Shown here: one piece after another, positions 1-64,000 of the stretch
Position numbering within the stretch: the first letter of the stretch is position 1
Layout of the letters: each line of letters begins with the position of its first letter
From: Caulobacter hibisci
GTDB lineage: Bacteria; Pseudomonadota; Alphaproteobacteria; Caulobacterales; Caulobacteraceae
NCBI RefSeq assembly: GCF_016135805.1
Contig: NZ_JADWOX010000005.1
Span: 1-64,000 of the forward strand
Length of the DNA stretch: 64,000 bases
Direction of reading: 5' to 3'
Made by a program: the position numbers and the translations under genes
Notes under the pieces: model-generated
What the model saw: the letters and a program-made list of their open reading frames with translations, nothing else
The model's database searches: none
What the model was told of the DNA's origin: nothing

Positions 1-1
1 C

Positions 2-40
2 ACCAACCCGCCCAAGAAGCACGACAATATTCCGCTTTGA
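2..40 (+). CDS. pccB: C-terminal fragment of propionyl-CoA carboxylase beta subunit
   Basis: Only the last 12 codons are inside the window. They read TNPPKKHDNIPL and end in TGA at 38-40. Beta subunits of propionyl-CoA carboxylase characteristically end in a KHxNIPL tail, and the next gene on the same strand is a biotin-carrying alpha subunit. I infer that this is the carboxyltransferase partner (pccB). The call rests on a very short tail plus the neighbour, and the body of the gene lies outside the window. Confidence 0.6.
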   Translation, partial: TNPPKKHDNIPL

Positions 41-60
41 TCAAGGGTGGGACGCGAGAT

Positions 61-190
61 GCTCCCCCTCTGGGGGAGGCGGCCGAAGGCCGGTGGGGGG
101 AAGTTTTCAGCTGCCGGCGCGATGGCCGATTTCCCAGCCACTCCCCCCACCGATCGCTTCGCGATCACCTCCCCCACAGGGGGAGGTTCC
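61..190. repeat. Palindromic intergenic element, family A copy 1
   Basis: The arms are CTCCCCCTCTGGGGGAG at the left and CTCCCCCACAGGGGGAG at the right. Next to the left arm is GGCGGCCGAAGGCCGGTGGGGG, and next to the right arm is CCCCCCACCGATCGC. The whole element can fold on itself. A close copy lies at 34021-34150 and a variant at 25499-25610. It fills the pccB-pccA gap and ends about 30 bp before the pccA start. Confidence 0.85.
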
Positions 191-218
191 TCAAAGACCA
201 ACCCACCGAGGACCGCCG

Positions 219-2195
<1,977 letters not shown>

Positions 2196-2293
2196 GCCAG
2201 CCCGACCTCGCCATCCCCGGTCCGCGGACAAAGGCGGCCATCGCCCTGGCCGAACGCCGCCGCGCCCAGACGAGCCTTCGCAAGGGAGTTCCG

Positions 2294-2698
2294 ATGCCCG
2301 CCGTCCAGATCGCTCCACCCGCCCCGCGCTTTTCCCTGCGTCCGACCGAACTGCCGATCGGCGTGGTCGCCGAGCAGCTGGGCCTGACCCTGCGCGCCAT
2401 CCGTCACTACGAGGAGATGGGCCTGATCGCCTGCGGGCGGGGGGCCAAGAACGTCCGCACGCTGGGCGTGGCGGCGCGGGCGCGGCTGTCGGCCATCGCC
2501 GACCTGCGGGCGCTGGGCCTGCCGATCTCGGAGATCGCCGACCTGCTGGGGGAGGACGGGGCGTGTCCGGAGCGGCTGAAGGCGCGGCTGCGGGCGCAGC
2601 TGGAGGCGCTCGATGCGCGACGGACGGCGATCGCGGGGTATCTGATTTCCCTCTCCCAGAGGGAGAGGGAGGGGCCCGCGCAGCGCGCGGGAGGGTGA
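2294..2698 (+). CDS. MerR-family transcriptional regulator
   Basis: A short (134 aa) MerR-type protein with the winged helix-turn-helix (IGVVAEQLGLTLRAIRHYEEMGLI) near residues 22-45, followed by the family's second helical segment (LRALGLPISEIADLLG). The ATG at 2294 has AAGGGAG seven to eight bases upstream. An alternative GTG at 2192 overlaps the pccA stop codon (GTGA) and would add 34 residues, so the gene may be cotranscribed with pccA. There is no cysteine pattern pointing to a metal or redox ligand. The last 15 or so residues (QREREGPAQRAGG, then stop) are encoded by the palindromic element that begins at 2649, so the natural C-terminus appears to have been replaced or extended by repeat sequence. 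Confidence 0.82.
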   Translation: MPAVQIAPPAPRFSLRPTELPIGVVAEQLGLTLRAIRHYEEMGLIACGRGAKNVRTLGVAARARLSAIADLRALGLPISEIADLLGEDGACPERLKARLRAQLEALDARRTAIAGYLISLSQREREGPAQRAGG

Positions 2699-2823
2699 GG
2701 GGTTACACCGCTCACCGTTTACCCGCCTGCATTCATACAGGGCGTGGTGATGGGACCGCCGACTTTGAAACCCCTCACCCTCCCATGCTTCGCATGGGCC
2801 CCTCCCTCTCCCTATGGGAGAGG
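2649..2823. repeat. Palindromic intergenic element, family B copy 1
   Basis: The left arm is CCCTCTCCCAGAGGGAGAGG followed by GAGGGTGAGGGGTT. The right arm is AACCCCTCACCCTCCCATGC... and ends CCTCCCTCTCCCTATGGGAGAGG. It lies between the convergent MerR and VWA genes and enters the MerR reading frame. It is related to the elements at 5911-6086 and 24806-24972. Confidence 0.85.
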
Positions 2824-2831
2824 TTTTCCAC

Positions 2832-4010
2832 CTACCCCCGCACCAGCTCCCGCATCGCCTTGTCGAGCCCGTCGATGGTCAGCGGGAACATGCGCTCGTT
2901 CATCAGCTGCTTCATGACGCCGATCGACTGGGTGTAGTCCCAGTGGCGCTCGGGGGTGGGGTTCAGCCAGATGCAGCTCTGGTAGATGTCGGTGACCCGG
3001 CTCATCCAGATGGCGCCGGGCTCCTCGTTCCAGTGTTCGACGCTGCCGCCCGGATAGGTGATCTCGTAGGGGCTCATCGTCGCGTCGCCGACGAAGATCA
3101 CCTTGTAGTCGGCCGGGAACTTGTGGAGCACGTCCCAGGTCGGGATCTTCTCGGTGTGCCGGCGCTTGTTGTCCTTCCACACGCCCTCGTAGAGGCAGTT
3201 GTGGAAGTAGTAGAATTCCAGGTGCTTGAACTCGGTCCTGGCGGCGCTGAACAGCTCCTCGCAGAGCTTGATGTGGCCGTCCATCGAGCCGCCGATGTCG
3301 AAGAAGATCAGCACCTTGATGGCGTTGCGGCGCTCGGGGCGCAGCTGGATGTCGAGATAGCCCTTCTCGGCCGTGCCGCGGATGGTGCCGTTCAGGTCCA
3401 GCTCTTCGGCCGCGCCGGTGCGGGCGAACTTGCGGAGGCGCCGTAGGGCGACCTTGATGTTGCGGGTGCCCAGTTCGACGCTGTCGTCGAGGTTCTTGTA
3501 TTCGCGCTTGTCCCAGACCTTCACGGCCCGGCCATGACGGCTCTTGTCCTGGCCGATGCGCACGCCTTCGGGATTGTAGCCGTTGTTGCCGAACGGGCTG
3601 GTCCCGCCCGAGCCGATCCACTTGTTGCCGCCCTGGTGGCGCTCCTTCTGCTCAGCCAGGCGCTCCTTCAGGGTCTCCATCAGCTTCTCGAAGCCGCCCA
3701 TGGCCTCGATCTGGGCCTTCTCCTCGTCGGTGAGGAACTTCTCGGTCAGGGCCTTGAGCCACTCTTCGGGAATGTCGGCGGTGATCCCCTCGCCCGTCGT
3801 CTCAAGCCCCTTGAAGACGTGGCCGAACACGCGGTCGAACTTGTCGAGGTTCTTCTCGTCCTTCACCAGGCTGGCGCGCGACAGGTAGTAAAAGTCATCG
3901 ATCGAGCGGTCGATGACGCCCTTGTCGAGGGCCTCCATCAGCAGGAGGTATTCGCGCAAGCTGACCGGCACCTTGGCCTGGCGCAGCTCGGAGAAGAAGC
4001 GGAGGAACAT
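2832..4010 (-). CDS. CoxE-like von Willebrand factor A domain protein
   Basis: A 392 aa cytoplasmic protein of the VWA/CoxE type. The N-terminal half is helical and charged, with FLRFFSELRQAKVPVSLREYL typical of the family. The VWA domain starts near residue 230 with VLIFFDIGGSMD. In a canonical MIDAS site this would read DxSxS; here the first serine is replaced by glycine (DIGGS). A later stretch, VIFVGDATMSPYE, fits the domain's distal metal-site loop. Such proteins usually work with a MoxR-type AAA ATPase to insert metals or remodel complexes, but no MoxR gene is visible next to it. Its substrate is unknown. The ATG at 4010 gives the family start MFLRFF. Confidence 0.8.
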   Translation of the reverse strand: MFLRFFSELRQAKVPVSLREYLLLMEALDKGVIDRSIDDFYYLSRASLVKDEKNLDKFDRVFGHVFKGLETTGEGITADIPEEWLKALTEKFLTDEEKAQIEAMGGFEKLMETLKERLAEQKERHQGGNKWIGSGGTSPFGNNGYNPEGVRIGQDKSRHGRAVKVWDKREYKNLDDSVELGTRNIKVALRRLRKFARTGAAEELDLNGTIRGTAEKGYLDIQLRPERRNAIKVLIFFDIGGSMDGHIKLCEELFSAARTEFKHLEFYYFHNCLYEGVWKDNKRRHTEKIPTWDVLHKFPADYKVIFVGDATMSPYEITYPGGSVEHWNEEPGAIWMSRVTDIYQSCIWLNPTPERHWDYTQSIGVMKQLMNERMFPLTIDGLDKAMRELVRG

Positions 4011-4077
4011 CGATCGGGTCTCAGTCTCGAACGGTCGTTCGAAAGCATGAAGCCTTCCGCCCCCGGACGCAACGGCC

Positions 4078-4377
4078 CTAGGTCTTTCGACGCCCGCCGC
4101 GCGAATGACCGGCGGTCATCGGGTCGGGCTTCTGCGGCGGCGTCCAGCCGGGCGGCCTGGCCGGAACCGGCTGGTCGGTGCCCAGCCCCATCTTCCCCGG
4201 CACCTGGCGTCGGAAGTAGGACGCCTGGGTCGCCGGATCCTCGGGCGTCTCGTGCAGCCGCTCGGACCGCCGCAGGCCGGCGATCTCGTCGCGCAGGCGG
4301 CCGGCGGCCTCGAAATCCTCGGCGGCGACGGCCTGGGCCATGCGCTGTTCCAGCGCCTCGATATGGGTCTCGGGCAT
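4078..4377 (-). CDS. UvrB/UvrC (UVR) motif-containing small protein
   Basis: A 99 aa protein whose residues 5-38 (IEALEQRMAQAVAAEDFEAA followed by GRLRDEIAGLR) match the UVR motif, the coiled-coil helix pair by which UvrB and UvrC contact each other. The remainder is proline-rich and basic, ending GRRKT. Small UVR-only proteins also occur as stress or chaperone partners, so a direct role in nucleotide excision repair cannot be claimed. It is transcribed in the same direction as the VWA gene, with a 67 bp gap. Confidence 0.7.
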   Translation of the reverse strand: MPETHIEALEQRMAQAVAAEDFEAAGRLRDEIAGLRRSERLHETPEDPATQASYFRRQVPGKMGLGTDQPVPARPPGWTPPQKPDPMTAGHSRGGRRKT

Positions 4378-4470
4378 GGCCGCTCCTTGCTCTGGGAAGA
4401 CAACGCTCCAGATCGCGGTTCGGCGACTCTTTCCTTGAGGCGCCGGCCTTGCGGGCGTAGGCCCTGCGGC

Positions 4471-5913
4471 GTGTCCGATCCCGCCTCCGCCAGTCCGGCC
4501 GCCGCGCCGCCGTCAGATAGCCTGACCGAGCCGTCGCCCTGGACCACCCGCCTGGTCTCCCTGGCCGTGGCCAGCGCGCTCCTGATGGAGTTCATCGACT
4601 CCACGGCCCTGTCGACCGCCCTGCCGCGCCTGGCCCAGGCCTTCGACGCAGACCCAATCCACCTGAAGCTGGCCCTGACCTCCTACATCCTGGCCCTGGC
4701 GGTGTTCACCCCGGCCAGCGGCTGGGCGGCCCAGCGCTACGGGGCGCGACGGGTCTTTCTGACCGCCATGGTCGTCTTCCTCGGCGGCTCGGCCCTGTGC
4801 GGCCTGTCGCAGAACCTGGGCCAACTGGTGGGGGCGCGGGTGATCCAGGGGATCGGCGGGGCGATGATGACGCCGGTGGCGCGGCTGATCGTCGTCAGCT
4901 CGACGCCCAAGGACAAGCTGATCAGCGCCATGGGCTGGTTTACCATGCCGGCCATGGTCGGACCGCTGATCGGGCCCCCGATCGCGGGCCTGGTGCTGTC
5001 GGTCGCCGACTGGCCGTGGATCTTCTACCTGAACCTGCCGATCGGCCTGGTCGGGGCCCTGGCCGTACGCCGCTTCGTGCCCAAGGGCGCGCCCGACCGC
5101 GAGGCCGGCCGCTTCGACACCCTGGGCTTCGTGTTCAGCGCCGTCGCCCTGTCGGGGCTGATCGGCCTGGCCGAGACGGCGGGCCTGCCGCTGCTGCCGC
5201 CGCTGGTGCAACTGGCCCTGCTGGCGGTGTCACTGGGCGCGGGCTGGCTCTACCTGCAGCGCTGCAAGGCGGTGAGCCGGCCGATCCTCGACCTGACCCT
5301 GCTGCGCTACCCGACCTATCGCGCCAGCCTGCTGGGCGGCACCTTCGTACGATTGGGCATCGGGGCCAGCCCGTTCCTGATGCCGCTGCTCTTGCAAGTC
5401 GCGTTGGGCTGGAGCCCGCTGAAGGCCAGCGCCGTGACCATCGCCACCGGGGCCGGGGTGCTGGTCGCCCGGCCGTTCGCCGGCGCCCTGCTCAAGCGCT
5501 ACGGATTCCGCTCGGCCCTGGCGGCGTTCGTGGTGTTCACGGCGATCATGACCGCCGTGCCGGGCGCCTTCACGGCGGCGACGCCGATGGGACTGATGAT
5601 CGTGCTGCTGCTGGTCGGCGGCTTCGCGCGGTCCAGCCAGTTCATCGCCGCCAACACCATCGCCTATGCCGACGTGCCCCAGCCGCGCGTCGCGGCGGCC
5701 TCGACCCTGGCGGCGGTGACGCAGCAGGTGGGATTGGCGCTGGGAGTCAGCTTCGGCGGCCTGATGCTGCACCTGACGCGCGGCAGCGGCGCGCACCTGA
5801 CGCCGTCGAGCTTCGTCTGGCCGTTCGTGGCGATCGGCGTGGTGACGCTGCTGGCGCTGCCGGTTTACCTGCGGCTGGACAAGGACGCGGGGGCGAGTTT
5901 GAGCGGAAGATGA
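4471..5913 (+). CDS. MFS multidrug exporter, DHA2 (EmrB/QacA) type
   Basis: A 480 aa integral membrane protein with roughly 14 hydrophobic segments, as in the 14-helix DHA2 family. The first helix carries SALLMEFIDSTALSTALPRL, equivalent to the D-x-T motif of helix 1. The loop 2-3 motif A appears as GWAAQRYGARRVF, and motif C as a glycine/proline-rich stretch near GPLIGPPIAGL. It is likely to export hydrophobic or cationic compounds by proton antiport, without a membrane fusion partner nearby. The start is the GTG at 4471, which gives a short polar N-terminus (VSDPASASPAAAPP) before helix 1. The TGA stop lies at the outer edge of a repeat element (TGATCC). Confidence 0.85.
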   Translation: MSDPASASPAAAPPSDSLTEPSPWTTRLVSLAVASALLMEFIDSTALSTALPRLAQAFDADPIHLKLALTSYILALAVFTPASGWAAQRYGARRVFLTAMVVFLGGSALCGLSQNLGQLVGARVIQGIGGAMMTPVARLIVVSSTPKDKLISAMGWFTMPAMVGPLIGPPIAGLVLSVADWPWIFYLNLPIGLVGALAVRRFVPKGAPDREAGRFDTLGFVFSAVALSGLIGLAETAGLPLLPPLVQLALLAVSLGAGWLYLQRCKAVSRPILDLTLLRYPTYRASLLGGTFVRLGIGASPFLMPLLLQVALGWSPLKASAVTIATGAGVLVARPFAGALLKRYGFRSALAAFVVFTAIMTAVPGAFTAATPMGLMIVLLLVGGFARSSQFIAANTIAYADVPQPRVAAASTLAAVTQQVGLALGVSFGGLMLHLTRGSGAHLTPSSFVWPFVAIGVVTLLALPVYLRLDKDAGASLSGR

Positions 5914-6086
5914 TCCCTCTCCCCTTGCGGGAGAGGGTGGCCCCCGCGAAGGCGGGGGTCGGGTGAGGGGTCGCACAAACGCAAAACGCCGCGACAGCGG
6001 TGCAGCTGTCACGGCGTCTGATTTCTGAGAGACCCCTCATCCGTCGGCTATCGCCGACACCTTCTCCCGCAAGGGGAGAAGGATCA
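5911..6086. repeat. Palindromic intergenic element, family B copy 2, with TGATCC...GGATCA ends
   Basis: The element begins TGATCCCTCTCCCCTTGCGG and ends with the inverse AAGGGGAGAAGGATCA. Inner arms GGTGAGGGGTC... and GACCCCTCATCC also pair. The terminal TGA is the stop codon of the plus-strand exporter, and the terminal TCA is the stop codon (TGA) of the minus-strand dehydrogenase, so both convergent genes end exactly in the element's terminal inverted repeats. Confidence 0.88.
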
Positions 6087-7145
6087 GGGACGCGCCGCAG
6101 AAATCCGCGCCCGGGCGATCTCGTCGGCCACCAGGTTGGCGGGACGCCCTTCGCTCTTCGACTGGTCGAGCACCTCGACCAGGGTCAGGGCCAGGCGGTC
6201 GAGCTTGGTCGCCACCCAGTCGGGATCGAAGGCGCCGCCGGCTTCTAGGGCGCGGATCTCGGCCGCGACGTTGATGATGCCGCCGCCGTTGATGACGTAA
6301 TCCGGGGCGTAGAGAATGCCGCGATCGAACACGGTCTGGCCGATCAGGGCGTCAGCGAGCTGGTTGTTGGCGCCGCCGGCGATGACCTTGACCTTCAGGC
6401 GCGGCAGGGTCGTGGCGGAAATCGCGCCCCCCAAGGCGCACGGCGCAAAAACGTCGGCCTCGACGTCGAAGATGGCGTCGGCCGGCACGATGGTCGCGCC
6501 GGTCTTGGCGGCTACCTCGTTCAGGGCGACCTGGTTGACGTCGGCGATGATCAGCTCGGCGCCGGCCGCGTGCAGCTTCTCGGCCAGATAGGCGCCGACA
6601 TGGCCGACGCCCTGGATGGCGACCTTGACGCCCTTGAGGTCACGGCCCAGCGCCCGCTCGACGCACAGGCGCACGCCGCGGAACACGCCTTCGGCAGTGA
6701 CCGGCGAGGGATCGCCCGAGGCGGCCGCGTGGCCTTCCAGGCCGGCGACGTAGCGGGTGGTCTTGCGGGTGCTTTCCAGGTCGGCCGGCGAGACGCCGAC
6801 GTCCTCGGCCGTCCAGTAGCTGCCGCCCAGACTGTCGACGGCGCGGCCGAAGGCCTCGAACAGCTCGGGGCTCTTCTGGCTGCGGCTGTCGCCGATGATC
6901 ACGGCCTTGCCGCCGCCGAAGTCGAGGTCGGCCATGGCGTTCTTGTACGACATCCCGCGCGACAGGCGCAGGGCGTCGGTCAGGGCCGCCTCGCTGCTGG
7001 CGTAGTCCCACATCCGGCAGCCGCCGGCGGCCGGGCCGCGGGCGGTGGAGTGGACGGCGATGATCGATTTGAGGCCGGTCTTTTCGTCGTAGAACGAATG
7101 GACGCCTTCGTGCCCTTCGAAATCGGGAAGATCGAACAAGGTCAT
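6084..7145 (-). CDS. Leucine/phenylalanine-type amino acid dehydrogenase (Glu/Leu/Phe/Val dehydrogenase family)
   Basis: A 353 aa NAD-dependent dehydrogenase. The N-terminal catalytic domain contains the substrate region GPAAGGCRMWDY and the catalytic-lysine region LSRGMSYKNAMADLDFGGGKAVI near residues 65-90. The C-terminal Rossmann domain has VAIQGVGHVGAYLAEKL. The GGGK and PAAGGxR pattern is that of leucine dehydrogenase rather than glutamate dehydrogenase. It would reversibly deaminate branched-chain or aromatic amino acids to 2-oxo acids. The ATG at 7145 (MTLFDLPDFEGHEGV) follows a GAGG eight bases upstream, better than the longer frame starting at 7205. A 15-bp perfect palindrome lies about 105 bp upstream and may be its operator. 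Confidence 0.88.
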   Translation of the reverse strand: MTLFDLPDFEGHEGVHSFYDEKTGLKSIIAVHSTARGPAAGGCRMWDYASSEAALTDALRLSRGMSYKNAMADLDFGGGKAVIIGDSRSQKSPELFEAFGRAVDSLGGSYWTAEDVGVSPADLESTRKTTRYVAGLEGHAAASGDPSPVTAEGVFRGVRLCVERALGRDLKGVKVAIQGVGHVGAYLAEKLHAAGAELIIADVNQVALNEVAAKTGATIVPADAIFDVEADVFAPCALGGAISATTLPRLKVKVIAGGANNQLADALIGQTVFDRGILYAPDYVINGGGIINVAAEIRALEAGGAFDPDWVATKLDRLALTLVEVLDQSKSEGRPANLVADEIARARISAARP

Positions 7146-7250
7146 GCCGTGCCTCAGCCGGAAAACAATGGGCGGGGATGTACGCCCCTCCACGCGTCGC
7201 CGCAAGGATCACTTCATCGGCTCATTTTCATATCAGCCGACGATCATTCT

Positions 7251-7265
7251 TTTCGCACTGCGAAA
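7251..7265. promoter_or_regulatory. 15-bp palindrome upstream of the amino acid dehydrogenase
   Basis: TTTCGCA-C-TGCGAAA is a perfect inverted repeat with a one-base centre, in the 131 bp gap between the hydrolase stop (7277) and the dehydrogenase start (7145). Its length, symmetry and A/T-rich ends fit an operator for an AsnC- or similar HTH regulator. It is not followed by a T tract in either direction, so it is not a terminator. The regulator is unknown. Confidence 0.45.
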
Positions 7266-7276
7266 TGCCGGACGAT

Positions 7277-8317
7277 CTACGAGCGACCAGCCGGAACGCC
7301 CTGAACTTTGACGATATTGGGCGCGGTCGGCGCGCCCGGGATCGGCGGCGCGCCCGACGGCAGGTCGGCCTGGGGGTCCGCGAGGAAGGCCGCGGCGTCG
7401 CGCCAGACCACTTCGGCCTGCTTGTCGACCAGAAGAAGATGGTAGCCGTTCGCGTAGAACGCCGAACGATCGTCGGGTTTCAGCCGGCGGGCGGCCTGCT
7501 GCGTCGGCTCGTCGGGAATGATCTCGTCGTGCGCGCCGTAGAAGTAGGCGACCGGAACCTTCACCCGCCCCAGCGACGCCCAGGCCCGCTCCATCAGCCC
7601 GACCAGGCCATAGAGGGTGTCGGAGCGCGCGCCCCAGATCATCAGCGGGTCGCGGCCCATGCGGCGCAGCTCGTCGATATTGTCGGTGGGCTGAACCTTG
7701 GAGACCAGCCACTCGGGGGGCTTGACCACCCAGCTGCGGGCGGTGTGGGCGCTGATCCACAGGCTGGTCTTGTAGGGCAGAGGCTGGGCCGACCAGCCCC
7801 AGACGGCGGGGGCGAACAGCAGCAGCGTGTCGGCGGCGGGCGGGTTGTCGCTGGCCATGGCGGCGATGGCCAGCCCCCCGCCCATGCTGACCCCGGCCAG
7901 GGCGACCTTGGCCTCGGGATGGGCCTCGCGGACCAGGGCGACCAGGGTGCGGACGTCCTCGATCATCAGGTCGGTCGAGGCCCAGACGCCTCGGTTGGGC
8001 GAGCGTCCGAAGCCGCGCAGGTCCAGGGCGTAGGTGGCGATCCCCTGCTTGGCCCAGAAGGCGGCCGCCAGGTGGAAGGCGTTGGAATAGTCGTTCATGC
8101 CGTGCAGGCCGACGATCACCTGTGTGACCGGTGCGCCCGCCTCCGGCAGCCAGGTCTTGAGACCCAGCCGGGCGCCGTCGAAGCTGACCAACCAGTCGTC
8201 CTGCAACCGCGCGCCGCGCAGGCCGAGCGGGGCCAGGTCGGGACGCTGGATGATGGGGGCGCAGGCGGCGGCGAGGCCGGCGGCCCCGACGGTGAGAAGA
8301 AGGCTCCGACGGTTCAT
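7277..8317 (-). CDS. Alpha/beta hydrolase, monoacylglycerol-lipase/lysophospholipase type, exported
   Basis: A 346 aa serine hydrolase. The nucleophile elbow is GVSMGGG near residue 153, the oxyanion region is VIVGLHGMNDYSNAF, and the late histidine is in NGYHLLLVDK. The pattern (LHGMNDYS, DLRGFGRSPNRG) is that of lysophospholipase/monoglyceride lipases. The N-terminus MNRRSLLLTVGAAGLAAACA has a twin-arginine-like pair, a hydrophobic stretch and a cysteine that could be lipidated, so it is probably a periplasmic or membrane-anchored lipase. The ATG at 8317 overlaps the end of the upstream glycosylase gene by four bases (ATGA), indicating coupled translation. Confidence 0.85.
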   Translation of the reverse strand: MNRRSLLLTVGAAGLAAACAPIIQRPDLAPLGLRGARLQDDWLVSFDGARLGLKTWLPEAGAPVTQVIVGLHGMNDYSNAFHLAAAFWAKQGIATYALDLRGFGRSPNRGVWASTDLMIEDVRTLVALVREAHPEAKVALAGVSMGGGLAIAAMASDNPPAADTLLLFAPAVWGWSAQPLPYKTSLWISAHTARSWVVKPPEWLVSKVQPTDNIDELRRMGRDPLMIWGARSDTLYGLVGLMERAWASLGRVKVPVAYFYGAHDEIIPDEPTQQAARRLKPDDRSAFYANGYHLLLVDKQAEVVWRDAAAFLADPQADLPSGAPPIPGAPTAPNIVKVQGVPAGRS

Positions 8318-8898
8318 TCGGCCAGAATGCCCGCGACACGGCGGCGAAGATAGGGCGTCACCTCGTCCTCGAACCAGGGATTGCGCTTGAGCCAGGCGGT
8401 GTTGCGCCACGACGGGTGCGGCATCGGCAGAACGCCTTGCGCCAGATATTCGCTCCAGGCGGCGACCGTGTCGGTCATCGAGCCCTTCATGCGGTCGCCC
8501 AGCGCCCAGGCCTGGGCGTAACCGCCGACCAGCAGGGTCAGCTCGACCTTCGGCAGGCTTTCGAGCAACGGCCTGCGCCACAGCTGGGCGCAGCGCGGCG
8601 GCGGCGGATAGTCGCCGCCCTTGGGATTGGTGCCGGGAAAGCAGAAGGCCATGGCCGCCACCCCGATCTCGGGCCGACCGTAGAAGGTGTCGCGATCGAT
8701 CCCCATCCAGTCGCGCAGGCGATTGCCGGACGGATCGTTGAACGGCAGGCCGGTCTCGTGCACCAGCCGCCCGGGCGCCTGGCCGCAGATCAGCAGCCGC
8801 GTCCCCTCGCCCACCCGCACGACGGGCCGCGGCTCGGGCAGGTCGCCGACGCAGGCGCGGCAGGCGCGGATTTCGGAGAGCAGGACGTCCAGCGGCAT
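8314..8898 (-). CDS. Uracil-DNA glycosylase superfamily protein
   Basis: A 194 aa protein of the family 4-like uracil-DNA glycosylase group. Visible motifs are the water-activating loop ICGQAPG near residue 38, the pyrimidine-stacking region GLPFNDPSGNRLRDWMGI, and the C-terminal minor-groove loop HPSWRN. Cysteines occur as CRAC near the N-terminus, but the classical four-cysteine iron-sulfur spacing of family 4 is not obvious. It probably removes uracil or a related damaged base from DNA. The start at 8898 (MPLDVLLSEIRACRAC) is the family start. The stop overlaps the next gene. Confidence 0.82.
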   Translation of the reverse strand: MPLDVLLSEIRACRACVGDLPEPRPVVRVGEGTRLLICGQAPGRLVHETGLPFNDPSGNRLRDWMGIDRDTFYGRPEIGVAAMAFCFPGTNPKGGDYPPPPRCAQLWRRPLLESLPKVELTLLVGGYAQAWALGDRMKGSMTDTVAAWSEYLAQGVLPMPHPSWRNTAWLKRNPWFEDEVTPYLRRRVAGILAE

Positions 8899-8945
8899 GG
8901 TCGGCAGGTAGGACGAACCCGCCCCCGCGCCAAGGGGCGGCGACC

Positions 8946-10061
8946 TCAAGCCGCGCCCGTCGAAACCTGGATCGAGGTCACCACGAACTCGGCGGGGCGT
9001 TGCACGGCCAAGCCGATGTCGACCCGCAGCCGCCCCTCCGCCACGTCCGCCGGCGTGTTGTTGCGGGCGCCGCAGATGACGACGAAGGCCTCGCTCGGCT
9101 TGACGCCCGCCAAGGCGCCGGCTCGCCAGAGGCCGACCAGGAAGGTCTCGACCTGGGCGGTAACCCGTGTCCACAGCGGCGGACCGGCGGCGTGAAACAG
9201 CGCCCAGTCCAGGCCGCGCTCGACGCTGGCCTCCACGTGATCGACCAGTCGGCGCAAAGGCACGTAGCGGGCCGCGGGATCGAGGGGCGCGGCCAGGGTG
9301 CGGGCGCCCCAAACCACAAAGCCCGCACCGGGAAAGAGCCGAAGAGCATTGAAGCCGCGCTCGTTGAGAGCGCCGTTCTCGTTGTCGCTCAAGGTCCGCT
9401 CGGGCTCCGCGCCCTGGACGGCGATGTGAACCCCGGCCGGCGCGGCCCAAACCCCGCGTTCGCCGTCGATCCTGGCCCATATGCCGGCCACCGCGCCACC
9501 CGCGGGACGCACCCCATCGGCGTCACGAAGCCTTGGCAGGTAGCAGGCGGTGCGACCTGAGGCCGCCAGGGAGAAGTCACCCAAGGCTTCAGCCGTCACC
9601 GCGCCGAGGCCGCCGTCGCTCCAGGCCGCCAGTGGATCAAGGATCAGCATGGCCCGCCGCCGCTCTACATAGGCCGCAGCGGCCTCTCGGGCGAAGCGCG
9701 GCGCCTCGCCATCGATCCGATCGGGTGACAGGTGCAGGATATTAAGGTCGACCTCGTCGAGCGCAGCCAGGGCGGCCGCCAGGTTTTCAGGCGATGTCGC
9801 CTGGCCGGACAGTCGCACGACCACCGCCGCCTCGCCGCCGTTGGCGAAGAAATCCCGAACCGCCAGGGTCAAGGGAAAGCGCCTGTCGGGCGCGCCGAAG
9901 GCGATCTCGAACGCGCTCGCGCCGCCAATCGCCGTGGCAAGGTCGCTCGGTCCCTCGCCCGCGCATCCGACGAAGGCCGCCACGGCCGTCGGCAGACCGA
10001 CGATCAAAGGCGGCGAGCCGACCTCCTCGATGAATACGCCAGGAAAGGTCGGATCCGGCAT
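8946..10061 (-). CDS. Orphan phage-tail-sheath family protein
   Basis: A 371 aa protein whose N-terminus (FPGVFIEEVGSPPLIVGLPT) and C-terminus (RPAEFVVTSIQVSTGAA) match the tail sheath fold of contractile tails: the PGVYIEE handshake strand at the start and the xFVxTxIQ strand at the end. The middle also has the family pattern ERGLDWALFHAAGPPLWTRVT. It is short for a sheath protein. There is no tube, baseplate, spike, ATPase or other tail gene within the window; neighbours are a DNA glycosylase and a glutathione S-transferase. It therefore cannot build a complete contractile machine from local genes. It may be a domesticated remnant or a sheath used with a remote partner. Composition is similar to its neighbours. 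Confidence 0.8.
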   Translation of the reverse strand: MPDPTFPGVFIEEVGSPPLIVGLPTAVAAFVGCAGEGPSDLATAIGGASAFEIAFGAPDRRFPLTLAVRDFFANGGEAAVVVRLSGQATSPENLAAALAALDEVDLNILHLSPDRIDGEAPRFAREAAAAYVERRRAMLILDPLAAWSDGGLGAVTAEALGDFSLAASGRTACYLPRLRDADGVRPAGGAVAGIWARIDGERGVWAAPAGVHIAVQGAEPERTLSDNENGALNERGFNALRLFPGAGFVVWGARTLAAPLDPAARYVPLRRLVDHVEASVERGLDWALFHAAGPPLWTRVTAQVETFLVGLWRAGALAGVKPSEAFVVICGARNNTPADVAEGRLRVDIGLAVQRPAEFVVTSIQVSTGAA

Positions 10062-10123
10062 GACGGCTGGTGCTCCCGCGCTTGAGAGTCAACCTCCCGT
10101 GGCCGGCGCGGCTTGGCAAGCGC

Positions 10124-10777
10124 TTAGGCTGCGACGGGCGCAACCAAAGCCAGCAACCCTTCCTCCTTGGCGATCAGGGCTGCGAAGCACGGCCCCGCCA
10201 GGATCGCATCGGTATAGGCCTTGGTGCGCGGCCAACGTGACAGATCGAGCGCAAGGTGGCGGAGGTTGGCGAACGGGCTGGCGACGGCGATGTCGGCCAG
10301 GGTCAGGCGATCCTCCAGCAGGAAGCCGCCGGCCTCGGGGACGATGGTTTCCAGGTAGTCGAGCACCGGCGGCAGCTCTTCGGCCTGCGCTTTCGCGGCG
10401 ATCGCCTCGTCACCGGGCCGGCGCATGAAGCGCGGCGCGACGATGCGGTTGAAGAAGATCTTGCCGGCCGCCGCGACCAGGATGGTGTCGGCATATTCCT
10501 CGAACCACACCGCCCGGGCGCGAGCGCGGGGCTCGGCCGGGATCAGGTTGGGCTCGGGATGCAGGGCTTCGAGATAGGTGATGATCGCCGAGGAGTCCGA
10601 GATCCTGAAATCACCGTCCTGGAAGGCCGGGATCTTCTTGAACGGACTGCACTCGGCAAAGTCGGGGTCGAGGGTTCCGGGCGGCGACACCCGGTTCTCG
10701 AGCGCCAGACCCTTTTCGGCGCCGAAGGCCAGGGTCTTGCGCACATAGGGAGAAAGCGACGAGCCGAAAACGATCAT
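10124..10777 (-). CDS. Glutathione S-transferase family protein
   Basis: A 217 aa cytosolic GST. The N-terminal thioredoxin-like domain begins MIVFGSSLSPYVRKTLAFGA, with the catalytic serine in SSLSPYVRK, and contains KKIPAFQDGDF and SDSSAIITYLEAL, the cis-proline and glutathione-binding SS motifs. The C-terminal helical domain includes LTLADIAVASPFANLRHL, the N-capping motif. It is likely to conjugate glutathione to electrophiles; the substrate is unknown. It has a weak AGG upstream of the ATG at 10777 and no obvious operon partner. Confidence 0.88.
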   Translation of the reverse strand: MIVFGSSLSPYVRKTLAFGAEKGLALENRVSPPGTLDPDFAECSPFKKIPAFQDGDFRISDSSAIITYLEALHPEPNLIPAEPRARARAVWFEEYADTILVAAAGKIFFNRIVAPRFMRRPGDEAIAAKAQAEELPPVLDYLETIVPEAGGFLLEDRLTLADIAVASPFANLRHLALDLSRWPRTKAYTDAILAGPCFAALIAKEEGLLALVAPVAA

Positions 10778-10865
10778 AGGAGCCTCCCGACATATTCGAG
10801 ACGCTCATAGGTTCATCGATCAAGTTTCATTTCAAGACCCACTGAAAAGCGGGTCCTGAACCGGC

Positions 10866-11180
10866 TCAGTCCTCGGCGCCGTCAACGCCGTCGTCGGCCT
10901 CGTCGTCGGCCACGTCCGGGAAGCTGGTCGGGTCGCCTTCCATCGGCAGGCGGAGGCGATAGACGCCCCGGAACTTCTCGGGGTTGGTCGGCTTGTTGTG
11001 GCGCAGGATGACGATCTTGCCTTCCTTGGCCAGCTCGACGGCGTCGGTGCGGATGTGGCCCAGCAGGCGCTGCCAGCGCTCGGGCTGCAGGATCTTGGCC
11101 ACCGACATCGGGTCGATGGACTTGCCGGCCGGCAGGGCGGCCAGTTGCGAAAGGATGGTGTCTTGGATCGGGGTGGTCAT
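10866..11180 (-). CDS. DUF3253 small winged-helix-like protein
   Basis: A 104 aa protein matching DUF3253. It has a helical N-terminus (IQDTILSQLAALPAGKSIDP), a region rich in basic residues (LQPERWQRLLGHIRTDAVEL) and a beta hairpin (GKIVILRHNKP). The fold prediction for this family is winged-helix-like, so nucleic acid binding is possible. The C-terminus is strongly acidic (DVADDEADDGVDGAED). The ATG at 11180 gives the typical short form. The function of the family is unknown. Confidence 0.72.
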   Translation of the reverse strand: MTTPIQDTILSQLAALPAGKSIDPMSVAKILQPERWQRLLGHIRTDAVELAKEGKIVILRHNKPTNPEKFRGVYRLRLPMEGDPTSFPDVADDEADDGVDGAED

Positions 11181-11292
11181 GGGCAAGCCATGCCACGGTT
11201 CGGCTCTCGACGTAAGCCGGATGCCTTGCTTCGGCGCGCGCAGGGGTCTTAGCTGGACCGCAAAACAACGAGAAAGTACGGGAGCGCAGGGC

Positions 11293-11751
11293 ATGGACGG
11301 CGGCAACGAGATCGTCAGCGGACCGAAGCTGGTCGAGGACGGCGACTGGGCCGGATGGCGCACCTGGACGGGCCTGGATCCCTTCGAGGACACCGCCGGG
11401 CCGTTCTATTTCCGCGAGGACGACGGCAAGGTCCGCTGCGCCTTCCGGGCCGAGCCGCGTCACATGAACGGCGGCGGCTTCATGCACGGCGGCTGCATGC
11501 TGACCTTCGCCGACTTCTCGCTGTTCGCCATCGCCTGGCGCGAGCTTGAGAACGCCAAGGCCGTGACCGTGTCGCTGAACGGCGACTTCGTCGGCCCGGC
11601 CAAGCCCGGCGATCTGGTCGAGGCGACCGGCGAGGTGGTGCGCGCCGGCGGCTCGATGATCTTCGTGCGCGGCCTGCTGTCCACCGGCGGCCAGCCGATG
11701 CTGAGCTTTTCCGGCGTGATCAAGAAGATCTGGTCGATGGGAGGAGCCTAG
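11293..11751 (+). CDS. PaaI-type hotdog-fold thioesterase
   Basis: A 152 aa hotdog protein. The core motif HMNGGGFMHGGCMLTFADFS places the conserved HGG and the acidic residue on the central helix, and the later strands SLNGDFVGPAKPGDLVEATG and VVRAGGSMIFVRG are typical of the PaaI/ACOT13 group. It probably hydrolyses an aromatic or acyl-CoA thioester. The ATG at 11293 is preceded by AGG. The gene ends one base before the start of the secreted protein gene, which has its Shine-Dalgarno sequence in this gene's last codons, so the two form an operon. Confidence 0.85.
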   Translation: MDGGNEIVSGPKLVEDGDWAGWRTWTGLDPFEDTAGPFYFREDDGKVRCAFRAEPRHMNGGGFMHGGCMLTFADFSLFAIAWRELENAKAVTVSLNGDFVGPAKPGDLVEATGEVVRAGGSMIFVRGLLSTGGQPMLSFSGVIKKIWSMGGA

Positions 11752-11752
11752 G

Positions 11753-12235
11753 ATGCTGACGATCGTCCTGGCGGCCCTGGCCTTGACCGCCGCTCCCGAT
11801 CCGAATGCTCGGATCCCCTCCGGCGCCAGGGTGCTGCCGCCGATCGCGGCCGGGGCCAGATTCATCGATTTGGACTTCGACGGCGACGGTCGGTCCGACC
11901 GCCTTCAGCTGTTCTACGACACCGTCCAGGGGAAGTTGGCGCTCTGGATCCTCTGGGCCAATGGCGACGGCGAGCGGCTGTTTTCCGAGACGGCGACGGC
12001 CGGCAACATCGACAGCGTCCTTGCCTTGCCCGGCGCCGGCGACCCAGGCTGCACGACGGTCGACCGGTCGGGCGAGCACCGTTGTGGCCGCCCGGCGGTG
12101 ATCGGCCACACGGCCAGCGTCCTGCTGATCCAGCCAAGCGGCGAGCGGTTCGTCTTCACCGCGCAACGAGGCCGGGGCGCCTGGAGCATGGAGAAGGCCC
12201 ATCCGCGCGAGCCGGCCTTCACCCCGAAGTTCTAG
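11753..12235 (+). CDS. Secreted protein with a DxDxDG calcium-type loop
   Basis: A 160 aa protein with a short Sec-type signal (MLTIVLAALALTAAPDPNA) and a loop DLDFDGDGRSDRLQLF near residues 38-53. This is the calcium-binding pattern of FG-GAP/VCBS repeats, though only one copy is present. Two cysteines (CTTVDRSGEHRC) could form a disulfide. A strong GGAGGAG seven bases before the ATG at 11753 supports the start. Function is unknown. It is cotranscribed with the thioesterase, and its stop lies one base from that of the converging next gene. Confidence 0.7.
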   Translation: MLTIVLAALALTAAPDPNARIPSGARVLPPIAAGARFIDLDFDGDGRSDRLQLFYDTVQGKLALWILWANGDGERLFSETATAGNIDSVLALPGAGDPGCTTVDRSGEHRCGRPAVIGHTASVLLIQPSGERFVFTAQRGRGAWSMEKAHPREPAFTPKF

Positions 12236-12236
12236 C

Positions 12237-12947
12237 TCAGGCTCCTCCCGCCAGCCGCTTGGCCTGGGCGATCCAGGCGTCGCGCTCGGCGCGGCCCTTG
12301 AGGTTCAGCAGCTTGTCGAAGCTGTCGAGCTCGTCCTGCGACCAGTCGGCGATCTGGCTGAAGCGGGTGACGCCCAGGTCGGCCAGCGAGGCCGCCAGCT
12401 TGGGGCCGATGCCGACCAGCAGGGTCAGGTCGTCGGCGGCGGTCTTGACGGTCTCGACCACGGTTTCGAGCACCGGCTCGGCGACCTCCGCGACCACGGT
12501 CTCGGCGGCTTCGACGACCGGCGCGGCCGCCTCGGCCACGGGCTCGGGCGCGATATCGACCACGGCTTCGAGCACCTCGATCGAGGCTTCGGCGATGGCC
12601 ACGGGAACCTCGGCGGCGACTTCGGCCACCTCGACGACGGACGCGGCGACCGTCTCGACGATCGGCTCGACCTCGGCGACAGCGGCCTCGACCACCTCGG
12701 CCGGCGTGTCCAGCACGGCCGGCGCATCGAGCGCGCCGCGCGAAACCGGCTCGGGCGCCAGGGCGATCAGGGCCTCGAGATTGACGGCCTCGCGCCAGCG
12801 ATTGGCCCACCACCACCAGGTCGCCCCGGCCGCCGCCGCGCCGCCGAACACCGCCCACAGGGGCGAGGCCGCGCCCAACAGCAGGTTGGGCGCCGAAGGC
12901 GTTTCGGGGCTGTCGGACGACAAGGGCAAGAAGGACGAGGAAGCCAT
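12237..12947 (-). CDS. Membrane-anchored protein with Ala/Glu/Val-rich stalk and C-terminal helix-hairpin-helix domain
   Basis: A 236 aa protein of three parts. Residues 25-50 form one hydrophobic segment ending WWWWANRWR, a likely membrane anchor. Residues 60-165 are a low-complexity, acidic AEVVEAAV-type helix-forming stalk. Residues 168-236 are a compact domain (DDLTLLVGIGPKLAASLADL, then FSQIADWSQDEL) with the helix-hairpin-helix signature GIGPKLAASL. The same C-terminal domain is often fused to NADH dehydrogenase subunit E and phasin-like proteins in alphaproteobacteria. The HhH unit could bind DNA or another protein near the membrane. Function is unknown. Confidence 0.72.
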   Translation of the reverse strand: MASSSFLPLSSDSPETPSAPNLLLGAASPLWAVFGGAAAAGATWWWWANRWREAVNLEALIALAPEPVSRGALDAPAVLDTPAEVVEAAVAEVEPIVETVAASVVEVAEVAAEVPVAIAEASIEVLEAVVDIAPEPVAEAAAPVVEAAETVVAEVAEPVLETVVETVKTAADDLTLLVGIGPKLAASLADLGVTRFSQIADWSQDELDSFDKLLNLKGRAERDAWIAQAKRLAGGA

Positions 12948-13037
12948 GGCCGTTCACTCCGTCGATCGCGATTGTGCGGCGCAGCATAACACAGATCGCT
13001 GGTTCGCAAGCGCAAAAATGCTGACCTTGGGTAAGCT

Positions 13038-14312
13038 TTAGAACAGCGCTCCGCAGGCCAGGCCCGCCAGGGTCATCACCGCCACCAGGGCCAGGATCGG
13101 CAGCCGCAGGGCGAAGGTCAGGCCGCAGGCCAGGACCACCAGGCCCAGGGCAGCAGGGTCGAGGCTAGCGAGGTCCGGAACGGTGGTCCTGAACGGCCCC
13201 CAGACGACGTCGTCGCCGCTGCGGAACAGCAGGTGCACCGCGAACCACAGGGCCAGGCTGGCGATCACCCCGACCACCGCCGCCCCCACCCACGACAGGG
13301 CGGCCGCCGCGCGGGCATGGGTGCGTAGGCGCTCTACGAACGGCCCGCCGGCGAAGATCCACAGGAACGACGGGGCGAAGGTGGCCCAGGCCGCCATCAG
13401 TCCGCCGGCGATGGCGGCGGGCCAGGCCAGGGCCGGGTCGGCGTCGCGCCAGGCGGCCACGAAGCCGACGAAGACGAAGACCAGCACCAGCGGCCCCGGC
13501 GTGGTCTCGGCTAGACCCAGGCCGTCGAGCATCTGGTTCGGCGTCAGCCAGTTCAGCTCGCCGGCGACCTGACCCACATAGGCCAGCGCCGCATAGGCCC
13601 CGCCGAAACTGACCACCGCCAGCCCGCTGAACACCCCGCCGATTTGCGCGAGGGCCGAGCGCGGCGCCAGGACGAAGGCCAGGGCCACGGGCGCGAGCCA
13701 GGCGGCCAGGCACACCAGCGCCGCCCTGCCCGCCCCCTTCAACGGCGACGGCGGCTCGGCGGAGGCGGGGATCGCGCCTCGCCCGCCCAGGAACCACCCG
13801 GCCAGGCCGGCGACCAGGATGACCAGCGGAAACGGCGCGATCGTGAAGCTCAGCGCCAGAAAGGCCAGCACCGCCGCGACCTTGCCGGCCCGATCGCGGG
13901 CGGCGCGTCCGGCCATCTTCAGCAGGGCTTGAAGCACCAGGGCCACGACCGCCGCCTTCAGCCCCAGCAGGGCCGGCGCGGCCCAGCGCGCCTGGCCGTG
14001 GACGACATAGAGCGCCGAGAGGCCCAGCATGGCGAACAGCCCCGGCAGCACGAACAACAGTCCCGCCGCCAGCCCGCCGCGCACCCCGTGCAGCCGCCAG
14101 CCCAGCCAGGTGGCCAGTTGCTGGGCCTCGGGACCTGGCAGCAGCATGCAGAAGCTCAGGGCATGTGCGAAGCGGTCCTCATCGACCCAGCCGCGCTTCT
14201 CGACCACCTCGCGGTGCAGCAGCGCGATCTGCCCGGCCGGCCCGCCGAAGCCCAGACAACCGACCTTCAGCCAGACGGCGCAGGCTTGGCGAAGGCTGGG
14301 CGTGGGACTCAC
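13038..14312 (-). CDS. chrA: Chromate transporter, long (two-domain) ChrA
   Basis: A 424 aa membrane protein with the internal duplication of long-chain CHR proteins. The first half carries GCLGFGGPAGQIALLH and LLPGPEAQQLATW; the second half carries VSFGGAYAALAYV and ETTPGPLVLV. Both FGG and PGP motifs are present in each half. It should export chromate or a related oxyanion. It starts four bases after the rlmJ stop, so the two are probably cotranscribed, although no functional link is evident. No ChrB regulator is present nearby. Confidence 0.9.
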   Translation of the reverse strand: MSPTPSLRQACAVWLKVGCLGFGGPAGQIALLHREVVEKRGWVDEDRFAHALSFCMLLPGPEAQQLATWLGWRLHGVRGGLAAGLLFVLPGLFAMLGLSALYVVHGQARWAAPALLGLKAAVVALVLQALLKMAGRAARDRAGKVAAVLAFLALSFTIAPFPLVILVAGLAGWFLGGRGAIPASAEPPSPLKGAGRAALVCLAAWLAPVALAFVLAPRSALAQIGGVFSGLAVVSFGGAYAALAYVGQVAGELNWLTPNQMLDGLGLAETTPGPLVLVFVFVGFVAAWRDADPALAWPAAIAGGLMAAWATFAPSFLWIFAGGPFVERLRTHARAAAALSWVGAAVVGVIASLALWFAVHLLFRSGDDVVWGPFRTTVPDLASLDPAALGLVVLACGLTFALRLPILALVAVMTLAGLACGALF

Positions 14313-14316
14313 GCGG

Positions 14317-15141
14317 TCAGGCGCGCCAGACGCGGCCGGCGGCGCCCGTATCGCCCAGGCGCTCAGCCAGGAAGGTGGTGATCTGCGCGACCTGAGGCTC
14401 GATGTCCGTCGGCGCGCCGACCAGCACCATGGCGCTGCCGTTCATCTTCATCGGATCTCTCAAGGGCCGCAGGCGGAGCTCGGCCACTAGCGCGTCGTCC
14501 GTGACGTTTTCTAGCGCGCGGATGAAGGCGTCGAAGGTCTCCAGGTCCTTCAGCGGCGTCCAGATCGCCAGCACGGCGGCCGGATCGACGGCGCGCACGG
14601 CCCGCACCGTGGCCACGCACTGGGCGTAGTCGTCGGGGCGCTCGAACGGCGGGTCGATCAGCACGAAGGTCCGCCCGCCCCGCCCCGCGCGGGCCTCGGC
14701 CGTGGCGTAGCCGTCGGCCTGGAGCGCCTGGGCGAAGGCATAGGGGCCCAGCACCTTGCGCAGCTGGTCGAAGTCGTCGTCGCGCAGCTCACAGGCGGCG
14801 TAACGGTCGCTTCGGCGAAGGGCGCGGGCGATCAGCAGCGGCGAGCCCGGATAGAGCGGCGCGTCCTTATTGCCGACGTTCAGTTCCTCCACCGCCTTCA
14901 GCAGCGGCGCGAAGGGTTCGGGGGCGTCGCCCTCGGCCAGCAGGCGGCCGATGCCGGCGGCGGCTTCCTTGGATTTCTGGGCCATGTCGCCGCGCAGGTC
15001 GTAGGCCCCGGCCCCGGCATGGGTGTCGATCACCGCCAGCGGGCTCTCGTCGGCGGTCAGCGCCTTCAGCAGGGCCAGCAGGATCGCGTGCTTCTGCAGG
15101 TCGGCGAAATTGCCGGCGTGGAAGGCGTGGCGGTAGTTCAT
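14317..15141 (-). CDS. rlmJ: 23S rRNA (adenine-2030-N6)-methyltransferase RlmJ
   Basis: A 274 aa methyltransferase starting MNYRHAFHAGNFADLQKHAI, the diagnostic N-terminus of RlmJ. The SAM-binding motif is IDTHAGAGAYDL near residue 38, and the N6-adenine catalytic motif DPPFE is near residue 167. It methylates A2030 of free 23S rRNA. The ATG at 15141 is supported by conservation of the N-terminus. It is divergent from the topoisomerase IB gene and directly upstream of chrA on the same strand. Confidence 0.93.
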   Translation of the reverse strand: MNYRHAFHAGNFADLQKHAILLALLKALTADESPLAVIDTHAGAGAYDLRGDMAQKSKEAAAGIGRLLAEGDAPEPFAPLLKAVEELNVGNKDAPLYPGSPLLIARALRRSDRYAACELRDDDFDQLRKVLGPYAFAQALQADGYATAEARAGRGGRTFVLIDPPFERPDDYAQCVATVRAVRAVDPAAVLAIWTPLKDLETFDAFIRALENVTDDALVAELRLRPLRDPMKMNGSAMVLVGAPTDIEPQVAQITTFLAERLGDTGAAGRVWRA

Positions 15142-15246
15142 CGAAGCTCCCCGGAACGGACGAACGCTCTACCACGTTGGCCGAGATTAGGTTGGGAGCG
15201 AACGCATGGCCCGGCATTTTTCCACCCTCGGCGCGCGGTGACCGCC

Positions 15247-16257
15247 ATGGCGCGCGACACCGCCGACACCACTCCCGCCGAAAAGACCCTGCTGGCCTAT
15301 GTCAACGACCAGGAACAGGGCCTGAGCCGCCTGGGGAAGCCGGGCAAGTTCAGCTATGCCGACGCCGACGGCCGCACGGTCAAGGACGCCGCCACGCTAG
15401 ACCGTATCCGCGCCCTGGCCATCCCGCCGGCCTGGACCGGGGTGTGGATCTGCCCCGATCCCAACGGCCACATCCAGGCGATCGGCCGCGACCAGAAGGG
15501 CCGCAAGCAATACCGCTATCACCCCGACTGGCGGGCCGACCGCGACGCCCGCAAGTACGAGCGCATGGCCGCCTTCGGCCGCGCCCTGCCCCGCCTGCGC
15601 AAGCGCGTCGACGCCGACCTCGCCCGCCGCGGCCTCCCGCGCGAGAAGGTGCTGGCCGCCGTCGTGCGCCTGCTGGAGCTGACCCTGATCCGCGTCGGCA
15701 ACGACGAATACGCCAAGACCAACAAGAGCTTTGGCCTCACCACGATGCAGAAGCGCCACCTGAAGCTGGCCGGCGGCGGGGCGGTGTTCGAGTTCAGGGG
15801 CAAGAGCGGCAAGACCCATCGCACGGGCTTTCGCGACCGCCGGCTCGCCCGCATCGTCGGCGCCTGCCAGGAGCTGCGCGGCCAGCGCCTGTTCCAGTAT
15901 CTCGACGAGGACGGCCAACGCCGGGCGATCGAGAGCCACGACGTCAACGACTACATCCGCGCCGTCGCCGGCGAGGACTTCTCGGCCAAGGACTTCCGCA
16001 CCTGGTACGGCTCGCTGGCGGCGTTGGAGGCGCTGAGCCTGCAACCGGCCCCGGAGACCAAGACCGAGGCCAAGAAGGCGCTGAACCTGTGCATCAAGGC
16101 CGTGGCCGGCCTTCTGGGCAACACCCCGGCCGTCTGCAGGGCGGCCTATATCCACCCCCGGGTGCTGGAAGCGTTCGAGACCAGCGCCCTGCCCAGGCGG
16201 CGGGCCAGTTCGGCAAGGGCGCAGGAGCTGGCGTTGCTGAGGTTGGTGGCGAACTAG
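15247..16257 (+). CDS. DNA topoisomerase IB
   Basis: A 336 aa bacterial poxvirus-like topoisomerase. Visible elements are IPPAWTGVWICPDPNGHIQA in the N-terminal cap, RVGNDEYAKTNKSFGLTT with catalytic basic residues, SGKTHRTGF, SAKDFRTWYGS, and the active-site tyrosine in CRAAYIHPRV near residue 300. It relaxes supercoils by a covalent 3'-phosphotyrosine intermediate. The ATG at 15247 was chosen; an in-frame GTG at 15238 is an alternative. Its TAG overlaps the TAG of the converging WYL regulator by two bases. Confidence 0.9.
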   Translation: MARDTADTTPAEKTLLAYVNDQEQGLSRLGKPGKFSYADADGRTVKDAATLDRIRALAIPPAWTGVWICPDPNGHIQAIGRDQKGRKQYRYHPDWRADRDARKYERMAAFGRALPRLRKRVDADLARRGLPREKVLAAVVRLLELTLIRVGNDEYAKTNKSFGLTTMQKRHLKLAGGGAVFEFRGKSGKTHRTGFRDRRLARIVGACQELRGQRLFQYLDEDGQRRAIESHDVNDYIRAVAGEDFSAKDFRTWYGSLAALEALSLQPAPETKTEAKKALNLCIKAVAGLLGNTPAVCRAAYIHPRVLEAFETSALPRRRASSARAQELALLRLVAN

Positions 16258-17243
16258 GCCGGGCTGGAGCGATGCGCCGCCAGCGCCTTTTCCAGTTCTT
16301 CGATCATCCGCTGCCTCAGGCTCTCCGGCGAGACGATCTCGATCGCATCGCCCCAGGTGAACAGGTGCCAGGCCAGTTCCAGCATGCCGCTGGCCCGGAA
16401 GCTCACCGTCACCACGCCGTCCGGACCTCGCTCCACCACCTGGTTGGAGTGGAACCGCCAGCGCAGAGCGTCCTCCGCCCGTTCGGGCTTGATCCGCAGA
16501 ACCACGTCCTCGATCTCGCCGTGATAGATGCCGAAGCTCTCGTCGGCGAAGGCCTGCAGTGAGAAATCGGCCGGCGGCGAGGCCGGGGCGTCCAGGGCCT
16601 CGACCCCGGCCATACGGTCCAGGCGGAAGGTGCGCGGCCGGGGATCGCTTCCCTCCAGCGACACCAGGTAGTTGCTGCGGCCAAACAGGATGCCCAGCGG
16701 CGTGACCTTGCGGGTGCGTCCCGGCTGGCTGCCGCCGTCATAGCGGAACGACAGGGCCGTCAGCCCCTTCACCGCGCTGCGGATCTGGGCCAGCACGCCT
16801 TGGTCCTCGTAGGGCCGCGGGCCGGCGTGGACGGCGATGGTCTCGGCCTGAACCAGGGCCTCGACGTCGGGGGCCACGCGCCGGCGAGCCGAGCCCTTCA
16901 GGGCCGACAGCAGCTTGCCCTCCAGGGCGTACAGCGCGCTGGCCCGGCCTTCGGCGCCGGCGGCGGCGTTGGAGTCAGCGGCCGTGCGCAGGGCCGCCAG
17001 TTCCTCGGCGGTCGGGGTCTGGAACAGGCTGTCCAGGCCGGACGGGATGCGGAACCGTCGGGTTGGCGGGTCCTCGATCGACTCCATCTGCGGAAAAGCG
17101 GCCCAGACCGCGTCGCGCATGCGCTCGGCCGTGCGCCGCCCGACCTCCATGGCCTGCGCCATCTCGTCCAGGGTCAGACCTTCGGAGGTGCTGGCCAACA
17201 GGCGGGCCAGGTCGAGCAGCTTCGTCGCCTTCTCATGTCTCAT
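16254..17243 (-). CDS. WYL-domain transcriptional regulator (YafY type)
   Basis: A 329 aa regulator. An N-terminal helix-turn-helix (GLTLDEMAQAMEVGRRTAER) is followed by a WYL ligand-binding domain, with RKVTPLGILFGRSNYLVSLE in the position of the WYL strand, and a C-terminal WCX domain. It is transcribed divergently from the small gene at 17319. WYL proteins often sense nucleic-acid fragments or nucleotides and control stress or defence genes, but no defence system is visible next to it. The stop codon overlaps that of the topoisomerase gene. Confidence 0.83.
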   Translation of the reverse strand: MRHEKATKLLDLARLLASTSEGLTLDEMAQAMEVGRRTAERMRDAVWAAFPQMESIEDPPTRRFRIPSGLDSLFQTPTAEELAALRTAADSNAAAGAEGRASALYALEGKLLSALKGSARRRVAPDVEALVQAETIAVHAGPRPYEDQGVLAQIRSAVKGLTALSFRYDGGSQPGRTRKVTPLGILFGRSNYLVSLEGSDPRPRTFRLDRMAGVEALDAPASPPADFSLQAFADESFGIYHGEIEDVVLRIKPERAEDALRWRFHSNQVVERGPDGVVTVSFRASGMLELAWHLFTWGDAIEIVSPESLRQRMIEELEKALAAHRSSPA

Positions 17244-17318
17244 TCCGGTTCATTACGACCGTTTTTGACGCAACGCACCTTCAAAAGAGATCATCGCCTT
17301 CGTTTCGGAGAAACCGAC

Positions 17319-17663
17319 ATGAGCCGCCTCGCCTGCCAGCCCTGGCACGTCCGCCCGGTCAGCGCCGCGATGATCTCGGCCGTGCTGGCCTTCGCCGACA
17401 TCCACCGCGACCTGGGCGCGGGCCGCACCCTGATGCGCCTGAGCCCCGAGCGCGCCGCCAAGGCCGACGTCATCCTGCTGCTGGGCGGCGACGCCGAGCG
17501 CTCCACCGACCTTGGCCTGGTGTGGAACGACCGCGAGGACCAGCTGGTGCGGGTGATCGACGACGCGGCCCTGCGCGAGACCCGCCTGGCCGCCTGGGAA
17601 GAGGCCTTCGACCTGTTCGAGACCGAGGATCCCGCCGCCGAGCCGGCGCGCCTCTGCGCATGA
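17319..17663 (+). CDS. Conserved small protein of unknown function
   Basis: A 114 aa protein, not recognised. It begins MSRLACQPWHVRPVSAAMIS and has alternating helical segments with a central strand (KADVILLLGGDAE) and an acidic C-terminus. There is no signal peptide or membrane helix. The start is supported by GGAG nine bases upstream. It is divergent from the WYL regulator with a 75 bp shared promoter region, so it is a candidate target of that regulator. Confidence 0.65.
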   Translation: MSRLACQPWHVRPVSAAMISAVLAFADIHRDLGAGRTLMRLSPERAAKADVILLLGGDAERSTDLGLVWNDREDQLVRVIDDAALRETRLAAWEEAFDLFETEDPAAEPARLCA

Positions 17664-17838
17664 TCTCCAAGCGCACAAGTCACGAGCGGCTTGAATCTTC
17701 GATGATGAAAGCCGGGCCAGACGCCCAGCTTCCTCGCTCGACACAAGGACATCAGAGTCTAGACGACGCCTGGGAAAGTCTCGATGACTCGCCCCGACGA
17801 ACCCGGCGATTCAGCCGCGCCGACTGCGTCAATGAAGG

Positions 17839-17853
17839 TTAACGGAGACTTAC
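17839..17853. promoter_or_regulatory. Candidate CtrA box upstream of flagellin
   Basis: TTAA-CGGAGAC-TTAC matches the CtrA consensus TTAA-N7-TTAAC at seven of eight core positions; read on the other strand the second half is a perfect TTAAC. It lies about 125 bp before the flagellin start in a 314 bp gap (17664-17977) that holds no other gene I can support. CtrA control of flagellar genes is well known in Caulobacter, but the binding here is inference. Confidence 0.45.
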
Positions 17854-17915
17854 CACTAAGCTCTCGGTAACCGCGACATTTTCACTCAATGCTAAGAAGA
17901 TTGCGAAATATTGCA

Positions 17916-17934
17916 GGAGGGCAAAAAGCCCTCC
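17916..17934 (+). promoter_or_regulatory. Stem-loop in the flagellin 5' leader
   Basis: GGAGGGC-AAAAA-GCCCTCC is a perfect 7-bp stem with an A5 loop, 43 bp before the flagellin ATG. It sequesters a GGAGG sequence. A weaker stem (ATGTCA-AAA-TGACGT, one G-U pair) follows at about 17936-17950. No T tract follows, so this is not a terminator. Flagellin leaders in Caulobacter are targets of post-transcriptional control (FlbT on fljK), so a regulatory role is plausible. Confidence 0.5.
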
Positions 17935-17977
17935 GATGTCAAAATGACGTCGGACACCTCAAGAAGGAGTCTTCGTT

Positions 17978-18799
17978 ATGGCGCTGAACAGCGTGAACAC
18001 GAACTCGGGGGCGATGATCGCCCTGCAAAACCTGAACTCGACCAACAGCGACCTGCAGATCACCCAGCAGCGCATCAACACCGGCAAGAAGATCGGTAGC
18101 GCCAAGGACAACGGCGCCATCTGGGCCACCGCCAAGAACCAGTCGGCCACCGCCTCCTCGATCAACGCCGTGAAGGACTCGCTGCAACGCGGCCAGTCCA
18201 CCATCGACGTCGCCCTGGCCGCCGGCGACACCGTCACCGACCTGCTGGGCAAGATGAAGGAAAAGGCCCTGGCCGCTTCCGACACCTCGCTGAACACCGC
18301 TTCGTTCAACGCCCTGAAGTCGGACTTCAACTCGCTGCGCGACCAGATCACCAAGGCCGTCAGCAACGCCAAGTTCAACGGCGCGAGCATCATCGACGGC
18401 AAGACCACCAAGCTGACCTACCTGGCCAACTCGGACGGTTCGGGCATCACGGTGAACTCCAAGACCCTGTCGCTGGCCGGCATCGGCCTCAGCGCCGGCA
18501 CGTCGTTCACCGACGCCGCCGCGGCCAAGACGATGATCTCGACCATCGACACGGCCCTGCAAACGGCGACCAACAAGCTGGCTTCGCTGGGCACCAGCTC
18601 GACCGGCCTGGACACCCACCTGACCTTCGTCGGCAAGCTGCAAGACAGCCTCGACGCCGGCGTGGGCAACCTGGTCGACGCCGACCTGGCCAAGGAAAGC
18701 GCCAAGCTCCAAGCCCTGCAGACCAAGCAGCAGCTGGGCATCCAGGCGCTGTCTATCGCCAACCAGTCGTCGAGCTCGATCCTGAGCCTGTTCCGCTAA
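17978..18799 (+). CDS. Flagellin (FljK/FljM type)
   Basis: A 273 aa flagellin, length typical of Caulobacter filament proteins. The N-terminal D0/D1 helix ([20 protein letters not shown] ... [16 protein letters not shown]) and the C-terminal helix ([20 protein letters not shown], ending [10 protein letters not shown]) are both complete. The central region is short. AGGAG lies nine bases before the ATG. It is a lone copy: no flaF, flbT, hook or second flagellin gene lies beside it, unlike the clustered flagellin genes of C. crescentus. Which of the paralogues it corresponds to cannot be decided from this window. Export is through the flagellar type III apparatus. Confidence 0.93.
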
Positions 18800-18846
18800 G
18801 CGGAACCTGGCAGCGCGGCCCACCGCGCCCCGACGACCAAGACTAT

Positions 18847-18875
18847 GGGGGCGGGCCGCAAGGTTCGCCCTTTTT
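18847..18875 (+). terminator. Rho-independent terminator of flagellin
   Basis: GGGCGGG...TTCGCCC stem (with two G-U pairs) followed directly by TTTTT at 18871-18875, about 50 bp after the flagellin stop codon. Confidence 0.75.
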
Positions 18876-18883
18876 CTTGAGCC

Positions 18884-19447
18884 CTAGCGAACGGGCGCCG
18901 GCGTCAGCGCCTTGCCCATCCGCACCAGCGGCACGTCGTAGCCCTTGGAGGTCGGCGCGGTGAACGGTTCGATCGCCTCATAGCCGCAGGCCTCATACAG
19001 CGGCACGCCGCCCATGGTCGCCGCCATCTCGGCCCGCGAGAACCCCTCCCCCGCCGCCGCCTGTTCGCAGGCCGCCAGGATCATCCGGCCCACGCCCTTC
19101 CGGGTGTGGTCGGGGTGGGTGTACATCGCCCGCACCCGGGCCGCGTCGCGGACCGGATCCAGCATGGCCGCATCGCGCCCGGCCGAATGGTCGCCGCCGA
19201 ACAGGGTCGCCCGCCGGCTCCAGCCGCCGCAGCCGGCGATCGCCTCGCCGTCCTGAACGACGAAATAGGTGCCGTCGGCGATCAGCTGGCTGTCCAGACC
19301 CATGACCTCGAACGACGCCGCCACGCCCTCGGGCGGCAGGAACGGCGTCAGCAGCTCGGCGATCGCGGCGTTCATCAGGGCCGTCAGGGCCGGAACGTCT
19401 TCAGGCTTGGCGAGGCGGAGGGTGAGGCGGGTCATGTCCTCCGACAT
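18884..19447 (-). CDS. GNAT-family N-acetyltransferase
   Basis: A 187 aa acetyltransferase. The core contains RVRAMYTHPDHTRKGVGRMI, the acetyl-CoA pyrophosphate loop (R/Q-x-x-G-x-G/A) seen as RKGVGR, and the later strand GGVPLYEACGYEAIEPF typical of GNAT motif B. The substrate is unknown. The start could be the ATG at 19447 (MSEDMTRL) or the internal ATG at 19435; GGAGG lies too close to the second for good spacing, so the longer form is kept. It is divergent from the small RNA candidate. Confidence 0.85.
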   Translation of the reverse strand: MSEDMTRLTLRLAKPEDVPALTALMNAAIAELLTPFLPPEGVAASFEVMGLDSQLIADGTYFVVQDGEAIAGCGGWSRRATLFGGDHSAGRDAAMLDPVRDAARVRAMYTHPDHTRKGVGRMILAACEQAAAGEGFSRAEMAATMGGVPLYEACGYEAIEPFTAPTSKGYDVPLVRMGKALTPAPVR

Positions 19448-19505
19448 AGTCGCCCGACGGCTCGGCGCAAAGCGCCCGAGGCAAGCCCGGCAAAGGCCCC
19501 ACGCC

Positions 19506-19528
19506 TTTCCGAAAACTTTTTTCGGAAA
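19506..19528. promoter_or_regulatory. 10-bp inverted repeat between GNAT gene and small RNA
   Basis: TTTCCGAAAA-CTT-TTTTCGGAAA, a perfect inverted repeat with a 3-base spacer, about 60 bp upstream of the GNAT start and just upstream of the small RNA promoter. It could be an operator, or a bidirectional transcriptional boundary. The loop of three bases is short for a terminator. Confidence 0.35.
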
Positions 19529-19535
19529 AAGCTAA

Positions 19536-19549
19536 TGACAACGTTGTCA
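19536..19549. promoter_or_regulatory. Perfect 14-bp palindrome with CG centre (LacI-family-like operator)
   Basis: TGACAACGTTGTCA is fully self-complementary. Palindromes of this length with a central CG are typical of LacI/GalR-family operators. Its right half is the -35 element (TTGTCA) of the promoter at 19544-19572, so a bound repressor would block that promoter. No LacI-type gene is in the window. Confidence 0.55.
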
Positions 19550-19572
19550 CGGCAAGCAAGAGCGGCTATACA
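19544..19572 (+). promoter_or_regulatory. Sigma-70-type promoter of the small RNA
   Basis: TTGTCA (-35, five of six consensus bases), a spacer of exactly 17 bases, then TATACA (-10, four of six). The next open reading frame on this strand is far away, and a hairpin and terminator begin about ten bases downstream, so it serves a short transcript. Confidence 0.6.
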
Positions 19573-19578
19573 GGATTT

Positions 19579-19645
19579 GCCCTTCCTAGGGCGTTTCCTC
19601 CCAATGACTCGGCCGCCTTCTTCTCCTGGAGGGCGGCTTTTCTTT
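19579..19645 (+). ncRNA. Candidate trans-acting small RNA with CU-rich anti-Shine-Dalgarno loops
   Basis: From the promoter, transcription should start near 19578-19580. The roughly 67-nt product would contain a first hairpin GCCCT-UCCU-AGGGC (19579-19592), a single-stranded GUUUCCUCCCAAUGACUC linker, and a terminator hairpin GCCGCC...GGCGGC whose loop contains UUCUCCU. The UCCU, CCUCC and CUCCU segments are all complementary to a GGAGG ribosome binding site. This layout resembles the CCUCC-loop small RNAs known from alphaproteobacteria (for example Rhodobacter CcsR-type 'cuckoo' RNAs). No start codon with a plausible ORF lies inside. I recognise no named family with certainty. Confidence 0.6.
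19611..19645 (+). terminator. Rho-independent terminator of the small RNA
   Basis: GCCGCC (19612-19617) pairs with GGCGGC (19632-19637), followed by TTTTCTTTT. The GC-rich stem and broken U tract are strong. There is no protein-coding gene on the plus strand between the flagellin terminator and this site. Confidence 0.75.
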
Positions 19646-19658
19646 TGGGCGAAGGGTT

Positions 19659-20045
19659 TCAGGCGGTCTTGATCCGGCCGTCCTCGACCCGCACGGGCCA
19701 AGGCGTCAGCCGAGCGCCAGCGCAGGGGCCGCCAAGGCAGGCGCCGTCCTCGATCGAAAACACCGCCCCATGCCAGGAGCAGGCGATCATGCCGCCGTCG
19801 GGGGTCAGGTACTGGTCCAGCGCCTGGGCCAGCGGCAGGCCGGCGTGCGGGCAGCGGTCGACATAGCCGAACACCGCCTCGCGCCGCCGCACCACGAAGC
19901 CGTGGAAGCGGTTGGTGCCGATCTGCAGCACGTAGTTGCGGGCCGCCCCGTCGGCGATCAGGTCGAGCGGACCGAGATTGACCCCGGCCGGCGTCGACCA
20001 GACCCTTCCGCCATGCTCGACCTGTGAGGCGACCTCTTCGCTCAA
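19659..20045 (-). CDS. Rieske [2Fe-2S] domain protein
   Basis: A 128 aa single-domain Rieske protein. The iron-sulfur ligands are in CPHAGLPL and, further on, CSWHGAVF, the C-x-H ... C-x2-H pattern of Rieske ferredoxins and oxygenase N-domains. No signal peptide. It starts with an ATG overlapping the stop of the fumarylacetoacetase-family gene (ATGA), so it is the last member of the tyrosine-degradation operon. It could be a small ferredoxin for an oxygenase, but neither HppD nor HmgA needs one, so its job there is unclear. Confidence 0.85.
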
Positions 20046-21046
20046 ACCCGCTCGACCTGCTGCTCGATGGCGCCGAAGATCGTGTGGCCCTTGGCGTCCT
20101 TCATCTCGATGCGGACGGTGTCGTCGCCCAGCAGGAACGGCGTCTTGGCCGAGCCGTGCAGAATGGTCTCGACCGTGCGCAGTTCGGCCAGGCAGGAGTA
20201 GCCAAGACCGCCCTCGGCGATCGGCTTGCCCGGGCCGCCGTCTTCGCCGCGGTTGGAAACCGTGCCCGAGCCCACGATGGTGCCGGCGCTCAGCGCCCGG
20301 GTCTTGGCCGCGTGGGCCACCAGGGTCCCGAAGTCGAAGGTCATGTCGACGCCGGCGTCGGCCGCGCCGAAATCCTTGCCGTTCAGCTCGACCAGCAGCG
20401 CGCCCGACAGCTTGCCGTCGCTCCAGCCCGGCAGGGCGTCAGGGCTGACCGCCACCGGCGAGAAGGCGCTGGCCGGTTTGGATTGCACGAAGCCGAAACC
20501 CTTGCCGAGCTCGGCCGGGATCAGGTTGCGCAGGGAGACGTCGTTGCACAGCATCACCAGCCGAATGGCCGCCAGGGCCTCTTCGCGGCTGGAGCCCAGC
20601 GGCACGTCGCCGACGATGACGGCGATCTCGCCCTCCAGGTCGCAGCCCCAGGCCGCGTCGGCCAGCGGAATGGTGTCGCGGGGGCTGAGGAACCCATCCG
20701 ACGCGCCCTGGTACATCAAGGGATCGGTCCAGAAGCTCTCGGGCATCTCGGCCCCGCGCGCCTGGCGCACCAGCTGCACGTGATTGACGTAGGCGCTGCC
20801 GTCCAGCCACTGGTAGGCGCGCGGCAAGGGGCTGAGCGCATGGTGCTCGTGGAAGCGGTCCTTGGGCACGCCGCCGTGCTCCAGGCTCTCGGCCAGCCCG
20901 CGCAGCAGCGGCTCGCAGCGTTCCCAGTCGTCGAGCGCGGCCTGCAGCGTCGGCGCGATCGTCCCGGCGTCGGTGCACCAGGCGACGTCGTTCGACACCA
21001 CGACCAGCCGGCCGTCGCGGCCGCCCTTCAGAGACGCGAGCTTCAT
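20042..21046 (-). CDS. Fumarylacetoacetate hydrolase family protein
   Basis: A 334 aa hydrolase. The metal-binding core contains [33 protein letters not shown] and [17 protein letters not shown], the acidic and lysine residues of the FAH fold. Its place directly after hmgA (25 bp gap) shows the role: cleavage of fumarylacetoacetate to fumarate and acetoacetate, the last step of homogentisate breakdown. The ATG at 21046 ([18 protein letters not shown]) has AGAGGAAG just upstream. No maleylacetoacetate isomerase gene is adjacent, so isomerisation must be done elsewhere or be bypassed. Confidence 0.88.
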
Positions 21047-21071
21047 TCGGCGCTTCCTCTCATTGTTCTGG

Positions 21072-22349
21072 TTACGGCAGGCGGGCCTTGGGGAACCCGT
21101 CCCAGCACGCGTCATAGTCGGCCTGAAGCGCGCGATGCTCCAGCGCGAACTTCGTCGGCGCGATCACCCAGCGGCTCTCGAACATGAAGGCCAGGGTGTT
21201 TTCGATCTTGTGCGGGCCAAGATCGGCGTCGGTGGCCTTGCGATGGCTGGCCACGTCGGGACCGTGGTCGCTCATGCAGTTGTGCAGGGAGGCGCCGCCG
21301 GGGGCGAAACCGCCTTCCTTGGCGTCGTAGGCGCCGTGCACCAGGCCCATGAACTCGCTCATCACGTTGCGGTGGAACCAGGGTGGGCGGAAGGTGTGCT
21401 CGGCCACCATCCAGCGCGGCGGAAAGATCACGAAGTCGACATTGGCCGTGCCCGGCGTGTCGCTGGGCGAGGTCAGCACCGTGAAGATCGACGGGTCGGG
21501 GTGGTCGTAGCTGACCGTGTTGATCGTGTTGAACCGCGCCAGGTCGTAGCGATACGGCGCGAGATTGCCGTGCCAGGCGACCACATCGAGCGGGCTGTGG
21601 TCCCATTCGGCCGCCCACAGCGATCCCTGGAACTTCTGGATCACCAGGGTCGACGCATCGACGTCCTCGAAGGCCGCGACGGGCGTTTCGAAGTCGCGCG
21701 GATTGGCCAGGCCGTTTGAGCCGATCGGCCCCAGCTCCGGCAGGCGCAGGGCCGCGCCGTAGTTCTCGCAGACATAGCCGCGCGAGGGCCCATCCACCTC
21801 GACCCGGAAGCGCACGCCGCGCGGGATCACCGCGATGTGGCCGGGGCCGGCCTTCAGGCGCCCCATCTCGGTGACCAGGGTCAGCACGCCCTGCTGCGGC
21901 ACGATCAGCAACTCGCCGTCGGCGTCGTAGAACACCCGGTTCGTCATCGAGGCGTTGGCGAGATAGAGGTGCACCCCCATGCCGGCCTGAGCCGCCACGT
22001 CGCCGTTGCCGGCCAGGGTGACCAGGCCGTCGACGAAGTCGGTCGGCACGGCGGGGATCTCGATCGGGTCCCAGCGCAGGCGGTTGGGCGTGACGGGCGC
22101 ATCGAAGACGCTGGTCAGACGCGGCTGGACGTAGGGCTTGTAGGCGCCGTGCCCGGCGCTGGGCCGCAGGCGGTAGAGCCAGCTTCGGCGGTTCTCGTGC
22201 CGGGGCGCGGTGAAGGCCGTGCCGGAGATCTGCTCGGCATAGAGGCCGAACGGCACGTGCTGCGGCGAGTTCTGCCCCACCGGCAGGGCGCCGGCCACAG
22301 CCTCGGTGGCGAAGTGAGCGCCGAAGCCGGTCTGGTAGCGGAGGTCCAT
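21072..22349 (-). CDS. hmgA: Homogentisate 1,2-dioxygenase
   Basis: A 425 aa dioxygenase starting [20 protein letters not shown], the conserved HGD N-terminus. Iron ligands lie in [31 protein letters not shown] (histidine, histidine, glutamate) and in [12 protein letters not shown]. It opens the ring of homogentisate to maleylacetoacetate in the cytoplasm. It sits between hppD and the fumarylacetoacetase gene, with a family C repeat between it and hppD. Confidence 0.95.
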
Positions 22350-22384
22350 GGTTGGGTCCTTGGATCGTTCAACGCGGAGCGACC

Positions 22385-22470
22385 GTCCTCGCCCTTCGAC
22401 GAGCTCAGGGTGAGGACGAATGCTAGTCTCGCAGTAAACACCTCATCCTGAGCTTGTTGAAGGAGAGGTG
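22385..22470. repeat. Palindromic intergenic element, family C copy 1
   Basis: The left arm is TCGCCCTTCGACGAGCTCAG followed by GGTGAGGAC. The right arm is CACCTCATCCTGAGCTTGTTGAAGGAGAGGTG. It lies inside the tyrosine operon between hppD and hmgA. A second copy is at 32006-32096. Confidence 0.8.
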
Positions 22471-22477
22471 TGGCCCC

Positions 22478-23539
22478 TCAGGCCTCGACCGTGATCACGC
22501 CCCGGCGGATCTGGTCCAGCTCGATGCTTTCGAACAGGGCCTGGAAGTTGCCGTTGCCGAAGCCCTCGTTGCCCTTGCGCTGGATGATCTCGAAGAAGAT
22601 CGGCCCGAACAGGTTCTCGGTGAAGATCTGCAGCAGCAGGCCCTCGTCGCCGACATTGCCGTCCAGCAGGATGCGGTTCTTCTTCAGGCGCTCCAGGTCC
22701 TCGCCATGGCCCGGCACGCGCTTGTCGACCAGCTCGTAATAGGTCTCGATGGTGTCCTGCAGCTTGACGCCCCGGGCGCGCAGCTTCTCGACGGTGTCGT
22801 AGATGTCGGGCGTGGTCAGGGCCAGATGCTGGATGCCCTCGCCATTGTACTGGCGGATGAACTCCTCGATCTGGCTCTTGTCGTCCTGGCTCTCGTTCAG
22901 CGGGATGCGGATGGCCTTGTCGGGCGCGATCATCGCCTGGCTGAACAGGCCCGTGGCCTGGCCCTTGATGTCGAAGTACTTCTGCTCCTCGAAGCCGAAG
23001 ACCTGATTGTAGAAGGTCGACCAGGTGCGCATCTGGCCGCGCTTGACGTTGTGAGTCAGGTGGTCGAGCAGATCCAGGCCCACCGAATTGGCCGCCTCAG
23101 CCTCGGCCGCGCCGGGAACGGGCGTCCAGCCGTCGTAGATCGAGCCCTCGCCTTCGACGAGATAGAGCAAGCTGCCGCCGATGCCCTCCAACACCTTGGC
23201 GCCGTCGCCCAGCACCGAACGGCTGGCGTCGGCGGCCTTGGCGCCGCGCTTCAAAGCGTCAGCGAAGGCTTGGCTTGCGTCGTCGACGCGGAAGGCCATA
23301 CCGTTGGCCGACGGGCCGTGCTGGCTACGGAAATCGGCGACCTGGCCGGCCGTATCCTCGTTGACCAGCAGGTTGATGCGGCCCTGCTTGTAGCGGGTCA
23401 CGGCCTTGGTCGGATGGGTGCTGGCGGGCACGAAGCCCAGCTGCTCGATGATCGCCTTCATCGCCGCTGGATCGGGGCTGGTGAATTCGACGAACTCGAA
23501 ACCGTTGAGGCCGAGGGGGTTGTCGGACGTGACGGGCAT
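22478..23539 (-). CDS. hppD: 4-hydroxyphenylpyruvate dioxygenase
   Basis: A 353 aa dioxygenase with two vicinal-oxygen-chelate halves. The C-terminal half has iron ligands in DHLTHNVKRGQM (His), GIQHLALTTPDI (His) and FGPIFFEIIQRKGNEGFGNGNF (Glu). It converts 4-hydroxyphenylpyruvate to homogentisate. The gene lies 30 bp after the aminotransferase gene and before hmgA, completing the path from tyrosine. Confidence 0.95.
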   Translation of the reverse strand: MPVTSDNPLGLNGFEFVEFTSPDPAAMKAIIEQLGFVPASTHPTKAVTRYKQGRINLLVNEDTAGQVADFRSQHGPSANGMAFRVDDASQAFADALKRGAKAADASRSVLGDGAKVLEGIGGSLLYLVEGEGSIYDGWTPVPGAAEAEAANSVGLDLLDHLTHNVKRGQMRTWSTFYNQVFGFEEQKYFDIKGQATGLFSQAMIAPDKAIRIPLNESQDDKSQIEEFIRQYNGEGIQHLALTTPDIYDTVEKLRARGVKLQDTIETYYELVDKRVPGHGEDLERLKKNRILLDGNVGDEGLLLQIFTENLFGPIFFEIIQRKGNEGFGNGNFQALFESIELDQIRRGVITVEA

Positions 23540-23569
23540 GCGGGCCTCCCTAAGGCTCGTGATGTTTTC

Positions 23570-24685
23570 TTACGGGACCAGCGCGGCCGGGAGGCCGGCG
23601 ATCAGGCGGTCGTTGTCGGCCGGCCGGCCGACGGTGATGCGCACCCAGCCGCCCTTTACGGGCGTCGGACGGACGATGAGCCCCTCGTGCAACAAACGCA
23701 TGGCAGTCGCTTCCGGCCCGGCCGGGGTGCGCAGGAAGACGAAATTGGCCTCCGAGCGGGTGTATTCGACGCCCATCTCGTCCAGCGCCGCCTCGACGCG
23801 GACGCGCTCGGACAGGGTCAGGGCCACGGTCGAGGCCAGGTGCTCGCGGTCATCCCAGGCGGCCAGGGCGGCGGCCTGGCTGACGGCGGTGACGTTGAAC
23901 GGCGGGCGCAGGCGGTCGAGATAGGCGATCAGGTCTTCGCTCGAGGCGATCCCGTAGCCCACCCGCATGCCGGCCAAGCCATAGGCCTTGGAGAAGGTGC
24001 GCGCGGCGATCCACGGGCCGCCCCAGGCCTCCAGCACGGCCAGCATGTCGTAGGCCTCGAAATATTCGCGATAGGCCTCGTCGACGAACACCAGGGTGGT
24101 CTTGGGCGTGGCGGCCAGCACCGTCTCGACGGCTTCCTTCGACAGGGCGTTGCCGGTCGGGTTGTTGGGCGTGCAGAGGATCAGCAGCTTGGGCCCCTTG
24201 GCGGCCGCGGCGGCCACGGCCGGGACGTCGAGGTCGAAATTGGCCAGGCGCGGCACGTCGACGATGGTCGCCTCGACGCAGCGGGCGAAGATGTCGTAGG
24301 CCGGGAAGGTCGGCGACGAGAGCAGGATCTCGTCGCCCGGCGCCAGCACGGCGCGGAACACGTAGTCGATCAGGGCCTCGGAGCCCGGCGACACCACGAT
24401 CCGCTCCGAGGAAACGCCGAGGCGCTGGCCGATGGCCGCGCGCAGGGTCTCGCAATAGGGGTCGGGATAGATCTGCGGCTCGGCCACGGCGGCCATCACA
24501 GCGGCGGCGACCCTGGGGCTGGCCCCCAGCAGGTTCTCGTTGCTGGCCAGCTTGGCGAAGTCCGACAGGCCCGTGCGACGACCGGCCTCGGCCAGGGTCA
24601 TGCCGGCCTTGTAGGCCACGACGCCGTCGAGGGCGGCGCGCATCGGCGTGGCTGCGGCTTTGGGCTTGCGATCGAGAACCAGCAT
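23570..24685 (-). CDS. HisC-like (aromatic) aminotransferase, PLP-dependent
   Basis: A 371 aa class I/II aminotransferase of the HisC-like group. It has KLASNENLLGASPRVAAAV near residue 45, the PLP-phosphate region PGSEALIDYVFRA, the TPNNPTGNALS motif near 165, and the PLP lysine in ARTFSKAYGLAGMRVGYG near 230. The family includes histidinol-phosphate and aromatic aminotransferases. Position at the head of an hppD-hmgA-fah operon strongly suggests it is the tyrosine aminotransferase that makes 4-hydroxyphenylpyruvate. The histidine operon is not nearby. Confidence 0.85.
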   Translation of the reverse strand: MLVLDRKPKAAATPMRAALDGVVAYKAGMTLAEAGRRTGLSDFAKLASNENLLGASPRVAAAVMAAVAEPQIYPDPYCETLRAAIGQRLGVSSERIVVSPGSEALIDYVFRAVLAPGDEILLSSPTFPAYDIFARCVEATIVDVPRLANFDLDVPAVAAAAAKGPKLLILCTPNNPTGNALSKEAVETVLAATPKTTLVFVDEAYREYFEAYDMLAVLEAWGGPWIAARTFSKAYGLAGMRVGYGIASSEDLIAYLDRLRPPFNVTAVSQAAALAAWDDREHLASTVALTLSERVRVEAALDEMGVEYTRSEANFVFLRTPAGPEATAMRLLHEGLIVRPTPVKGGWVRITVGRPADNDRLIAGLPAALVP

Positions 24686-24724
24686 GACGGCCGCTCCGGG
24701 AGTCGGGGATACGGACGTCAGGAT

Positions 24725-24793
24725 AGGTCAGGCACGGAGACGCGTTGTGGCGATGATGACCTGGAGAGAAGCTGAATGGGTCATTTTATGACC
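24725..24793. promoter_or_regulatory. Repeated GGTCA/TGACC boxes before the tyrosine operon
   Basis: AGGTCA at 24725-24730, TGACC at 24757-24761 and a perfect inverted repeat GGTCAT-TTT-ATGACC at 24779-24793. Copies repeat at about 31-32 bp, that is three turns of DNA, so they face the same side of the helix. This is the layout expected for an Lrp/AsnC octamer. The adjacent Lrp/AsnC gene is the obvious candidate to bind here. Confidence 0.5.
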
Positions 24794-24805
24794 TAAAAAT
24801 CTCAC

Positions 24806-24972
24806 TGATCCCTCTCCCCTTGCGGGAGAGGGTGGCCCGCGAAGCGGGTCGGGTGAGGGGTCGCACGACCTGCAACGCCGCGAGGGCGGAACGACTGGGC
24901 GAAGTTGAGGGATTTGAGAGACCCCTCATCCGACGGCCTTCGGCCGCCACCTTCTCCCGCGAGGGGAGAAGG
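24806..24972. repeat. Palindromic intergenic element, family B copy 3
   Basis: It begins TGATCCCTCTCCCCTTGCGG, as at 5911, and ends CTTCTCCCGCGAGGGGAGAAGG. Inner arms GGTGAGGGGTCGC and GACCCCTCATCC are conserved. It separates the tyrosine operon from its regulator gene. Confidence 0.88.
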
Positions 24973-24977
24973 ACCCC

Positions 24978-25448
24978 CTACTCCAGATAATCCAGCGGCA
25001 GGGCCGTGGAGTCCTTGATCGTCTCCAGCACGAAGCTCGATTGGATGTCCTTCACGGCCGGCATCTTCAGCAGGCGCTTCATCGTGAACTCGGCATAGGC
25101 GTCGAGGCTGGGGGCGACCACCCGCAGCAGGTAGTCGTAGCTGCCGGTCATGGCGTGGCAGCCCACCACCAGCGGTTCGCGCAGGATCGCCTCCTTGAAG
25201 GCCTCGGCGGCCGCCTCGTTGTGGCGATCAACGGCGACCTCGACATAGGCCAGCAGGTCGAGCTTGGCTTTGCGACGATCCAGCACCGCCACATAGCCAC
25301 TGATCAGCCCTGCCGCCTCCAGTTGCTTGACCCGCCGCAGGCACGGGCTGGGCGACAGCCCGACGCGTTCGGCCAACTCGACGTTCGTGACCCCGCTATC
25401 GCGCTGCAGGACGTCGAGGATCTTCTTGTCGGTGCGAGTGAGCTTCAT
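24978..25448 (-). CDS. AsnC/Lrp-family transcriptional regulator
   Basis: A 156 aa regulator with an N-terminal helix-turn-helix (DSGVTNVELAERVGLSPSPC, then LRRVKQLEAAGLISGYVAVL) and a C-terminal RAM effector domain (VVGCHAMTGSYDYLLRVVAP). The same-strand tyrosine operon begins about 290 bp downstream, past a repeat element and a set of GGTCA boxes. I infer that it senses an aromatic or branched amino acid and controls that operon and possibly itself. Confidence 0.88.
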   Translation of the reverse strand: MKLTRTDKKILDVLQRDSGVTNVELAERVGLSPSPCLRRVKQLEAAGLISGYVAVLDRRKAKLDLLAYVEVAVDRHNEAAAEAFKEAILREPLVVGCHAMTGSYDYLLRVVAPSLDAYAEFTMKRLLKMPAVKDIQSSFVLETIKDSTALPLDYLE

Positions 25449-25498
25449 CGTGACCTGGAACGGCGCATCATTGGCACGATAGGTCTAGCGCCAAAGAT

Positions 25499-25610
25499 CC
25501 TCCCCCTGAAGGGGGAGGTGGCCCGAAGGGCCGGAGGGGGAAGTTGTCGCTGAGGCTCAGCAGTCACTTCCCCTCAGTCGCTCCGCGACAGCTCCCCCTT
25601 CAGGGGGAGC
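25499..25610. repeat. Palindromic intergenic element, family A variant
   Basis: The left arm is CCTCCCCCTGAAGGGGGAGG followed by TGGCCCGAAGGGCCGGAGGGGG. The right arm is TTCCCCTCAGTCGCTCCGCG and then CTCCCCCTTCAGGGGGAG. Same architecture as 61-190 but with different linker bases. Confidence 0.8.
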
Positions 25611-25622
25611 GTTTTACAAAGC

Positions 25623-25649
25623 AAAACGCCCGGGCCAGAGACCCGGGCG
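25623..25649 (-). terminator. Rho-independent terminator of ftsZ
   Basis: On the minus strand CGCCCGGG-TCTCTGG-CCCGGGCG is a perfect 8-bp stem followed by TTTTGC. It lies about 55 bp past the ftsZ stop codon. Confidence 0.88.
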
Positions 25650-25702
25650 CTTCGACTTACGCGGTACGCTTACTGTTACGCTTACTGGTACTAACTCGGT
25701 GT

Positions 25703-27241
25703 TCAGTTGGCCAGGCGACGCAGGAACGACGGGATCTCCAGATCCTCGCCGTCGTCGGCCTGGGGCTCGATCGGCTGCAGTTGCGGACGCACCGAGCTGG
25801 TCTGGCGCGCCTGGGGCTGCGGGGCCGGCTCGTAGCGTTGCTGGCGACCGCCGCCGAACAGGCTCATCCAGCCGCCGCTCTTCTGCTGACGGCGATCCTC
25901 GTAGTGATCGCTGTACAGCGGCTCGTCTTCGGCCTCGGCGACCATCGGGTCGACGATGCGGGTGACGCGCGGCGCGGGGGCCGGCTCATAGACCGGTTCC
26001 GGCTCGTAGGCGGCTTCCGGCTGGGCGTAGAGGTCGGCCTGGGCCTGGACCGGCTGCGGGGCCGGCTCATAGGCGGGTTCCGGATAGGCGGCCGAGGTCG
26101 GACGCTCGATCGGACGGGCCTCGTAGCGCGAACCCGGGCGGATTTCCGGCTGGGCCGGAGCCTGCTGGGCGACCGGCTGCGGAGCCGGTTGCGGCGCGGG
26201 ACGGGTGGTCTCGGCCAGCAGCGGTGGGGCCTGGACGTTGCGCGAGACGGGCTTGGGCTCGATCTGCTGGATCGAGGCGCCGTCCATGCCGGTGGCGACA
26301 ACCGACACGCGGATCACGCCGTCCAGCGACGGATCGAAGGCCGCGCCGAAGATGATGTTGGCTTCCGCGTCGACCTGGTCGGAGATCGCGTTGGCGGCCT
26401 CGTCCACTTCGAGCAGGGTCATGTCCATGCCGCCGGTCACGTTGACCAGCACGGCCTTGGCGCCCTTCAGCGAGACTTCGTCGAGCAGCGGGTTGGCGAT
26501 GGCGTTCTGGGCGGCCATCAGGGCGCGGTCTTCGCCGGTGCCCTCGCCGGTGCCCATCATCGCCTTGCCCATCTCGGTCATGACCGTGCGGACGTCGGCG
26601 AAGTCGAGGTTGATCAGGCCCGGCAGGACCATCAGGTCGGTGATCGAGCGGACGCCCGAGTGCAGCACCTGGTCGGCCATGCCGAAGGCTTCGGCGAAGG
26701 TCGTGCGTTCGTTGGCGACGCGGAACAGGTTCTGGTTCGGAATGACGATCAGGGTGTCGACGTAGCGTTGCAGCTCCTGAATGCCGGCGTCGGCCAAGCG
26801 CATCCGGTGGCGGCCTTCGAAGTGGAAGGGCTTGGTCACCACGCCGACGGTCAGGATGCCGCGTTCACGAGCGCACTTGGCGATGATCGGGGCAGCGCCC
26901 GTGCCGGTGCCGCCGCCCATGCCGGCGGTGATGAACACCATGTGAGCGCCTTCCAGGTGCTCGCCGATCTCGGGGAAGCTTTCCTCGGCGGCGCTCATGC
27001 CCACCTCGGGGTGCGCGCCGGCGCCCAGGCCCTGCGTGATCTGCACGCCGAGCTGGATGCGACGGTCGGTCTTGGCGAACTGGAGCTGTTGAGCGTCCGT
27101 GTTGGCGACGACGAACTCGACACCCTCGAGGCCCGCCTCGATCATGTTGTTCACGGCATTGCCGCCCGCGCCGCCGACCCCGAAGACCACGATACGCGGC
27201 TTCAGCTCAGTGGTGCGCGGCGCCGAAAGTGAAATAGCCAT
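25703..27241 (-). CDS. ftsZ: Cell division protein FtsZ
   Basis: A 512 aa tubulin homologue. The GTPase domain (residues about 12-320) has [17 protein letters not shown], the tubulin signature [10 protein letters not shown] near residue 107 and the T7 synergy loop region [11 protein letters not shown] near 208. A long, Pro/Gln/Glu-rich disordered linker (about residues 325-490) precedes the C-terminal peptide [11 protein letters not shown], which binds membrane tethers and regulators. A linker this long is characteristic of Caulobacter. It forms the cytokinetic ring. Transcription is probably independent of ftsA: ftsA has its own terminator and a CtrA box lies upstream of ftsZ. Confidence 0.98.
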
Positions 27242-27279
27242 GGGGACCCTCGCGTCCTTACGCCGAATTCGTCAATTGA

Positions 27280-27296
27280 ACCGACCGCAAGTCGGT
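27280..27296 (-). promoter_or_regulatory. Stem-loop in the ftsZ leader
   Basis: ACCGAC (27280-27285) pairs with GTCGGT (27291-27296) around a 5-base loop, a perfect 6-bp stem about 40-55 bp before the ftsZ start codon. There is no T tract. It may affect translation or mRNA stability; the function is unknown. Confidence 0.4.
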
Positions 27297-27334
27297 AACG
27301 CCTCGACGATCGGGTTAACAGAACAACCACCATC

Positions 27335-27350
27335 GTTAACTGGCGGTTAA
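27335..27350 (-). promoter_or_regulatory. CtrA binding site upstream of ftsZ
   Basis: On the minus strand TTAA-CCGCCAG-TTAAC is a perfect match to the CtrA consensus TTAA-N7-TTAAC, about 95-110 bp before the ftsZ start. CtrA represses ftsZ in C. crescentus swarmer cells, so the site fits established biology. It sits in a 432 bp ftsA-ftsZ gap (27242-27673) that contains no other gene I can support. Confidence 0.78.
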
Positions 27351-27614
27351 AGCCATAATCTGAGTCGGCTGCAGGTCGATCCCACTTGGGGCGAAAAAAG
27401 CGAGTTATCCAAAGGAATTGCTTGGAACTCCTTGGTTCCCAAGCGGTGCCGGAAGGGCCGTGCGGCGCAACGTCGCTGGGCGCTTTTTCGGCCCGAAACC
27501 CCCAGATTCGGGGGCGCGAAACTACACTGTTCAGCCTTTCAGGCACTTAGAAAGTTAAGCGACAGGGTTAATTCACCTGGCGGGCGAGCGCGAAGTGATT
27601 TGGGCGGGCGCAAA

Positions 27615-27644
27615 CCAAAACGCCCCGCCCTTTCGGGCGAGGCG
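27615..27644 (-). terminator. Rho-independent terminator of ftsQ-ftsA
   Basis: On the minus strand CGCCTCGCCC-GAAA-GGGCGGGGCG (one U-G pair) followed by TTTTGG, 30 bp past the ftsA stop codon. It should end the ftsQA transcript before ftsZ. Confidence 0.85.
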
Positions 27645-27673
27645 CTTCGAAATCCCGCGATGGGACGAAAGCC

Positions 27674-28999
27674 CTAGAGGTTGTCGCGCAGCCAGGCGGC
27701 GGCCTTGGCTACCGGCGAGGCGTTGGGGTCCATCGGGCGCTTGCGCACCTGGCCGCCGGTCAGGGCCTTGGGCGACACCACCTCGCGCGGGCCGAAGGCG
27801 GCGCGGTGCAGAACGCCGGCCGCGGCGCAGAAGGCCGGACCCGAGGCGGCGTCGGCCAGGTGCGGCACCCGGCGCGGACGGCCCAGGCGGACCGGACGGT
27901 CGAACACCCGCACGGCGACTTCGCGCACGCCGGCCAGCTGGCTGGCGCCGCCGGTCAGGACGATGCCCGCCCCCGGCTCCACCGGCGCGCCCGAGGCCTT
28001 CAGGCGCTCGCGCAGCAGTTCCAGCGTCTCCTCGACGCGCGGCTGGATGATGCCCTTGAGCAGGCTCCGAGGGGCGATGACGGGGCCAGCGCCCGGATCG
28101 TCGCCGCGCGGCGGGGCCTCGATCATCTCGCGGTCCTCGTTGGCCGAGGCGATGGCCGATCCGTGCAGGGTCTTGATGCGCTCGGCGCCGGCGACCGAGG
28201 TCTGCAGGCCGCGGGCGATGTCTTGCGTCACATGTCCGCCGCCGACAGCCAGGCTGTCGACGTGGCACAGGGCGCCGTTGTTGAACACGGCCACCGAGGT
28301 CGAGCCGCCGCCCATGTCGATGCAGACCGCGCCCAGGTCCATCTCGTCCTCTTCCAAGGCCGCCAGGGCCGAGGCGAAGGGTGCGGCGACCACGCCCTCG
28401 AACGACAGGTGGGCGCGCTCGACGCAGTGAGCCAGGGTGTGGAAGACGTTCTCGTTGATCGAGACGACCAACAGTTCGAGGCCCAGAGCGCGGCCGAACA
28501 TGGCGCGGGGGTCGCGGATGCCCTTCTGGCCATCCACCGACCAGGCGATCGGCAGCAGGTGGATGGGCTTGCGGCCCGGCAGGCGAACCTGGGCCAGGGC
28601 CGACGAGATGGCGCGCGACAGATCGCCGTCGGCGATGGGGCGAGCGCCCAGCGAAACCTGGGTGTGGACGCGGTGGCTGGCGATCTGGCCGCCGGCCGTG
28701 CAGACCGACACGCCCTGGACGTTGACGCCGGCGACCGTCTCGGCGCGCTCAACGGCTTGGGCGATGGCCTGGGCGGCCTCGTCGAGATTGACGATCGCCC
28801 CGCCGCGCACGCCGCGCGACTGCACATAGCCGACCCCGGCGGTCGTCAGGGTGCGGTTGTCGCGATGGATGCCGTCGCCCTTCATGATGAAGCACGTGAC
28901 CTTGGACGCGCCCAGGTCGACAGCCGCGACCGCGGGCTGACGCACGAGCGTCGCCTTCAGGCCGTCACGGGCCTGTCTCCGGTCCTCAAGTCGCGACAT
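27674..28999 (-). CDS. ftsA: Cell division protein FtsA
   Basis: A 441 aa actin-like protein. It has the phosphate-1 loop AVDLGASKVTCFI near residue 28, the SHS2/1C subdomain, a phosphate-2 loop CIDMGGGSTSVAVF near 215, an adenosine loop VLTGGASQLAGV, and a C-terminal amphipathic helix (SPVAKAAAWLRDNL) for membrane attachment. It tethers FtsZ filaments to the membrane and recruits late division proteins. The ATG at 28999 (MSRLEDRRQ) is preferred; a GTG at 29011 would add four residues. It follows ftsQ by 33 bp. Confidence 0.95.
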   Translation of the reverse strand: MSRLEDRRQARDGLKATLVRQPAVAAVDLGASKVTCFIMKGDGIHRDNRTLTTAGVGYVQSRGVRGGAIVNLDEAAQAIAQAVERAETVAGVNVQGVSVCTAGGQIASHRVHTQVSLGARPIADGDLSRAISSALAQVRLPGRKPIHLLPIAWSVDGQKGIRDPRAMFGRALGLELLVVSINENVFHTLAHCVERAHLSFEGVVAAPFASALAALEEDEMDLGAVCIDMGGGSTSVAVFNNGALCHVDSLAVGGGHVTQDIARGLQTSVAGAERIKTLHGSAIASANEDREMIEAPPRGDDPGAGPVIAPRSLLKGIIQPRVEETLELLRERLKASGAPVEPGAGIVLTGGASQLAGVREVAVRVFDRPVRLGRPRRVPHLADAASGPAFCAAAGVLHRAAFGPREVVSPKALTGGQVRKRPMDPNASPVAKAAAWLRDNL

Positions 29000-29032
29000 G
29001 GTCAGGGTCACCTCAGTCCATCACTTTTGTTC

Positions 29033-29947
29033 TTAAGCCCCGTTGGCCACCGGCTGCCCAGGCAGCACGGAGTCACGGGGCCGGATCGCCACCATCTCGG
29101 GATCGCGCAGGTCGATGCGCGCGAAGCCGAGATCGAGGATGCGCTGCCGCTGGTCCAGTTGATCCAATTGAATCAACGCGGATTCTTCGTCAATGGCCGG
29201 CAGCTGGATTAGCGAGCCATCTTTCAATCTCAGGTCCCAGCGACGGTCGTCGACGCGCACCAGCGCCTCCAGACGATCGCGCAGGCGCGGCCGGGCGTTG
29301 ACCGCCGGCAGGATGTTTCCCGCGGCCTGGTCGGCGCCCTGCCCCACCACCAGCGGCAGGTGCGGGAAGCGCGCGGCGTCGGCCTCGCGGATGATGCGAC
29401 CCTCGGCGTCGATCACCTTCAGGCGGCCCGAGTGCTGCCATACGGCCAGGGCCGGGCGCTCCTCGACGGCGATCATCACGGTGTCGGGCAGCAGGCGGAC
29501 AACCTTGGCCGACTTCACCCAGCCCACGCCCTCGACGCGGGTCTTCAGATCGACGAGGTCCATGCCGAGCGTCGGCTGGTCCTGGTAGAGGCCGGTGGCC
29601 TTCAGAATATCGGCCTGGGCGGTGGCCGAGGCGCCGGTGACGTGGACGGTCTTCAGCTTGAAGCCGAGATTGGCGAATTCGCCATCGACGCCGTGGACCA
29701 TGGCCTCGCCCAGGCGCTGGGCGCGGTGGCCGGTGGCCAGGGTGACGACCAGGGCGAGCACGAGCGCGCCGCCGGCGATGCTGAGGGCCAGGCCCGGCGA
29801 GACGCCGACCCCGCCGCGCGCGGCGTGCAGCTTCCCCGCCGGCTGCGCGGGGCCGCGCGAAGCCGGTCGAGTCGTATTCGGACTTGCGGGCGCTTCGGCC
29901 CGGGGGCGCGCAGGCTTGCGCGGTCCCCCCCGCACTGCCGCGGGCAT
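29033..29947 (-). CDS. ftsQ: Cell division protein FtsQ
   Basis: A 304 aa bitopic protein. A proline- and arginine-rich cytoplasmic tail (residues 1-48) leads to one membrane helix (LALSIAGGALVLALVVTLAT, about 52-71). A periplasmic POTRA domain follows (FKLKTVHVTGASATAQADIL), then the beta domain VGWVKSAKVVRLLPDTVMIA. It links the cytoplasmic ring to septal peptidoglycan synthesis. It is the first gene of ftsQA here; ddl and mur genes, its usual upstream neighbours, are absent. Confidence 0.95.
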   Translation of the reverse strand: MPAAVRGGPRKPARPRAEAPASPNTTRPASRGPAQPAGKLHAARGGVGVSPGLALSIAGGALVLALVVTLATGHRAQRLGEAMVHGVDGEFANLGFKLKTVHVTGASATAQADILKATGLYQDQPTLGMDLVDLKTRVEGVGWVKSAKVVRLLPDTVMIAVEERPALAVWQHSGRLKVIDAEGRIIREADAARFPHLPLVVGQGADQAAGNILPAVNARPRLRDRLEALVRVDDRRWDLRLKDGSLIQLPAIDEESALIQLDQLDQRQRILDLGFARIDLRDPEMVAIRPRDSVLPGQPVANGA

Positions 29948-30073
29948 AAGCGTCCTCCACAGACACTAGAGAAAAAGGAACCCTTCGGCGCCGCACCGGA
30001 CCCGACCGTCGTTCGACGACTGGAGCAAGTTCGAATGAAGCGCCTATGGAGGCGTAGAAAGGCCCGAAGGTCG

Positions 30074-30089
30074 TTAATGTCGTCATAAC
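30074..30089. promoter_or_regulatory. Candidate CtrA box upstream of ftsQ
   Basis: TTAA-TGTCGTC-ATAAC differs from TTAA-N7-TTAAC at one base. It lies about 130 bp before the ftsQ start. CtrA activates the ftsQA promoter in C. crescentus, so the position is meaningful, but only the sequence match is seen. Confidence 0.55.
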
Positions 30090-30366
30090 GATGGGCTCGC
30101 CGTATTACGGCTCGGCAACCAAGACGTGCGCCATTTCGGCACGGCCGTTAACCAGGTCGCGCCCTTGCGCGACTGGGGTTTGCGGCGATTTTTCCTTGCC
30201 CGGGAAGGCCCTGCGCAAGCTTTGCCGCGGCGCGGCAAATCTGTGGACGAGCACGTAAAGTATGAACGGCCGCGCGCTTCGCGACCTTTTGACTCACCCG
30301 ACGGTCGCGGCGACGCGCCGCACGCGCGGGGAGTGTTTCGGGGGATCGCATCCCCTCCCCCAACAA

Positions 30367-30465
30367 GAAGTCATCGCCCGCTTCATGCGGGCGACCCAAG
30401 CCGAGCTGATCGGAGATCCACTGAGGATCAGCTTGGGTCGCCCGGACAAGCCGGGCGATGACCTT
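30367..30465. repeat. Palindromic intergenic element, family D copy 1
   Basis: GAAGTCATCGCCCGCTTCAT opens the left arm, which continues GCGGGCGACCCAAGC. The right arm reads GCTTGGGTCGCCCGG and then ACAAGCCGGGCGATGACCTT. The second copy at 50860-50953 has the two sub-arms exchanged, that is, it lies in the opposite orientation. Confidence 0.85.
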
Positions 30466-30503
30466 CAAGAATGGGGCGTCTGGCAAGAAGGAGGGTGTAG
30501 CGT

Positions 30504-31904
30504 TCAGTGCCCCGCCGGCGCCGGAGCCGCGGCGCTGAGCGCGCGGAAGTCGATGTCGCTGTCCGCCACGAAGTAGAGGAAGCTCGTCCAGGCGGCGACG
30601 TTCTGGGCCAACTGGATCGGATCCACCTTGTCCAGGGTGTCGTCGGCGGTGTGGTGGTAGTCGAAGTAGCGGCTGGCGTCCTGGTTCAGGTTGATGACCG
30701 GCACGCCCGCCCCCTCGACGCCGCCGATGTCGGCGCCGCCATGGGCGGCCGGGGCCTTGTCGAAATAGACCTTCAGCGGGCTCAGCACCTGGATCGCCGC
30801 CTTCATGGCCGGATGCCCCTCGGCGCCCTTGGGCAGTTGCAGGCTGTAGATGCGGTCGGCGCCGGTGTCGCTCTCGCCGGCCAGGACCAGCTTGGACAGC
30901 CCGTCCTTGTTGGCCGCCAGGAAGGCGTCGGACGAGCCGCCGCTTTCCTCCGAGCCCCACATCACCACGCGGATGGTGCGCTTGGGATGCTTGGGCAGAT
31001 CGCCGATCAGCTTGGCGGCGGCCGTGGTGATGGCGATCCCCGCCGCGTCGTCGAAGGCCCCGGTGCCGACGTCCCAGCTGTCCAGGTGGCCGCCAATGAC
31101 GATCACCTCGTCGGGCTTTTCCGAGCCCTTGATGTCGCCCGAGATGTTCCAGGCCACGTCGCCGGCGTCGACGCTGGAGGCCAGCTTCAGCTTGATGCGC
31201 AGCGGGCCCTTCTTGGCCAGGCGCTCCAGTTGCTCGGCCTCGGGCACGCCCAAGGCGGCGGCCGGGATGGTGATCACGTCGGGGCCGTTGGTGGTGACGC
31301 CGGTGTGGGGCACGGTCGAGCTGGAGGTCGAGATCGAACGGATCAGCAGGGCCACGGCCCCGCGCCTGGCGGCCTCGACCGGACCGGAGCGACGCGAGAC
31401 GCCGGCGACGCCATAGCCGGCGCCGTCCTGGGCGCGGACCATCGGCTGGGTGATGACGACGATCTTGCCCTTGATGGCGCTTTCCCGCGCGGCGATCATC
31501 TCGGCATAGGTAGAAAACAGCGCCACCTCGGCCTCGATGCCGGCGGCGGGCGTCGGGATGGTGCGGCCCAGGCCCACGATCGACAGCTTCAGCGGATAGG
31601 GCGCGACCAGCTCGGCGCTCTCCTCGCCCCGCGTCCAGGACGGCTTCTGGAACTGGTCGACCTTGATGTTGGTGAAGCCCAGGGCCTTGAACTTGGCCAC
31701 GCCCCAGTCCTTGGCCCGCTCCATGCCCGGCGAGCCGACGAGGCGCGGGCCGATGCTGGTGGTCAGGTCCTCGGTGATGTCCCAGGCCAGCCGGTCGGTC
31801 AGGGCCTTGTCGCGCAGCGCCTCGGCGGTCTTGACGTCTTGAGCGTGAGCAGCCCCCGCCAGCAAAGCGGAAGCGGCGACGGCGGTTAGCAGGCTGCGGA
31901 ACAT
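30504..31904 (-). CDS. M28-family zinc aminopeptidase, secreted, with PA domain
   Basis: A 466 aa peptidase with a Sec signal (MFRSLLTAVAASALLAGAAHAQ). A protease-associated domain spans about residues 120-230 (KIVVITQPMVRAQDG). The M28 catalytic domain has metal ligands and catalytic residues in VIVIGGHLDSWDVGTGAFDD (His, Asp), WGSEESGG (catalytic Glu and metal Glu) and FDYHHTADDT (His). Expected activity is removal of N-terminal residues from peptides or dipeptides in the periplasm. It is transcribed towards ftsQ but is separated from it by a 556 bp gap. Confidence 0.9.
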   Translation of the reverse strand: MFRSLLTAVAASALLAGAAHAQDVKTAEALRDKALTDRLAWDITEDLTTSIGPRLVGSPGMERAKDWGVAKFKALGFTNIKVDQFQKPSWTRGEESAELVAPYPLKLSIVGLGRTIPTPAAGIEAEVALFSTYAEMIAARESAIKGKIVVITQPMVRAQDGAGYGVAGVSRRSGPVEAARRGAVALLIRSISTSSSTVPHTGVTTNGPDVITIPAAALGVPEAEQLERLAKKGPLRIKLKLASSVDAGDVAWNISGDIKGSEKPDEVIVIGGHLDSWDVGTGAFDDAAGIAITTAAAKLIGDLPKHPKRTIRVVMWGSEESGGSSDAFLAANKDGLSKLVLAGESDTGADRIYSLQLPKGAEGHPAMKAAIQVLSPLKVYFDKAPAAHGGADIGGVEGAGVPVINLNQDASRYFDYHHTADDTLDKVDPIQLAQNVAAWTSFLYFVADSDIDFRALSAAAPAPAGH

Positions 31905-32005
31905 GAGCAGGATTCTCCCCTAAGGCGGCTTTTCATAGCACTGCTCTTCGGCCCGAGAACCCCGCCCCGCGCCCACTTTTGTCAGCAGTCGTCAGCCAGG
32001 GCGAA

Positions 32006-32096
32006 AACCTCGTCCTTCGACAAGCTCAGGATGAGGTTTTTCTACCGCTCGGCCTGCACTTGGTCCTCATCCTGAGCCTGTCGAAGGACGAGGACC
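32006..32096. repeat. Palindromic intergenic element, family C copy 2
   Basis: AACCTCGTCCTTCGACAAGC opens the left arm, which ends TCAGGATGAGG. The right arm is CCTCATCCTGAGCCTGTCGA followed by AGGACGAGG. It is located between the hydrolase and peptidase genes. The copy at 22385-22470 is the relative. Confidence 0.82.
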
Positions 32097-32113
32097 ACGC
32101 ACAGAACTTCGCC

Positions 32114-33199
32114 TTACCCAGGCCGCGGCGCGGCCCCGAACAGCTTGTCGGCGAAGAGATCCAGCGCCTTCTGCGACAGGTCGGTGTTGTTGAGGATCAC
32201 GACCGTGTCGCCGGTGTCGAGCCTGTGGCCCAGCACCGAGCTGAAGCCGGCCGTGCGCCCTGTCTCCCAGCCGGCCAGTCTGGGCTGGCCGTCGATGGTC
32301 AGGGTCCGCACCCGGCCGCCCAGGGCATAGTCCTGCTCGGGGACGAGGATGGTGGTCAGGGCCTTGCGCGAGGCCTCGCTGAGGAACGGCGTGTCGAAGA
32401 CGATGTGGGCCGCGACAAGCAGGTCGTCGGCGGTGCTGAAATAGCCGCCGCCGGCCGCCATTACCGACAGCCGCGGATTGCTGCGCGGCGCCAGCGGCGG
32501 GCCGGCATAGTAGGACTGCGCCACGCCCGGATCGGCGTCGATCAGGCCGGCCTGGGTGTGGCTCATCTTCAGCGGACCGGTCGTCAGGTCCCACACCACC
32601 GTCTGGAACGGCTTGCCCATGACCGCCTCGACGATCGCGGTGACGATGAACCAGTTGACCAGGTGGTAATCGAACTTCGTGCCCGGCGGGAACAGCGGGT
32701 CGCCCTGGCCGAACCGCTTCACCGCCTCGGCCGCCGAGAGCTCGTGCTTGAGCAGCTCCGGATCGGCCTTCAGGGCCGGCGTGAAGGCGTTGGGTATGCC
32801 GCTGGCGTTGGACAGCAGGTGCGCCAGGGTCACCGTCTTGCCGGTGTCGGGCCGCTGGTCGGGCAGCCAGGTGGCGATCGGCGAATCCAGAGACAGCTTG
32901 CCCCGCTCGACCAGTCGAAGAACGGCGATGGTGGTCAGCCACTTGGAGATCGAGGCGACGCCATAGATCGTCTCGCGCGTCGCGGGCTTGTTCGCTTCGA
33001 TGTCGGCCGAGCCGAAGGCGCGCACGTAAGACGGCTTGCCGCGCCGGCCGATCATCACCACGCCCTGGAATTTCTGCTCGGCGACGAAGGCCTCGACGAC
33101 CGGATTGTCAGCGCCGAGCCTGGCTGGCGCGGCGAAGGACAGGCCGGGCGCGGCGCACAGCGCCCCGGCGGCGGCGAACAGACCGCGACGATCGATCAT
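32114..33199 (-). CDS. Beta-lactamase-fold serine hydrolase (class C/EstB type), exported
   Basis: A 361 aa penicillin-binding-protein-fold hydrolase. The N-terminus MIDRRGLFAAAGALCAAPGL has a twin-arginine pair, suggesting Tat export. The SxxK motif is SISK at residues 83-86, and the second conserved region contains DYHLVNW, placing the tyrosine of the YxN motif. The C-terminal HxG-type motif appears as GRTAGF. Members include esterases, D-aminopeptidases and class C beta-lactamases; the substrate cannot be told here. The ATG at 33199 has GGGGTGAG five bases upstream. Confidence 0.85.
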   Translation of the reverse strand: MIDRRGLFAAAGALCAAPGLSFAAPARLGADNPVVEAFVAEQKFQGVVMIGRRGKPSYVRAFGSADIEANKPATRETIYGVASISKWLTTIAVLRLVERGKLSLDSPIATWLPDQRPDTGKTVTLAHLLSNASGIPNAFTPALKADPELLKHELSAAEAVKRFGQGDPLFPPGTKFDYHLVNWFIVTAIVEAVMGKPFQTVVWDLTTGPLKMSHTQAGLIDADPGVAQSYYAGPPLAPRSNPRLSVMAAGGGYFSTADDLLVAAHIVFDTPFLSEASRKALTTILVPEQDYALGGRVRTLTIDGQPRLAGWETGRTAGFSSVLGHRLDTGDTVVILNNTDLSQKALDLFADKLFGAAPRPG

Positions 33200-33348
33200 G
33201 CAACTCACCCCACGAAGAGCCGCCCCCAGCGCTTCGGCCCGACCCTCGCCCGCGCCGCGAGCGAAGTCCCGTTAAGCTTTGGCGATGGACGAACATTGGC
33301 ATTCGACCGGAAGCGCTCTAGGTCTGGTCGGGACTTCAGGAGACCCCG

Positions 33349-34011
33349 ATGCCCAAGCCGACGGCCGAGCCGGCCGCCGACATTCCCCTCGACGCCAAGC
33401 TGCGGCCGACCCAGGCCCGGGCCCAGGACACCTACGAGGTGGTGCTGGCCACGGCGGGGGAGCTTCTGGTCGAGGCCGGCTTCGAGCAGCTGACCACCAA
33501 CGCCATCTGCAAGCGCGCGGGCCTGACGCCGCCGGCCCTCTATCGCTACTTCCCCAACAAGTACGCGATCCTGAAGGAGCTGGGCGATCGGCTGATGCGG
33601 ATCCAGGACGAGGCGGTGTTCGCCTGGATGGCGGCCGGCGGGCTCGAGGGCGACACGGCCAGCGAGCGCGTGGCCAAGGTCGCCGCCCTGCTGACCGACG
33701 TCATCGACATGACCCGGCGCTTCCCCGGCGGCGCGGCCATCGGCCGGGCCCTGCGCGCCGTACCGATGCTGCAGCAGTTGCGCTTCGCCTCGCGCAACAT
33801 GGTCGCCGAGCAGTTCGGCGAAGTCCTGGCCGCCCGCTTTCCCGCCGTCCCCGCCACCCGCATCGCCGTCGCCACCCGGATGATGGTCGAGCTGACCTAC
33901 GCCGCCACCGAGATGGCCATCGAGGAGCCCGAGCAGGACGCCGGCGCGCTGTCTCAGGAGATCGGGCGATTGTTCGACCGGTATTTCGAGACGTTCGACG
34001 TCGAGCTTTGA
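33349..34011 (+). CDS. TetR/AcrR-family transcriptional regulator
   Basis: A 220 aa regulator. The N-terminal helix-turn-helix is LTTNAICKRAGLTPPALYRYFPNKYAIL near residues 47-75, the typical TetR layout. The ligand domain is variable. It is divergent from the serine hydrolase and followed, after a family A repeat, by an operator-like palindrome and the lactone-oxidase gene, either of which could be its target. Confidence 0.88.
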   Translation: MPKPTAEPAADIPLDAKLRPTQARAQDTYEVVLATAGELLVEAGFEQLTTNAICKRAGLTPPALYRYFPNKYAILKELGDRLMRIQDEAVFAWMAAGGLEGDTASERVAKVAALLTDVIDMTRRFPGGAAIGRALRAVPMLQQLRFASRNMVAEQFGEVLAARFPAVPATRIAVATRMMVELTYAATEMAIEEPEQDAGALSQEIGRLFDRYFETFDVEL

Positions 34012-34020
34012 GATCAAGGA

Positions 34021-34150
34021 ACCTCCCCCTGTGGGGGAGGCGGCCGAAGGCCGGTGGGGGGCCGTTTTCAGCTTCCGAGCCGCTGGCCGACTTCGTACGA
34101 ACTCCCCCCACCGATCGCTGGCGCGATCGCCTCCCCCACAGGGGGAGGTT
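34021..34150. repeat. Palindromic intergenic element, family A copy 2
   Basis: Nearly the same as 61-190: CCTCCCCCTGTGGGGGAGGC opens it, followed by GGCCGAAGGCCGGTGGGGGG. The right part is CTCCCCCCACCGATCGCTGG, then CGCGATCGCCTCCCCCACAGGGGGAGG. Confidence 0.88.
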
Positions 34151-34184
34151 CGCTATAACCGTCCGACAACACCGACTTGCAATA

Positions 34185-34204
34185 ACGATAGTTTTTACTA
34201 TCGT
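34185..34204. promoter_or_regulatory. 20-bp inverted repeat operator candidate
   Basis: ACGATAGT-TTTT-ACTATCGT is a perfect 8-bp inverted repeat with a 4-base spacer, 26 bp before the lactone-oxidase start. It has no T tract after the stem on either strand. Size and symmetry fit a dimeric HTH repressor such as the TetR-family protein encoded just upstream. Confidence 0.5.
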
Positions 34205-34230
34205 CAGTCCATCGCAGCGGGGGAACGCCG

Positions 34231-35505
34231 ATGGAGGCTTGGAAGAACTGGTCGGGCAGCGTCACCGCGACGCCCAGCAGCCTCGCCCGGCCGCGCACCA
34301 TCGCGGAACTCTCCACCCTGGTGACCCAGGCCGGCAAGGTCCGCGTCACCGGCGCCGGCCACTCGTTCATGCCGCTGTGCGAGACCGACGGCCTGCTGCT
34401 GAACCTGTCCGACCTGGAAGGCGCGGTCGAGATCGCCCCCGACCGCAAGACCGTCTGGGCGCCTGCCGGCTGGAGCCTCAAGCGCCTGACCGCCGCCCTG
34501 TGGGCCGAGGGGCTGTCGCTGATCAATCAGGGCGACATCAATCCCCAGTCCCTGGCCGGTGCCGTCTCGACCGGCACCCATGGCACCGGCGCGGCGCTCG
34601 GAAGCCTGGCGACCCAGGCCTGCGGCTTCCGCCTGCTCGTCGCCGACGGCCGGCTGGTCGAGTGCGGCCCGGACCTGGAACCCGAGCTCTATCAGGCCCA
34701 GCGCCTGTCGCTCGGCCTGCTGGGAGTGGCCGTCGCCATCCGCATCAATGTCGTGCCCGCCTACCATCTGGAGGAGCGGATCAGCCGCTTGCCCCTGGCC
34801 GAGGTGGTCGAGCGCTTTGAAGAGTTGGCCGCCGCCACCCGGCACATGGAGTTCTGGGTCTTTCCCTACAGCGACCAGGTGATCTTCAAGACCCTGCACC
34901 CGGTTCCCGCCGAGGCCGCCGACGAGACGCCCGGCAAGGGCGGCGAAGGCGACGAGGCGATCTTCCGGGCGGTCTGCGACCTGTGCGCCGCCCTGCCCGT
35001 CCTGACCGCGCCGCTGCAAAGGCTGCTGATGAAGCTGGCCGGCGCGCCCAGCCGCCGCGCGGCCCCGGCCTACGAGATCTTCCCCTCCGAGCGGAACGTC
35101 CGCTTCGAGGAGATGGAATACGAGATGCCGCGCGAAACGGGCCTGCCGACCCTGAAGGCGGCCATGGACCACATCCGCAAGCGCCGCCTGCCGATCGCCT
35201 TCCCGTTCGAGTTCCGCCTCGTGGCCGGCGACGACATCTGGCTGAGCCCCTTCAACATCGGCCCCGGCGCCTCGATCTCGTTCCACCAGTACGCCAGGAT
35301 GCCGTGGCGCGAGGTCTTCGCCGAGGTCGAGCCCGTGTTGGCCAGTGGCGGCGGTCGCCCGCACTGGGCCAAGCGCCACGGCCTGACCCCCGCCGACGTC
35401 CACCGCCTCTATCCCCGCGCGGCCGACTTCCTGCGCGTACGCCAGAGCTGGGACCCGGCCGCCAAGTTCGCCAACGCCCACATGACCCAGCTGTTCGGGA
35501 TCTGA
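34231..35505 (+). CDS. FAD-linked sugar-lactone oxidase (D-arabinono-1,4-lactone oxidase type)
   Basis: A 424 aa VAO-family flavoprotein. The N-terminal PCMH FAD domain has RVTGAGHSFMPLC and INPQSLAGAVSTGTHGTGAA near residues 35-125, and the C-terminal ALO domain ends ASGGGRPHWAKRHGL, the substrate-binding HWAK motif. Enzymes of this group oxidise aldono-lactones or polyols with oxygen. No signal peptide. It ends four bases before the next gene, with which it forms an operon. Confidence 0.87.
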   Translation: MEAWKNWSGSVTATPSSLARPRTIAELSTLVTQAGKVRVTGAGHSFMPLCETDGLLLNLSDLEGAVEIAPDRKTVWAPAGWSLKRLTAALWAEGLSLINQGDINPQSLAGAVSTGTHGTGAALGSLATQACGFRLLVADGRLVECGPDLEPELYQAQRLSLGLLGVAVAIRINVVPAYHLEERISRLPLAEVVERFEELAAATRHMEFWVFPYSDQVIFKTLHPVPAEAADETPGKGGEGDEAIFRAVCDLCAALPVLTAPLQRLLMKLAGAPSRRAAPAYEIFPSERNVRFEEMEYEMPRETGLPTLKAAMDHIRKRRLPIAFPFEFRLVAGDDIWLSPFNIGPGASISFHQYARMPWREVFAEVEPVLASGGGRPHWAKRHGLTPADVHRLYPRAADFLRVRQSWDPAAKFANAHMTQLFGI

Positions 35506-35508
35506 CCC

Positions 35509-36657
35509 ATGACGGATATCGCCCTGCACGCCGATCTGGTCGGCCAACAAGGCTCGCGCGAGCAGCTGAACACGCCCGTTCTGGTGGTCGATCGGGCCGC
35601 CCTCGCCGCCAACATCGCGACCATGGCCGCCTTCGCCGCGAGCAAGGGGCTGAAGCTTCGCCCCCACGCCAAGACCCACAAGAGCGCCGACATCGCCCGG
35701 CTTCAGATCGCGGCCGGGGCCGTCGGCCTGTGCTGCGCCAAGACCGGCGAGGCCGAGGCCCTGGCGGCCCACGGCGTGATCGAGGGCCTGCTGATCACCT
35801 CCCCCGTGGTCTCCGCGCCGGCTATCGCCCGTCTGGCGGCCCTGAACCTGAAGACCGCCGGCCTGAAGGTCGTCGCCGACCATCCCGACAACGTCGCCGC
35901 CCTGGGCGCGGCCGCATCGGCGGCGGGCAAGCCGCTGGAGGTGGTCATCGACCTCGACCCCGGCATCCACCGCACGGGCGTGGCGTCGCCCGAAGCCGCC
36001 GTGGCGCTGTTCGAGGCGATCCAGGCCCAGCCCTCACTGACCTATGCCGGCCTGCAATGCTATTGCGGCGTCCAGCAGCACATCGAGGCCTTCGACGTGC
36101 GCAAGTCGGCGCTGGAGGATCGCGGGGCCTATATCCGCGAAGTCATCGCCGCCCTGACCGCCGCCGGGGGCGCACCGCCGATCGTCAGCGGCTCGGGCAC
36201 CGGCTCGCACCGCATCGACGCCGAGCTCGACATCTTCACCGAGCTGCAGGTCGGCTCCTACGTGTTCATGGACGACCAGTACCTGGCCTGCGATCTGGCT
36301 GGGGAGGGAGCGGAAGCGAGCCCCTACCAGCGCTCGCTGGTCATCGACGCCCGCGTGGTCAGCGCCAACAGCCCCGGCATGGTCACCGTCGATGCGGGCT
36401 TCAAATCGATGTCCACCGACGCCGATCCGCCCCAGGTCGTGGCCGGCGCACCGGAAGGCTCGCGCTACTTCTTCATGGGCGATGAGCACGGCGCCCTCGT
36501 GCCGTCGTCGGGCGCGCCCCCGCCCCTGGGCGCCCGCGTCACCCTGGCCGTCCCGCACTGCGACCCGACCGTGAACCTCTACGACGCCTATCACGTGGTC
36601 GAGGGCGAGACGCTCGTGGCGATCTGGCCGGTCACGGCGCGCGGGCGGTCGCGGTAG
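35509..36657 (+). CDS. DSD1-family PLP enzyme (D-threonine aldolase / D-serine dehydratase-like)
   Basis: A 382 aa fold-type III (alanine-racemase-like) enzyme. The PLP lysine is in LRPHAKTHKS near residue 47, and the C-terminal metal site is HCDPTVNLYD near residue 350. The GSGTGSH motif binds the PLP phosphate. Expected substrates are D-threonine, D-serine or beta-hydroxy D-amino acids. It shares an operon with the lactone oxidase, and both could process carbohydrate- or hydroxy-acid-derived compounds; that link is only contextual. Confidence 0.86.
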   Translation: MTDIALHADLVGQQGSREQLNTPVLVVDRAALAANIATMAAFAASKGLKLRPHAKTHKSADIARLQIAAGAVGLCCAKTGEAEALAAHGVIEGLLITSPVVSAPAIARLAALNLKTAGLKVVADHPDNVAALGAAASAAGKPLEVVIDLDPGIHRTGVASPEAAVALFEAIQAQPSLTYAGLQCYCGVQQHIEAFDVRKSALEDRGAYIREVIAALTAAGGAPPIVSGSGTGSHRIDAELDIFTELQVGSYVFMDDQYLACDLAGEGAEASPYQRSLVIDARVVSANSPGMVTVDAGFKSMSTDADPPQVVAGAPEGSRYFFMGDEHGALVPSSGAPPPLGARVTLAVPHCDPTVNLYDAYHVVEGETLVAIWPVTARGRSR

Positions 36658-36728
36658 GAACGAAAAACCCCTTTGGCCTCGGCCGCGTTGAAGACTATCC
36701 ATGGCGTCCGTTCTGGATCGTCCGCCGC

Positions 36729-37337
36729 ATGACCACCGCCGCCCTCTCGACCGCCGCCAAGAAGCCGCGCCGCAACCGGCGTCGGCCTTCCGCGCGCTGG
36801 ACGCGGGCGGGCCTGCTGGTGTTCGCCGTCGGGGTGGGCGTCGCCGTGGTCGGCCAGACGGCGTATCGGATGATCGACGCCCGCAACGCGGTGAAGGCCG
36901 CCACGGCCGCGCCGCTGGCCATGGACAACCCGCGCTTCACCGGGGCCATGCGCGACGGCCGCGCCTTCCTGATCACCGCCCGCCGCGCCGAGCGCGACCC
37001 GGCCGATCCCAACAAGGTCAAGCTGGTCGACCCGACCCTGGTGCGCGGCTACGGCGCGCCCGAGGCCAGCCGGGTGACCTCGAAAAGCGGCGTCTACCAG
37101 GAAGCCCAGAACCTGCTGGTGCTGACCCAGGACGTGAAGATCGACAACGGCCAGGGCTACCAGTTCGCCTCGCAGGAGGCCCGCATCGACACCAAGACCG
37201 GCGAGGCGCTCGGCCCGATGGCCGTGGCCGGCACCGGTCCGCAGGGCAATGTCCGCGCCGACAGCTACAGCGTCAGCGACAAGGGCGACCGCGTGGTCTT
37301 CAAGGGCCGCGTCCGCACCCGCGTCCAGACCCAGTAG
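36729..37337 (+). CDS. LptC-family periplasmic protein heading the sphingolipid cluster
   Basis: A 202 aa protein with a basic cytoplasmic tail (KKPRRNRRRPSARW), one membrane helix (AGLLVFAVGVGVAVVGQTAY, about residues 28-48) and a beta-strand-rich periplasmic part of the LptC/YrbK type (VTSKSGVYQEAQNLLVLTQD, then VKIDNGQGYQFASQEARID). LptC bridges LptFG to LptA in LPS transport. Here it is the first gene of the run leading to serine palmitoyltransferase and lacks neighbouring lptA and lptB, so it may serve sphingolipid rather than LPS transport. That is inference. The next gene starts 11 bp after its stop. Confidence 0.8.
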   Translation: MTTAALSTAAKKPRRNRRRPSARWTRAGLLVFAVGVGVAVVGQTAYRMIDARNAVKAATAAPLAMDNPRFTGAMRDGRAFLITARRAERDPADPNKVKLVDPTLVRGYGAPEASRVTSKSGVYQEAQNLLVLTQDVKIDNGQGYQFASQEARIDTKTGEALGPMAVAGTGPQGNVRADSYSVSDKGDRVVFKGRVRTRVQTQ

Positions 37338-37348
37338 GCCCGCGCGAC

Positions 37349-38503
37349 ATGACCGGCCTCGGACTCTTGGACCGCGCCCGCGCGACCCGCATCTGCTTTC
37401 TCTACATCGCCCAGCCGCACCAGGTCTGGCACAGCCTGTCGACGGCCGTGGCCCTGGCGCGCGGCTGGCCGGAGATCCAGGTCGAGATCGCCGCCACCTC
37501 GGCCGGCCACCTCGACTACATCCAGGGCATGCTCGACGGGCTGGGCGGCGCACCCGTCACCCTGCGCCTGCTGCCGCCCGCCTGGCTGCGCAAACTGTCG
37601 AAAAACGCCCCGCCGCCCAAGGCCCTGATGCTGGCGCTCAATGCGGCCCGCCTGTCGGGCTACGACGCCGTGGTCACGCCCGAGCGCACCACCGCCCTGC
37701 TGCGCAAGCTGGGCGTTCGCCGCACGGCCCTGGTCTACACCCAGCACGGCGCCGGCGACCGCGGCGGGCCGTTCGAGCCGCGCCTGCGGACCTTCGACCT
37801 GGTCATGGCCGCCGGCCCCAAGCAGCGCGACCGGATGGTCGACGAGGGCTGGGTCAAGCCGGAAGCCTGCGCCATGGTCGGCTATCCGAAGTTCGATCTG
37901 GTGGACGCCCTGCCGCCCAGCGCCGTGCCGGCCTTCGAAAAACCGCTGCCGACCGTGGTCTACAACCCGCACTTCCACGAGACCCTGGGCTCGTGGGCGG
38001 CGTTCGGCCTGTCGATCCTGGAGCAGTTCGCCGCCGACGAGCGGTTCAACCTGATCTTCGCCCCGCATGTGCGCCTGTTCGAGACCGCCTCGGAGGCCGA
38101 CCGCCGCGCCGTCGCCCGCTTCGTGGGCCATCCGCGAATCCATATCGACCTCGGCGGGCCGGCCGCCTTCGACATGACCTACACGCGCTCAGCCGACCTC
38201 TATCTCGGCGACGCCTCCAGCCAGGTGTACGAGTTCCTGCGCACGCCCAAGCCGTGCCTGTTCCTCAATCCGGCCCACGCCGATTGGAAGGGCGACGAGA
38301 GCTTTCACCACTGGCGCTACGGCCCGGTGCTGGAGAGCGCCGACAACATCTGCGACGCGACCGCCGCGGCCTTCGCCGGCCATGGCGACTATCTGGACGC
38401 GCAAGCTGTCGGCGTCGCCGAGACCTTCGACCTCACCGACACGCCGTCGTCGCAGCGCGCGGCCCGTGCCATCGTCGACCGCCTGGCCGCCCTCGACCGA
38501 TGA
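37349..38503 (+). CDS. CDP-glycerol glycerophosphotransferase-like protein in the sphingolipid cluster
   Basis: A 384 aa cytoplasmic protein of the GT-B fold related to CDP-glycerol:poly(glycerophosphate) glycerophosphotransferases. Visible features are YTQHGAGDRGG near residue 135, YNPHFHETLGSW near 215 and SADLYLGDASSQVYEFLRTP near 285, matching the conserved His-Gly and D-x-SS segments of that family. It is translationally coupled to the flippase gene (ATGA at 38500-38503). A role in adding glycerol-phosphate or a related group to the sphingolipid is possible but unproven. Confidence 0.7.
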   Translation: MTGLGLLDRARATRICFLYIAQPHQVWHSLSTAVALARGWPEIQVEIAATSAGHLDYIQGMLDGLGGAPVTLRLLPPAWLRKLSKNAPPPKALMLALNAARLSGYDAVVTPERTTALLRKLGVRRTALVYTQHGAGDRGGPFEPRLRTFDLVMAAGPKQRDRMVDEGWVKPEACAMVGYPKFDLVDALPPSAVPAFEKPLPTVVYNPHFHETLGSWAAFGLSILEQFAADERFNLIFAPHVRLFETASEADRRAVARFVGHPRIHIDLGGPAAFDMTYTRSADLYLGDASSQVYEFLRTPKPCLFLNPAHADWKGDESFHHWRYGPVLESADNICDATAAAFAGHGDYLDAQAVGVAETFDLTDTPSSQRAARAIVDRLAALDR

Positions 38504-39912
38504 GCGGTCCTCAGGAGCAAGCCAAGGGGGATCAGCCCAGGGGCAAGCCGCTGGCCCGCGTGCTGGCCAACGCCGGCGCCCTGCTGGGCGGGCGCGGGGT
38601 CAATGCGATCGTCGGCCTGGCCTATATGGCCATCGCCGGCCGCAGCCTGGGCCTGGCGGCCTTCGGCGTCCTGACCCTGATCAACGCCTTCGCCCAGGCC
38701 CTGGGCGAGGTCGCCAAGTTCCAGTCCTGGCAGACGGTCGTGCAGTATGGCGCCAAGCCCCTGCTCGACGGCGACAAGCCGACCTTCCAGCAGGTGCTGC
38801 GCTTTGCCCTGATCCTCGACGCCATCGGCGCCCTGGTCGGCGTGACCCTGGGGGTCGGCGGGGCCCTGCTGTTCAGCAAGACCCTGGGCTGGTCGCAAGA
38901 CATGGCGCCGGCGGCCGCCCTCTACTGCCTGTCGATCGCGGCCATGACCTCGGCCACGGCCGTGGGCCTGCTGCGCCTGTTCGACCGCTTCAAGATGCTG
39001 GCGGCCGAGCAGGCGATCTCCTCGACCGTGCGCCTGGCCGGTTGCGCCATCGCCGCCGCCCTGCACGCGCCCGTCGAGGGCTTCCTGCTGGCCTGGGCGG
39101 CGGGCACGGTGGCCTCGTTCGCCTATGTCGCCGCCATCGCCGTCTGGAGCCTGCACGGGCGCGGCCTGCTCGCGGGCTTCAGCTTCAAGGGACCGCTCGC
39201 TGCGGGACAACCCGGGATCTGGCGCTTCGCCTGGGCGACCAATTTCAGCAGCACCATCGACGTCGGCTTCACCCACGTCCTGACCCTGGCGGTCGGCGCC
39301 CTGGTCGGCCCCGGTCCGGCGGCTCTGTGGCGCATCGGCCGGCAGGTGGCCGACGGCATGGCCAAGCCCGCCCGCCTGATGCTGCCGGCCCTGCATCCTG
39401 AATTCGCCAAGCTGCGCGCCCAGAAGAACGACGCCGCCATGCTGCGCCTGGCCCGCCAGATCGGCGTGATCGGCGGCGGGGTCGCGGGCCTGCTGCTGCT
39501 GGTCTGCCTGCTGGCCGGACAATGGCTGCTGACGGTGATCATGGGCGCCGAATTCGCCCCCGCCGCCGGCATCATGACCTGGCAGGTGGCCGCCGCCGCC
39601 ATCGGCGTCATGGCCCTGCCGATCGAGCCGATGCTGGTCTCGATGCGGGCGGCCGGCGCGGCCCTGCGGGTGCGGATCATCGTCTGCGTGGCCTACCTGG
39701 CCGCCCTCGCCCCGCTGCTGAAGACCTTCGGCCTGACGGGCGCGGGCGCCGCCCTGGTGCTGGCCATGGCCGGCATGGCCGTAGGCATGCTGCTCACCCT
39801 GCGGTCGAAGCTTCGCCATGAAGCCGCCGCCGAGCGGGAGAGCGAAAACCTATTCGCGCGCGAACAGGCTTGCGTGGACCCCCGGAACGAGCGCAAAGGC
39901 GATCCGCAATGA
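38500..39912 (+). CDS. MOP-superfamily lipid/oligosaccharide flippase
   Basis: A 470 aa membrane protein with about 12 predicted helices and the pattern of the polysaccharide/lipid flippase (Wzx/MurJ-like) group: GGRGVNAIVGLAYMAIAGRS near residue 30, LALILDAIGALVGVTLGVGG in the centre and paired helices at the end. It overlaps both the preceding and following genes by four bases. The most likely role in this setting is to move a lipid intermediate across the inner membrane. No O-antigen polymerase or sugar genes are nearby. Confidence 0.82.
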   Translation: MSGPQEQAKGDQPRGKPLARVLANAGALLGGRGVNAIVGLAYMAIAGRSLGLAAFGVLTLINAFAQALGEVAKFQSWQTVVQYGAKPLLDGDKPTFQQVLRFALILDAIGALVGVTLGVGGALLFSKTLGWSQDMAPAAALYCLSIAAMTSATAVGLLRLFDRFKMLAAEQAISSTVRLAGCAIAAALHAPVEGFLLAWAAGTVASFAYVAAIAVWSLHGRGLLAGFSFKGPLAAGQPGIWRFAWATNFSSTIDVGFTHVLTLAVGALVGPGPAALWRIGRQVADGMAKPARLMLPALHPEFAKLRAQKNDAAMLRLARQIGVIGGGVAGLLLLVCLLAGQWLLTVIMGAEFAPAAGIMTWQVAAAAIGVMALPIEPMLVSMRAAGAALRVRIIVCVAYLAALAPLLKTFGLTGAGAALVLAMAGMAVGMLLTLRSKLRHEAAAERESENLFAREQACVDPRNERKGDPQ

Positions 39913-41621
39913 TTACGCCCACCGCCTCCGGCCGGACCGTCCGGTTCGCCGATTTCCCGACCCTGACCGCCGCCCTGGACTTCGCCGCCACGGGCGAGAC
40001 GGGGATCAATCTGTTCTCGCTGCGCGGCGAACTGGTCGAGGCCCTGACCTACGCGCGCCTGCGCGAGCAAGCCCTGGTGCTCGCGCGCCGCCTGCTGGCG
40101 ACCGGCGCCAAGGTCGGCGACAGCGTCGCCCTGATCGCCGAGACCGACGGCGACTTCGTGCGCGCCTTCTTCGCCTGCCAATATGCCGGTCTCGTGCCCG
40201 CCCCCCTGCCCCTGCCCGCCCCGCTGGGCGGCCGCGCGGCCTATGTCGAGCAGATCGGCCGCATGTGCGCCTCGGCCCACGCCCGCATCCTGATCGGCCC
40301 GGCCGGCATGGCCGAGTGGCTGAAGGAAATCGACGCCGCCGCCGATCTCGACTTCGCCGGCCCGCTGGCCGAGCTGCCGGAAGACGCCAATGCGGCCCTG
40401 CCCGAGATCACGCCCGAGCACCCCTGCTACCTGCAGTTCTCGTCGGGCAGCACGCGCTTCCCGACCGGGGTGCTGGTGACCCACAAGGCCCTGATGGCCA
40501 ACGCCGTGGCCATCACCCGCGACGGCCTGCAGGTCAAACCGCAGGACCGCGCCGTCTCGTGGCTGCCGCTCTATCACGACATGGGCCTGATCGGCTTCCT
40601 GCTGAGCCCGCTGACCAGCCAGATGACCGTCGACCTGCTGCCCACCGGCGCCTTCGTGCGCCGGCCGCTGCTGTGGCTCGACCTGATCAGCCGCAACGGC
40701 GGCACGATCGCCTATAGCCCCACCTTCGGCTACGAGCTGTGCGCCCGCCGCGCCGAGGCCGCCTCGATCGAGCACCTGGACCTGTCGGCTTGGCGCAGCG
40801 CCGGCCTCGGCGGCGACATGATCCGCACCGCCCCGGTCGAGGCCTTCGCCGAGCGCTTCGCGTCCGTGGGCTTCTCCGATAAGGCCTATGTCGCCAGCTA
40901 CGGCATGGCCGAGGCGACCCTGGCCCTGTCGATGGCCCCGCTGGGCGAGGGCCTGAAGCTGGAGATCCTCGACATCGAGCGGCTGGAGCGCGACGACTTG
41001 GCCGTCAGCGTCGGCGCCGACGCCCCGCGAGCCCGCGCCTTCGCCCGCTGCGGCCCGGCCCTGCCCCACCACGAACTGGAAGTGCGCGACGCCGACGGCG
41101 CGGTGCTGGCCGAGCGCCGGGTCGGCCGCATCTTCGCGCGCGGCCCCAGCCTGATGGGCGGCTATTTCGAGCAGCCCGAAGAGACCGCCCGCGTGCTGGC
41201 CGCCGACGGCTGGCTCGACACCGGCGACCTCGGCTTCCTGGTCGAGGGCGAGATCGTCATCACCGGCCGGGCCAAGGACCTGATCATCCTCAACGGCCGC
41301 AACATCTGGCCGCAGGACCTGGAATGGACCGCCGAGCGCGAGGTCCCCGGCCTGCGCAGCGGCGACGTGGCCGCCTTCTCGGTGCCCGGCGACGCCGGCG
41401 AGGAAGAGATCGTCACCATCCTGGTCCAGGCCCGCGGCGGCGACGCCGACAGCCGCGCGGCCCTGGTCGAGACCGTCGCAGGCGTGCTGCGCGCCCGTCA
41501 TGGCGTCGAGACCCAGGTCAAGCTGGTCGGGGCCCACGCCCTGCCCCAGACCTCGTCGGGCAAGCTGAGCCGCTCCAAGGCCAAGGCCGCCTATCTGGCC
41601 GGCGCCTACGAGCGCGCCTGA
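39909..41621 (+). CDS. Fatty acyl-AMP ligase / acyl-ACP synthetase of the sphingolipid cluster
   Basis: A 570 aa adenylate-forming enzyme. The P-loop-like motif is FSSGSTRFPTGVLVTHKAL near residue 180, lacking the usual lysine (T in its place) as in many fatty acyl-AMP ligases. Further motifs are WLPLYHDMGLIGF, SYGMAEATLAL, DTGDLGFLVEGEIVITGRAK and the catalytic lysine near the end in SSGKLSRSKAK. It probably loads a long-chain acyl group onto the ACP encoded two genes downstream, providing the acyl donor for Spt. It overlaps the flippase gene by four bases. Confidence 0.85.
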   Translation: MITPTASGRTVRFADFPTLTAALDFAATGETGINLFSLRGELVEALTYARLREQALVLARRLLATGAKVGDSVALIAETDGDFVRAFFACQYAGLVPAPLPLPAPLGGRAAYVEQIGRMCASAHARILIGPAGMAEWLKEIDAAADLDFAGPLAELPEDANAALPEITPEHPCYLQFSSGSTRFPTGVLVTHKALMANAVAITRDGLQVKPQDRAVSWLPLYHDMGLIGFLLSPLTSQMTVDLLPTGAFVRRPLLWLDLISRNGGTIAYSPTFGYELCARRAEAASIEHLDLSAWRSAGLGGDMIRTAPVEAFAERFASVGFSDKAYVASYGMAEATLALSMAPLGEGLKLEILDIERLERDDLAVSVGADAPRARAFARCGPALPHHELEVRDADGAVLAERRVGRIFARGPSLMGGYFEQPEETARVLAADGWLDTGDLGFLVEGEIVITGRAKDLIILNGRNIWPQDLEWTAEREVPGLRSGDVAAFSVPGDAGEEEIVTILVQARGGDADSRAALVETVAGVLRARHGVETQVKLVGAHALPQTSSGKLSRSKAKAAYLAGAYERA

Positions 41622-41625
41622 GGCC

Positions 41626-42576
41626 GTGAGCGGCCGGGGGATCATCGCCGTCACCGGCGCCACCGGCTTTCTCGGCCAGCATCTGGTCCGCGCCCTGGCC
41701 GAGGCCGGCTACACGCCCCGCATCCTGTCGCGCCGCGATCCAGTCTCGCCGTTCTGGCGCGGGATCGAGCCGCAGGTGGTGTTCGGCGACCTGGCCAACG
41801 CTGCGGCCCTCGAACACCTCTGCGACGGCGCCAGCGCCGTTATCCACGCGGCGGGCCTGATCAAGGCCGCCTCGCGCGCCGGCTTCGACAAGGTCAATGT
41901 CGACGGGGCAGTCGCCGTGGCGACGGCCGCCGCCCGGGCCGGCGCCCGTTTCGCGCTGATCTCCAGCCTCGCCGCGCGCGAGCCGCAGCTGTCGGACTAC
42001 GCCGCCAGCAAGCGGGCTGGCGAAGAGGCGGTGCTGGCCGCCGCGCCCGGCGCCCTGGTTGTCCGCCCGCCAGCCATCTACGGCCCCGGCGACCGCGAGA
42101 CCCTGGGCCTGTTCGCCGCCGCCCAGAACAGCCGCCTGCTGCCGGTGCTGTCGCCCGCCTCGCGCGTGGCCATGATCCACGTGCACGACGCCGCCGCCCA
42201 GATCCTCGACCTGGTGAAGAGCGGCCGCACGGGCCTGGCCGCGATCTGCGACGGCCGCCCCGACGGCTATGCGTGGTCGGAGTTCATGGCCGCCGCCGCA
42301 ACCGCGGTCGGCGCGCCGCCGCCCCGCCTGCTGCGCGTCCCGGAGGCGGTCATCCGCCTGGCGGGGCACGTCGCGGACGTAGCAAGCCGGCTCTCCAAGC
42401 AACCCACGGTGTTCGGTTCGGGCAAGGCGCGCGAACTGTCGCACCCCGATTGGGCCTTTTCGGCCGATCCGTCCCTTGCGCCTTCGCCGAGTCCACACGA
42501 TGTTGCCGCCGGCTTCGGCGATACGGTTGACTGGTATCGCCTTCACGGCTGGTTGCCGAAAAAATACAGCGACTAG
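41626..42576 (+). CDS. cerR: NAD-dependent epimerase/dehydratase-family oxidoreductase, CerR (ceramide reductase) orthologue
   Basis: A 316 aa short-chain/extended SDR. The nucleotide-binding motif is VTGATGFLGQHLVRAL at the N-terminus, and the catalytic Tyr-x3-Lys is YAASK near residue 125. The position two genes before Spt matches CerR of C. crescentus, which reduces the 3-oxo group after ceramide formation. The start is a GTG at 41626, five bases after the preceding stop. Confidence 0.85.
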   Translation: MSGRGIIAVTGATGFLGQHLVRALAEAGYTPRILSRRDPVSPFWRGIEPQVVFGDLANAAALEHLCDGASAVIHAAGLIKAASRAGFDKVNVDGAVAVATAAARAGARFALISSLAAREPQLSDYAASKRAGEEAVLAAAPGALVVRPPAIYGPGDRETLGLFAAAQNSRLLPVLSPASRVAMIHVHDAAAQILDLVKSGRTGLAAICDGRPDGYAWSEFMAAAATAVGAPPPRLLRVPEAVIRLAGHVADVASRLSKQPTVFGSGKARELSHPDWAFSADPSLAPSPSPHDVAAGFGDTVDWYRLHGWLPKKYSD

Positions 42577-42656
42577 TTCAATTGTGGCAGATATCTGACA
42601 TGGACGCTGTTACGGTACGGTGACAGTGCTTGTGTCGGGGGCGACTGGCGTTTGGC

Positions 42657-42908
42657 ATGGATACAGTGACGGATCTGAGTTTGCGTGAGATCGGACTGGC
42701 CGCGAGCAAGGTGCTCGGCCGGACCGTCGAGGTGACCCACGACACCCACATCGGCCGCGATCTCGCCGTAGATTCGCTGGCCCTGATGAACATCGTGATG
42801 GAGCTCGAGGACACCTTCGACATCTCCATCCCGCTCGATCGCCTCGCCTCGGTGGAGACCACCGGCGACCTCTCCAAACTGATCAACGATCTCCGAACCA
42901 AGGCTTGA
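42657..42908 (+). CDS. Acyl carrier protein dedicated to sphingolipid synthesis
   Basis: An 83 aa ACP. The phosphopantetheine serine is in DLAVDSLALMNIVMELED near residue 39 (DSL motif). It is four-helix sized and acidic. It lies three bases before spt and downstream of the acyl-AMP ligase, so it should carry the acyl chain used by Spt. The ATG at 42657 is chosen; the longer frame starts with TTG. Confidence 0.88.
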   Translation: MDTVTDLSLREIGLAASKVLGRTVEVTHDTHIGRDLAVDSLALMNIVMELEDTFDISIPLDRLASVETTGDLSKLINDLRTKA

Positions 42909-42911
42909 CCG

Positions 42912-44126
42912 ATGGGTCTGTTCGACAAGCATCTGGCCTATCGCGACGCGTATAAGGCTATCCAGCAGGCGGGCGCCGACCCGTTCACCGTCCGTTTCGA
43001 CGCCGTCGTCTCGCCGACCGAAGGCGTGGTCGAGGGTCGCCCGACGATCCTGCTGGGCACCAACAACTATCTGGGCCTGACCTTCGACGAGAAGGCGATC
43101 GCCGCCTCGGTCAAGGCCGTCCAGGAGCGCGGCACCGGCACCACCGGCTCGCGCATCGCCAACGGCAGCTTCGAGGCCCACGTGGCGCTCGAGACAGCGC
43201 TGGCCAAGTTCTATGGCCACAAGCACGCCATGGTGTTCACCACCGGCTACCAGGCCAATCTGGGCGTGCTGTCGACCCTGGTCGGCCGCGGCGACCACCT
43301 GATCCTCGACGCCGACAGCCACGCCTCGATCTATGACGGCTCGCGTCTCGGCCATGCGGAAGTCATCCGCTTCCGCCACAACGATCCCGAGGATCTGGCC
43401 AAGCGCCTGCGTCGCCTCAAGGACGTCCCCGGCGAGCGCCTGATCGTCGTCGAAGGCATCTATTCGATGATCGGCGACACCGCGCCGCTCAAGGAAATCG
43501 CCGCCATCAAGCGCGAGATGGGCGGCTACCTGCTGGTCGACGAGGCCCACTCGATGGGCGTGCTCGGCGCCACCGGCCGGGGCCTGGCCGAGGCCGCGGG
43601 CGTGGAAGACGACGTCGACTTCATCGTCGGCACCTTCTCCAAGAGCCTGGGCGCAATCGGCGGCTTCTGCGTCTCCAGCCTCGACGACTTCGAGGTCATG
43701 CGGGTGATCTGCCGCCCGTACATGTTCACCGCCTCCCTGCCGCCGGCCGTGGTCGCCTCGACCCTGACGGCGCTGGAGCAGATGATCGCCAAGCCGCACC
43801 TGCGCGAGCAGCTCAACAGCAACGCCTGCCGCCTCTATGACGGCCTCAACGCCCTGGGCTTCGTCACCGGCCCGGCCGCCAGCCCGATCGTCGCGGCCAC
43901 CATGCCCGACGTCGAGCGCGCCATCGCCATGTGGAACGGCCTGCTGCAATCGGGTGTCTATCTGAACCTCGCCCTGCCGCCGGCCACGCCCGACAGCCGC
44001 CCGCTGCTGCGCGCCAGTATCAGCGCCGCCCACACCCACGAGCAGATCGATCATGTGCTCAAGGTGTTCGCCGAAGTCGGCGCGGCGCTGGGCGTCATCG
44101 ACGGCCAGAAGCGCGCTACCGCCTAA
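42912..44126 (+). CDS. spt: Serine palmitoyltransferase
   Basis: A 404 aa alpha-oxoamine synthase. It has NNYLGLTFDEKAI, GTGTTGSRIANGSFEAHVAL near residue 75, the aldimine region DEAHSMGVLG near 215, and the PLP lysine in GTFSKSLGAIGGF near 245. Context (ACP, acyl-AMP ligase, CerR, ceramide synthase) distinguishes it from KBL, BioF and HemA: it condenses serine with an acyl thioester to 3-oxosphinganine. The start lies three bases after the acp stop. A strong terminator follows. Confidence 0.94.
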   Translation: MGLFDKHLAYRDAYKAIQQAGADPFTVRFDAVVSPTEGVVEGRPTILLGTNNYLGLTFDEKAIAASVKAVQERGTGTTGSRIANGSFEAHVALETALAKFYGHKHAMVFTTGYQANLGVLSTLVGRGDHLILDADSHASIYDGSRLGHAEVIRFRHNDPEDLAKRLRRLKDVPGERLIVVEGIYSMIGDTAPLKEIAAIKREMGGYLLVDEAHSMGVLGATGRGLAEAAGVEDDVDFIVGTFSKSLGAIGGFCVSSLDDFEVMRVICRPYMFTASLPPAVVASTLTALEQMIAKPHLREQLNSNACRLYDGLNALGFVTGPAASPIVAATMPDVERAIAMWNGLLQSGVYLNLALPPATPDSRPLLRASISAAHTHEQIDHVLKVFAEVGAALGVIDGQKRATA

Positions 44127-44151
44127 GACGCGGCGCGAACTGAAAAAGACG

Positions 44152-44181
44152 AAAGCCCCGGTCGAAAGGCCGGGGCTTTTT
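44152..44181 (+). terminator. Rho-independent terminator of the sphingolipid operon
   Basis: AAAGCCCCGG-TCGAAAGG-CCGGGGCTTT, a 10-bp stem ending in TTTTT, 26 bp after the spt stop. Confidence 0.9.
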
Positions 44182-44199
44182 CGTTTCCCCCTCCCTTTC

Positions 44200-44339
44200 C
44201 TCCCGTCATTCCCGCCCTTGTGGCGGGAACCCCTGTTTCCGCTCGCAGGTGAGACGCAAGCGGACTGCTCAGCAGTCCGCCCCATCCGCCCTTGCGGCTG
44301 ACAGAGGGTTTCCCGCCACAAGGGCGGGAATGACGGGAG
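44200..44339. repeat. Palindromic intergenic element, family E copy 1
   Basis: The left arm is CTCCCGTCATTCCCGCCCTT followed by GTGGCGGGAACCCCT. The right arm is GGTTTCCCGCCACAAGGGCG followed by GGAATGACGGGAG. A central hairpin GCGGACTGCTCAGCAGTCCGC is shared with the copy at 45648. Confidence 0.9.
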
Positions 44340-44348
44340 TTTAGAAAT

Positions 44349-45566
44349 CTAGGGTCGCGAAGGCGCCATGTCGGCCTCGGGGCTCTCCGCCCCCGCCCGT
44401 CCCATCCGCTCGGCCGCCAGGATCGCGGCTAGCATCGCCACCGCCAGCACGGCGACGCAGACGCCCAGGCCCTGCCAGCCCCAGCGCCCGACCACCAGCC
44501 CGCCCAGCGGCGGGCCGATCAGCGCCCCGCCGGCTCCGAACTGGGTCAGCAGGCCGTTGGCGGCGGCGATCCGGGGATCGTCCGAGCCCGTGGCCCCGGC
44601 CAGGCTCGGCAGGCGAGCGAACACCATCGGCGAGGCGATCCCGCCCAGCAGCGAGGCCAGGCCCGCGACGACCGACACGGCGGCCGCTCCGCTTGCGACC
44701 ACGGCCGGGTGGAAGACGAACACCGAAACCAGCGCTCCAGCCAGCAGCGCCGGAACCACGGTGGCGACCACCGCCCGCCGCGGATCGGCGCCGGCCGCGT
44801 GCAGGATGCGCATGGCGATGGCCGAGGCCGGCAGGGCCGTCAGCGAGACGAGGCCCGTGGCCAGGCTGGCGCCGGAAAGGCTGGCCCCCGCCTGCTCGGT
44901 TAGGAAGCTCGGCAGCAGCATGGTCAGGGCGCAGACGAAGACGGTGAACAGCCCGAAACCGAAGGTCAGCACCACGGCGGCCGGCGCCGGCCAGGTCATC
45001 CGGGCCTCGCTGCGCGTTCCCCGCGCCTGCCTCGACGCGGCGAACAGGCCCAGGGCGCACAGCACCGCCCACAGCAGCATCGCCCCTTTCGGGCTGGTCG
45101 CGGCCACGGCCAGGCCCGTGACGCCGCTGCCGACGGCGACGCCGACCGGCACGAAGGTGCTCCACAGCACCAGCGCCTGGCCGCGGATGCGATCGGGCGC
45201 GATGGCCACGATCATGGTCGGGGCGGCGATCACCACCAGCACGTAGCCGACGCCCTCTATCGCCCGGGCGGCGAACAGCACGCCGACGGTCGGCGCCAAG
45301 GCCTCGACGACGCTGGTCACCAGCAGCACGGCCAGGCCCGAGACCAGGAACCGCCGCCCGCCGAACCGTCCCAGCGCCAGGCCGGCGGCGATGCCGAACA
45401 CCGCCCCGCCGATCTCCAGCAGCGACACCAGCAGGCCCGCCTGCGCCAATGACAGATGGAAGGTCTCGCGCAGCACCGGCGCCAGCACGGCGATCTTGGG
45501 CAGCTGCGCGGCGGCCAGCACCCCGATGAGCCAGAGCGCGACGATGTTCAGCCATGTACGGATCAT
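44349..45566 (-). CDS. MFS transporter (CynX/NimT-like), bracketed by two family E repeats
   Basis: A 405 aa membrane protein with 12 predicted helices. Motif A-like residues follow helix 2 (ALGRFGGRRFLVSG), and GVGYVLVVIAAPTMIV lies in helix 4. The substrate is unknown. It lies within the sphingolipid region but is transcribed against it, between two copies of the same repeat (44200-44339 and 45648-45788), with a near-palindromic operator candidate 35 bp upstream. This layout suggests insertion into the locus. Composition is not clearly different from its neighbours. Confidence 0.83.
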   Translation of the reverse strand: MIRTWLNIVALWLIGVLAAAQLPKIAVLAPVLRETFHLSLAQAGLLVSLLEIGGAVFGIAAGLALGRFGGRRFLVSGLAVLLVTSVVEALAPTVGVLFAARAIEGVGYVLVVIAAPTMIVAIAPDRIRGQALVLWSTFVPVGVAVGSGVTGLAVAATSPKGAMLLWAVLCALGLFAASRQARGTRSEARMTWPAPAAVVLTFGFGLFTVFVCALTMLLPSFLTEQAGASLSGASLATGLVSLTALPASAIAMRILHAAGADPRRAVVATVVPALLAGALVSVFVFHPAVVASGAAAVSVVAGLASLLGGIASPMVFARLPSLAGATGSDDPRIAAANGLLTQFGAGGALIGPPLGGLVVGRWGWQGLGVCVAVLAVAMLAAILAAERMGRAGAESPEADMAPSRP

Positions 45567-45600
45567 CCGCGCGGTCTAGGGCGACCCGTCGCGCGAGGGA

Positions 45601-45617
45601 ACGCAAAACTTATGCGT
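45601..45617. promoter_or_regulatory. 17-bp near-palindrome at the MFS promoter
   Basis: ACGCAAAACTTATGCGT; outer ACGCA/TGCGT pairs perfectly and the inner bases pair except at one position around the central base. It lies 35 bp upstream of the MFS start codon, where a repressor operator would be expected. Confidence 0.4.
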
Positions 45618-45647
45618 GGAGGGCCTCACCAGATCTGCCCCCCTATT

Positions 45648-45788
45648 CCTCCCGTCATTCCCGCCCTTGTGGCGGGAACCCCTCTATCAGCCGCAGGTGC
45701 AGGTGAGGCGGACTGCGAGGCAGTCCGCTTGTGCTTCCCGTTCAAACGGAACCAGGGGTTCCCGCCACAAGGGCGGGAATGACGGGAG
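45648..45788. repeat. Palindromic intergenic element, family E copy 2
   Basis: The first 35 bases (TCCCGTCATTCCCGCCCTTG, then TGGCGGGAACCCCT) and last 35 bases match the copy at 44200-44339, and the central GCGGACTGC...GCAGTCCGC hairpin is present. The two copies flank the MFS gene. Confidence 0.9.
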
Positions 45789-45812
45789 ATTGGGAGAGGC
45801 TTGCGCCTTCCG

Positions 45813-46358
45813 CTACCCCACCGTCGTCGCCAGCCGGCCCGTGCGGCCGTCCGACAGCGGCACGGTCTCCCATTGCAGCAGGCCAGGCAGGATCGGGATG
45901 TCGTCGTGGCCGTTCGACCCCGTCTCGAACCGTAGCTGCTGGTAAGGCCGCTCGAACCAGCCGCCGTAGGCCAGCGCCGCCTGGGCGGCGACGACGCCGG
46001 GGCTGGCGAAGCGCCACAGCGAGGTTCCCAGCATCTCACCCGCCTCGACCCTCCAGGTGGCGGCGCGAGGCGGCGAGACCGCCAGCAACTGGTGGGTGGC
46101 GTCGCAGACCAGGTGCACCGGCATCGACGAGGTCTCGACCAGCCGCTTCAGCGCCGCATCGCCGCGATGGTCGGCCTGGGCCGCGATCAGGGCGACGATA
46201 CGCTCGCGATGGACCTCGTCCGGCTCCTGCGCCCCGCTTTCCCAACGCGACACGGTCGCCTGCGACACCGCCAGCAGTTCGGCCAGATGCCCCTGCTTGA
46301 CGGCGTTGAGGCGCCGGAACCTGCGCAAGGCCCGGCCGACGGGAAGATCGTGCAGCAT
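45813..46358 (-). CDS. XRE-family regulator with C-terminal PAS-like sensor domain
   Basis: A 181 aa protein. The N-terminal HTH is VKQGHLAELLAVSQATVSRWESGAQEP near residues 20-46, a textbook Cro/CI helix-turn-helix. The C-terminal part (VHLVCDATHQLLAVSPPRAA, then TSLWRFASPG) resembles a PAS fold. It is upstream of the MFS gene on the same strand, separated by a repeat, and may control it. The ATG at 46358 (MLHDLPVGRALRRFRRL) is preferred over the longer frame. Confidence 0.82.
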   Translation of the reverse strand: MLHDLPVGRALRRFRRLNAVKQGHLAELLAVSQATVSRWESGAQEPDEVHRERIVALIAAQADHRGDAALKRLVETSSMPVHLVCDATHQLLAVSPPRAATWRVEAGEMLGTSLWRFASPGVVAAQAALAYGGWFERPYQQLRFETGSNGHDDIPILPGLLQWETVPLSDGRTGRLATTVG

Positions 46359-46460
46359 GGGGCTAGAATAGTCCGATGGCAGGGTGCGGCCAAGACTGGA
46401 CGCCACGCGCGTGAAGCTGCTTTCCTACAACCTTGCAGGGTGAATCACCCCGAGGCCAAC

Positions 46461-46925
46461 TTGCGCATCGTCGTTCCTCTCGTCCTGTCGCTGGCCGCGG
46501 CAGGCCTTGCTGGCTGCGCCTCGCCGCCGCCCCCGGTGATCCGTATCCATGGCTGGTGCAATGAACCCACTCGGGTCCAGATCCTCGTGACGACCGCGCG
46601 GCAGTCGCTGACCGTCACCGGCAAGGAGGCCTCGAACGCCTATGCCGACCGGGCGAAACGCATGAACAAGAACGGATCCGCCATTCTGTCGTGCGAGCCC
46701 AGGCCCGACGGCCCGCCTGCCTGCACCATAGTGCATGAGGATGGCGAGTATGGCTTCGGCTTCGCGGCGCTCGTGCTCGCCCGGAGCCTGTCACTGGATC
46801 AGAAGCAGGAGGTGCGGGTGCGGTTCGAACTGTTGTCCCGCTTCACGGGCCAGGCGACCGTGAACTGCGACGAGCTCCCCATCCCGCCGATTTCGGAAGC
46901 CGCCGACGATCCCAAGACGCCCTAG
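46461..46925 (+). CDS. Small lipoprotein of unknown function
   Basis: A 154 aa protein with a lipoprotein signal: a hydrophobic stretch ending GLAGC, with the lipidated cysteine near residue 19. The mature part has few recognisable features and four further cysteines that could form disulfides. The start is ambiguous: a TTG at 46461 has GAGG six bases upstream; a GTG at 46440 would place extra polar residues before the signal. Its last codon overlaps the end of the converging gene at 46922. Not recognised. Confidence 0.6.
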   Translation: MRIVVPLVLSLAAAGLAGCASPPPPVIRIHGWCNEPTRVQILVTTARQSLTVTGKEASNAYADRAKRMNKNGSAILSCEPRPDGPPACTIVHEDGEYGFGFAALVLARSLSLDQKQEVRVRFELLSRFTGQATVNCDELPIPPISEAADDPKTP

Positions 46926-47830
46926 CGGGCCCGCCGCCACTTCCACAGCCGCAGCAGCACGCCTGGCGCGGCCAGCACCGGGTGGCGCTCGCGCCAAGGG
47001 GTCAGCTCGACCTTGAAGCCGGTATGGCGCTCGATCTTCCAGGCGGCGTAGCGGGCCGCGCCCTGGAAGGTGAAGGCGGCCTTGACCAGGCGGGCGACGT
47101 TCAGCGGCTTGCCGAGGTTGCGGCGCAGGCGCCAGGCGCTCTTCAGGCGCTTGCGCTCGATGGCCGACATCTCCGGGACCGGCCGCCCCTCGCCGTCCAG
47201 CCGGCCGTCGTCGGCCCAGCAGGCCGGCAGCAGGCGCTGGTAGTGGCAGGGATCGAAGGCCAGGATCGAGGCCTCGCGCCCGGCCTTCTCGACCCGGAAC
47301 TCGGCGGCGTAGGTCTCCTGGAACAGCGCCGTCCAATAGGCCTCTGGCGGGCCTTCCTCGGGCCCCAGGGCGGTAGCGAAGCGGGCGGCGGTGCGGGCGG
47401 CGCGGCGCACGGCCTCGATCACCGTCTCGCGCGCGGTGGCGTCCGCCGCCCAGACCAAGCCCGAGGGCTGGACGAACCGGGTCCACAGGGTGGTGTCGAT
47501 CCCCCGCCCCTTCACCGCCTGGGAAAAGCGCGACAGGGTCATGGAGGCGACCTTGGCTCGCAGGGTCACGTCCTCATGCTCCAGCTGGTGATAGCTGACG
47601 TCGGGCCACAAGATGCGGGTGGCGACGCCTCGCAAGCCGGGCGGCGGCCGCTGGGTGAGCACGTAGAAGTCCAGCACGCCCGACAGGTCGCCGGTGCGCA
47701 GGATCGAGCCGTAGAACAGCACCGCCTGGGCGCTCGGGAACACCGTCGTCAGGTGTTCGGCGAAGGCGCGGATCGGCGCGGGGATCGCCTGGTCGAGCTC
47801 GGCCTCGACCAGCGGCCGGACCGCGCTCAT
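46922..47830 (-). CDS. cpgC: Nucleotidyltransferase-like protein of the ceramide phosphoglycerate module (CpgC position)
   Basis: A 302 aa cytoplasmic protein. Near residue 38 it has AVLFYGSILRTGDLSGVLDF, a G-S ... D pattern like the polymerase-beta nucleotidyltransferase fold of Tam41-type CDP-diacylglycerol synthases; the second acidic residue is not clear. The C-terminal half is basic and helical. It overlaps the ceramide kinase gene by four bases (ATGA) and is last in a three-gene minus-strand operon. Counting genes from spt, it falls where CpgC lies in C. crescentus. That assignment is from memory of gene order, and the biochemical step is not established here. Confidence 0.65.
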   Translation of the reverse strand: MSAVRPLVEAELDQAIPAPIRAFAEHLTTVFPSAQAVLFYGSILRTGDLSGVLDFYVLTQRPPPGLRGVATRILWPDVSYHQLEHEDVTLRAKVASMTLSRFSQAVKGRGIDTTLWTRFVQPSGLVWAADATARETVIEAVRRAARTAARFATALGPEEGPPEAYWTALFQETYAAEFRVEKAGREASILAFDPCHYQRLLPACWADDGRLDGEGRPVPEMSAIERKRLKSAWRLRRNLGKPLNVARLVKAAFTFQGAARYAAWKIERHTGFKVELTPWRERHPVLAAPGVLLRLWKWRRAR

Positions 47831-48738
47831 CCGACCACGAAGCGCAGCGGCGCGCCCAGGGCCACGGCGACCTTGCCGCCCTCGAACACCTCGCCGTCGA
47901 GCACGAAGTCGAACTGGCCCGAGGCGTACAACGCCGCCGGATCGCGGCGGCGATAGCCGCGCGCCTCCAGGGTCGGCTTCACCTCGCCGCTGAGCACGGT
48001 CGGCAGCATGCGCAACAGACGCTTGGGCGGGGCGTCGACGTCCAGCACCTTCAGCCCCTCGCGCGGTGGACCGAAGGGCTTGAGGCCGAACGGCAGGCGC
48101 TTCAGCGCCGTGGCCAGCAGCACGAACCGCTCACCAACCGGCTGAGCCTCGCCGTCGATGGCCACCTTGACCGCCACGCCCTGCCGCCACTGGTCGCGCG
48201 CCCCGCCGAACAGGGCGCCGATCGCGGCGCCCGCCAGGGTCACCGCCACCGACAGGCTCTGGAACACGCCCAAGCGGTTGACGCGCTTGGACAGGGCCGT
48301 GGCCCGCACCAAGGCCCCCAAGCCGAAGAAGAAGCCCCGCAGCGGCGGCCGGCCGTCGGCGAAGCGCACCTCCAGCGGGGCGCGGATCTTGATCCGGGGC
48401 TCGGGGCTCGCGGCGGCGGCCAGGGCCTCTTCCAGCCGCCAGTCGCGCGGCGCGCCGAGATCGATGGCCAGGACGTTGGTCTTGCCCGACGGCAGCACCG
48501 CCAGCATCGGCATGTCGTCGCCGAAGGTCGCCGGGGTCAGGCCCAGCACGTCGCGCACCGTGCCGTCGCCGCCGTCGATGACCAGCAGGTCGATGCGCTC
48601 CTCGGCGAAACGGGCCAGTTCCTCGGACAGCGCCTCGCGCGTCGCCGGCTCGACCACGCGCACGCCTTCGGGGGTCGGCGCATGCACCCGCCCCTGGTTG
48701 GCGTGGCTGCGCGGGTTGCGGACGACGCCGACGCGCAT
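47827..48738 (-). CDS. cpgB: DGK-type lipid kinase, ceramide kinase CpgB orthologue
   Basis: A 303 aa member of the diacylglycerol/sphingosine kinase fold. The nucleotide motif is LVIDGGDGTVRDVLG near residue 62 (GGDGT), and the following loop is AVLPSGKTNVLAIDLG. The N-terminus MRVGVVRNPRSHANQGR matches the family's N-terminal VxNPxS motif. C. crescentus CpgB phosphorylates ceramide to ceramide-1-phosphate, and the position beside the CDP-alcohol transferase and near spt supports orthology. It overlaps both neighbours by four bases, so translation is coupled. Confidence 0.82.
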   Translation of the reverse strand: MRVGVVRNPRSHANQGRVHAPTPEGVRVVEPATREALSEELARFAEERIDLLVIDGGDGTVRDVLGLTPATFGDDMPMLAVLPSGKTNVLAIDLGAPRDWRLEEALAAAASPEPRIKIRAPLEVRFADGRPPLRGFFFGLGALVRATALSKRVNRLGVFQSLSVAVTLAGAAIGALFGGARDQWRQGVAVKVAIDGEAQPVGERFVLLATALKRLPFGLKPFGPPREGLKVLDVDAPPKRLLRMLPTVLSGEVKPTLEARGYRRRDPAALYASGQFDFVLDGEVFEGGKVAVALGAPLRFVVG

Positions 48739-49859
48739 CACCGCGACAGCCAGCTCTGGATCGAGCCCTTCGGCGCGGCGAAGCCCTGCAGGATCTGGAC
48801 GGCGTGGACGACGAAGCAGACCGCCGTCCAAGCGGCCACCAGCACGAAGCCGACGTCCGGACGGCCGACCAGCACGCTGCCGGTCAGCAGGATGAGGTTC
48901 GGATTGCGGCGGGCGGTGATCAGCCGGAAGAAGCTGTCGAACGGCCGCCAGGCGTGCATCTCCAGCTTGAACAGCGACAGGAAGATCCCCTCCTCCACCC
49001 GCTGGGCCACATAGCCGCCGACCACGATGGCCAGCAGCCACGGCGCATAGGGCATCGGCAGGCCGACCGCGAACACGCCGACATACCAGGCCCACCACCA
49101 GAACGGTGGGTGAACCAGGTCGATGCCGTGGTCGAAGACATTGCCCCATTTGGACGAGGTCAGGGTCACGCGGGCCAGCTTGCCGTCGACCGTGTCGAGG
49201 AAGGTCATGATCCAGGCGCAGACCAGGCCCCAGCCGAACTGGCCGCGCCAGAACAGCACGAAGGCGGCGATGGTCAGCAGGAAGCCGATGAAGGTCACCT
49301 GGTTGGGCGTCATCTTCGCCAGGGCGCACCAGCGCGTGACGATCCGCGCTGGGGTCGGCCAGACGTACTTGGTGACCAGATCGGTGACGCCCTTGTAGGA
49401 GCCCTGGAACAGGCGCTTTTCGACCGCGCGGACGGTGTCCTTGGTCAGGCGCTCCAGCACCGGCGGCTCGCGCTTGCGCAGGGCGCTGTTATAGGCCGAG
49501 CCGACCTCCAGCGCGGTCAGGCGCACGAAGCGCGGATCGATGGTCGAGGGATCCTGGCCGGCCGCCAGGGCCGCGACGGCCGCTTCGGCGACCTCGGCGG
49601 GCGCATTGACCGCCGTGGCCGCGCCCGCGTCGTCGACCAGCACCGCCCAAGGCCGGCCGGCCAGGGCCTTGATCAGCGACTCGTCGAATACCCAGCCGGC
49701 GTGGACGGCGACGATGTCGCCCGCTCCTGCCCCTTCCGAGAGCCCGATCCGGCGATAGAGGCGCGACAGCCGCTCGCCCGAGGTCATGCCCCAGATGCGC
49801 GCCTGGTTCTCGCCCACGGTCACAGCGCGCGAACCCGCCGGATTGATTTCACCCGTCAC
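48738..49859 (-). CDS. cpgA: CDP-alcohol phosphatidyltransferase domain protein (CpgA position)
   Basis: A 373 aa protein. The N-terminal ~150 residues are a soluble domain (VVAVHAGWVFDESLIKALAG-like stretch). The membrane part has a complete CDP-alcohol transferase signature D-x2-D-G-x2-A-R-x8-G-x3-D-x3-D, seen as FLDTVDGKLARVTLTSSKWG followed by NVFDHGID, near residues 193-218. It should transfer a phospho-alcohol from a CDP-alcohol to a lipid acceptor. In this operon the donor is probably CDP-glycerate and the acceptor a ceramide phosphate. The start is a GTG at 49859; an ATG at 49787 is the alternative. First gene of the operon. Confidence 0.75.
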   Translation of the reverse strand: MTGEINPAGSRAVTVGENQARIWGMTSGERLSRLYRRIGLSEGAGAGDIVAVHAGWVFDESLIKALAGRPWAVLVDDAGAATAVNAPAEVAEAAVAALAAGQDPSTIDPRFVRLTALEVGSAYNSALRKREPPVLERLTKDTVRAVEKRLFQGSYKGVTDLVTKYVWPTPARIVTRWCALAKMTPNQVTFIGFLLTIAAFVLFWRGQFGWGLVCAWIMTFLDTVDGKLARVTLTSSKWGNVFDHGIDLVHPPFWWWAWYVGVFAVGLPMPYAPWLLAIVVGGYVAQRVEEGIFLSLFKLEMHAWRPFDSFFRLITARRNPNLILLTGSVLVGRPDVGFVLVAAWTAVCFVVHAVQILQGFAAPKGSIQSWLSR

Positions 49860-49937
49860 CGGAACTTAAACCCCTTGAAAGCCGAGGCGATTGATAAGCA
49901 GCTTCGCTGAAATCCGCCACATTCGCTCCGGTCGCTC

Positions 49938-50825
49938 TTGTCGATATTCCGCCTCGCACACCTTTCGGACCCTCACCTGCCGCCGCCGCCGGGCGCGTTC
50001 GGCCTGCGCGACGTCGCCTCCAAGCGCCTGCTCAGCCGCATCGCCTGGCGCCGCAAGCGCAAGGTCCATCGGCCCGAGGTGCTGGCGGCCCTGGTCGCCG
50101 ACTTGCAGGCCCACGCCCCCGATCATGTGGCGATTACGGGCGACTTGACCAACTTCGCCTCGGACGCCGAGGTCGCCGCCGCCACCCGCTGGCTGCAAGG
50201 CCTGGGTCCGGCCGAGACCATCACCGTCAGCCCCGGCAACCACGACGCCCTGGTCGGCGAGAGCGGCGCCGCCCGCTTCGCGCCCTGGACCGCCTGGCTG
50301 GGCGACGACGAGGGGGCCGCCTTCCCGCAGGTGCGGCTGCGCGGCCCGGTGGCCCTGTTCAACCTGTGCTCGGCCGTGCCCACCGCCCCGCACCTGGCCA
50401 CCGGCCGCCTGGGCCCCGAGCAGCTCGCAAAGCTCGACGCCCTGCTGGCCGACCCGGCCTATGCCGACCGCTTCAAGGTCGTTTTGCTGCATCATCCGCC
50501 CAACGCCGGGGCGGTGTCGTCGCGCAAGGCGCTGGAGGACCAGGCCGATCTGCGCGCCGTCTTCGCCCGCCGCGGCGCCGACCTCGTCCTGCACGGCCAC
50601 GCCCACGAGTCGCTGACGGCGACGATTCCCGGCCCGGACGGTAAGGCGATCCCGGTGCTGGGCGTGCCGTCCGCCTCGGCCTGGAGCGGCGGCCACTCAC
50701 CGGCGCGGTGGCATGCGCTGGAGATCGAGGAGCGCGACGGCGGGTTTTCGCTGCGCGTGGTGGCGCGGGGGCTGGATCCGGAGACGGGCGGGATCCGCGA
50801 GCTTGGGCGGTATTCGGTAGTCTGA
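49938..50825 (+). CDS. Calcineurin-like metallophosphoesterase
   Basis: A 295 aa phosphoesterase. Metal-binding motifs are LSDPHL (D-x-H), ITGDLTNF (GD), SPGNHDAL (GNHD), LLHHPP (H) and LHGHAHE (GHxH), the full calcineurin set in order. No signal peptide or membrane segment. The only reasonable start is a TTG at 49938 (LSIFRLAHLSD). It is divergent from cpgA by 78 bp and could act on a phosphorylated lipid or head-group intermediate, though family members also cleave cyclic nucleotides. Confidence 0.82.
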   Translation: MSIFRLAHLSDPHLPPPPGAFGLRDVASKRLLSRIAWRRKRKVHRPEVLAALVADLQAHAPDHVAITGDLTNFASDAEVAAATRWLQGLGPAETITVSPGNHDALVGESGAARFAPWTAWLGDDEGAAFPQVRLRGPVALFNLCSAVPTAPHLATGRLGPEQLAKLDALLADPAYADRFKVVLLHHPPNAGAVSSRKALEDQADLRAVFARRGADLVLHGHAHESLTATIPGPDGKAIPVLGVPSASAWSGGHSPARWHALEIEERDGGFSLRVVARGLDPETGGIRELGRYSVV

Positions 50826-50859
50826 TCCAGCCGATCTGCGCTCGACCAATCCCAAAACA

Positions 50860-50953
50860 GAAGTCATCGCCCGGCTTGTCCGGGCGACCCAAGCGGCATT
50901 TCGGAAATGGCTGACTCAGCTTGGGTCGCCCGCATGAAGCGGGCGATGACTTC
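50860..50953. repeat. Palindromic intergenic element, family D copy 2
   Basis: GAAGTCATCGCCCGGCTTGT opens it, followed by CCGGGCGACCCAAGC. The right arm is GCTTGGGTCGCCCGCATGAA, then GCGGGCGATGACTTC. Inverted relative to the copy at 30367. Confidence 0.88.
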
Positions 50954-50977
50954 TAAAAATAGGCCCGCGAAGAGAAG

Positions 50978-51463
50978 CTACTTCCCGTACCGCATCCGCA
51001 CCCGGATCGTGTTGTCCCCCGACTTCACCGCGAACCGCGCCGAATCGAACGACGGCACCCCGAAGCGCGACGGGGCGTCGTTGGAGAAGCCGTAGCCTTC
51101 GGTGGGCAGGCCCACGGCGTTGCGGTCGAAATCCCGGTTGTTGTTGGCGTCGTGATAGACGGCCACCGCGTAGATGTCGGCCTTGGGCAGGTTGAAGCAG
51201 GCCTCGGTGGTCGGGGCGCTGGCCGGCACCCGCAGGCGCAGCAGCTTGCCGCGCGGGGCCAGGAACCGGCTGGGATCGGACGGATAGACCGTCACCGTCA
51301 CTTCGCCTGAGGCCGACTTCAGCCGCCCCACCTCGACCGTCAGCCGCACGCCGGTGTCGCGACCCACGCAGTCCTGCCGCGCCGCCGCCGGCGTCGCCAG
51401 TCCCAGCCCGCCCAGCAGCGTCCCTAGCGCCGCCAGAACCGGAAGAACGGTTCGTGCTTCCAT
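50978..51463 (-). CDS. DUF2141 exported protein
   Basis: A 161 aa protein with a Sec signal (about residues 1-28, ending PAAARQ). The mature part has LTVEVGRLKSASGEVTVTVY, YAVAVYHDANNNRDFDRNAV and PTEGYGFSNDA, the DUF2141 core with a possible calcium loop (DANNNRDFD). Function of the family is unknown. It is divergent from the HIT gene. Confidence 0.8.
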   Translation of the reverse strand: MEARTVLPVLAALGTLLGGLGLATPAAARQDCVGRDTGVRLTVEVGRLKSASGEVTVTVYPSDPSRFLAPRGKLLRLRVPASAPTTEACFNLPKADIYAVAVYHDANNNRDFDRNAVGLPTEGYGFSNDAPSRFGVPSFDSARFAVKSGDNTIRVRMRYGK

Positions 51464-51535
51464 GTAAAACGCCGTGTCCCTATTGTCGCCGCGTCGCGAT
51501 CCGCGTCCGGACTCGCCTGCAGTATCGGTTGCCGC

Positions 51536-51973
51536 ATGCCCAATCCCACAGCCCTCGCGTTCGGCTATCCCCGCTCGAAAGTCGCGGAGACCGATCGCTG
51601 GCTGGTCCTGGTCCGTCCCAAGCAGCCGACTTTCGGGTCTCTCGTCCTCGTATGCAAGGAACCCGTGCAGGCGTTTTCGGAGTTAAGCCCCGAAGCCTTC
51701 GCCGACATGGGGGTCGCCGTCGCCGGGATCGAACGCGTTTTGAAGGCCAAGGTTGCGTACGAAAAGATCAATTACCTGATGCTGATGATGGTCGACCGCG
51801 ACGTCCATTTCCACGTGCTGCCCCGCTACGACGGCGCGCGCGAGCACGAGGGGGCCAGCTTCCCCGACGCCGGCTGGCCGGCCGCCCCGGCCCTGGGCTC
51901 TGCCGTCGCCTTGGATGACGACGCCGTCGCCCGCCTGGCCGCCGACTTCGCCGAGGCTTGGGCCGCCGCGTGA
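51536..51973 (+). CDS. HIT-family hydrolase
   Basis: A 145 aa HIT-like protein. The signature region is VDRDVHFHVLPRY near residue 85: the canonical H-phi-H-phi-H-phi-phi has aspartate in place of the first histidine. The middle (nucleophilic) histidine is kept. N-terminus RPKQPTFGSLVLVCKEPVQ fits the family. It likely hydrolyses a nucleotide phosphoramidate or nucleotide conjugate. Its stop overlaps the GTG start of the LptF-type gene, so it is part of the permease and ceramide synthase operon. Confidence 0.8.
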   Translation: MPNPTALAFGYPRSKVAETDRWLVLVRPKQPTFGSLVLVCKEPVQAFSELSPEAFADMGVAVAGIERVLKAKVAYEKINYLMLMMVDRDVHFHVLPRYDGAREHEGASFPDAGWPAAPALGSAVALDDDAVARLAADFAEAWAAA

Positions 51974-53199
51974 GCAAGACCAAGAAGAAGCCCGATCCCC
52001 GTCGCCTGACAGCCTTCGGCCTGATCGACCGCTACCTGCTGCGCCTGCTGGGCTGGCCGCTCGCCGGGTGCTTGGGCCTGACCGTCATCGCCCTGCTGCT
52101 CGAGCGCGTGCTGCGCCTGCTCGACCTCTTGTCGCAGAGCAGCGCCCGCTTCGACTACGTCACCCAGCTGGCCCTAAACCTGGTGCCGCACTATCTGGGC
52201 CTGGCCCTGCCGGTGGCGTTCTTCGTCGCCCTGTTCATCGTCATCAGCAAGCTCTCCGACGGCTCGGAGATCGACGCCCTGCTGGCCGGCGGCCAGTCGC
52301 TGGAGCGGGTCGCAGCGCCCTTCGTCTGCATCGGCCTGGCGCTCAGCGTCTTCAGCATCGGGGTGTTCGGCTATGTCCAGCCCTACAGCCGCTACGCCTA
52401 TCGCGCCGTGATGCACGCGGCCGTCAACGCCGGCTGGAACGGCCGCCTGTCGGGCGGCGCCTTCATCGACGACGACGGCTCGATGATGACCGCCGACAGC
52501 GCCGACCTCTCCGGCCAGACCCTGACCCGCGTCTTCATCCGCCGTCCCGACGCCGCCGGCCGCGAAGAGCTGATCACCGCCGCCAGCGCCACCCTGCAGG
52601 TCGCTCCCGACGGCAAGACCGTGACCATGCGCCTGAAGTCGGGCCGCCGGATCGGCAACGACGCGCGCGGCGCCTATCGCAGCCTGGCCTTCGACGACCT
52701 GACCACCCAGGCCCCGCTGAAGGCCGCCGCCGGGCTCCTGCGCGCCCGGGGCGGCGACGAGCGCGAGTTGACCCTGGGCGAACTGGCCCGCCAGGCCAAT
52801 TCCCCCAATCCGGTCGTGCCCAAGGCCACCCTGTGGGCCGAGTTCTACGGCCGCCTGGCCCGCGCCGCCTTCCTGCCGTTCCTGCCGCTGCTGGCCTTCC
52901 CGCTAGGCCTGGCCGCCAAGCGCGGAAATCGCGCGCCGGGCCTGCTGCTGGCCGGGGTTCTGCTGCTGGCCTTCCAGCACAGCCTGCTCTTGGGCCAGAG
53001 CCTGGCCGAGTCCGGTCGCCTGGCCCCCATCCCCGCCGTCGGCGCGCCGTTCCTGGTGTTCACGGGCCTGGCGGTCTGGCTGTTTGTCGGCAGCCGCACG
53101 CGGCCCGGCGACACCCCGATCTCGCGCCTCGTCCTGGCCATGGGCGCCTGGTTCCGCCGCATGATCAAACTTCTCCAGCCCAAGGAGCGCGCCGCATGA
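51970..53199 (+). CDS. LptF/LptG (YjgP/YjgQ) family permease A
   Basis: A 409 aa membrane protein with the LptF/G layout: two to three N-terminal helices (LIDRYLLRLLGWPLAGCLGL as the coupling start), a large periplasmic beta-jellyroll part (about residues 110-290) and three C-terminal helices. In LPS export LptF and LptG pair as the transmembrane part of the ABC machine. The start is the GTG at 51970, overlapping the HIT stop. It is coupled to the second permease and, beyond it, to the ceramide synthase. Confidence 0.84.
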   Translation: MSKTKKKPDPRRLTAFGLIDRYLLRLLGWPLAGCLGLTVIALLLERVLRLLDLLSQSSARFDYVTQLALNLVPHYLGLALPVAFFVALFIVISKLSDGSEIDALLAGGQSLERVAAPFVCIGLALSVFSIGVFGYVQPYSRYAYRAVMHAAVNAGWNGRLSGGAFIDDDGSMMTADSADLSGQTLTRVFIRRPDAAGREELITAASATLQVAPDGKTVTMRLKSGRRIGNDARGAYRSLAFDDLTTQAPLKAAAGLLRARGGDERELTLGELARQANSPNPVVPKATLWAEFYGRLARAAFLPFLPLLAFPLGLAAKRGNRAPGLLLAGVLLLAFQHSLLLGQSLAESGRLAPIPAVGAPFLVFTGLAVWLFVGSRTRPGDTPISRLVLAMGAWFRRMIKLLQPKERAA

Positions 53200-54257
53200 G
53201 GCTGCAGCTCTACGTCCTGCGCACCGTGGCCACGCGGGTGCTCGGCGCCATCCTGGTGCTGATGGCCATCCTGCAGATCCTCGACCTGCTGGAAGTCACC
53301 ACCGACATCCTCGACCGCGGTCTGGGCGTGGGCGGGGTGTTCTACTACGCCGCCCTGCGCGCCCCGCGCCTGTTCGAGCAGGTCGCGCCGCTGGGCGTGC
53401 TGGCCGGCGGCCTGTTCGCCTTCTCGCAGCTGGCCCGCGAGAACGCCGTCGTCGCCATGCGCGCCAGCGGCGTTTCCGGCTACCGCATCGTGCTGATGGC
53501 CGTGCCGGTGGCGATCGCCGTGCTGTCGCTCGACGCCCTGTGCGGCCAGGTGATCTCGCCGCGCACCGACCCGACGCTGAGCGCCTGGTGGGCCGCCACC
53601 ACCCCGGTCGCCGACCGCAAGGCCCCCGTCCCGCGCACCTTCCGCGCAGGCGAGGACCTGGTCACCGCCAAGGAGTCCGTGTCCGACGGCGCGGAACTGC
53701 GGGACCTGACGATCTATCGCCGCGACAAGACCGGCGCCCTGACCGAACGCGTCGCCGCCCCCGTCGCCAGCTACCGGAACGGCGCCTGGCGCCTGGAAAA
53801 GCCCGTCACCACCCGCTTCATGGGCGACCGGGTCGAGCCGATGATCGCCGCCTCGGCCACCTGGCCCACGGCGCTGCGGCCCGCCGATGTCCAGGCCCTG
53901 TTCGCCGACGCCCCCGCCCCCTCGGCCGCCTCGGCCCGCCGGGCGCTGGAGAACGGCGGCTCCGACCGCCCGCAGAGCTTCTACGCCACCCGCCTGCAGA
54001 CCGCCTTCTCCGGACCGCTGGCGGCCCTGGTCATGCTGCTGCTCAGCGCCCCCGTCGCCTGGGCCAATTTCCGCAGCGGCCAAGGCGCCGTCCTGCTGAC
54101 CACGGGGCTGGCCGCGGGCCTGGTCTATCTGGTCGCCGACGGCCTGCTGTCGGCGCTGGGCGAGTCCGGATCGCTGTCGCCGATCCTGGCCGCCTGGTCC
54201 GCCCCCGCCGTCTTCGCCGCCCTCGCGGTGCGCACCTTCGTATCCCTGGAGGGATGA
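53196..54257 (+). CDS. LptF/LptG (YjgP/YjgQ) family permease B
   Basis: A 353 aa partner of the preceding permease: RLQLYVLRTVATRVLGAILV at the N-terminus, the conserved loop FSQLARENAVVAMRASGVSG (coupling helix that contacts the ATPase), a periplasmic domain, and three C-terminal helices. It overlaps the preceding gene and the ceramide synthase gene by four bases. No ATPase (LptB) gene is in the window, so a remote LptB would have to power it. Whether it moves LPS or sphingolipid is open. Confidence 0.84.
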   Translation: MRLQLYVLRTVATRVLGAILVLMAILQILDLLEVTTDILDRGLGVGGVFYYAALRAPRLFEQVAPLGVLAGGLFAFSQLARENAVVAMRASGVSGYRIVLMAVPVAIAVLSLDALCGQVISPRTDPTLSAWWAATTPVADRKAPVPRTFRAGEDLVTAKESVSDGAELRDLTIYRRDKTGALTERVAAPVASYRNGAWRLEKPVTTRFMGDRVEPMIAASATWPTALRPADVQALFADAPAPSAASARRALENGGSDRPQSFYATRLQTAFSGPLAALVMLLLSAPVAWANFRSGQGAVLLTTGLAAGLVYLVADGLLSALGESGSLSPILAAWSAPAVFAALAVRTFVSLEG

Positions 54258-55411
54258 TGCCTTTCGATTCCGCGGCCGAGGCGATCTCGGTCCTGCCCGT
54301 GCGCACGCCTGAAGAACTCAAGCGCTTCATCGCCCTTCCCGCGCGCCTCAACGCCAAGGATCCCAACTGGATCACGCCGCTGTTCCTGGAGCGGACCGAG
54401 GCCCTGTCGCCCAAGACCAACCCGTTCTTCGCCCACGCGCAGGTGCAGCTGTTCCTGGCCGTGCGCGGCGGCCGCGACGTCGGCCGGATCAGCGCCCAGA
54501 TCGACGAGCTGACGCCGCAGAAGACGCCCGGACGCCTCGACGGCCACTTCGGCCTGATCGCCGCCGAGGATGATGCCGAGGTCTTCTCCGCCCTGTTCGC
54601 CGCCGCCGAGGCCTGGCTGCTCGAGCGCGGCCGCACCCATGTGATGGGTCCGTTCAACCTGTCGATCAACGAGGAGGTCGGCCTGCTGGTCGACGGCTTC
54701 GACACCCCGCCAATGGTGATGATGGGCCATGACCCGGCCTATGCCGGGGCCCGCGTCGAGCAGCAGGGCTACGCCAAGGCCAAGGACGTCTACGCCTACT
54801 ACGCCCCGATGCATGTCGACCTGCCGCCGGCCGTGCGCCGCCGCGCCGAGCGTCCGCCGGCCGACGGCGTCGTGCTGCGCCAGCTCGACATGAGCCGCTA
54901 CGACGAGGAGGTCGCCACCCTGACCGACATCCTCAACGACGCCTGGAAGGACAATTGGGGCTTCACCCCCACCACCGAGGCCGAGACCGCCCAGCTGGCC
55001 AAGGCCCTCAAGGCCGTGATCGACAAGCGCCTGACCTGGTTCGCCGAGATCGACGGCGAGGCCGCCGGGATCCTGGTGTTCCTGCCCAACGTCAACGAGG
55101 CCATCCGCGACCTCGGCGGCAAGCTGCTGCCGTTCGGCTGGGCCAAGCTGCTGTGGCGGCTGAAGGTCAAGCGCGTGAAGTCGGCCCGCATCCCGCTGAT
55201 GGGCGTGAAACGCAAGTTCGCCGAGGGCATCCGCGGCCGCATGCTGCCGTTCCAGATGATGCACGCCGGCCGCACCTCGGCCCTGGCGCTGGGCTACGAG
55301 CGCTTCGAGATTTCGTGGGTGCTGGAAGAGAACATGCCCATGCGCCGCATCGCCGAGGTCATCGGGTCGCAGATCTACAAGACCTATCGCGTCTACGAGA
55401 AGGCGCTGTGA
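54257..55411 (+). CDS. bcerS: Bacterial ceramide synthase (bCerS), GNAT-like acyltransferase
   Basis: A 384 aa acyltransferase-like protein. It begins MPFDSAAEAISVLPVRTPEE and has LNAKDPNWITPLFLERTEAL, GPFNLSINEEVGLLVDGFDT and MMHAGRTSALALGYERFEISWVLEEN near the end. These are the hallmarks of the long GNAT-like protein shown in C. crescentus to be the ceramide synthase (N-acylating 3-oxosphinganine). Gene order (LptFG pair, then this, then a nucleotidyltransferase) matches that locus. GGAGGG lies just before the ATG; an ATG three bases earlier is possible. Confidence 0.88.
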   Translation: MPFDSAAEAISVLPVRTPEELKRFIALPARLNAKDPNWITPLFLERTEALSPKTNPFFAHAQVQLFLAVRGGRDVGRISAQIDELTPQKTPGRLDGHFGLIAAEDDAEVFSALFAAAEAWLLERGRTHVMGPFNLSINEEVGLLVDGFDTPPMVMMGHDPAYAGARVEQQGYAKAKDVYAYYAPMHVDLPPAVRRRAERPPADGVVLRQLDMSRYDEEVATLTDILNDAWKDNWGFTPTTEAETAQLAKALKAVIDKRLTWFAEIDGEAAGILVFLPNVNEAIRDLGGKLLPFGWAKLLWRLKVKRVKSARIPLMGVKRKFAEGIRGRMLPFQMMHAGRTSALALGYERFEISWVLEENMPMRRIAEVIGSQIYKTYRVYEKAL

Positions 55412-56166
55412 TCCAGCCCTTCAAGGCCCTCGTCCTGGCCGGCTCGCGGCCGGGCGAGGTCGACAGCGCCGCGGCCTATGCCGGGGTCTCGCACAAGGGG
55501 CTGATCACGCTGGAGGGCCGCACCCTGCTCGATCGCGTGCTGGGCGCGGTGCAGGCGGCGGGCGCGGACGCGATCGGCGTCTCGACCTCCGACGCGGCCA
55601 TCGTCTCGGCCCTGCCGGTCGGCGTCGCCGCCATCGCCGCTTCGACCGAGGGTCCCAGCCAGAGCGTGCGCGAAGGTGCGCAGGCGCTGGGCTTCCCGCT
55701 GCTGATCACCACGGTTGACCACGCCCTGCTCAAGCCCGAGTGGATCGCCCAGTTCCTGACCGATGCCCCGCAAGACGCCGACGTCGCCCTGATGCTGGCC
55801 CCGGAGGACCGCGTCCGCGCCGCCGCGCCGGACACCCAGCGCACCTATCTGAAGTTCCGCGACGGCCGCTTCTCGGGCTGCAACCTCTTCCTGTTCCGCA
55901 GCGAGGCCGCCCTGCCCGCCATCGCCCTGTGGCGCCGGGTCGAGCAGAACCGCAAGCAGCCCTGGAAGATCGCCGCCATGCTCGGCCCGGGCCTGCTGGT
56001 CCGCTACCTGCTGGGCCTGCTGACCCTCGACGAAGCCATCGCCCGCCTGGGCGCCCTGGCTGGCGTCAAGGCCGCGGCGGTCCGCGCCCAGGACGGCCTG
56101 GCGGCGGTGGACGTCGATAAGCCGGCCGACCTCGACCTCGTGCGCAGGATCGTCGGCGAGGCCTGA
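55408..56166 (+). CDS. MobA-like NTP transferase domain protein
   Basis: A 252 aa protein of the MobA/NTP-transferase fold. The nucleotide loop is LVLAGSRPGEVDSAAAYAGV (LAGxRxG instead of LAGGxSxRMG), the DxD-like position is TTVDHALL near residue 98, and C-terminal ALRR-type helices end DVDKPADLDLV. It overlaps the ceramide synthase gene (GTGA). It may activate a sugar or glycerate-type head group with CTP or another NTP. The exact nucleotide and acceptor are unknown. Confidence 0.75.
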   Translation: MIQPFKALVLAGSRPGEVDSAAAYAGVSHKGLITLEGRTLLDRVLGAVQAAGADAIGVSTSDAAIVSALPVGVAAIAASTEGPSQSVREGAQALGFPLLITTVDHALLKPEWIAQFLTDAPQDADVALMLAPEDRVRAAAPDTQRTYLKFRDGRFSGCNLFLFRSEAALPAIALWRRVEQNRKQPWKIAAMLGPGLLVRYLLGLLTLDEAIARLGALAGVKAAAVRAQDGLAAVDVDKPADLDLVRRIVGEA

Positions 56167-56317
56167 CCGTTCGCCCACCAGGCGAACATCACCTTGAAAA
56201 CCAAAGGTTTTTGTCGATATCGGCGGCGAGAAGCCTTCCCAAGTTCGAGCCCCGCGCCTATCTGCCCAAGCAATCGTCCGCCTACGGCGTGACGAGGCCG
56301 ACCCACAGTTCATAAGC

Positions 56318-57253
56318 TTGCCCGTGTTCCGATCCCTCCTGCGCCCCGCCCTGCTGGGCGCCCTGCTGCTGCTTTCCGCCTGCGCCAGCATCGACATCCC
56401 CGCCTCGCCGCGGACGGCGTTCAGCCGCAGCGCCTCGAGCACGCTGTCCGAGGGCGTGACCTACTGGAGCGAGACCCGCGAGAACCCGCTGCGGCAAGTC
56501 TTCCACGTGGTCCAGCTCGATCTGGCCAATCCCAAGGTTCAGCTGTTCGTCTCGCCGCCCAATGACGGCGCGGGGCAGTATCATGCCCGCACGACCTCGG
56601 AATTCGTGACCGCCTCGGGCGCCCTGCTGGCCGTCAACGCCAGCTACTTCGTGCCCTTCAAGCCCGGCGCGCCGGGCGGCGACGACTTCGTGCCCCATGC
56701 GGGCCAGCACGTGGATCCGGTCGGCAAGGTGATCGTCGGCGGCGCCGTCGTCGCTCCACCCGAGGCGCCGGAGGTCGATCCGCGGGTCAACGCCATCCTC
56801 TGCATCCACCCGTCCTTCGTCGAGATCCGCTCGGGCCACACCTGCCGCTGGGACGTGGTCGACGCGGTGGCGGCCGGTCCGGTGCTGCTGGTCGACGGCG
56901 CCGAGCGATCGTTCAAGCACGCCGGCCCGAAATACGCCGCCGACCGCCATCCGCGCACCGCCCTGGGCGTCTCGGCCGACGGCCGCACGGGCTGGCTGGT
57001 GGTGGTCGACGGTCGCCAGACCGTGCTCAGCGAAGGCGCGACTCTGCCCGAGCTGACCGCCTTCTTCCGCGACCTGGGCGCGGCCGACGCCATCAACCTG
57101 GACGGCGGCGGCTCGACCACCCTGGCCGTGGACGACGGTTTCGGCCGCCCGCGCGTGCTGAACTCGCCGATCCACACCGGCGTGCCCGGTCGCGAGCGGC
57201 CGGTGGCCAACCAGCTGGGCGTGCGGGTGACGACGACCGTTTCCGCCCGCTGA
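56318..57253 (+). CDS. Phosphodiester glycosidase (NAGPA) domain lipoprotein
   Basis: A 311 aa protein with a lipoprotein signal (LLGALLLLSACASID; lipobox LSAC). The mature part has the NAGPA domain signature NLDGGGSTTLAV near residue 265 and VNASYF near residue 107, typical of phosphodiester N-acetylglucosaminidase-like hydrolases. It should act in the periplasm or at the outer membrane on a phosphodiester or glycosidic bond. The start is TTG 56318 or GTG 56324. Position next to ceramide phosphoglycerate genes raises the idea of a head-group trimming enzyme; this is speculative. Confidence 0.78.
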   Translation: MPVFRSLLRPALLGALLLLSACASIDIPASPRTAFSRSASSTLSEGVTYWSETRENPLRQVFHVVQLDLANPKVQLFVSPPNDGAGQYHARTTSEFVTASGALLAVNASYFVPFKPGAPGGDDFVPHAGQHVDPVGKVIVGGAVVAPPEAPEVDPRVNAILCIHPSFVEIRSGHTCRWDVVDAVAAGPVLLVDGAERSFKHAGPKYAADRHPRTALGVSADGRTGWLVVVDGRQTVLSEGATLPELTAFFRDLGAADAINLDGGGSTTLAVDDGFGRPRVLNSPIHTGVPGRERPVANQLGVRVTTTVSAR

Positions 57254-57259
57254 GGCCGC

Positions 57260-58021
57260 TCAGGCCGGCGTCGCCTCGGCCGCCGCCCAGGCTTCCGCCA
57301 GCTCGCGGTTTTTGGGCAGGTCTTCGGGGAAGTCCATCTCGGCCCAGTCCAGGCCCTCGATCAAGCGCACGGCCACGGCGTCGTGAGCGCGGGCGATCTG
57401 GTCGATGGCCGACAGGTACCAGCGGCGCAGGCCTTCGGGCGTGCGCAGCGAACGCTCGACGATGTCGGTGAACAGCGCCGCGCCCTCGGGCTCGAAGCGC
57501 AGGAAGCCGATCGACTCGGCGTCGTAGGCGGTGATGGTCTTGCCGATCTCGCGCAGGGCGTCGCCCTCGGTGCGCACCTTCATGTCGTCGGCGTCGTAGC
57601 CGCCGGCCTTGCGGTCGATGGTGACGGTGATCGGGGCCGACGGCGCGGTCAGCAGGCGCTCGGCGATGGCCGGCTCGAACAGGGTGTCGCCGTTCAGCAG
57701 CAGGAAGGTCCCCTGCATCTCGCCGCGCGCCATCCACACCGAGGCCAGGTTGTCGCTGACGCTGTAGAACGGGTTGAACAGGGTGCGCAGGGTCAGGCCC
57801 GGCAGGCGCAGATGGGCCAGCTCGGCCTCGACCAAGTCGGCGGCGAAGCCGGTGACGACCACCACCTCGGTGACGCCGGCCTGGTGCAGGTGGCGGATCT
57901 GCCATTCCAGCACCGAACGGCCCGACAGCTCGACCAGGCACTTGGGCCGGGTGTCGGTCAGCGGCGACAGGCGCTTGCCCTGCCCGGCGCTGAGGATGAT
58001 GGCTTTGACCGGCGGCTGCAT
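57260..58021 (-). CDS. Nucleotidyltransferase (LicC/phosphocholine-cytidylyltransferase-like), CpgD candidate
   Basis: A 253 aa sugar-nucleotide-fold NTP transferase. The signature is AIILSAGQGKRLSPLTDTRP followed by KCLVELSG, and the catalytic acidic residue is in LLLNGDTLFEPA near residue 105. This group includes CTP:phosphocholine cytidylyltransferases. A phosphoglycerate cytidylyltransferase (CpgD) has been reported for the C. crescentus ceramide pathway, and this gene, converging on the phosphodiester-glycosidase gene, is the best candidate in the window. That assignment is inference from domain type and location. Confidence 0.68.
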   Translation of the reverse strand: MQPPVKAIILSAGQGKRLSPLTDTRPKCLVELSGRSVLEWQIRHLHQAGVTEVVVVTGFAADLVEAELAHLRLPGLTLRTLFNPFYSVSDNLASVWMARGEMQGTFLLLNGDTLFEPAIAERLLTAPSAPITVTIDRKAGGYDADDMKVRTEGDALREIGKTITAYDAESIGFLRFEPEGAALFTDIVERSLRTPEGLRRWYLSAIDQIARAHDAVAVRLIEGLDWAEMDFPEDLPKNRELAEAWAAAEATPA

Positions 58022-58358
58022 GGGGAAAACTCGAACGCGCCGCGCAAGGCGACGAAGGCGGGACCGAAAAGGCGAGGAAGCGACTCGAAGCGAGCCTTAC
58101 CAGCGCAATTTGGTCGCGACCATAGCCAGGGCAAGGCCCGTCGTCCCGCAAAAGGCCGATTTGCGACAATGTGCGCGGGTGGGATGCCGCCTCGCGCTCA
58201 CCAAGCTCGTCATCCCGGAAACGGCGAAGCCGTTATCTGGGACCCAGAGGCCGGCGCACAAAATTGGCTGGCGACGATGGCGCTGGCCGGCGCAGTGCGG
58301 CCGCCCCTGGGTCGCCGGCTCTACGCTGCGCTTCGGCCGGGATGACGGGAGAAGGGAG
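58022..58358. other. 337 bp intergenic region with family F repeat
   Basis: It lies upstream of the nucleotidyltransferase (minus strand) and after the end of the DJ-1 gene. I see no credible gene. It contains the palindromic element at 58206-58350. The remaining 180 bp should hold the promoter of the nucleotidyltransferase gene; no clear boxes were recognised. Confidence 0.6.
58206..58350. repeat. Palindromic intergenic element, family F
   Basis: It begins CTCGTCATCCCGGAAACGGC and ends CTTCGGCCGGGATGACGGGA, with internal arms GGGACCCAGAGGCCGGCG and CGCCGGC...CCTGGGTCGCCGGC. Only one copy is seen in the window, but its architecture (paired ends, inner hairpins, location) is the same as the other families. 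Confidence 0.75.
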
Positions 58359-59162
58359 TCACGCTTCCACCGTAACCTTTGCAGGATGCAGCCGCGCCTC
58401 GATCGCCGCGTCGAGCGCGCCGCGGAAGCCAGTCATGCCGGCGTTGACCGGCTCGAAGACGTCGTAGGCCACCGAGCACGGATCGCCGCCCGGGAACGGC
58501 GGGTCGGGATGGTACTGGATCGACAGCTGCACCTTCTGAGCCGCCAGCGCGGCCTTGTCGGCGGCGTCGGGCCCGCCGGCCAGGTCGGTGACGATGGTCT
58601 GGACCATGAACAGCGACTCGTCGACCGACGACGAGATGCCGCCGCCGGTGATGCGGTTGCGGTCCTTGTACCAGCGCGGGCAGCCGTTCACGACGGTCAC
58701 CGTCGGAAACAGCTTCAGGCAGTCGATGAAGGCCCAGTGGGTCGTCGCCTGATAACCGTCCAGCAGCCCGGCCGAGGCCAGGATCAGGCCGCCGGTGCAG
58801 ACCGAGACCACATAGCGCGCCTCCGGCGCTCGCTGCTTGAGGAAGTCGAGCAGGGCCGTGTCGCCGATGGCGTCCTGCAGGCCGTTGCCGCCGCCCGGCA
58901 CGAACAGCAGATCGATGTGCGGGCTGCTGTAGAAGTCGTACTGCGCCACGACCTTCAGCGGCCCCGAGGTCGGGATCGGCTGGGTGGTGGCCGCCACGGT
59001 GGCGACCTGGATCGTGCGGTCGATCACCGAGCCGTCGAAGAAGCCGAACACCTCGTGCGGACCGGCGACGTCGAGGATGTCGACGCCCGGATAGAGCACG
59101 ATGCCCACCGTGAACGGCGGCGACGCCGGCGCGGCGGCGGGCAGGATGCGCGGGTCGCTCAC
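58359..59162 (-). CDS. DJ-1/PfpI (GATase1-like) family protein
   Basis: A 267 aa cytoplasmic protein with the DJ-1/PfpI fold. The nucleophile elbow is VVSVCTGGLILASAGLLDG with the reactive cysteine near residue 117, and the N-terminal strand is FTVGIVLYPGVDILDVAGPH. These proteins resemble the N-terminal part of GlxA-type regulators, isonitrile hydratases and glyoxalases, but there is no HTH domain. The GTG at 59162 overlaps the stop of the upstream gene, so it is part of the copper-oxidase operon. Its substrate is unknown. Confidence 0.8.
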   Translation of the reverse strand: MSDPRILPAAAPASPPFTVGIVLYPGVDILDVAGPHEVFGFFDGSVIDRTIQVATVAATTQPIPTSGPLKVVAQYDFYSSPHIDLLFVPGGGNGLQDAIGDTALLDFLKQRAPEARYVVSVCTGGLILASAGLLDGYQATTHWAFIDCLKLFPTVTVVNGCPRWYKDRNRITGGGISSSVDESLFMVQTIVTDLAGGPDAADKAALAAQKVQLSIQYHPDPPFPGGDPCSVAYDVFEPVNAGMTGFRGALDAAIEARLHPAKVTVEA

Positions 59163-59572
59163 TGCCGCACCGCGATGAACGACGCCGTCACCCCGGCCGG
59201 CTCGCCGTTGTGCGGCTTGGCGCGGACCGTCGTGCCCAGCAGCGACGGCACCTGGTCGACGGCGTCGGGCCACTCGTAGCCCGGCCAGGCGTGATAGTCG
59301 TACTCCCAGCCCGCCGTCGGCGTGCCGTCACGGCCGTAGCCGTCGATGACCAGGGTGACCGGCCCGTCGCAGTCGCCGATGATCTTGCCCTTCAGGTCCA
59401 GAACATAGCCGCCGCCCATGTCGAGCGTGCCGATGATCGTCTCCGGGGTCGGGGTCTCGAAGGTGAACACCCCCTCGCCGAAGATCAGGCTGAGCGCTGT
59501 CTGGGCGTTGCCGTCCACCAGCTCGGGATTGTTCAGGTAGCTGCGATAGGTCCACTTGCCGGCGATCGCCAT
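59159..59572 (-). CDS. Small beta-rich protein of unknown function in the tyrosinase operon
   Basis: A 137 aa protein that I do not recognise. It has no signal peptide and is rich in beta-strand-forming stretches with aromatic residues (AIAGKWTYRSYLNNPELV, GGGYVLDLKGKIIGD, TAGWEYDYHAWPGYEWPD). The start GKWTYRSY recalls calycin/avidin-like barrels, but this is only a resemblance. It sits 38 bp downstream of the tyrosinase gene and overlaps the DJ-1 gene. Confidence 0.6.
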   Translation of the reverse strand: MAIAGKWTYRSYLNNPELVDGNAQTALSLIFGEGVFTFETPTPETIIGTLDMGGGYVLDLKGKIIGDCDGPVTLVIDGYGRDGTPTAGWEYDYHAWPGYEWPDAVDQVPSLLGTTVRAKPHNGEPAGVTASFIAVRQ

Positions 59573-59610
59573 CGGGCGTCCTCCCTTTCAGATCTTCGAC
59601 CTTCCGCCCG

Positions 59611-61329
59611 TCACTGGGCGTGCACGACGATGTCCAGCACCTGCGGCACGGCCGTGGTCGCGCCAGCGTCGGCGTGGTGGGCGTGCGGCGCGGCGGCGGC
59701 CGACAGCAGCGGCTTGCTCCCCAAGCGCACCAGCCGGATGCTGAGGCCGGACGGCGGCGCGGCGGCCGACAGCCCCTTGGCCTTGGCCACGGCGGCCAGC
59801 GGCGGCGACAGCGGCACGGTGAAGCTGACCGGCCGGGTCACCAGGTGGCGGCCGAACATCGACAGGGTCGTCACGAAGCCCGGCGAGTCGAGACCCACGG
59901 CCTCGCCCTCGGGGGTATTGACCACCACCGCCAGGTCGTTGGCGTGCTCGAAGGGCGGCAGGTCGATGGTGATAGTGGCCAGCAGGCTGGTCCCGCCCGG
60001 CTTGGCCGCCGCGGCCAGGACGGCGGCCGGCACGGCGACGTCGCCGGCGGCCAGGCTGGCCGCCCCCGGCGTCTTCAGCTTGGCGGCGTACTTGGTCGCC
60101 GGCGCGGGCTTGCCGGCCTTCAGCTTCGTGGTCCCCGTCGGCGGCACGACGTTCTCGCCCGAGCCGGGCTGGTAGTCGTAGTCGAAGGTTCCGATGGTCT
60201 CGTAGGCGCCGGCCAGGGCCTTGTCGCCGGTCACCAGCTGGCCGTTGACGTCGTGGAAGAACAGGAACGGCTCGGCCCGCCATTGGCCGAGGTCGCCGCG
60301 CGGGTTGAGGTAGCTCTTGTTGTCGTCCGGCAGGGTCGGATAGCCGTAGCCCTGCTGCTTGCGGGTCCAGAGGTCCCAGATGCGGTCGATATTGGCGTGG
60401 TGCAGGAAGAACAGTGGGTCGACCGGCGACAGGTTCGACTGCATCAGGCCGTCGCCATAGGTCGTGTTGCCCTTGGCGTCGGTCCAGATGCCGCCCACGC
60501 AGTTGTGCACCTTGTTGTGCGGCTGGCCTTCCATCACCCCGAAGCCGGTGATGCTGCTGTGGAACTGCGACTTGGGGCTGGCGAAGCCGATGAAGTCGCG
60601 CGGCGACAGGGCGTTGTCGAGCATCCACGGCGACACCGCCCGGCTGGTCACGCCGTCGAAGCCGGGGTTCTGCTGGGTCGAGCCGCGGGCGTTGGGCGGC
60701 GCGAAGAACATCGGCCCGCCCTTGGGCCCGATGTCGAACAGCAGGTCGGCCGGGAAGCGCAGGCCGCGGATCAGCAACTGCTGGGTCTGGGCCCCGGTCA
60801 GACCCGCCCAGAACGTCTCCAGCACCGGGCCGAAGGCCTTGTTGAAGGCGTCCAGGCTCTGGATGTAGGCGGCGTCGTTGGGGTTCAGCACCCCCTGGAA
60901 CATCTGCGCCGGCACCTGCGGACTGGCCGTCCAGTCCCAGTAGGGGAAGGCGAAATCGTTGTCGCCGCTGATCTTGCGCACGACCTGCTCGAAATAGCCG
61001 ACATAGCCGCGGTGCCAGACCACGAACCACCAGTTGCCGTGCGGGCAGTCGACCGTGTGGGTCAGGGCGTGGTTGTACCAGTTATTGGGATCTTCCGGCG
61101 GCAGGGCCAGCATGATCTTGACCGCCTTGGCGTAGCTGGCCAGGGCCTTCTGGCCCTGCGGGCTGGCGACGTTCCAGCGCCGCCAGCGGGCCTTGGTCGG
61201 GGCGGCCGGCTGGGCCTGCCCCTGCCCCGCCGTCAGAGCGCCGAGCGCGGCGGCGCCGCCCGCCGCCATAAGAGCGCGGCGCGAGGGAAGCAGGGGCGAA
61301 TACGGACCGGCGATCGGGTCGTGGGTCAT
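59611..61329 (-). CDS. Tat-exported tyrosinase-family copper oxidase
   Basis: A 572 aa type-3 copper protein. A Tat signal is visible near residues 16-41 (SRRALMAAGGAAALGALTAG). CuA histidines are in NNWYNHALTHTVDCPHGNWW and VVWHRGYVGYFE, about residues 78-105; CuB histidines are in PHNKVHNCVGG and DPLFFLHHANIDRIWDLW, near 270-310. The C-terminal 200 residues form an extra domain ending with a His-rich stretch (HAHHADAG), comparable to a lid or copper-delivery region. It would hydroxylate or oxidise phenols to quinones in the periplasm. The ATG at 61329 was chosen; the same frame stays open far upstream under the laccase gene but that is a shadow. Confidence 0.9.
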   Translation of the reverse strand: MTHDPIAGPYSPLLPSRRALMAAGGAAALGALTAGQGQAQPAAPTKARWRRWNVASPQGQKALASYAKAVKIMLALPPEDPNNWYNHALTHTVDCPHGNWWFVVWHRGYVGYFEQVVRKISGDNDFAFPYWDWTASPQVPAQMFQGVLNPNDAAYIQSLDAFNKAFGPVLETFWAGLTGAQTQQLLIRGLRFPADLLFDIGPKGGPMFFAPPNARGSTQQNPGFDGVTSRAVSPWMLDNALSPRDFIGFASPKSQFHSSITGFGVMEGQPHNKVHNCVGGIWTDAKGNTTYGDGLMQSNLSPVDPLFFLHHANIDRIWDLWTRKQQGYGYPTLPDDNKSYLNPRGDLGQWRAEPFLFFHDVNGQLVTGDKALAGAYETIGTFDYDYQPGSGENVVPPTGTTKLKAGKPAPATKYAAKLKTPGAASLAAGDVAVPAAVLAAAAKPGGTSLLATITIDLPPFEHANDLAVVVNTPEGEAVGLDSPGFVTTLSMFGRHLVTRPVSFTVPLSPPLAAVAKAKGLSAAAPPSGLSIRLVRLGSKPLLSAAAAPHAHHADAGATTAVPQVLDIVVHAQ

Positions 61330-61403
61330 GGCGAGGCTCTCGAAAACGGGAAAGGGATCGCCCCCGGCGCGATCGGTCGCGCCGGGGGACTTGGGACACG
61401 AAG

Positions 61404-63506
61404 TCAGTGGTGGCCGTGCGAGACGCCGCCGGCGCCGTCGGGCAGCACGATCTGGACGTTCTGCATCATGCCCTGGTCCTCGTGGTCGAGGATGTGGCAG
61501 TGCAGGACGTACTCGCCGATGTAGCGCTGGTAGCGGGTGCGCACGACCAGGGTGTAGGGGAAGTAGGGTCCGTTCTTCACCTTCTGGGCGCTCTTGACCC
61601 ACAGGGTGTCCTTCCAGACGCCCTTCAGGCCCGGATATTGCGGATCGTCGCCGCCGATGCCGAACGTGTCCTTGGCGCCGGGCTCGCTGACGTCCTTGCC
61701 GTCGGGATCCAGGATCTTGACGATCTGGAACGGGTTCACGTGGATGTGGAACGGGTGGCTGACGAATTCCGACTTCAGCTCCCACTCCTGGGCCGTACCC
61801 AGCACCAGGGTGCGGTCGACGCGGTCGGGGGCGTAGGGGCGCGGCGCATAGTCCTGCGAGCCGACTTCGAACTGCACCGGCATGTTGGTGTTCTGGCCCG
61901 GGATGGCGATGTTGAAGAGCACCTTCTCGACCGGCTGGCCCTTGACCTCGGCGTCCGAGATCGTCGGGTGCGGCACGAAGCGGGTCAGCTTCAGCCCCGC
62001 CTGCAGGTCGGCCACGACGCTGGCGCGCACATCGGCCGGCATCTGGGTGTTGGCGGCGGCCACCAGCTCCTTGGTGACGAAGGCGGGGATGTCGGCCACC
62101 TCTTGCCCCGGCGCGACGGCGACCTTGCCGAGCAGGCGGGTGCCGACCGGAACGTTGTTGACCGAGCCGGCCAGCGAACTGTCGGCGTCGAGCATGCAGT
62201 AGTTGCCGGCCTTCGGAAACACGACCAGCAGGTCGTTGCGATAGCCGGGTTGCAGAGTGGCGACGACGGTCTTGCGGGCCTGGGCGTCGGTCAACCCGTC
62301 GTCGGCGACGATGTAGAACGGCACCGGGTCGCCGACGCAGTAGGTTTCGCGGAACTTCTCGCCGTCGGCGGCGGCCAGGCGCTCCAGGGCCTCGGCCCCG
62401 CCCTGGGCCATCTTCACGAACTGCAGCGAGATGGTGTCGCGCACCCCGGCGTGGATCATCCGCCAGCGGGCCAGCTCGCCCGCCTTGGCCGGCAGGGTTG
62501 CCAGCACCTGGCCGTTGATGCTGGTGTAGCGGCCCGACTGCCCCCAGCTGCCCGGCCCGAAGCCGTTGCCGTTGGCGTCGCTGTAGAACTCGATGACGCC
62601 GGTGTCGCCGGGATCGCAGACCCACTCGACCACATTGCCCTTGGCGTCTTCGCGAACCTTGATGTTGCCGTTGGCGTCGAGGCAGGCGTACTGGATCTGC
62701 TGGAACACCAGCAGCTTCTCGGGGATCGGCGACGAGCCCTTGTAGAGCAGGGTGTCGAGATCGCCGTTGGTCTTCGGGGTCGGCTTGCGGTCGCCCTTGA
62801 TGACCAGGGCCCCGGCCATGCCGCTGGAGACCTGCAGCGCGGTCGAGCCGTGGCGGTGGGTGTGGTACCAGAAGGTGCCGGCCGGATGGTCGCGCGGGAT
62901 GTTGTATTCGTACTCGAACTGCACCCCGGGATTGATCGACAGCAGCACGTTGTCGCTGTTGCCCGTCGGGCTGACCCACAGGCCGTGGCTGTGCAGATTG
63001 GTGCCGTTGTAGCAGTGCGGCACGTTGATCAGCCAGTTGGGATCGGTGCAGCTGGGATCGGCCGGCAGCTTGTTGTCCAGCGCCACCCGCACGGTGTCGC
63101 CCGGCCGCACGAGGATGGTCGGCGCCACATAGGGCGTGGTCGCCGACACGTCGGCGCCGTTGTAGCTGCGCAGGTGAACCTTGTCGTTGCGCCCGTTGGC
63201 CGGGTTGTAGAGCTGGCCGTCTGTATAGACCACGTTCAGGTTCAGCCGGCGGTCGCCCGTGTCGGGCGTGGTCGCCGGGGCTATGACGTAGCTCTTGTCC
63301 TTCGAGGCCGTGCCGGTCAGGGCCAGGGGCGGCGGCGGCGCGGCCGCCTCGAGCCCGGCCGAGGGCAGCGGCGCGCCAAGCACTCGGGGATTGTCGACGA
63401 TCCGGTCCTGAGCCGCCGCGCTCCCAGCCGCCGCAGCCAAGGCCACGCCCGCGAGCCCGGCCAGCAGCCGTCCACGCACGCTCCAACACCTACGCATATA
63501 GCGCAT
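61404..63506 (-). CDS. Multicopper oxidase (laccase type), exported
   Basis: A 700 aa multicopper oxidase with an N-terminal export signal (about residues 1-32, ending AGSAAAQ). All four copper-ligand motifs are present in order: HSHGLW, FWYHTHRHGS, HPFHIHVNPF and HCHILDHEDQGMM. The last ligand after HCHILDHE is methionine-type. The C-terminus is His-rich (VSHGHH). It oxidises phenols, or metal ions, with reduction of oxygen to water. GGAGG lies five bases before the ATG at 63506. The gap to the tyrosinase gene is 74 bp, so they are probably cotranscribed. Confidence 0.92.
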   Translation of the reverse strand: MRYMRRCWSVRGRLLAGLAGVALAAAAGSAAAQDRIVDNPRVLGAPLPSAGLEAAAPPPPLALTGTASKDKSYVIAPATTPDTGDRRLNLNVVYTDGQLYNPANGRNDKVHLRSYNGADVSATTPYVAPTILVRPGDTVRVALDNKLPADPSCTDPNWLINVPHCYNGTNLHSHGLWVSPTGNSDNVLLSINPGVQFEYEYNIPRDHPAGTFWYHTHRHGSTALQVSSGMAGALVIKGDRKPTPKTNGDLDTLLYKGSSPIPEKLLVFQQIQYACLDANGNIKVREDAKGNVVEWVCDPGDTGVIEFYSDANGNGFGPGSWGQSGRYTSINGQVLATLPAKAGELARWRMIHAGVRDTISLQFVKMAQGGAEALERLAAADGEKFRETYCVGDPVPFYIVADDGLTDAQARKTVVATLQPGYRNDLLVVFPKAGNYCMLDADSSLAGSVNNVPVGTRLLGKVAVAPGQEVADIPAFVTKELVAAANTQMPADVRASVVADLQAGLKLTRFVPHPTISDAEVKGQPVEKVLFNIAIPGQNTNMPVQFEVGSQDYAPRPYAPDRVDRTLVLGTAQEWELKSEFVSHPFHIHVNPFQIVKILDPDGKDVSEPGAKDTFGIGGDDPQYPGLKGVWKDTLWVKSAQKVKNGPYFPYTLVVRTRYQRYIGEYVLHCHILDHEDQGMMQNVQIVLPDGAGGVSHGHH

Positions 63507-63578
63507 TTCAGCCTCCCCGAGTTCACAACCCCAGGGAATATACTACCCTTGCGATACTAAACTTGAAGTCATTATTTT

Positions 63579-63594
63579 TGTGCGCTTTCGCACA
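63579..63594. promoter_or_regulatory. Inverted repeat between the 2OG-oxygenase gene and the laccase gene
   Basis: TGTGCG-CTTT-CGCACA is a perfect 6-bp inverted repeat. On the minus strand it is followed by AAAAATAATG and not by a T tract, so it is more likely an operator or leader structure for the laccase promoter than a terminator. Confidence 0.4.
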
Positions 63595-63605
63595 GGTTTA
63601 GCGCT

Positions 63606-64000
63606 TCAACGCCAGGCGTAGTTGAAGCTGATGCTGATCCGCTGCTCCTCGGCCTGGTTGGGCGTCACCTCGTGGCGCAGCCAGCTCTCCCACATCAGGA
63701 TCGTGCCCGGTTCGGGCTGGACGTAGACGAAGGGCTGCAGGCTCTCGGGCGCGCCCTCTTCGCGGGTCGGCGCGGCCATCATCATCGGCAGGCGCGGGTC
63801 CTCGAACTTCAGGGCCGAAGCCTCCGGCGGGATGGTCACATAGACCGTGCCGGAGATGACGCTGTGCGGGTGGATATGGCCGGTGTGCTGGCCGCCGGGA
63901 TCGAGGATGTTGATCCAGAAGCTGTCCATCACCAGCTTGCCGCCGGCCAGGTCGAAGCCAAGCTCCTTGGCGAAGGCCGCCGCATGCTTGTCGAGCTTCT
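63606..64000 (-). CDS. 2OG-Fe(II) oxygenase family protein (partial, N-terminus outside window)
   Basis: The last 131 or so residues of a putative 2-oxoglutarate/iron oxygenase; the frame stays open to the window edge. The iron ligands appear as HTGHIHPHSVISGTVYV and, further on, LMWESWLRHEVTPN, and the oxoglutarate-binding arginine as EEQRISISFNYAWR. This resembles the TIGR02466-type family. It lies upstream of the laccase gene on the same strand with a 99 bp gap, so it may be part of, or precede, the copper-oxidase operon. An internal GTG at 63932 is not the real start. Confidence 0.75.
   Translation of the reverse strand, partial: KLDKHAAAFAKELGFDLAGGKLVMDSFWINILDPGGQHTGHIHPHSVISGTVYVTIPPEASALKFEDPRLPMMMAAPTREEGAPESLQPFVYVQPEPGTILMWESWLRHEVTPNQAEEQRISISFNYAWR

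Follow-up and report, generated by a model that had tools for sequence, protein, structure and literature searches.

Among the closest described counterparts of the system analyzed here is the LptB2FGC-A-DE bridge of E. coli, the Lpt machinery of lipopolysaccharide (LPS) export. For Borrelia burgdorferi, an Lpt-like bridge has been proposed in a bacterium without LPS, although it belongs to another phylum and the accessible text of that paper (PMC10353723) mentions no ceramide genes. As regards sphingolipids (SLs), the accessible text of two 2024 papers (PMC11324152 and PMC11087976) states that the route or transporter to the bacterial outer membrane is not known. By gene order, the C. crescentus locus CC_1168-CC_1152, as far as the accessible text of PMC11324152 describes it, is the same locus as ours, flippase CC_1166 included. 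LptC2, LptF2 and LptG2 have already been proposed there for SL export (Olea-Ozuna 2024), transport being outside that study, and both that work and ours propose phosphosphingolipid transport for the three proteins. Among the literature matches listed, it is the only paper naming LptC2/F2/G2, most subscription papers being outside the search and later tests being possible. Its accessible text does not treat sharing of LptB, LptA and LptD, the phylogeny of the SL-linked pair or the single pair of genomes lacking LpxC; what is added here is a survey of 241 alphaproteobacterial genomes.

The window, a stretch of 64,000 nucleotides from Caulobacter hibisci, carries an SL cluster in which an LptF/LptG pair occurs together with genes for an LptC-like protein and a MOP-type flippase. 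Hereafter, type-2 denotes SL-linked LptF/LptG, and LPS-type the ordinary kind, which groups with the pairs of genomes that have LpxC and no Spt. The genes are as follows:

36729..37337, + strand, lptC2, LptC-like (PF06835, 63.8 bits)
37349..38503 (start approximate), + strand, CC_1167-like gene of no family, with a homologue in the Stella locus L216
38500..39912, + strand, MOP-type flippase gene (PF01943, 35.6 bits, cut-off 28.2)
39909..41621, + strand, aasR, acyl-CoA/ACP synthetase-like (named by gene order against the accessible text of PMC11324152)
41626..42576, + strand, cerR, ceramide-reductase-like (named by gene order)
42657..42908 (start approximate), + strand, acpR, acyl carrier protein (by position alone)
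42912..44126, + strand, spt, serine palmitoyltransferase (NCBIfam equivalog NF047599, 676.6 bits, cut-off 500)
46922..47830, - strand, CC_1161-like protein (gene order; Pfam search without match)
47827..48738 (start approximate), - strand, ceramide-kinase-like (PF00781 DAGK_cat, 39.8 bits)
48738..49859, - strand, CDP-alcohol phosphatidyltransferase (PF01066, 44.5 bits)
49938..50825, + strand, metallophosphoesterase (PF00149, 48.3 bits)
51536..51973, + strand, HIT-family gene (PF01230, 25.8 bits)
51970..53199, + strand, lptF2, type-2 LptF permease (PF03739, 203.8 bits; type-2 clade)
53196..54257, + strand, lptG2, type-2 LptG permease (PF03739, 232 bits; type-2 clade)
54254..55411, + strand, cerS, presumed bacterial ceramide synthase (gene order against the C. 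crescentus locus in the accessible text of PMC11324152)
55408..56166, + strand, CC_1153-like nucleotidyltransferase (gene order)
57260..58021, - strand, cpgD-like cytidylyltransferase (CC_1152; gene order, the function of CpgD being taken from the accessible text of PMC13228409)

Neither the CC_1167-like gene nor cerS gave a match in the Pfam and NCBIfam profile searches. For cerR (NCBIfam epimerase/reductase families) and the cpgD-like gene (NCBIfam nucleotidyltransferases) all scores were below the family cut-offs, as was the weak F420_cofC match of the CC_1153-like gene (20.9 bits). Homologues of aasR are present in 61 of 80 named loci, and those of the HIT gene and of cerS in 65 and 73, respectively, of the 80 named LptF2 loci.

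The gene arrangement agrees with what the original prediction had described. The LptC-like gene is indeed the first of the run leading to spt, although another same-strand open reading frame (35509-36657) ends 71 bases upstream, and the MOP flippase gene lies within that run, its ATG overlapping the stop of the preceding gene. With the gene starts chosen in our analysis, on which the overlaps depend, four successive 4-base junctions extend from the HIT gene through the gene after cerS: GTGA at 51970-51973 (HIT gene/lptF2), ATGA at 53196-53199 (lptF2/lptG2), ATGA at 54254-54257 (lptG2/cerS, with a further ATG at 54257) and GTGA at 55408-55411 (cerS/next gene). The LptF/LptG pair is thus joined to cerS as proposed. 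The argument for export drawn from such translational coupling is weak, since the same type of junction is also found between the HIT gene and lptF2 and around the MOP gene.

We then considered the Lpt inventory of the whole genome, which holds two LptFG pairs and two LptC, together with one LptA, one LptD and, over the cut-off, one LptB; only C, F and G are doubled. The second lptC is on contig C23, and the ordinary lptC/F/G set has lptD, lptA and lptB adjacent. The absence of lptA, lptB and lptD from the neighborhood of the SL genes, which distinguishes the cluster from an E. coli-type system, was borne out, as their matches (for LptB, the one over the cut-off), and among LPS genes that of LpxC, are on contigs C23 and C12, the window being on C45. 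The second set excludes that the SL-linked genes are the sole LptC, LptF and LptG of the genome. The idea that the SL locus carries its own export machinery was too strong: with no second LptA, LptD or over-cut-off LptB, a complete private SL bridge can be discarded, and LptC2F2G2 would be at most a head on shared parts.

All three proteins are clear homologues of their E. coli counterparts. LptC2 exceeds the PF06835 cut-off of 21 and slightly misses that of the NCBIfam LptC equivalog TIGR04409 (36.2 vs 38); in a single-sequence model of low confidence (pLDDT 51.6), its one Foldseek match at E <= 0.001 is an LptC, 6mjp_C (E 2.8e-4). LptF2 and LptG2 belong to PF03739 (cut-off 27.9), with near full-length matches to positions 1-351 and 2-351, respectively, of 353, and fall below the LPS-export equivalogs TIGR04407/TIGR04408 (LptF 180 vs 230, LptG 232.2 vs 240). 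Moreover, the 22 Foldseek matches (E <= 0.001) of the AF2 model of LptF2 (pLDDT 76.7) are all chains of LptB2FG(C) structures, with TM-scores by query of 0.46-0.58.

Phylogeny sets the window pair apart from E. coli and alphaproteobacterial LPS-type LptF/G. It falls inside a type-2 clade of 33 pairs (support 100/98 for F and 98/97 for G), which also contains all 20 sole pairs of LpxC-less genomes, and outside the LPS-type clade, which comprises 28 rows and is supported at 100/99 and 100/100. These careful trees leave out, as divergent, the second pair of genome G015 and an extra gene of G181, and do not include the genes of G172. The spt-adjacent pair of G182 groups with E. coli LptF/G, and a single type-2 clade including it, with E. 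coli in the tree, was rejected for LptG (p-AU 0.022); it was treated as an outlier and still counted among the 34 type-2 residue rows described below. The G182 genome is in about 400 contigs with 4% contamination, so that recruitment and a foreign contig are indistinguishable.

The substrate was approached through a survey of 241 alphaproteobacterial genomes, in which Spt was found in 37; LpxC, the lpx gene searched, was tested in 74, its absence being taken as absence of LPS. Of the 15 genomes in which Spt and LpxC occur together, 14 have two LptFG pairs; the other, G057, has an LPS-type pair only. Among the genomes with Spt and no LpxC, none of 22 has two pairs, 20 have one and two have none; with LpxC and no Spt, 30/32 have one pair, and with neither gene all five have zero. 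The number of pairs equals LpxC plus Spt in 69 of the 74 LpxC-tested genomes. In G018, five matches were counted as two pairs, one gene being split by contig ends, and third LptF/G matches in G135, G148, G158, G172 and G189 (20-24 bits, below the cut-off) were set aside as spurious. The 14 two-pair genomes span nine families and the 20 single-pair LpxC-less genomes span 11. In those 20 the sole pair always lies amid SL genes, as does the second pair in 13 of the 14, and the LPS-type pair in none of 15 (window included). Unlike the E. coli-type system, presence of the type-2 pair tracks Spt even where LpxC is absent.

Clear homology to LPS exporters, and the presence of LpxC in the window genome, would also suit a second LPS exporter, spare or condition-specific, placed in the SL cluster by chance. 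This is very unlikely, as 20 Spt-bearing LpxC-less genomes retain type-2 as their sole pair and 31 of 32 genomes with LpxC and no Spt lack a second pair, the exception being the divergent one of G015. Slimmer still are the chances of a merely historical linkage, in which LptFG travelled with the cluster but carries a different surface lipid of these bacteria. A substrate cannot be named from linkage by itself, and one Spt-bearing genus has no detected Lpt: G048 and G206 have Spt and CerS homologues and no LptF/G/C/D match, nor LptB at E <= 1e-60 (43/166 and 43/188 LptB candidates scored). Against this stand the tracking of Spt and LpxC by pair number in Spt-bearing genomes of 21 families, and the published cofitness of the mutant in CC_1159, a phosphosphingolipid gene, with those in CC_1168 (lptC2; 0.78) and CC_1156 (lptF2; 0.60), values that, in the accessible text of PMC11324152, include neither flippase CC_1166 nor CC_1155. 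In the sampled genomes, that relatives without lpxC keep just the second-type pair suggests, at the level of gene content, that it ships SLs. The original prediction is therefore upheld in part: the comparison supports export of SLs rather than LPS, the claim of an own machinery goes too far, and coupling is weak evidence for export.

We then turned to residues expected to dock LptB, the coupling-helix glutamates LptF E84 and LptG E88 (accessible text of PMC5548808). Type-2 rows carry the former in 34/34 and the latter in 33/34. The window's LptF2 retains E84, and Tyr6 is likewise conserved with E. coli; its LptG2 is the one type-2 row without Glu at position 88, having Ala there, as do 27 of 29 named Caulobacterales loci. 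This alanine, the lack of lptA, lptB and lptD in the cluster, and the patchy occurrence of the MOP gene and LptC2 might indicate that LptF2G2 serves SLs without LptB-LptA-LptD, through another ATPase or periplasmic carrier, as a flippase, or as a regulator of lipid synthesis. We consider this improbable: the 20 LpxC-less single-pair genomes keep LptD in 20/20, LptB in 19/20 and LptC in 16/20, the genus without LptFG is also without detected LptB and LptD, and LptF E84 is invariant. LptA was searched in the window genome, and a second LptC was detected, at the search sensitivity used, in that genome alone among the 15 with Spt and LpxC, which speaks against LptC2 as a general type-2 component.

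The two types also differ in LptG position 40 (basic in 25/28 LPS-type vs 2/34 type-2 rows), LptG 41 (basic, 24/28 vs 4/34), LptF 29 (acidic, 0/28 vs 33/34) and LptF 30 (basic, 2/28 vs 33/34). As these columns were chosen after inspecting all of them, and the K40E/K41E double mutant grew normally in an E. coli assay (accessible text of PMC5548808), the LptG 40/41 contact is not decisive. The LPS-contact positions LptG K34, R133 and R136 and LptF R33 do not separate the types; loss of the LptG lipid A contacts was dropped as a type-2 mark, as alphaproteobacterial LPS-type rows do not keep them either.

Altogether, LptF2-LptG2 with LptC2 probably form a second inner-membrane Lpt extraction head dedicated to complex SLs. 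The best reading is a head on the common LptB/LptA/LptD trunk, not a private machine, for which we infer the substrate, the sharing of the trunk and the direction of transport. Weighing against it are the genus with Spt and no detected Lpt parts, the E. coli-like pair of G182, the LPS-type pair as the only one in G057, the detection of a second LptC in just one of the 15 genomes with Spt and LpxC, and Ala in place of the docking Glu in the window's LptG2. Ceramide would be made inside the cell, the cargo in Caulobacter being anionic ceramide phosphoglycerates, and the MOP protein or another flippase may turn the lipid to the periplasmic leaflet. LptF2G2 would join the cell's only LptB ATPase dimer, lift the SL out of the inner membrane and hand it, via its jellyroll domains and LptC2 (or LptC1 where LptC2 is absent), to LptA and LptD of the common trunk for placement on the surface; LptF1G1C1 would do the same job for LPS.

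More broadly, we lean toward seeing Lpt as a modular surface-lipid machine, with a common LptB/LptA/LptD trunk and swappable LptFG heads, one for each class of surface lipid. In bacteria where SLs have taken the place of LPS, the LPS head would have been lost and every part of the bridge, even LptD, would serve SLs alone, the pair count giving the number of surface lipid classes. If true, the exporter of bacterial SLs to the outer membrane would be named, LptD would not be restricted to LPS, and the class of surface lipid could be read from the genome in a simple way. It would also help to account for the survival of certain bacteria in the absence of LPS, and would be relevant to drugs against the Lpt machine.

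The sphingolipid (SL) cluster spans positions 36729-58021 of the window, and its gene order matches that of the C. crescentus locus CC_1168-CC_1152, as given in the available text of PMC11324152. Gene order was also the basis of the names aasR, cerR, acpR, cerS, CC_1153, CC_1161 and cpgD. The cluster includes:

36729-37337, LptC-like gene (lptC2), first in the run leading to spt
37349-38503, CC_1167-like gene, flanked by lptC2 and the MOP gene, without Pfam or NCBIfam match
38500-39912, MOP-type flippase gene, downstream of the LptC-like gene
51536-51973, HIT-family gene, overlapping lptF2
53196-54257, lptG2
56318-57253, phosphodiester glycosidase gene (NAGPA, 119 bits) between the CC_1153-like and cpgD-like genes

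As the original prediction had it, the LptC-like gene heads the spt run, the MOP-type flippase gene lies within it, and the LptF/LptG pair is tied to the presumed cerS by 4-base overlaps, four of which follow one another from the HIT gene through lptF2, lptG2 and the presumed cerS to a putative nucleotidyltransferase gene. Neither Pfam nor NCBIfam returned a match for the presumed cerS, and Pfam returned none for the CC_1161-like gene. The counterpart of the HIT gene, CC_1157, was deemed probably unrelated in the available text of PMC11324152.

The window's genome (5.57 Mb) carries two LptFG pairs, two LptC genes and one copy of every other part searched. LptF1G1, the LPS-type pair, is located on contig C12 directly before the sole LptD, and LptC1 is grouped on contig C23 with the sole LptA and the sole LptB over the cut-off, which scored 364 bits against 145 for the runner-up. 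As LptC, LptF and LptG are doubled, and LptB, LptA and LptD single, the objection that the window holds the only LptC, LptF and LptG of its genome fails. Identity over aligned columns is 18% between LptF2 and LptF1, and 24% between LptG2 and LptG1. An AF2 model of LptF2 built from 23 sequences (pLDDT 76.7) gave 22 Foldseek matches at E <= 0.001, every one a chain of LptB2FG(C) structures. The LptC2 model was poor (pLDDT 51.6), and we give little weight to its single match at that limit, LptC (6mjp_C), which was followed by LptA, LptC and LptD chains.

LptF/G and serine palmitoyltransferase (Spt) were searched for in 241 genomes drawn evenly from the class, with a minimum completeness of 95. 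At E <= 1e-100, Spt was present in 37 of them, 36 passing the curated cut-off and one, G182, being partial (495 vs 500 bits); since an E. coli control also matched, the E limit is unspecific by itself, and more weight goes to the curated cut-off. LpxC, the marker used for LPS, was searched for in 74 of the 241 genomes: the 37 with Spt and 37 without it (6 with at least three LptF/G matches, 6 with none and 25 hand-picked); the other 167 Spt-negative genomes include four with a single LptF/G match (G021, G026, G065 and G140). Two LptF/G matches were counted as one pair, and sub-cut-off matches were discarded. Two pairs occur in 14 of the 15 genomes that carry Spt together with LpxC, G057 having one. 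A single pair is the rule where Spt occurs without LpxC (20 of 22, with G048 and G206 lacking any) and where LpxC occurs without Spt (30 of 32, the others being G015 with two pairs and G128 with none). All 5 genomes that have neither lack LptFG pairs. Overall, the rule that the number of pairs equals LpxC plus Spt fits 69 of the 74 LpxC-tested genomes. Fisher tests on the possession of two pairs, which ignore kinship, gave p 2.5e-9 for Spt-positive genomes with vs without LpxC, and p 6.4e-10 for LpxC-positive genomes with vs without Spt; the 14 two-pair genomes represent 9 families, and 11 are represented among the 20 LpxC-less genomes with one pair. Beside its pair, G181 (Spt without LpxC) has an extra single divergent LptF/G gene (108 bits). 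The second pair of G015 (locus L100) is divergent (82 and 76 bits) and perhaps serves another lipid.

Stretches of about 4-20 kb surrounding the pairs were retrieved and queried with the SL proteins of the window. The sole pair of LpxC-less Spt-positive genomes has SL genes as neighbours in all 20 cases (cerS being the only one seen nearby in G110 and G181), as does the second pair of two-pair genomes in 13 of 14, window counted, the remaining one (G169) lying on a 3.6 kb contig. SL genes were found near none of 15 LPS-type pairs and at none of 16 loci of Spt-negative genomes. In a collection of named genomes, a profile of type-2 LptF (type-2 being the SL-linked clade that holds the window's pair) returned 340 relatives, and the best 80 were examined: SL genes flank 79, cerS being present in 73 and a HIT homologue in 65, and the one locus without SL genes is a 3.8 kb contig. 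These best 80 include Caulobacterales, Maricaulales, Rhodospirillales and the gammaproteobacterial Nevskiales, the closest named LptF2 relatives being from Caulobacter (best that of Caulobacter sp. D5, 96% identical), on which basis the window's genome was assigned to Caulobacter. As the profile was built from SL-linked pairs, this result shows linkage, not frequency. In another SL cluster (G130, locus L141), an ORF at 10955-11776 between the CC_1161-like and MOP genes is one that we take, by eye, to resemble MlaA/VacJ.

In a quick joint tree of 127 LptF and LptG rows, each protein divided into an LPS-type and a type-2 side, with support of just 84 for the type-2 LptG side. Careful trees, separate for LptF and LptG and with E. 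coli added, recovered an LPS-type clade of 28 rows (support 100/99 for LptF and 100/100 for LptG) and a type-2 clade of 33 rows (100/98 and 98/97) made up of 13 second pairs and every one of the 20 sole pairs. By this placement, the LptFG pairs of the sampled LpxC-less genomes are type-2 and never LPS-type. G182 differs in that its SL-linked pair clusters with E. coli (99/98 and 100/99); at its locus, L153, this E. coli-like pair adjoins spt-cerR-aasR, through either separate recruitment or a foreign contig.

LptB-docking and LPS-touching positions were taken from the available text of PMC5548808 and PMC6744409. LptF E84 is conserved in all LPS-type (28/28) and type-2 (34/34) rows, and LptG E88 in 28/28 and 33/34, the sole exception being the window. 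This coupling-helix position of LptG2 is alanine in the window, in 27 of the 29 named loci from Caulobacterales and in 1 of 49 other named loci aligned, the remaining 48 having glutamate. LptG has a basic residue at position 40 in 25/28 LPS-type vs 2/34 type-2 rows and at position 41 in 24/28 vs 4/34, whereas LptF has an acidic residue at position 29 in 0/28 vs 33/34 and a basic one at position 30 in 2/28 vs 33/34. LptG K40 and K41 are placed at the 4'-phosphate and core of LPS in the available text of PMC6744409, and that of PMC5548808 terms them not conserved, with K40E/K41E harmless for growth. The contrast at LptG 40/41 and LptF 29/30 was picked post hoc and is only a correlation; LptG K34, R133 and R136 and LptF R33 did not separate LPS-type from type-2 rows.

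LptB, LptC and LptD were searched for in 51 surveyed genomes (37 with and 14 without Spt), and LptA in the window's own genome. LptD gave one match in 48 of the 51 and two pieces in G169, with none in G048 and G206. LptB (E <= 1e-60, at most 43 candidates scored per genome) was present in 48 of 51, with two in G110 and none in G048, G206 and G146; each of the 14 two-pair genomes has one. LpxC-less Spt-positive genomes with LptFG retain LptD in 20/20, LptB in 19/20 and LptC in 16/20. Since a second LptC was seen solely in the window's genome among the 15 with Spt and LpxC, LptC2 looks lineage-specific; N. eutropha, A. vinelandii and P. luteola are listed as lacking CC_1168 in the available text of PMC11324152.

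Some observations count against an SL-lifting head that shares LptB, LptA and LptD: G057, G182, the Ala88 change, and G048 and G206 (loci L236 and L237; one genus), which have Spt, CerR and CerS homologues but in which LpxC, LptF, LptG, LptB, LptC and LptD were not detected. In these two, the ORF after cerS resembles an MFS transporter by eye. SL export by this Lpt set is already proposed in PMC11324152, whose authors state in the available text that they did not study transport, and the available text of PMC11087976 reports no transporter identified; we found no report of the pair-per-lipid pattern in the literature searched, whose coverage was incomplete. Gene content, linkage, clade and presence pattern fit the original prediction that the Lpt homologues export SL, whereas its substrate and direction are ones that we infer, as are the sharing of LptB, LptA and LptD and the role of the MOP protein. 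The best account of these sequence comparisons is that type-2 LptFG would act as a head lifting sphingolipid out of the inner membrane, and would use the shared LptB, LptA and LptD.
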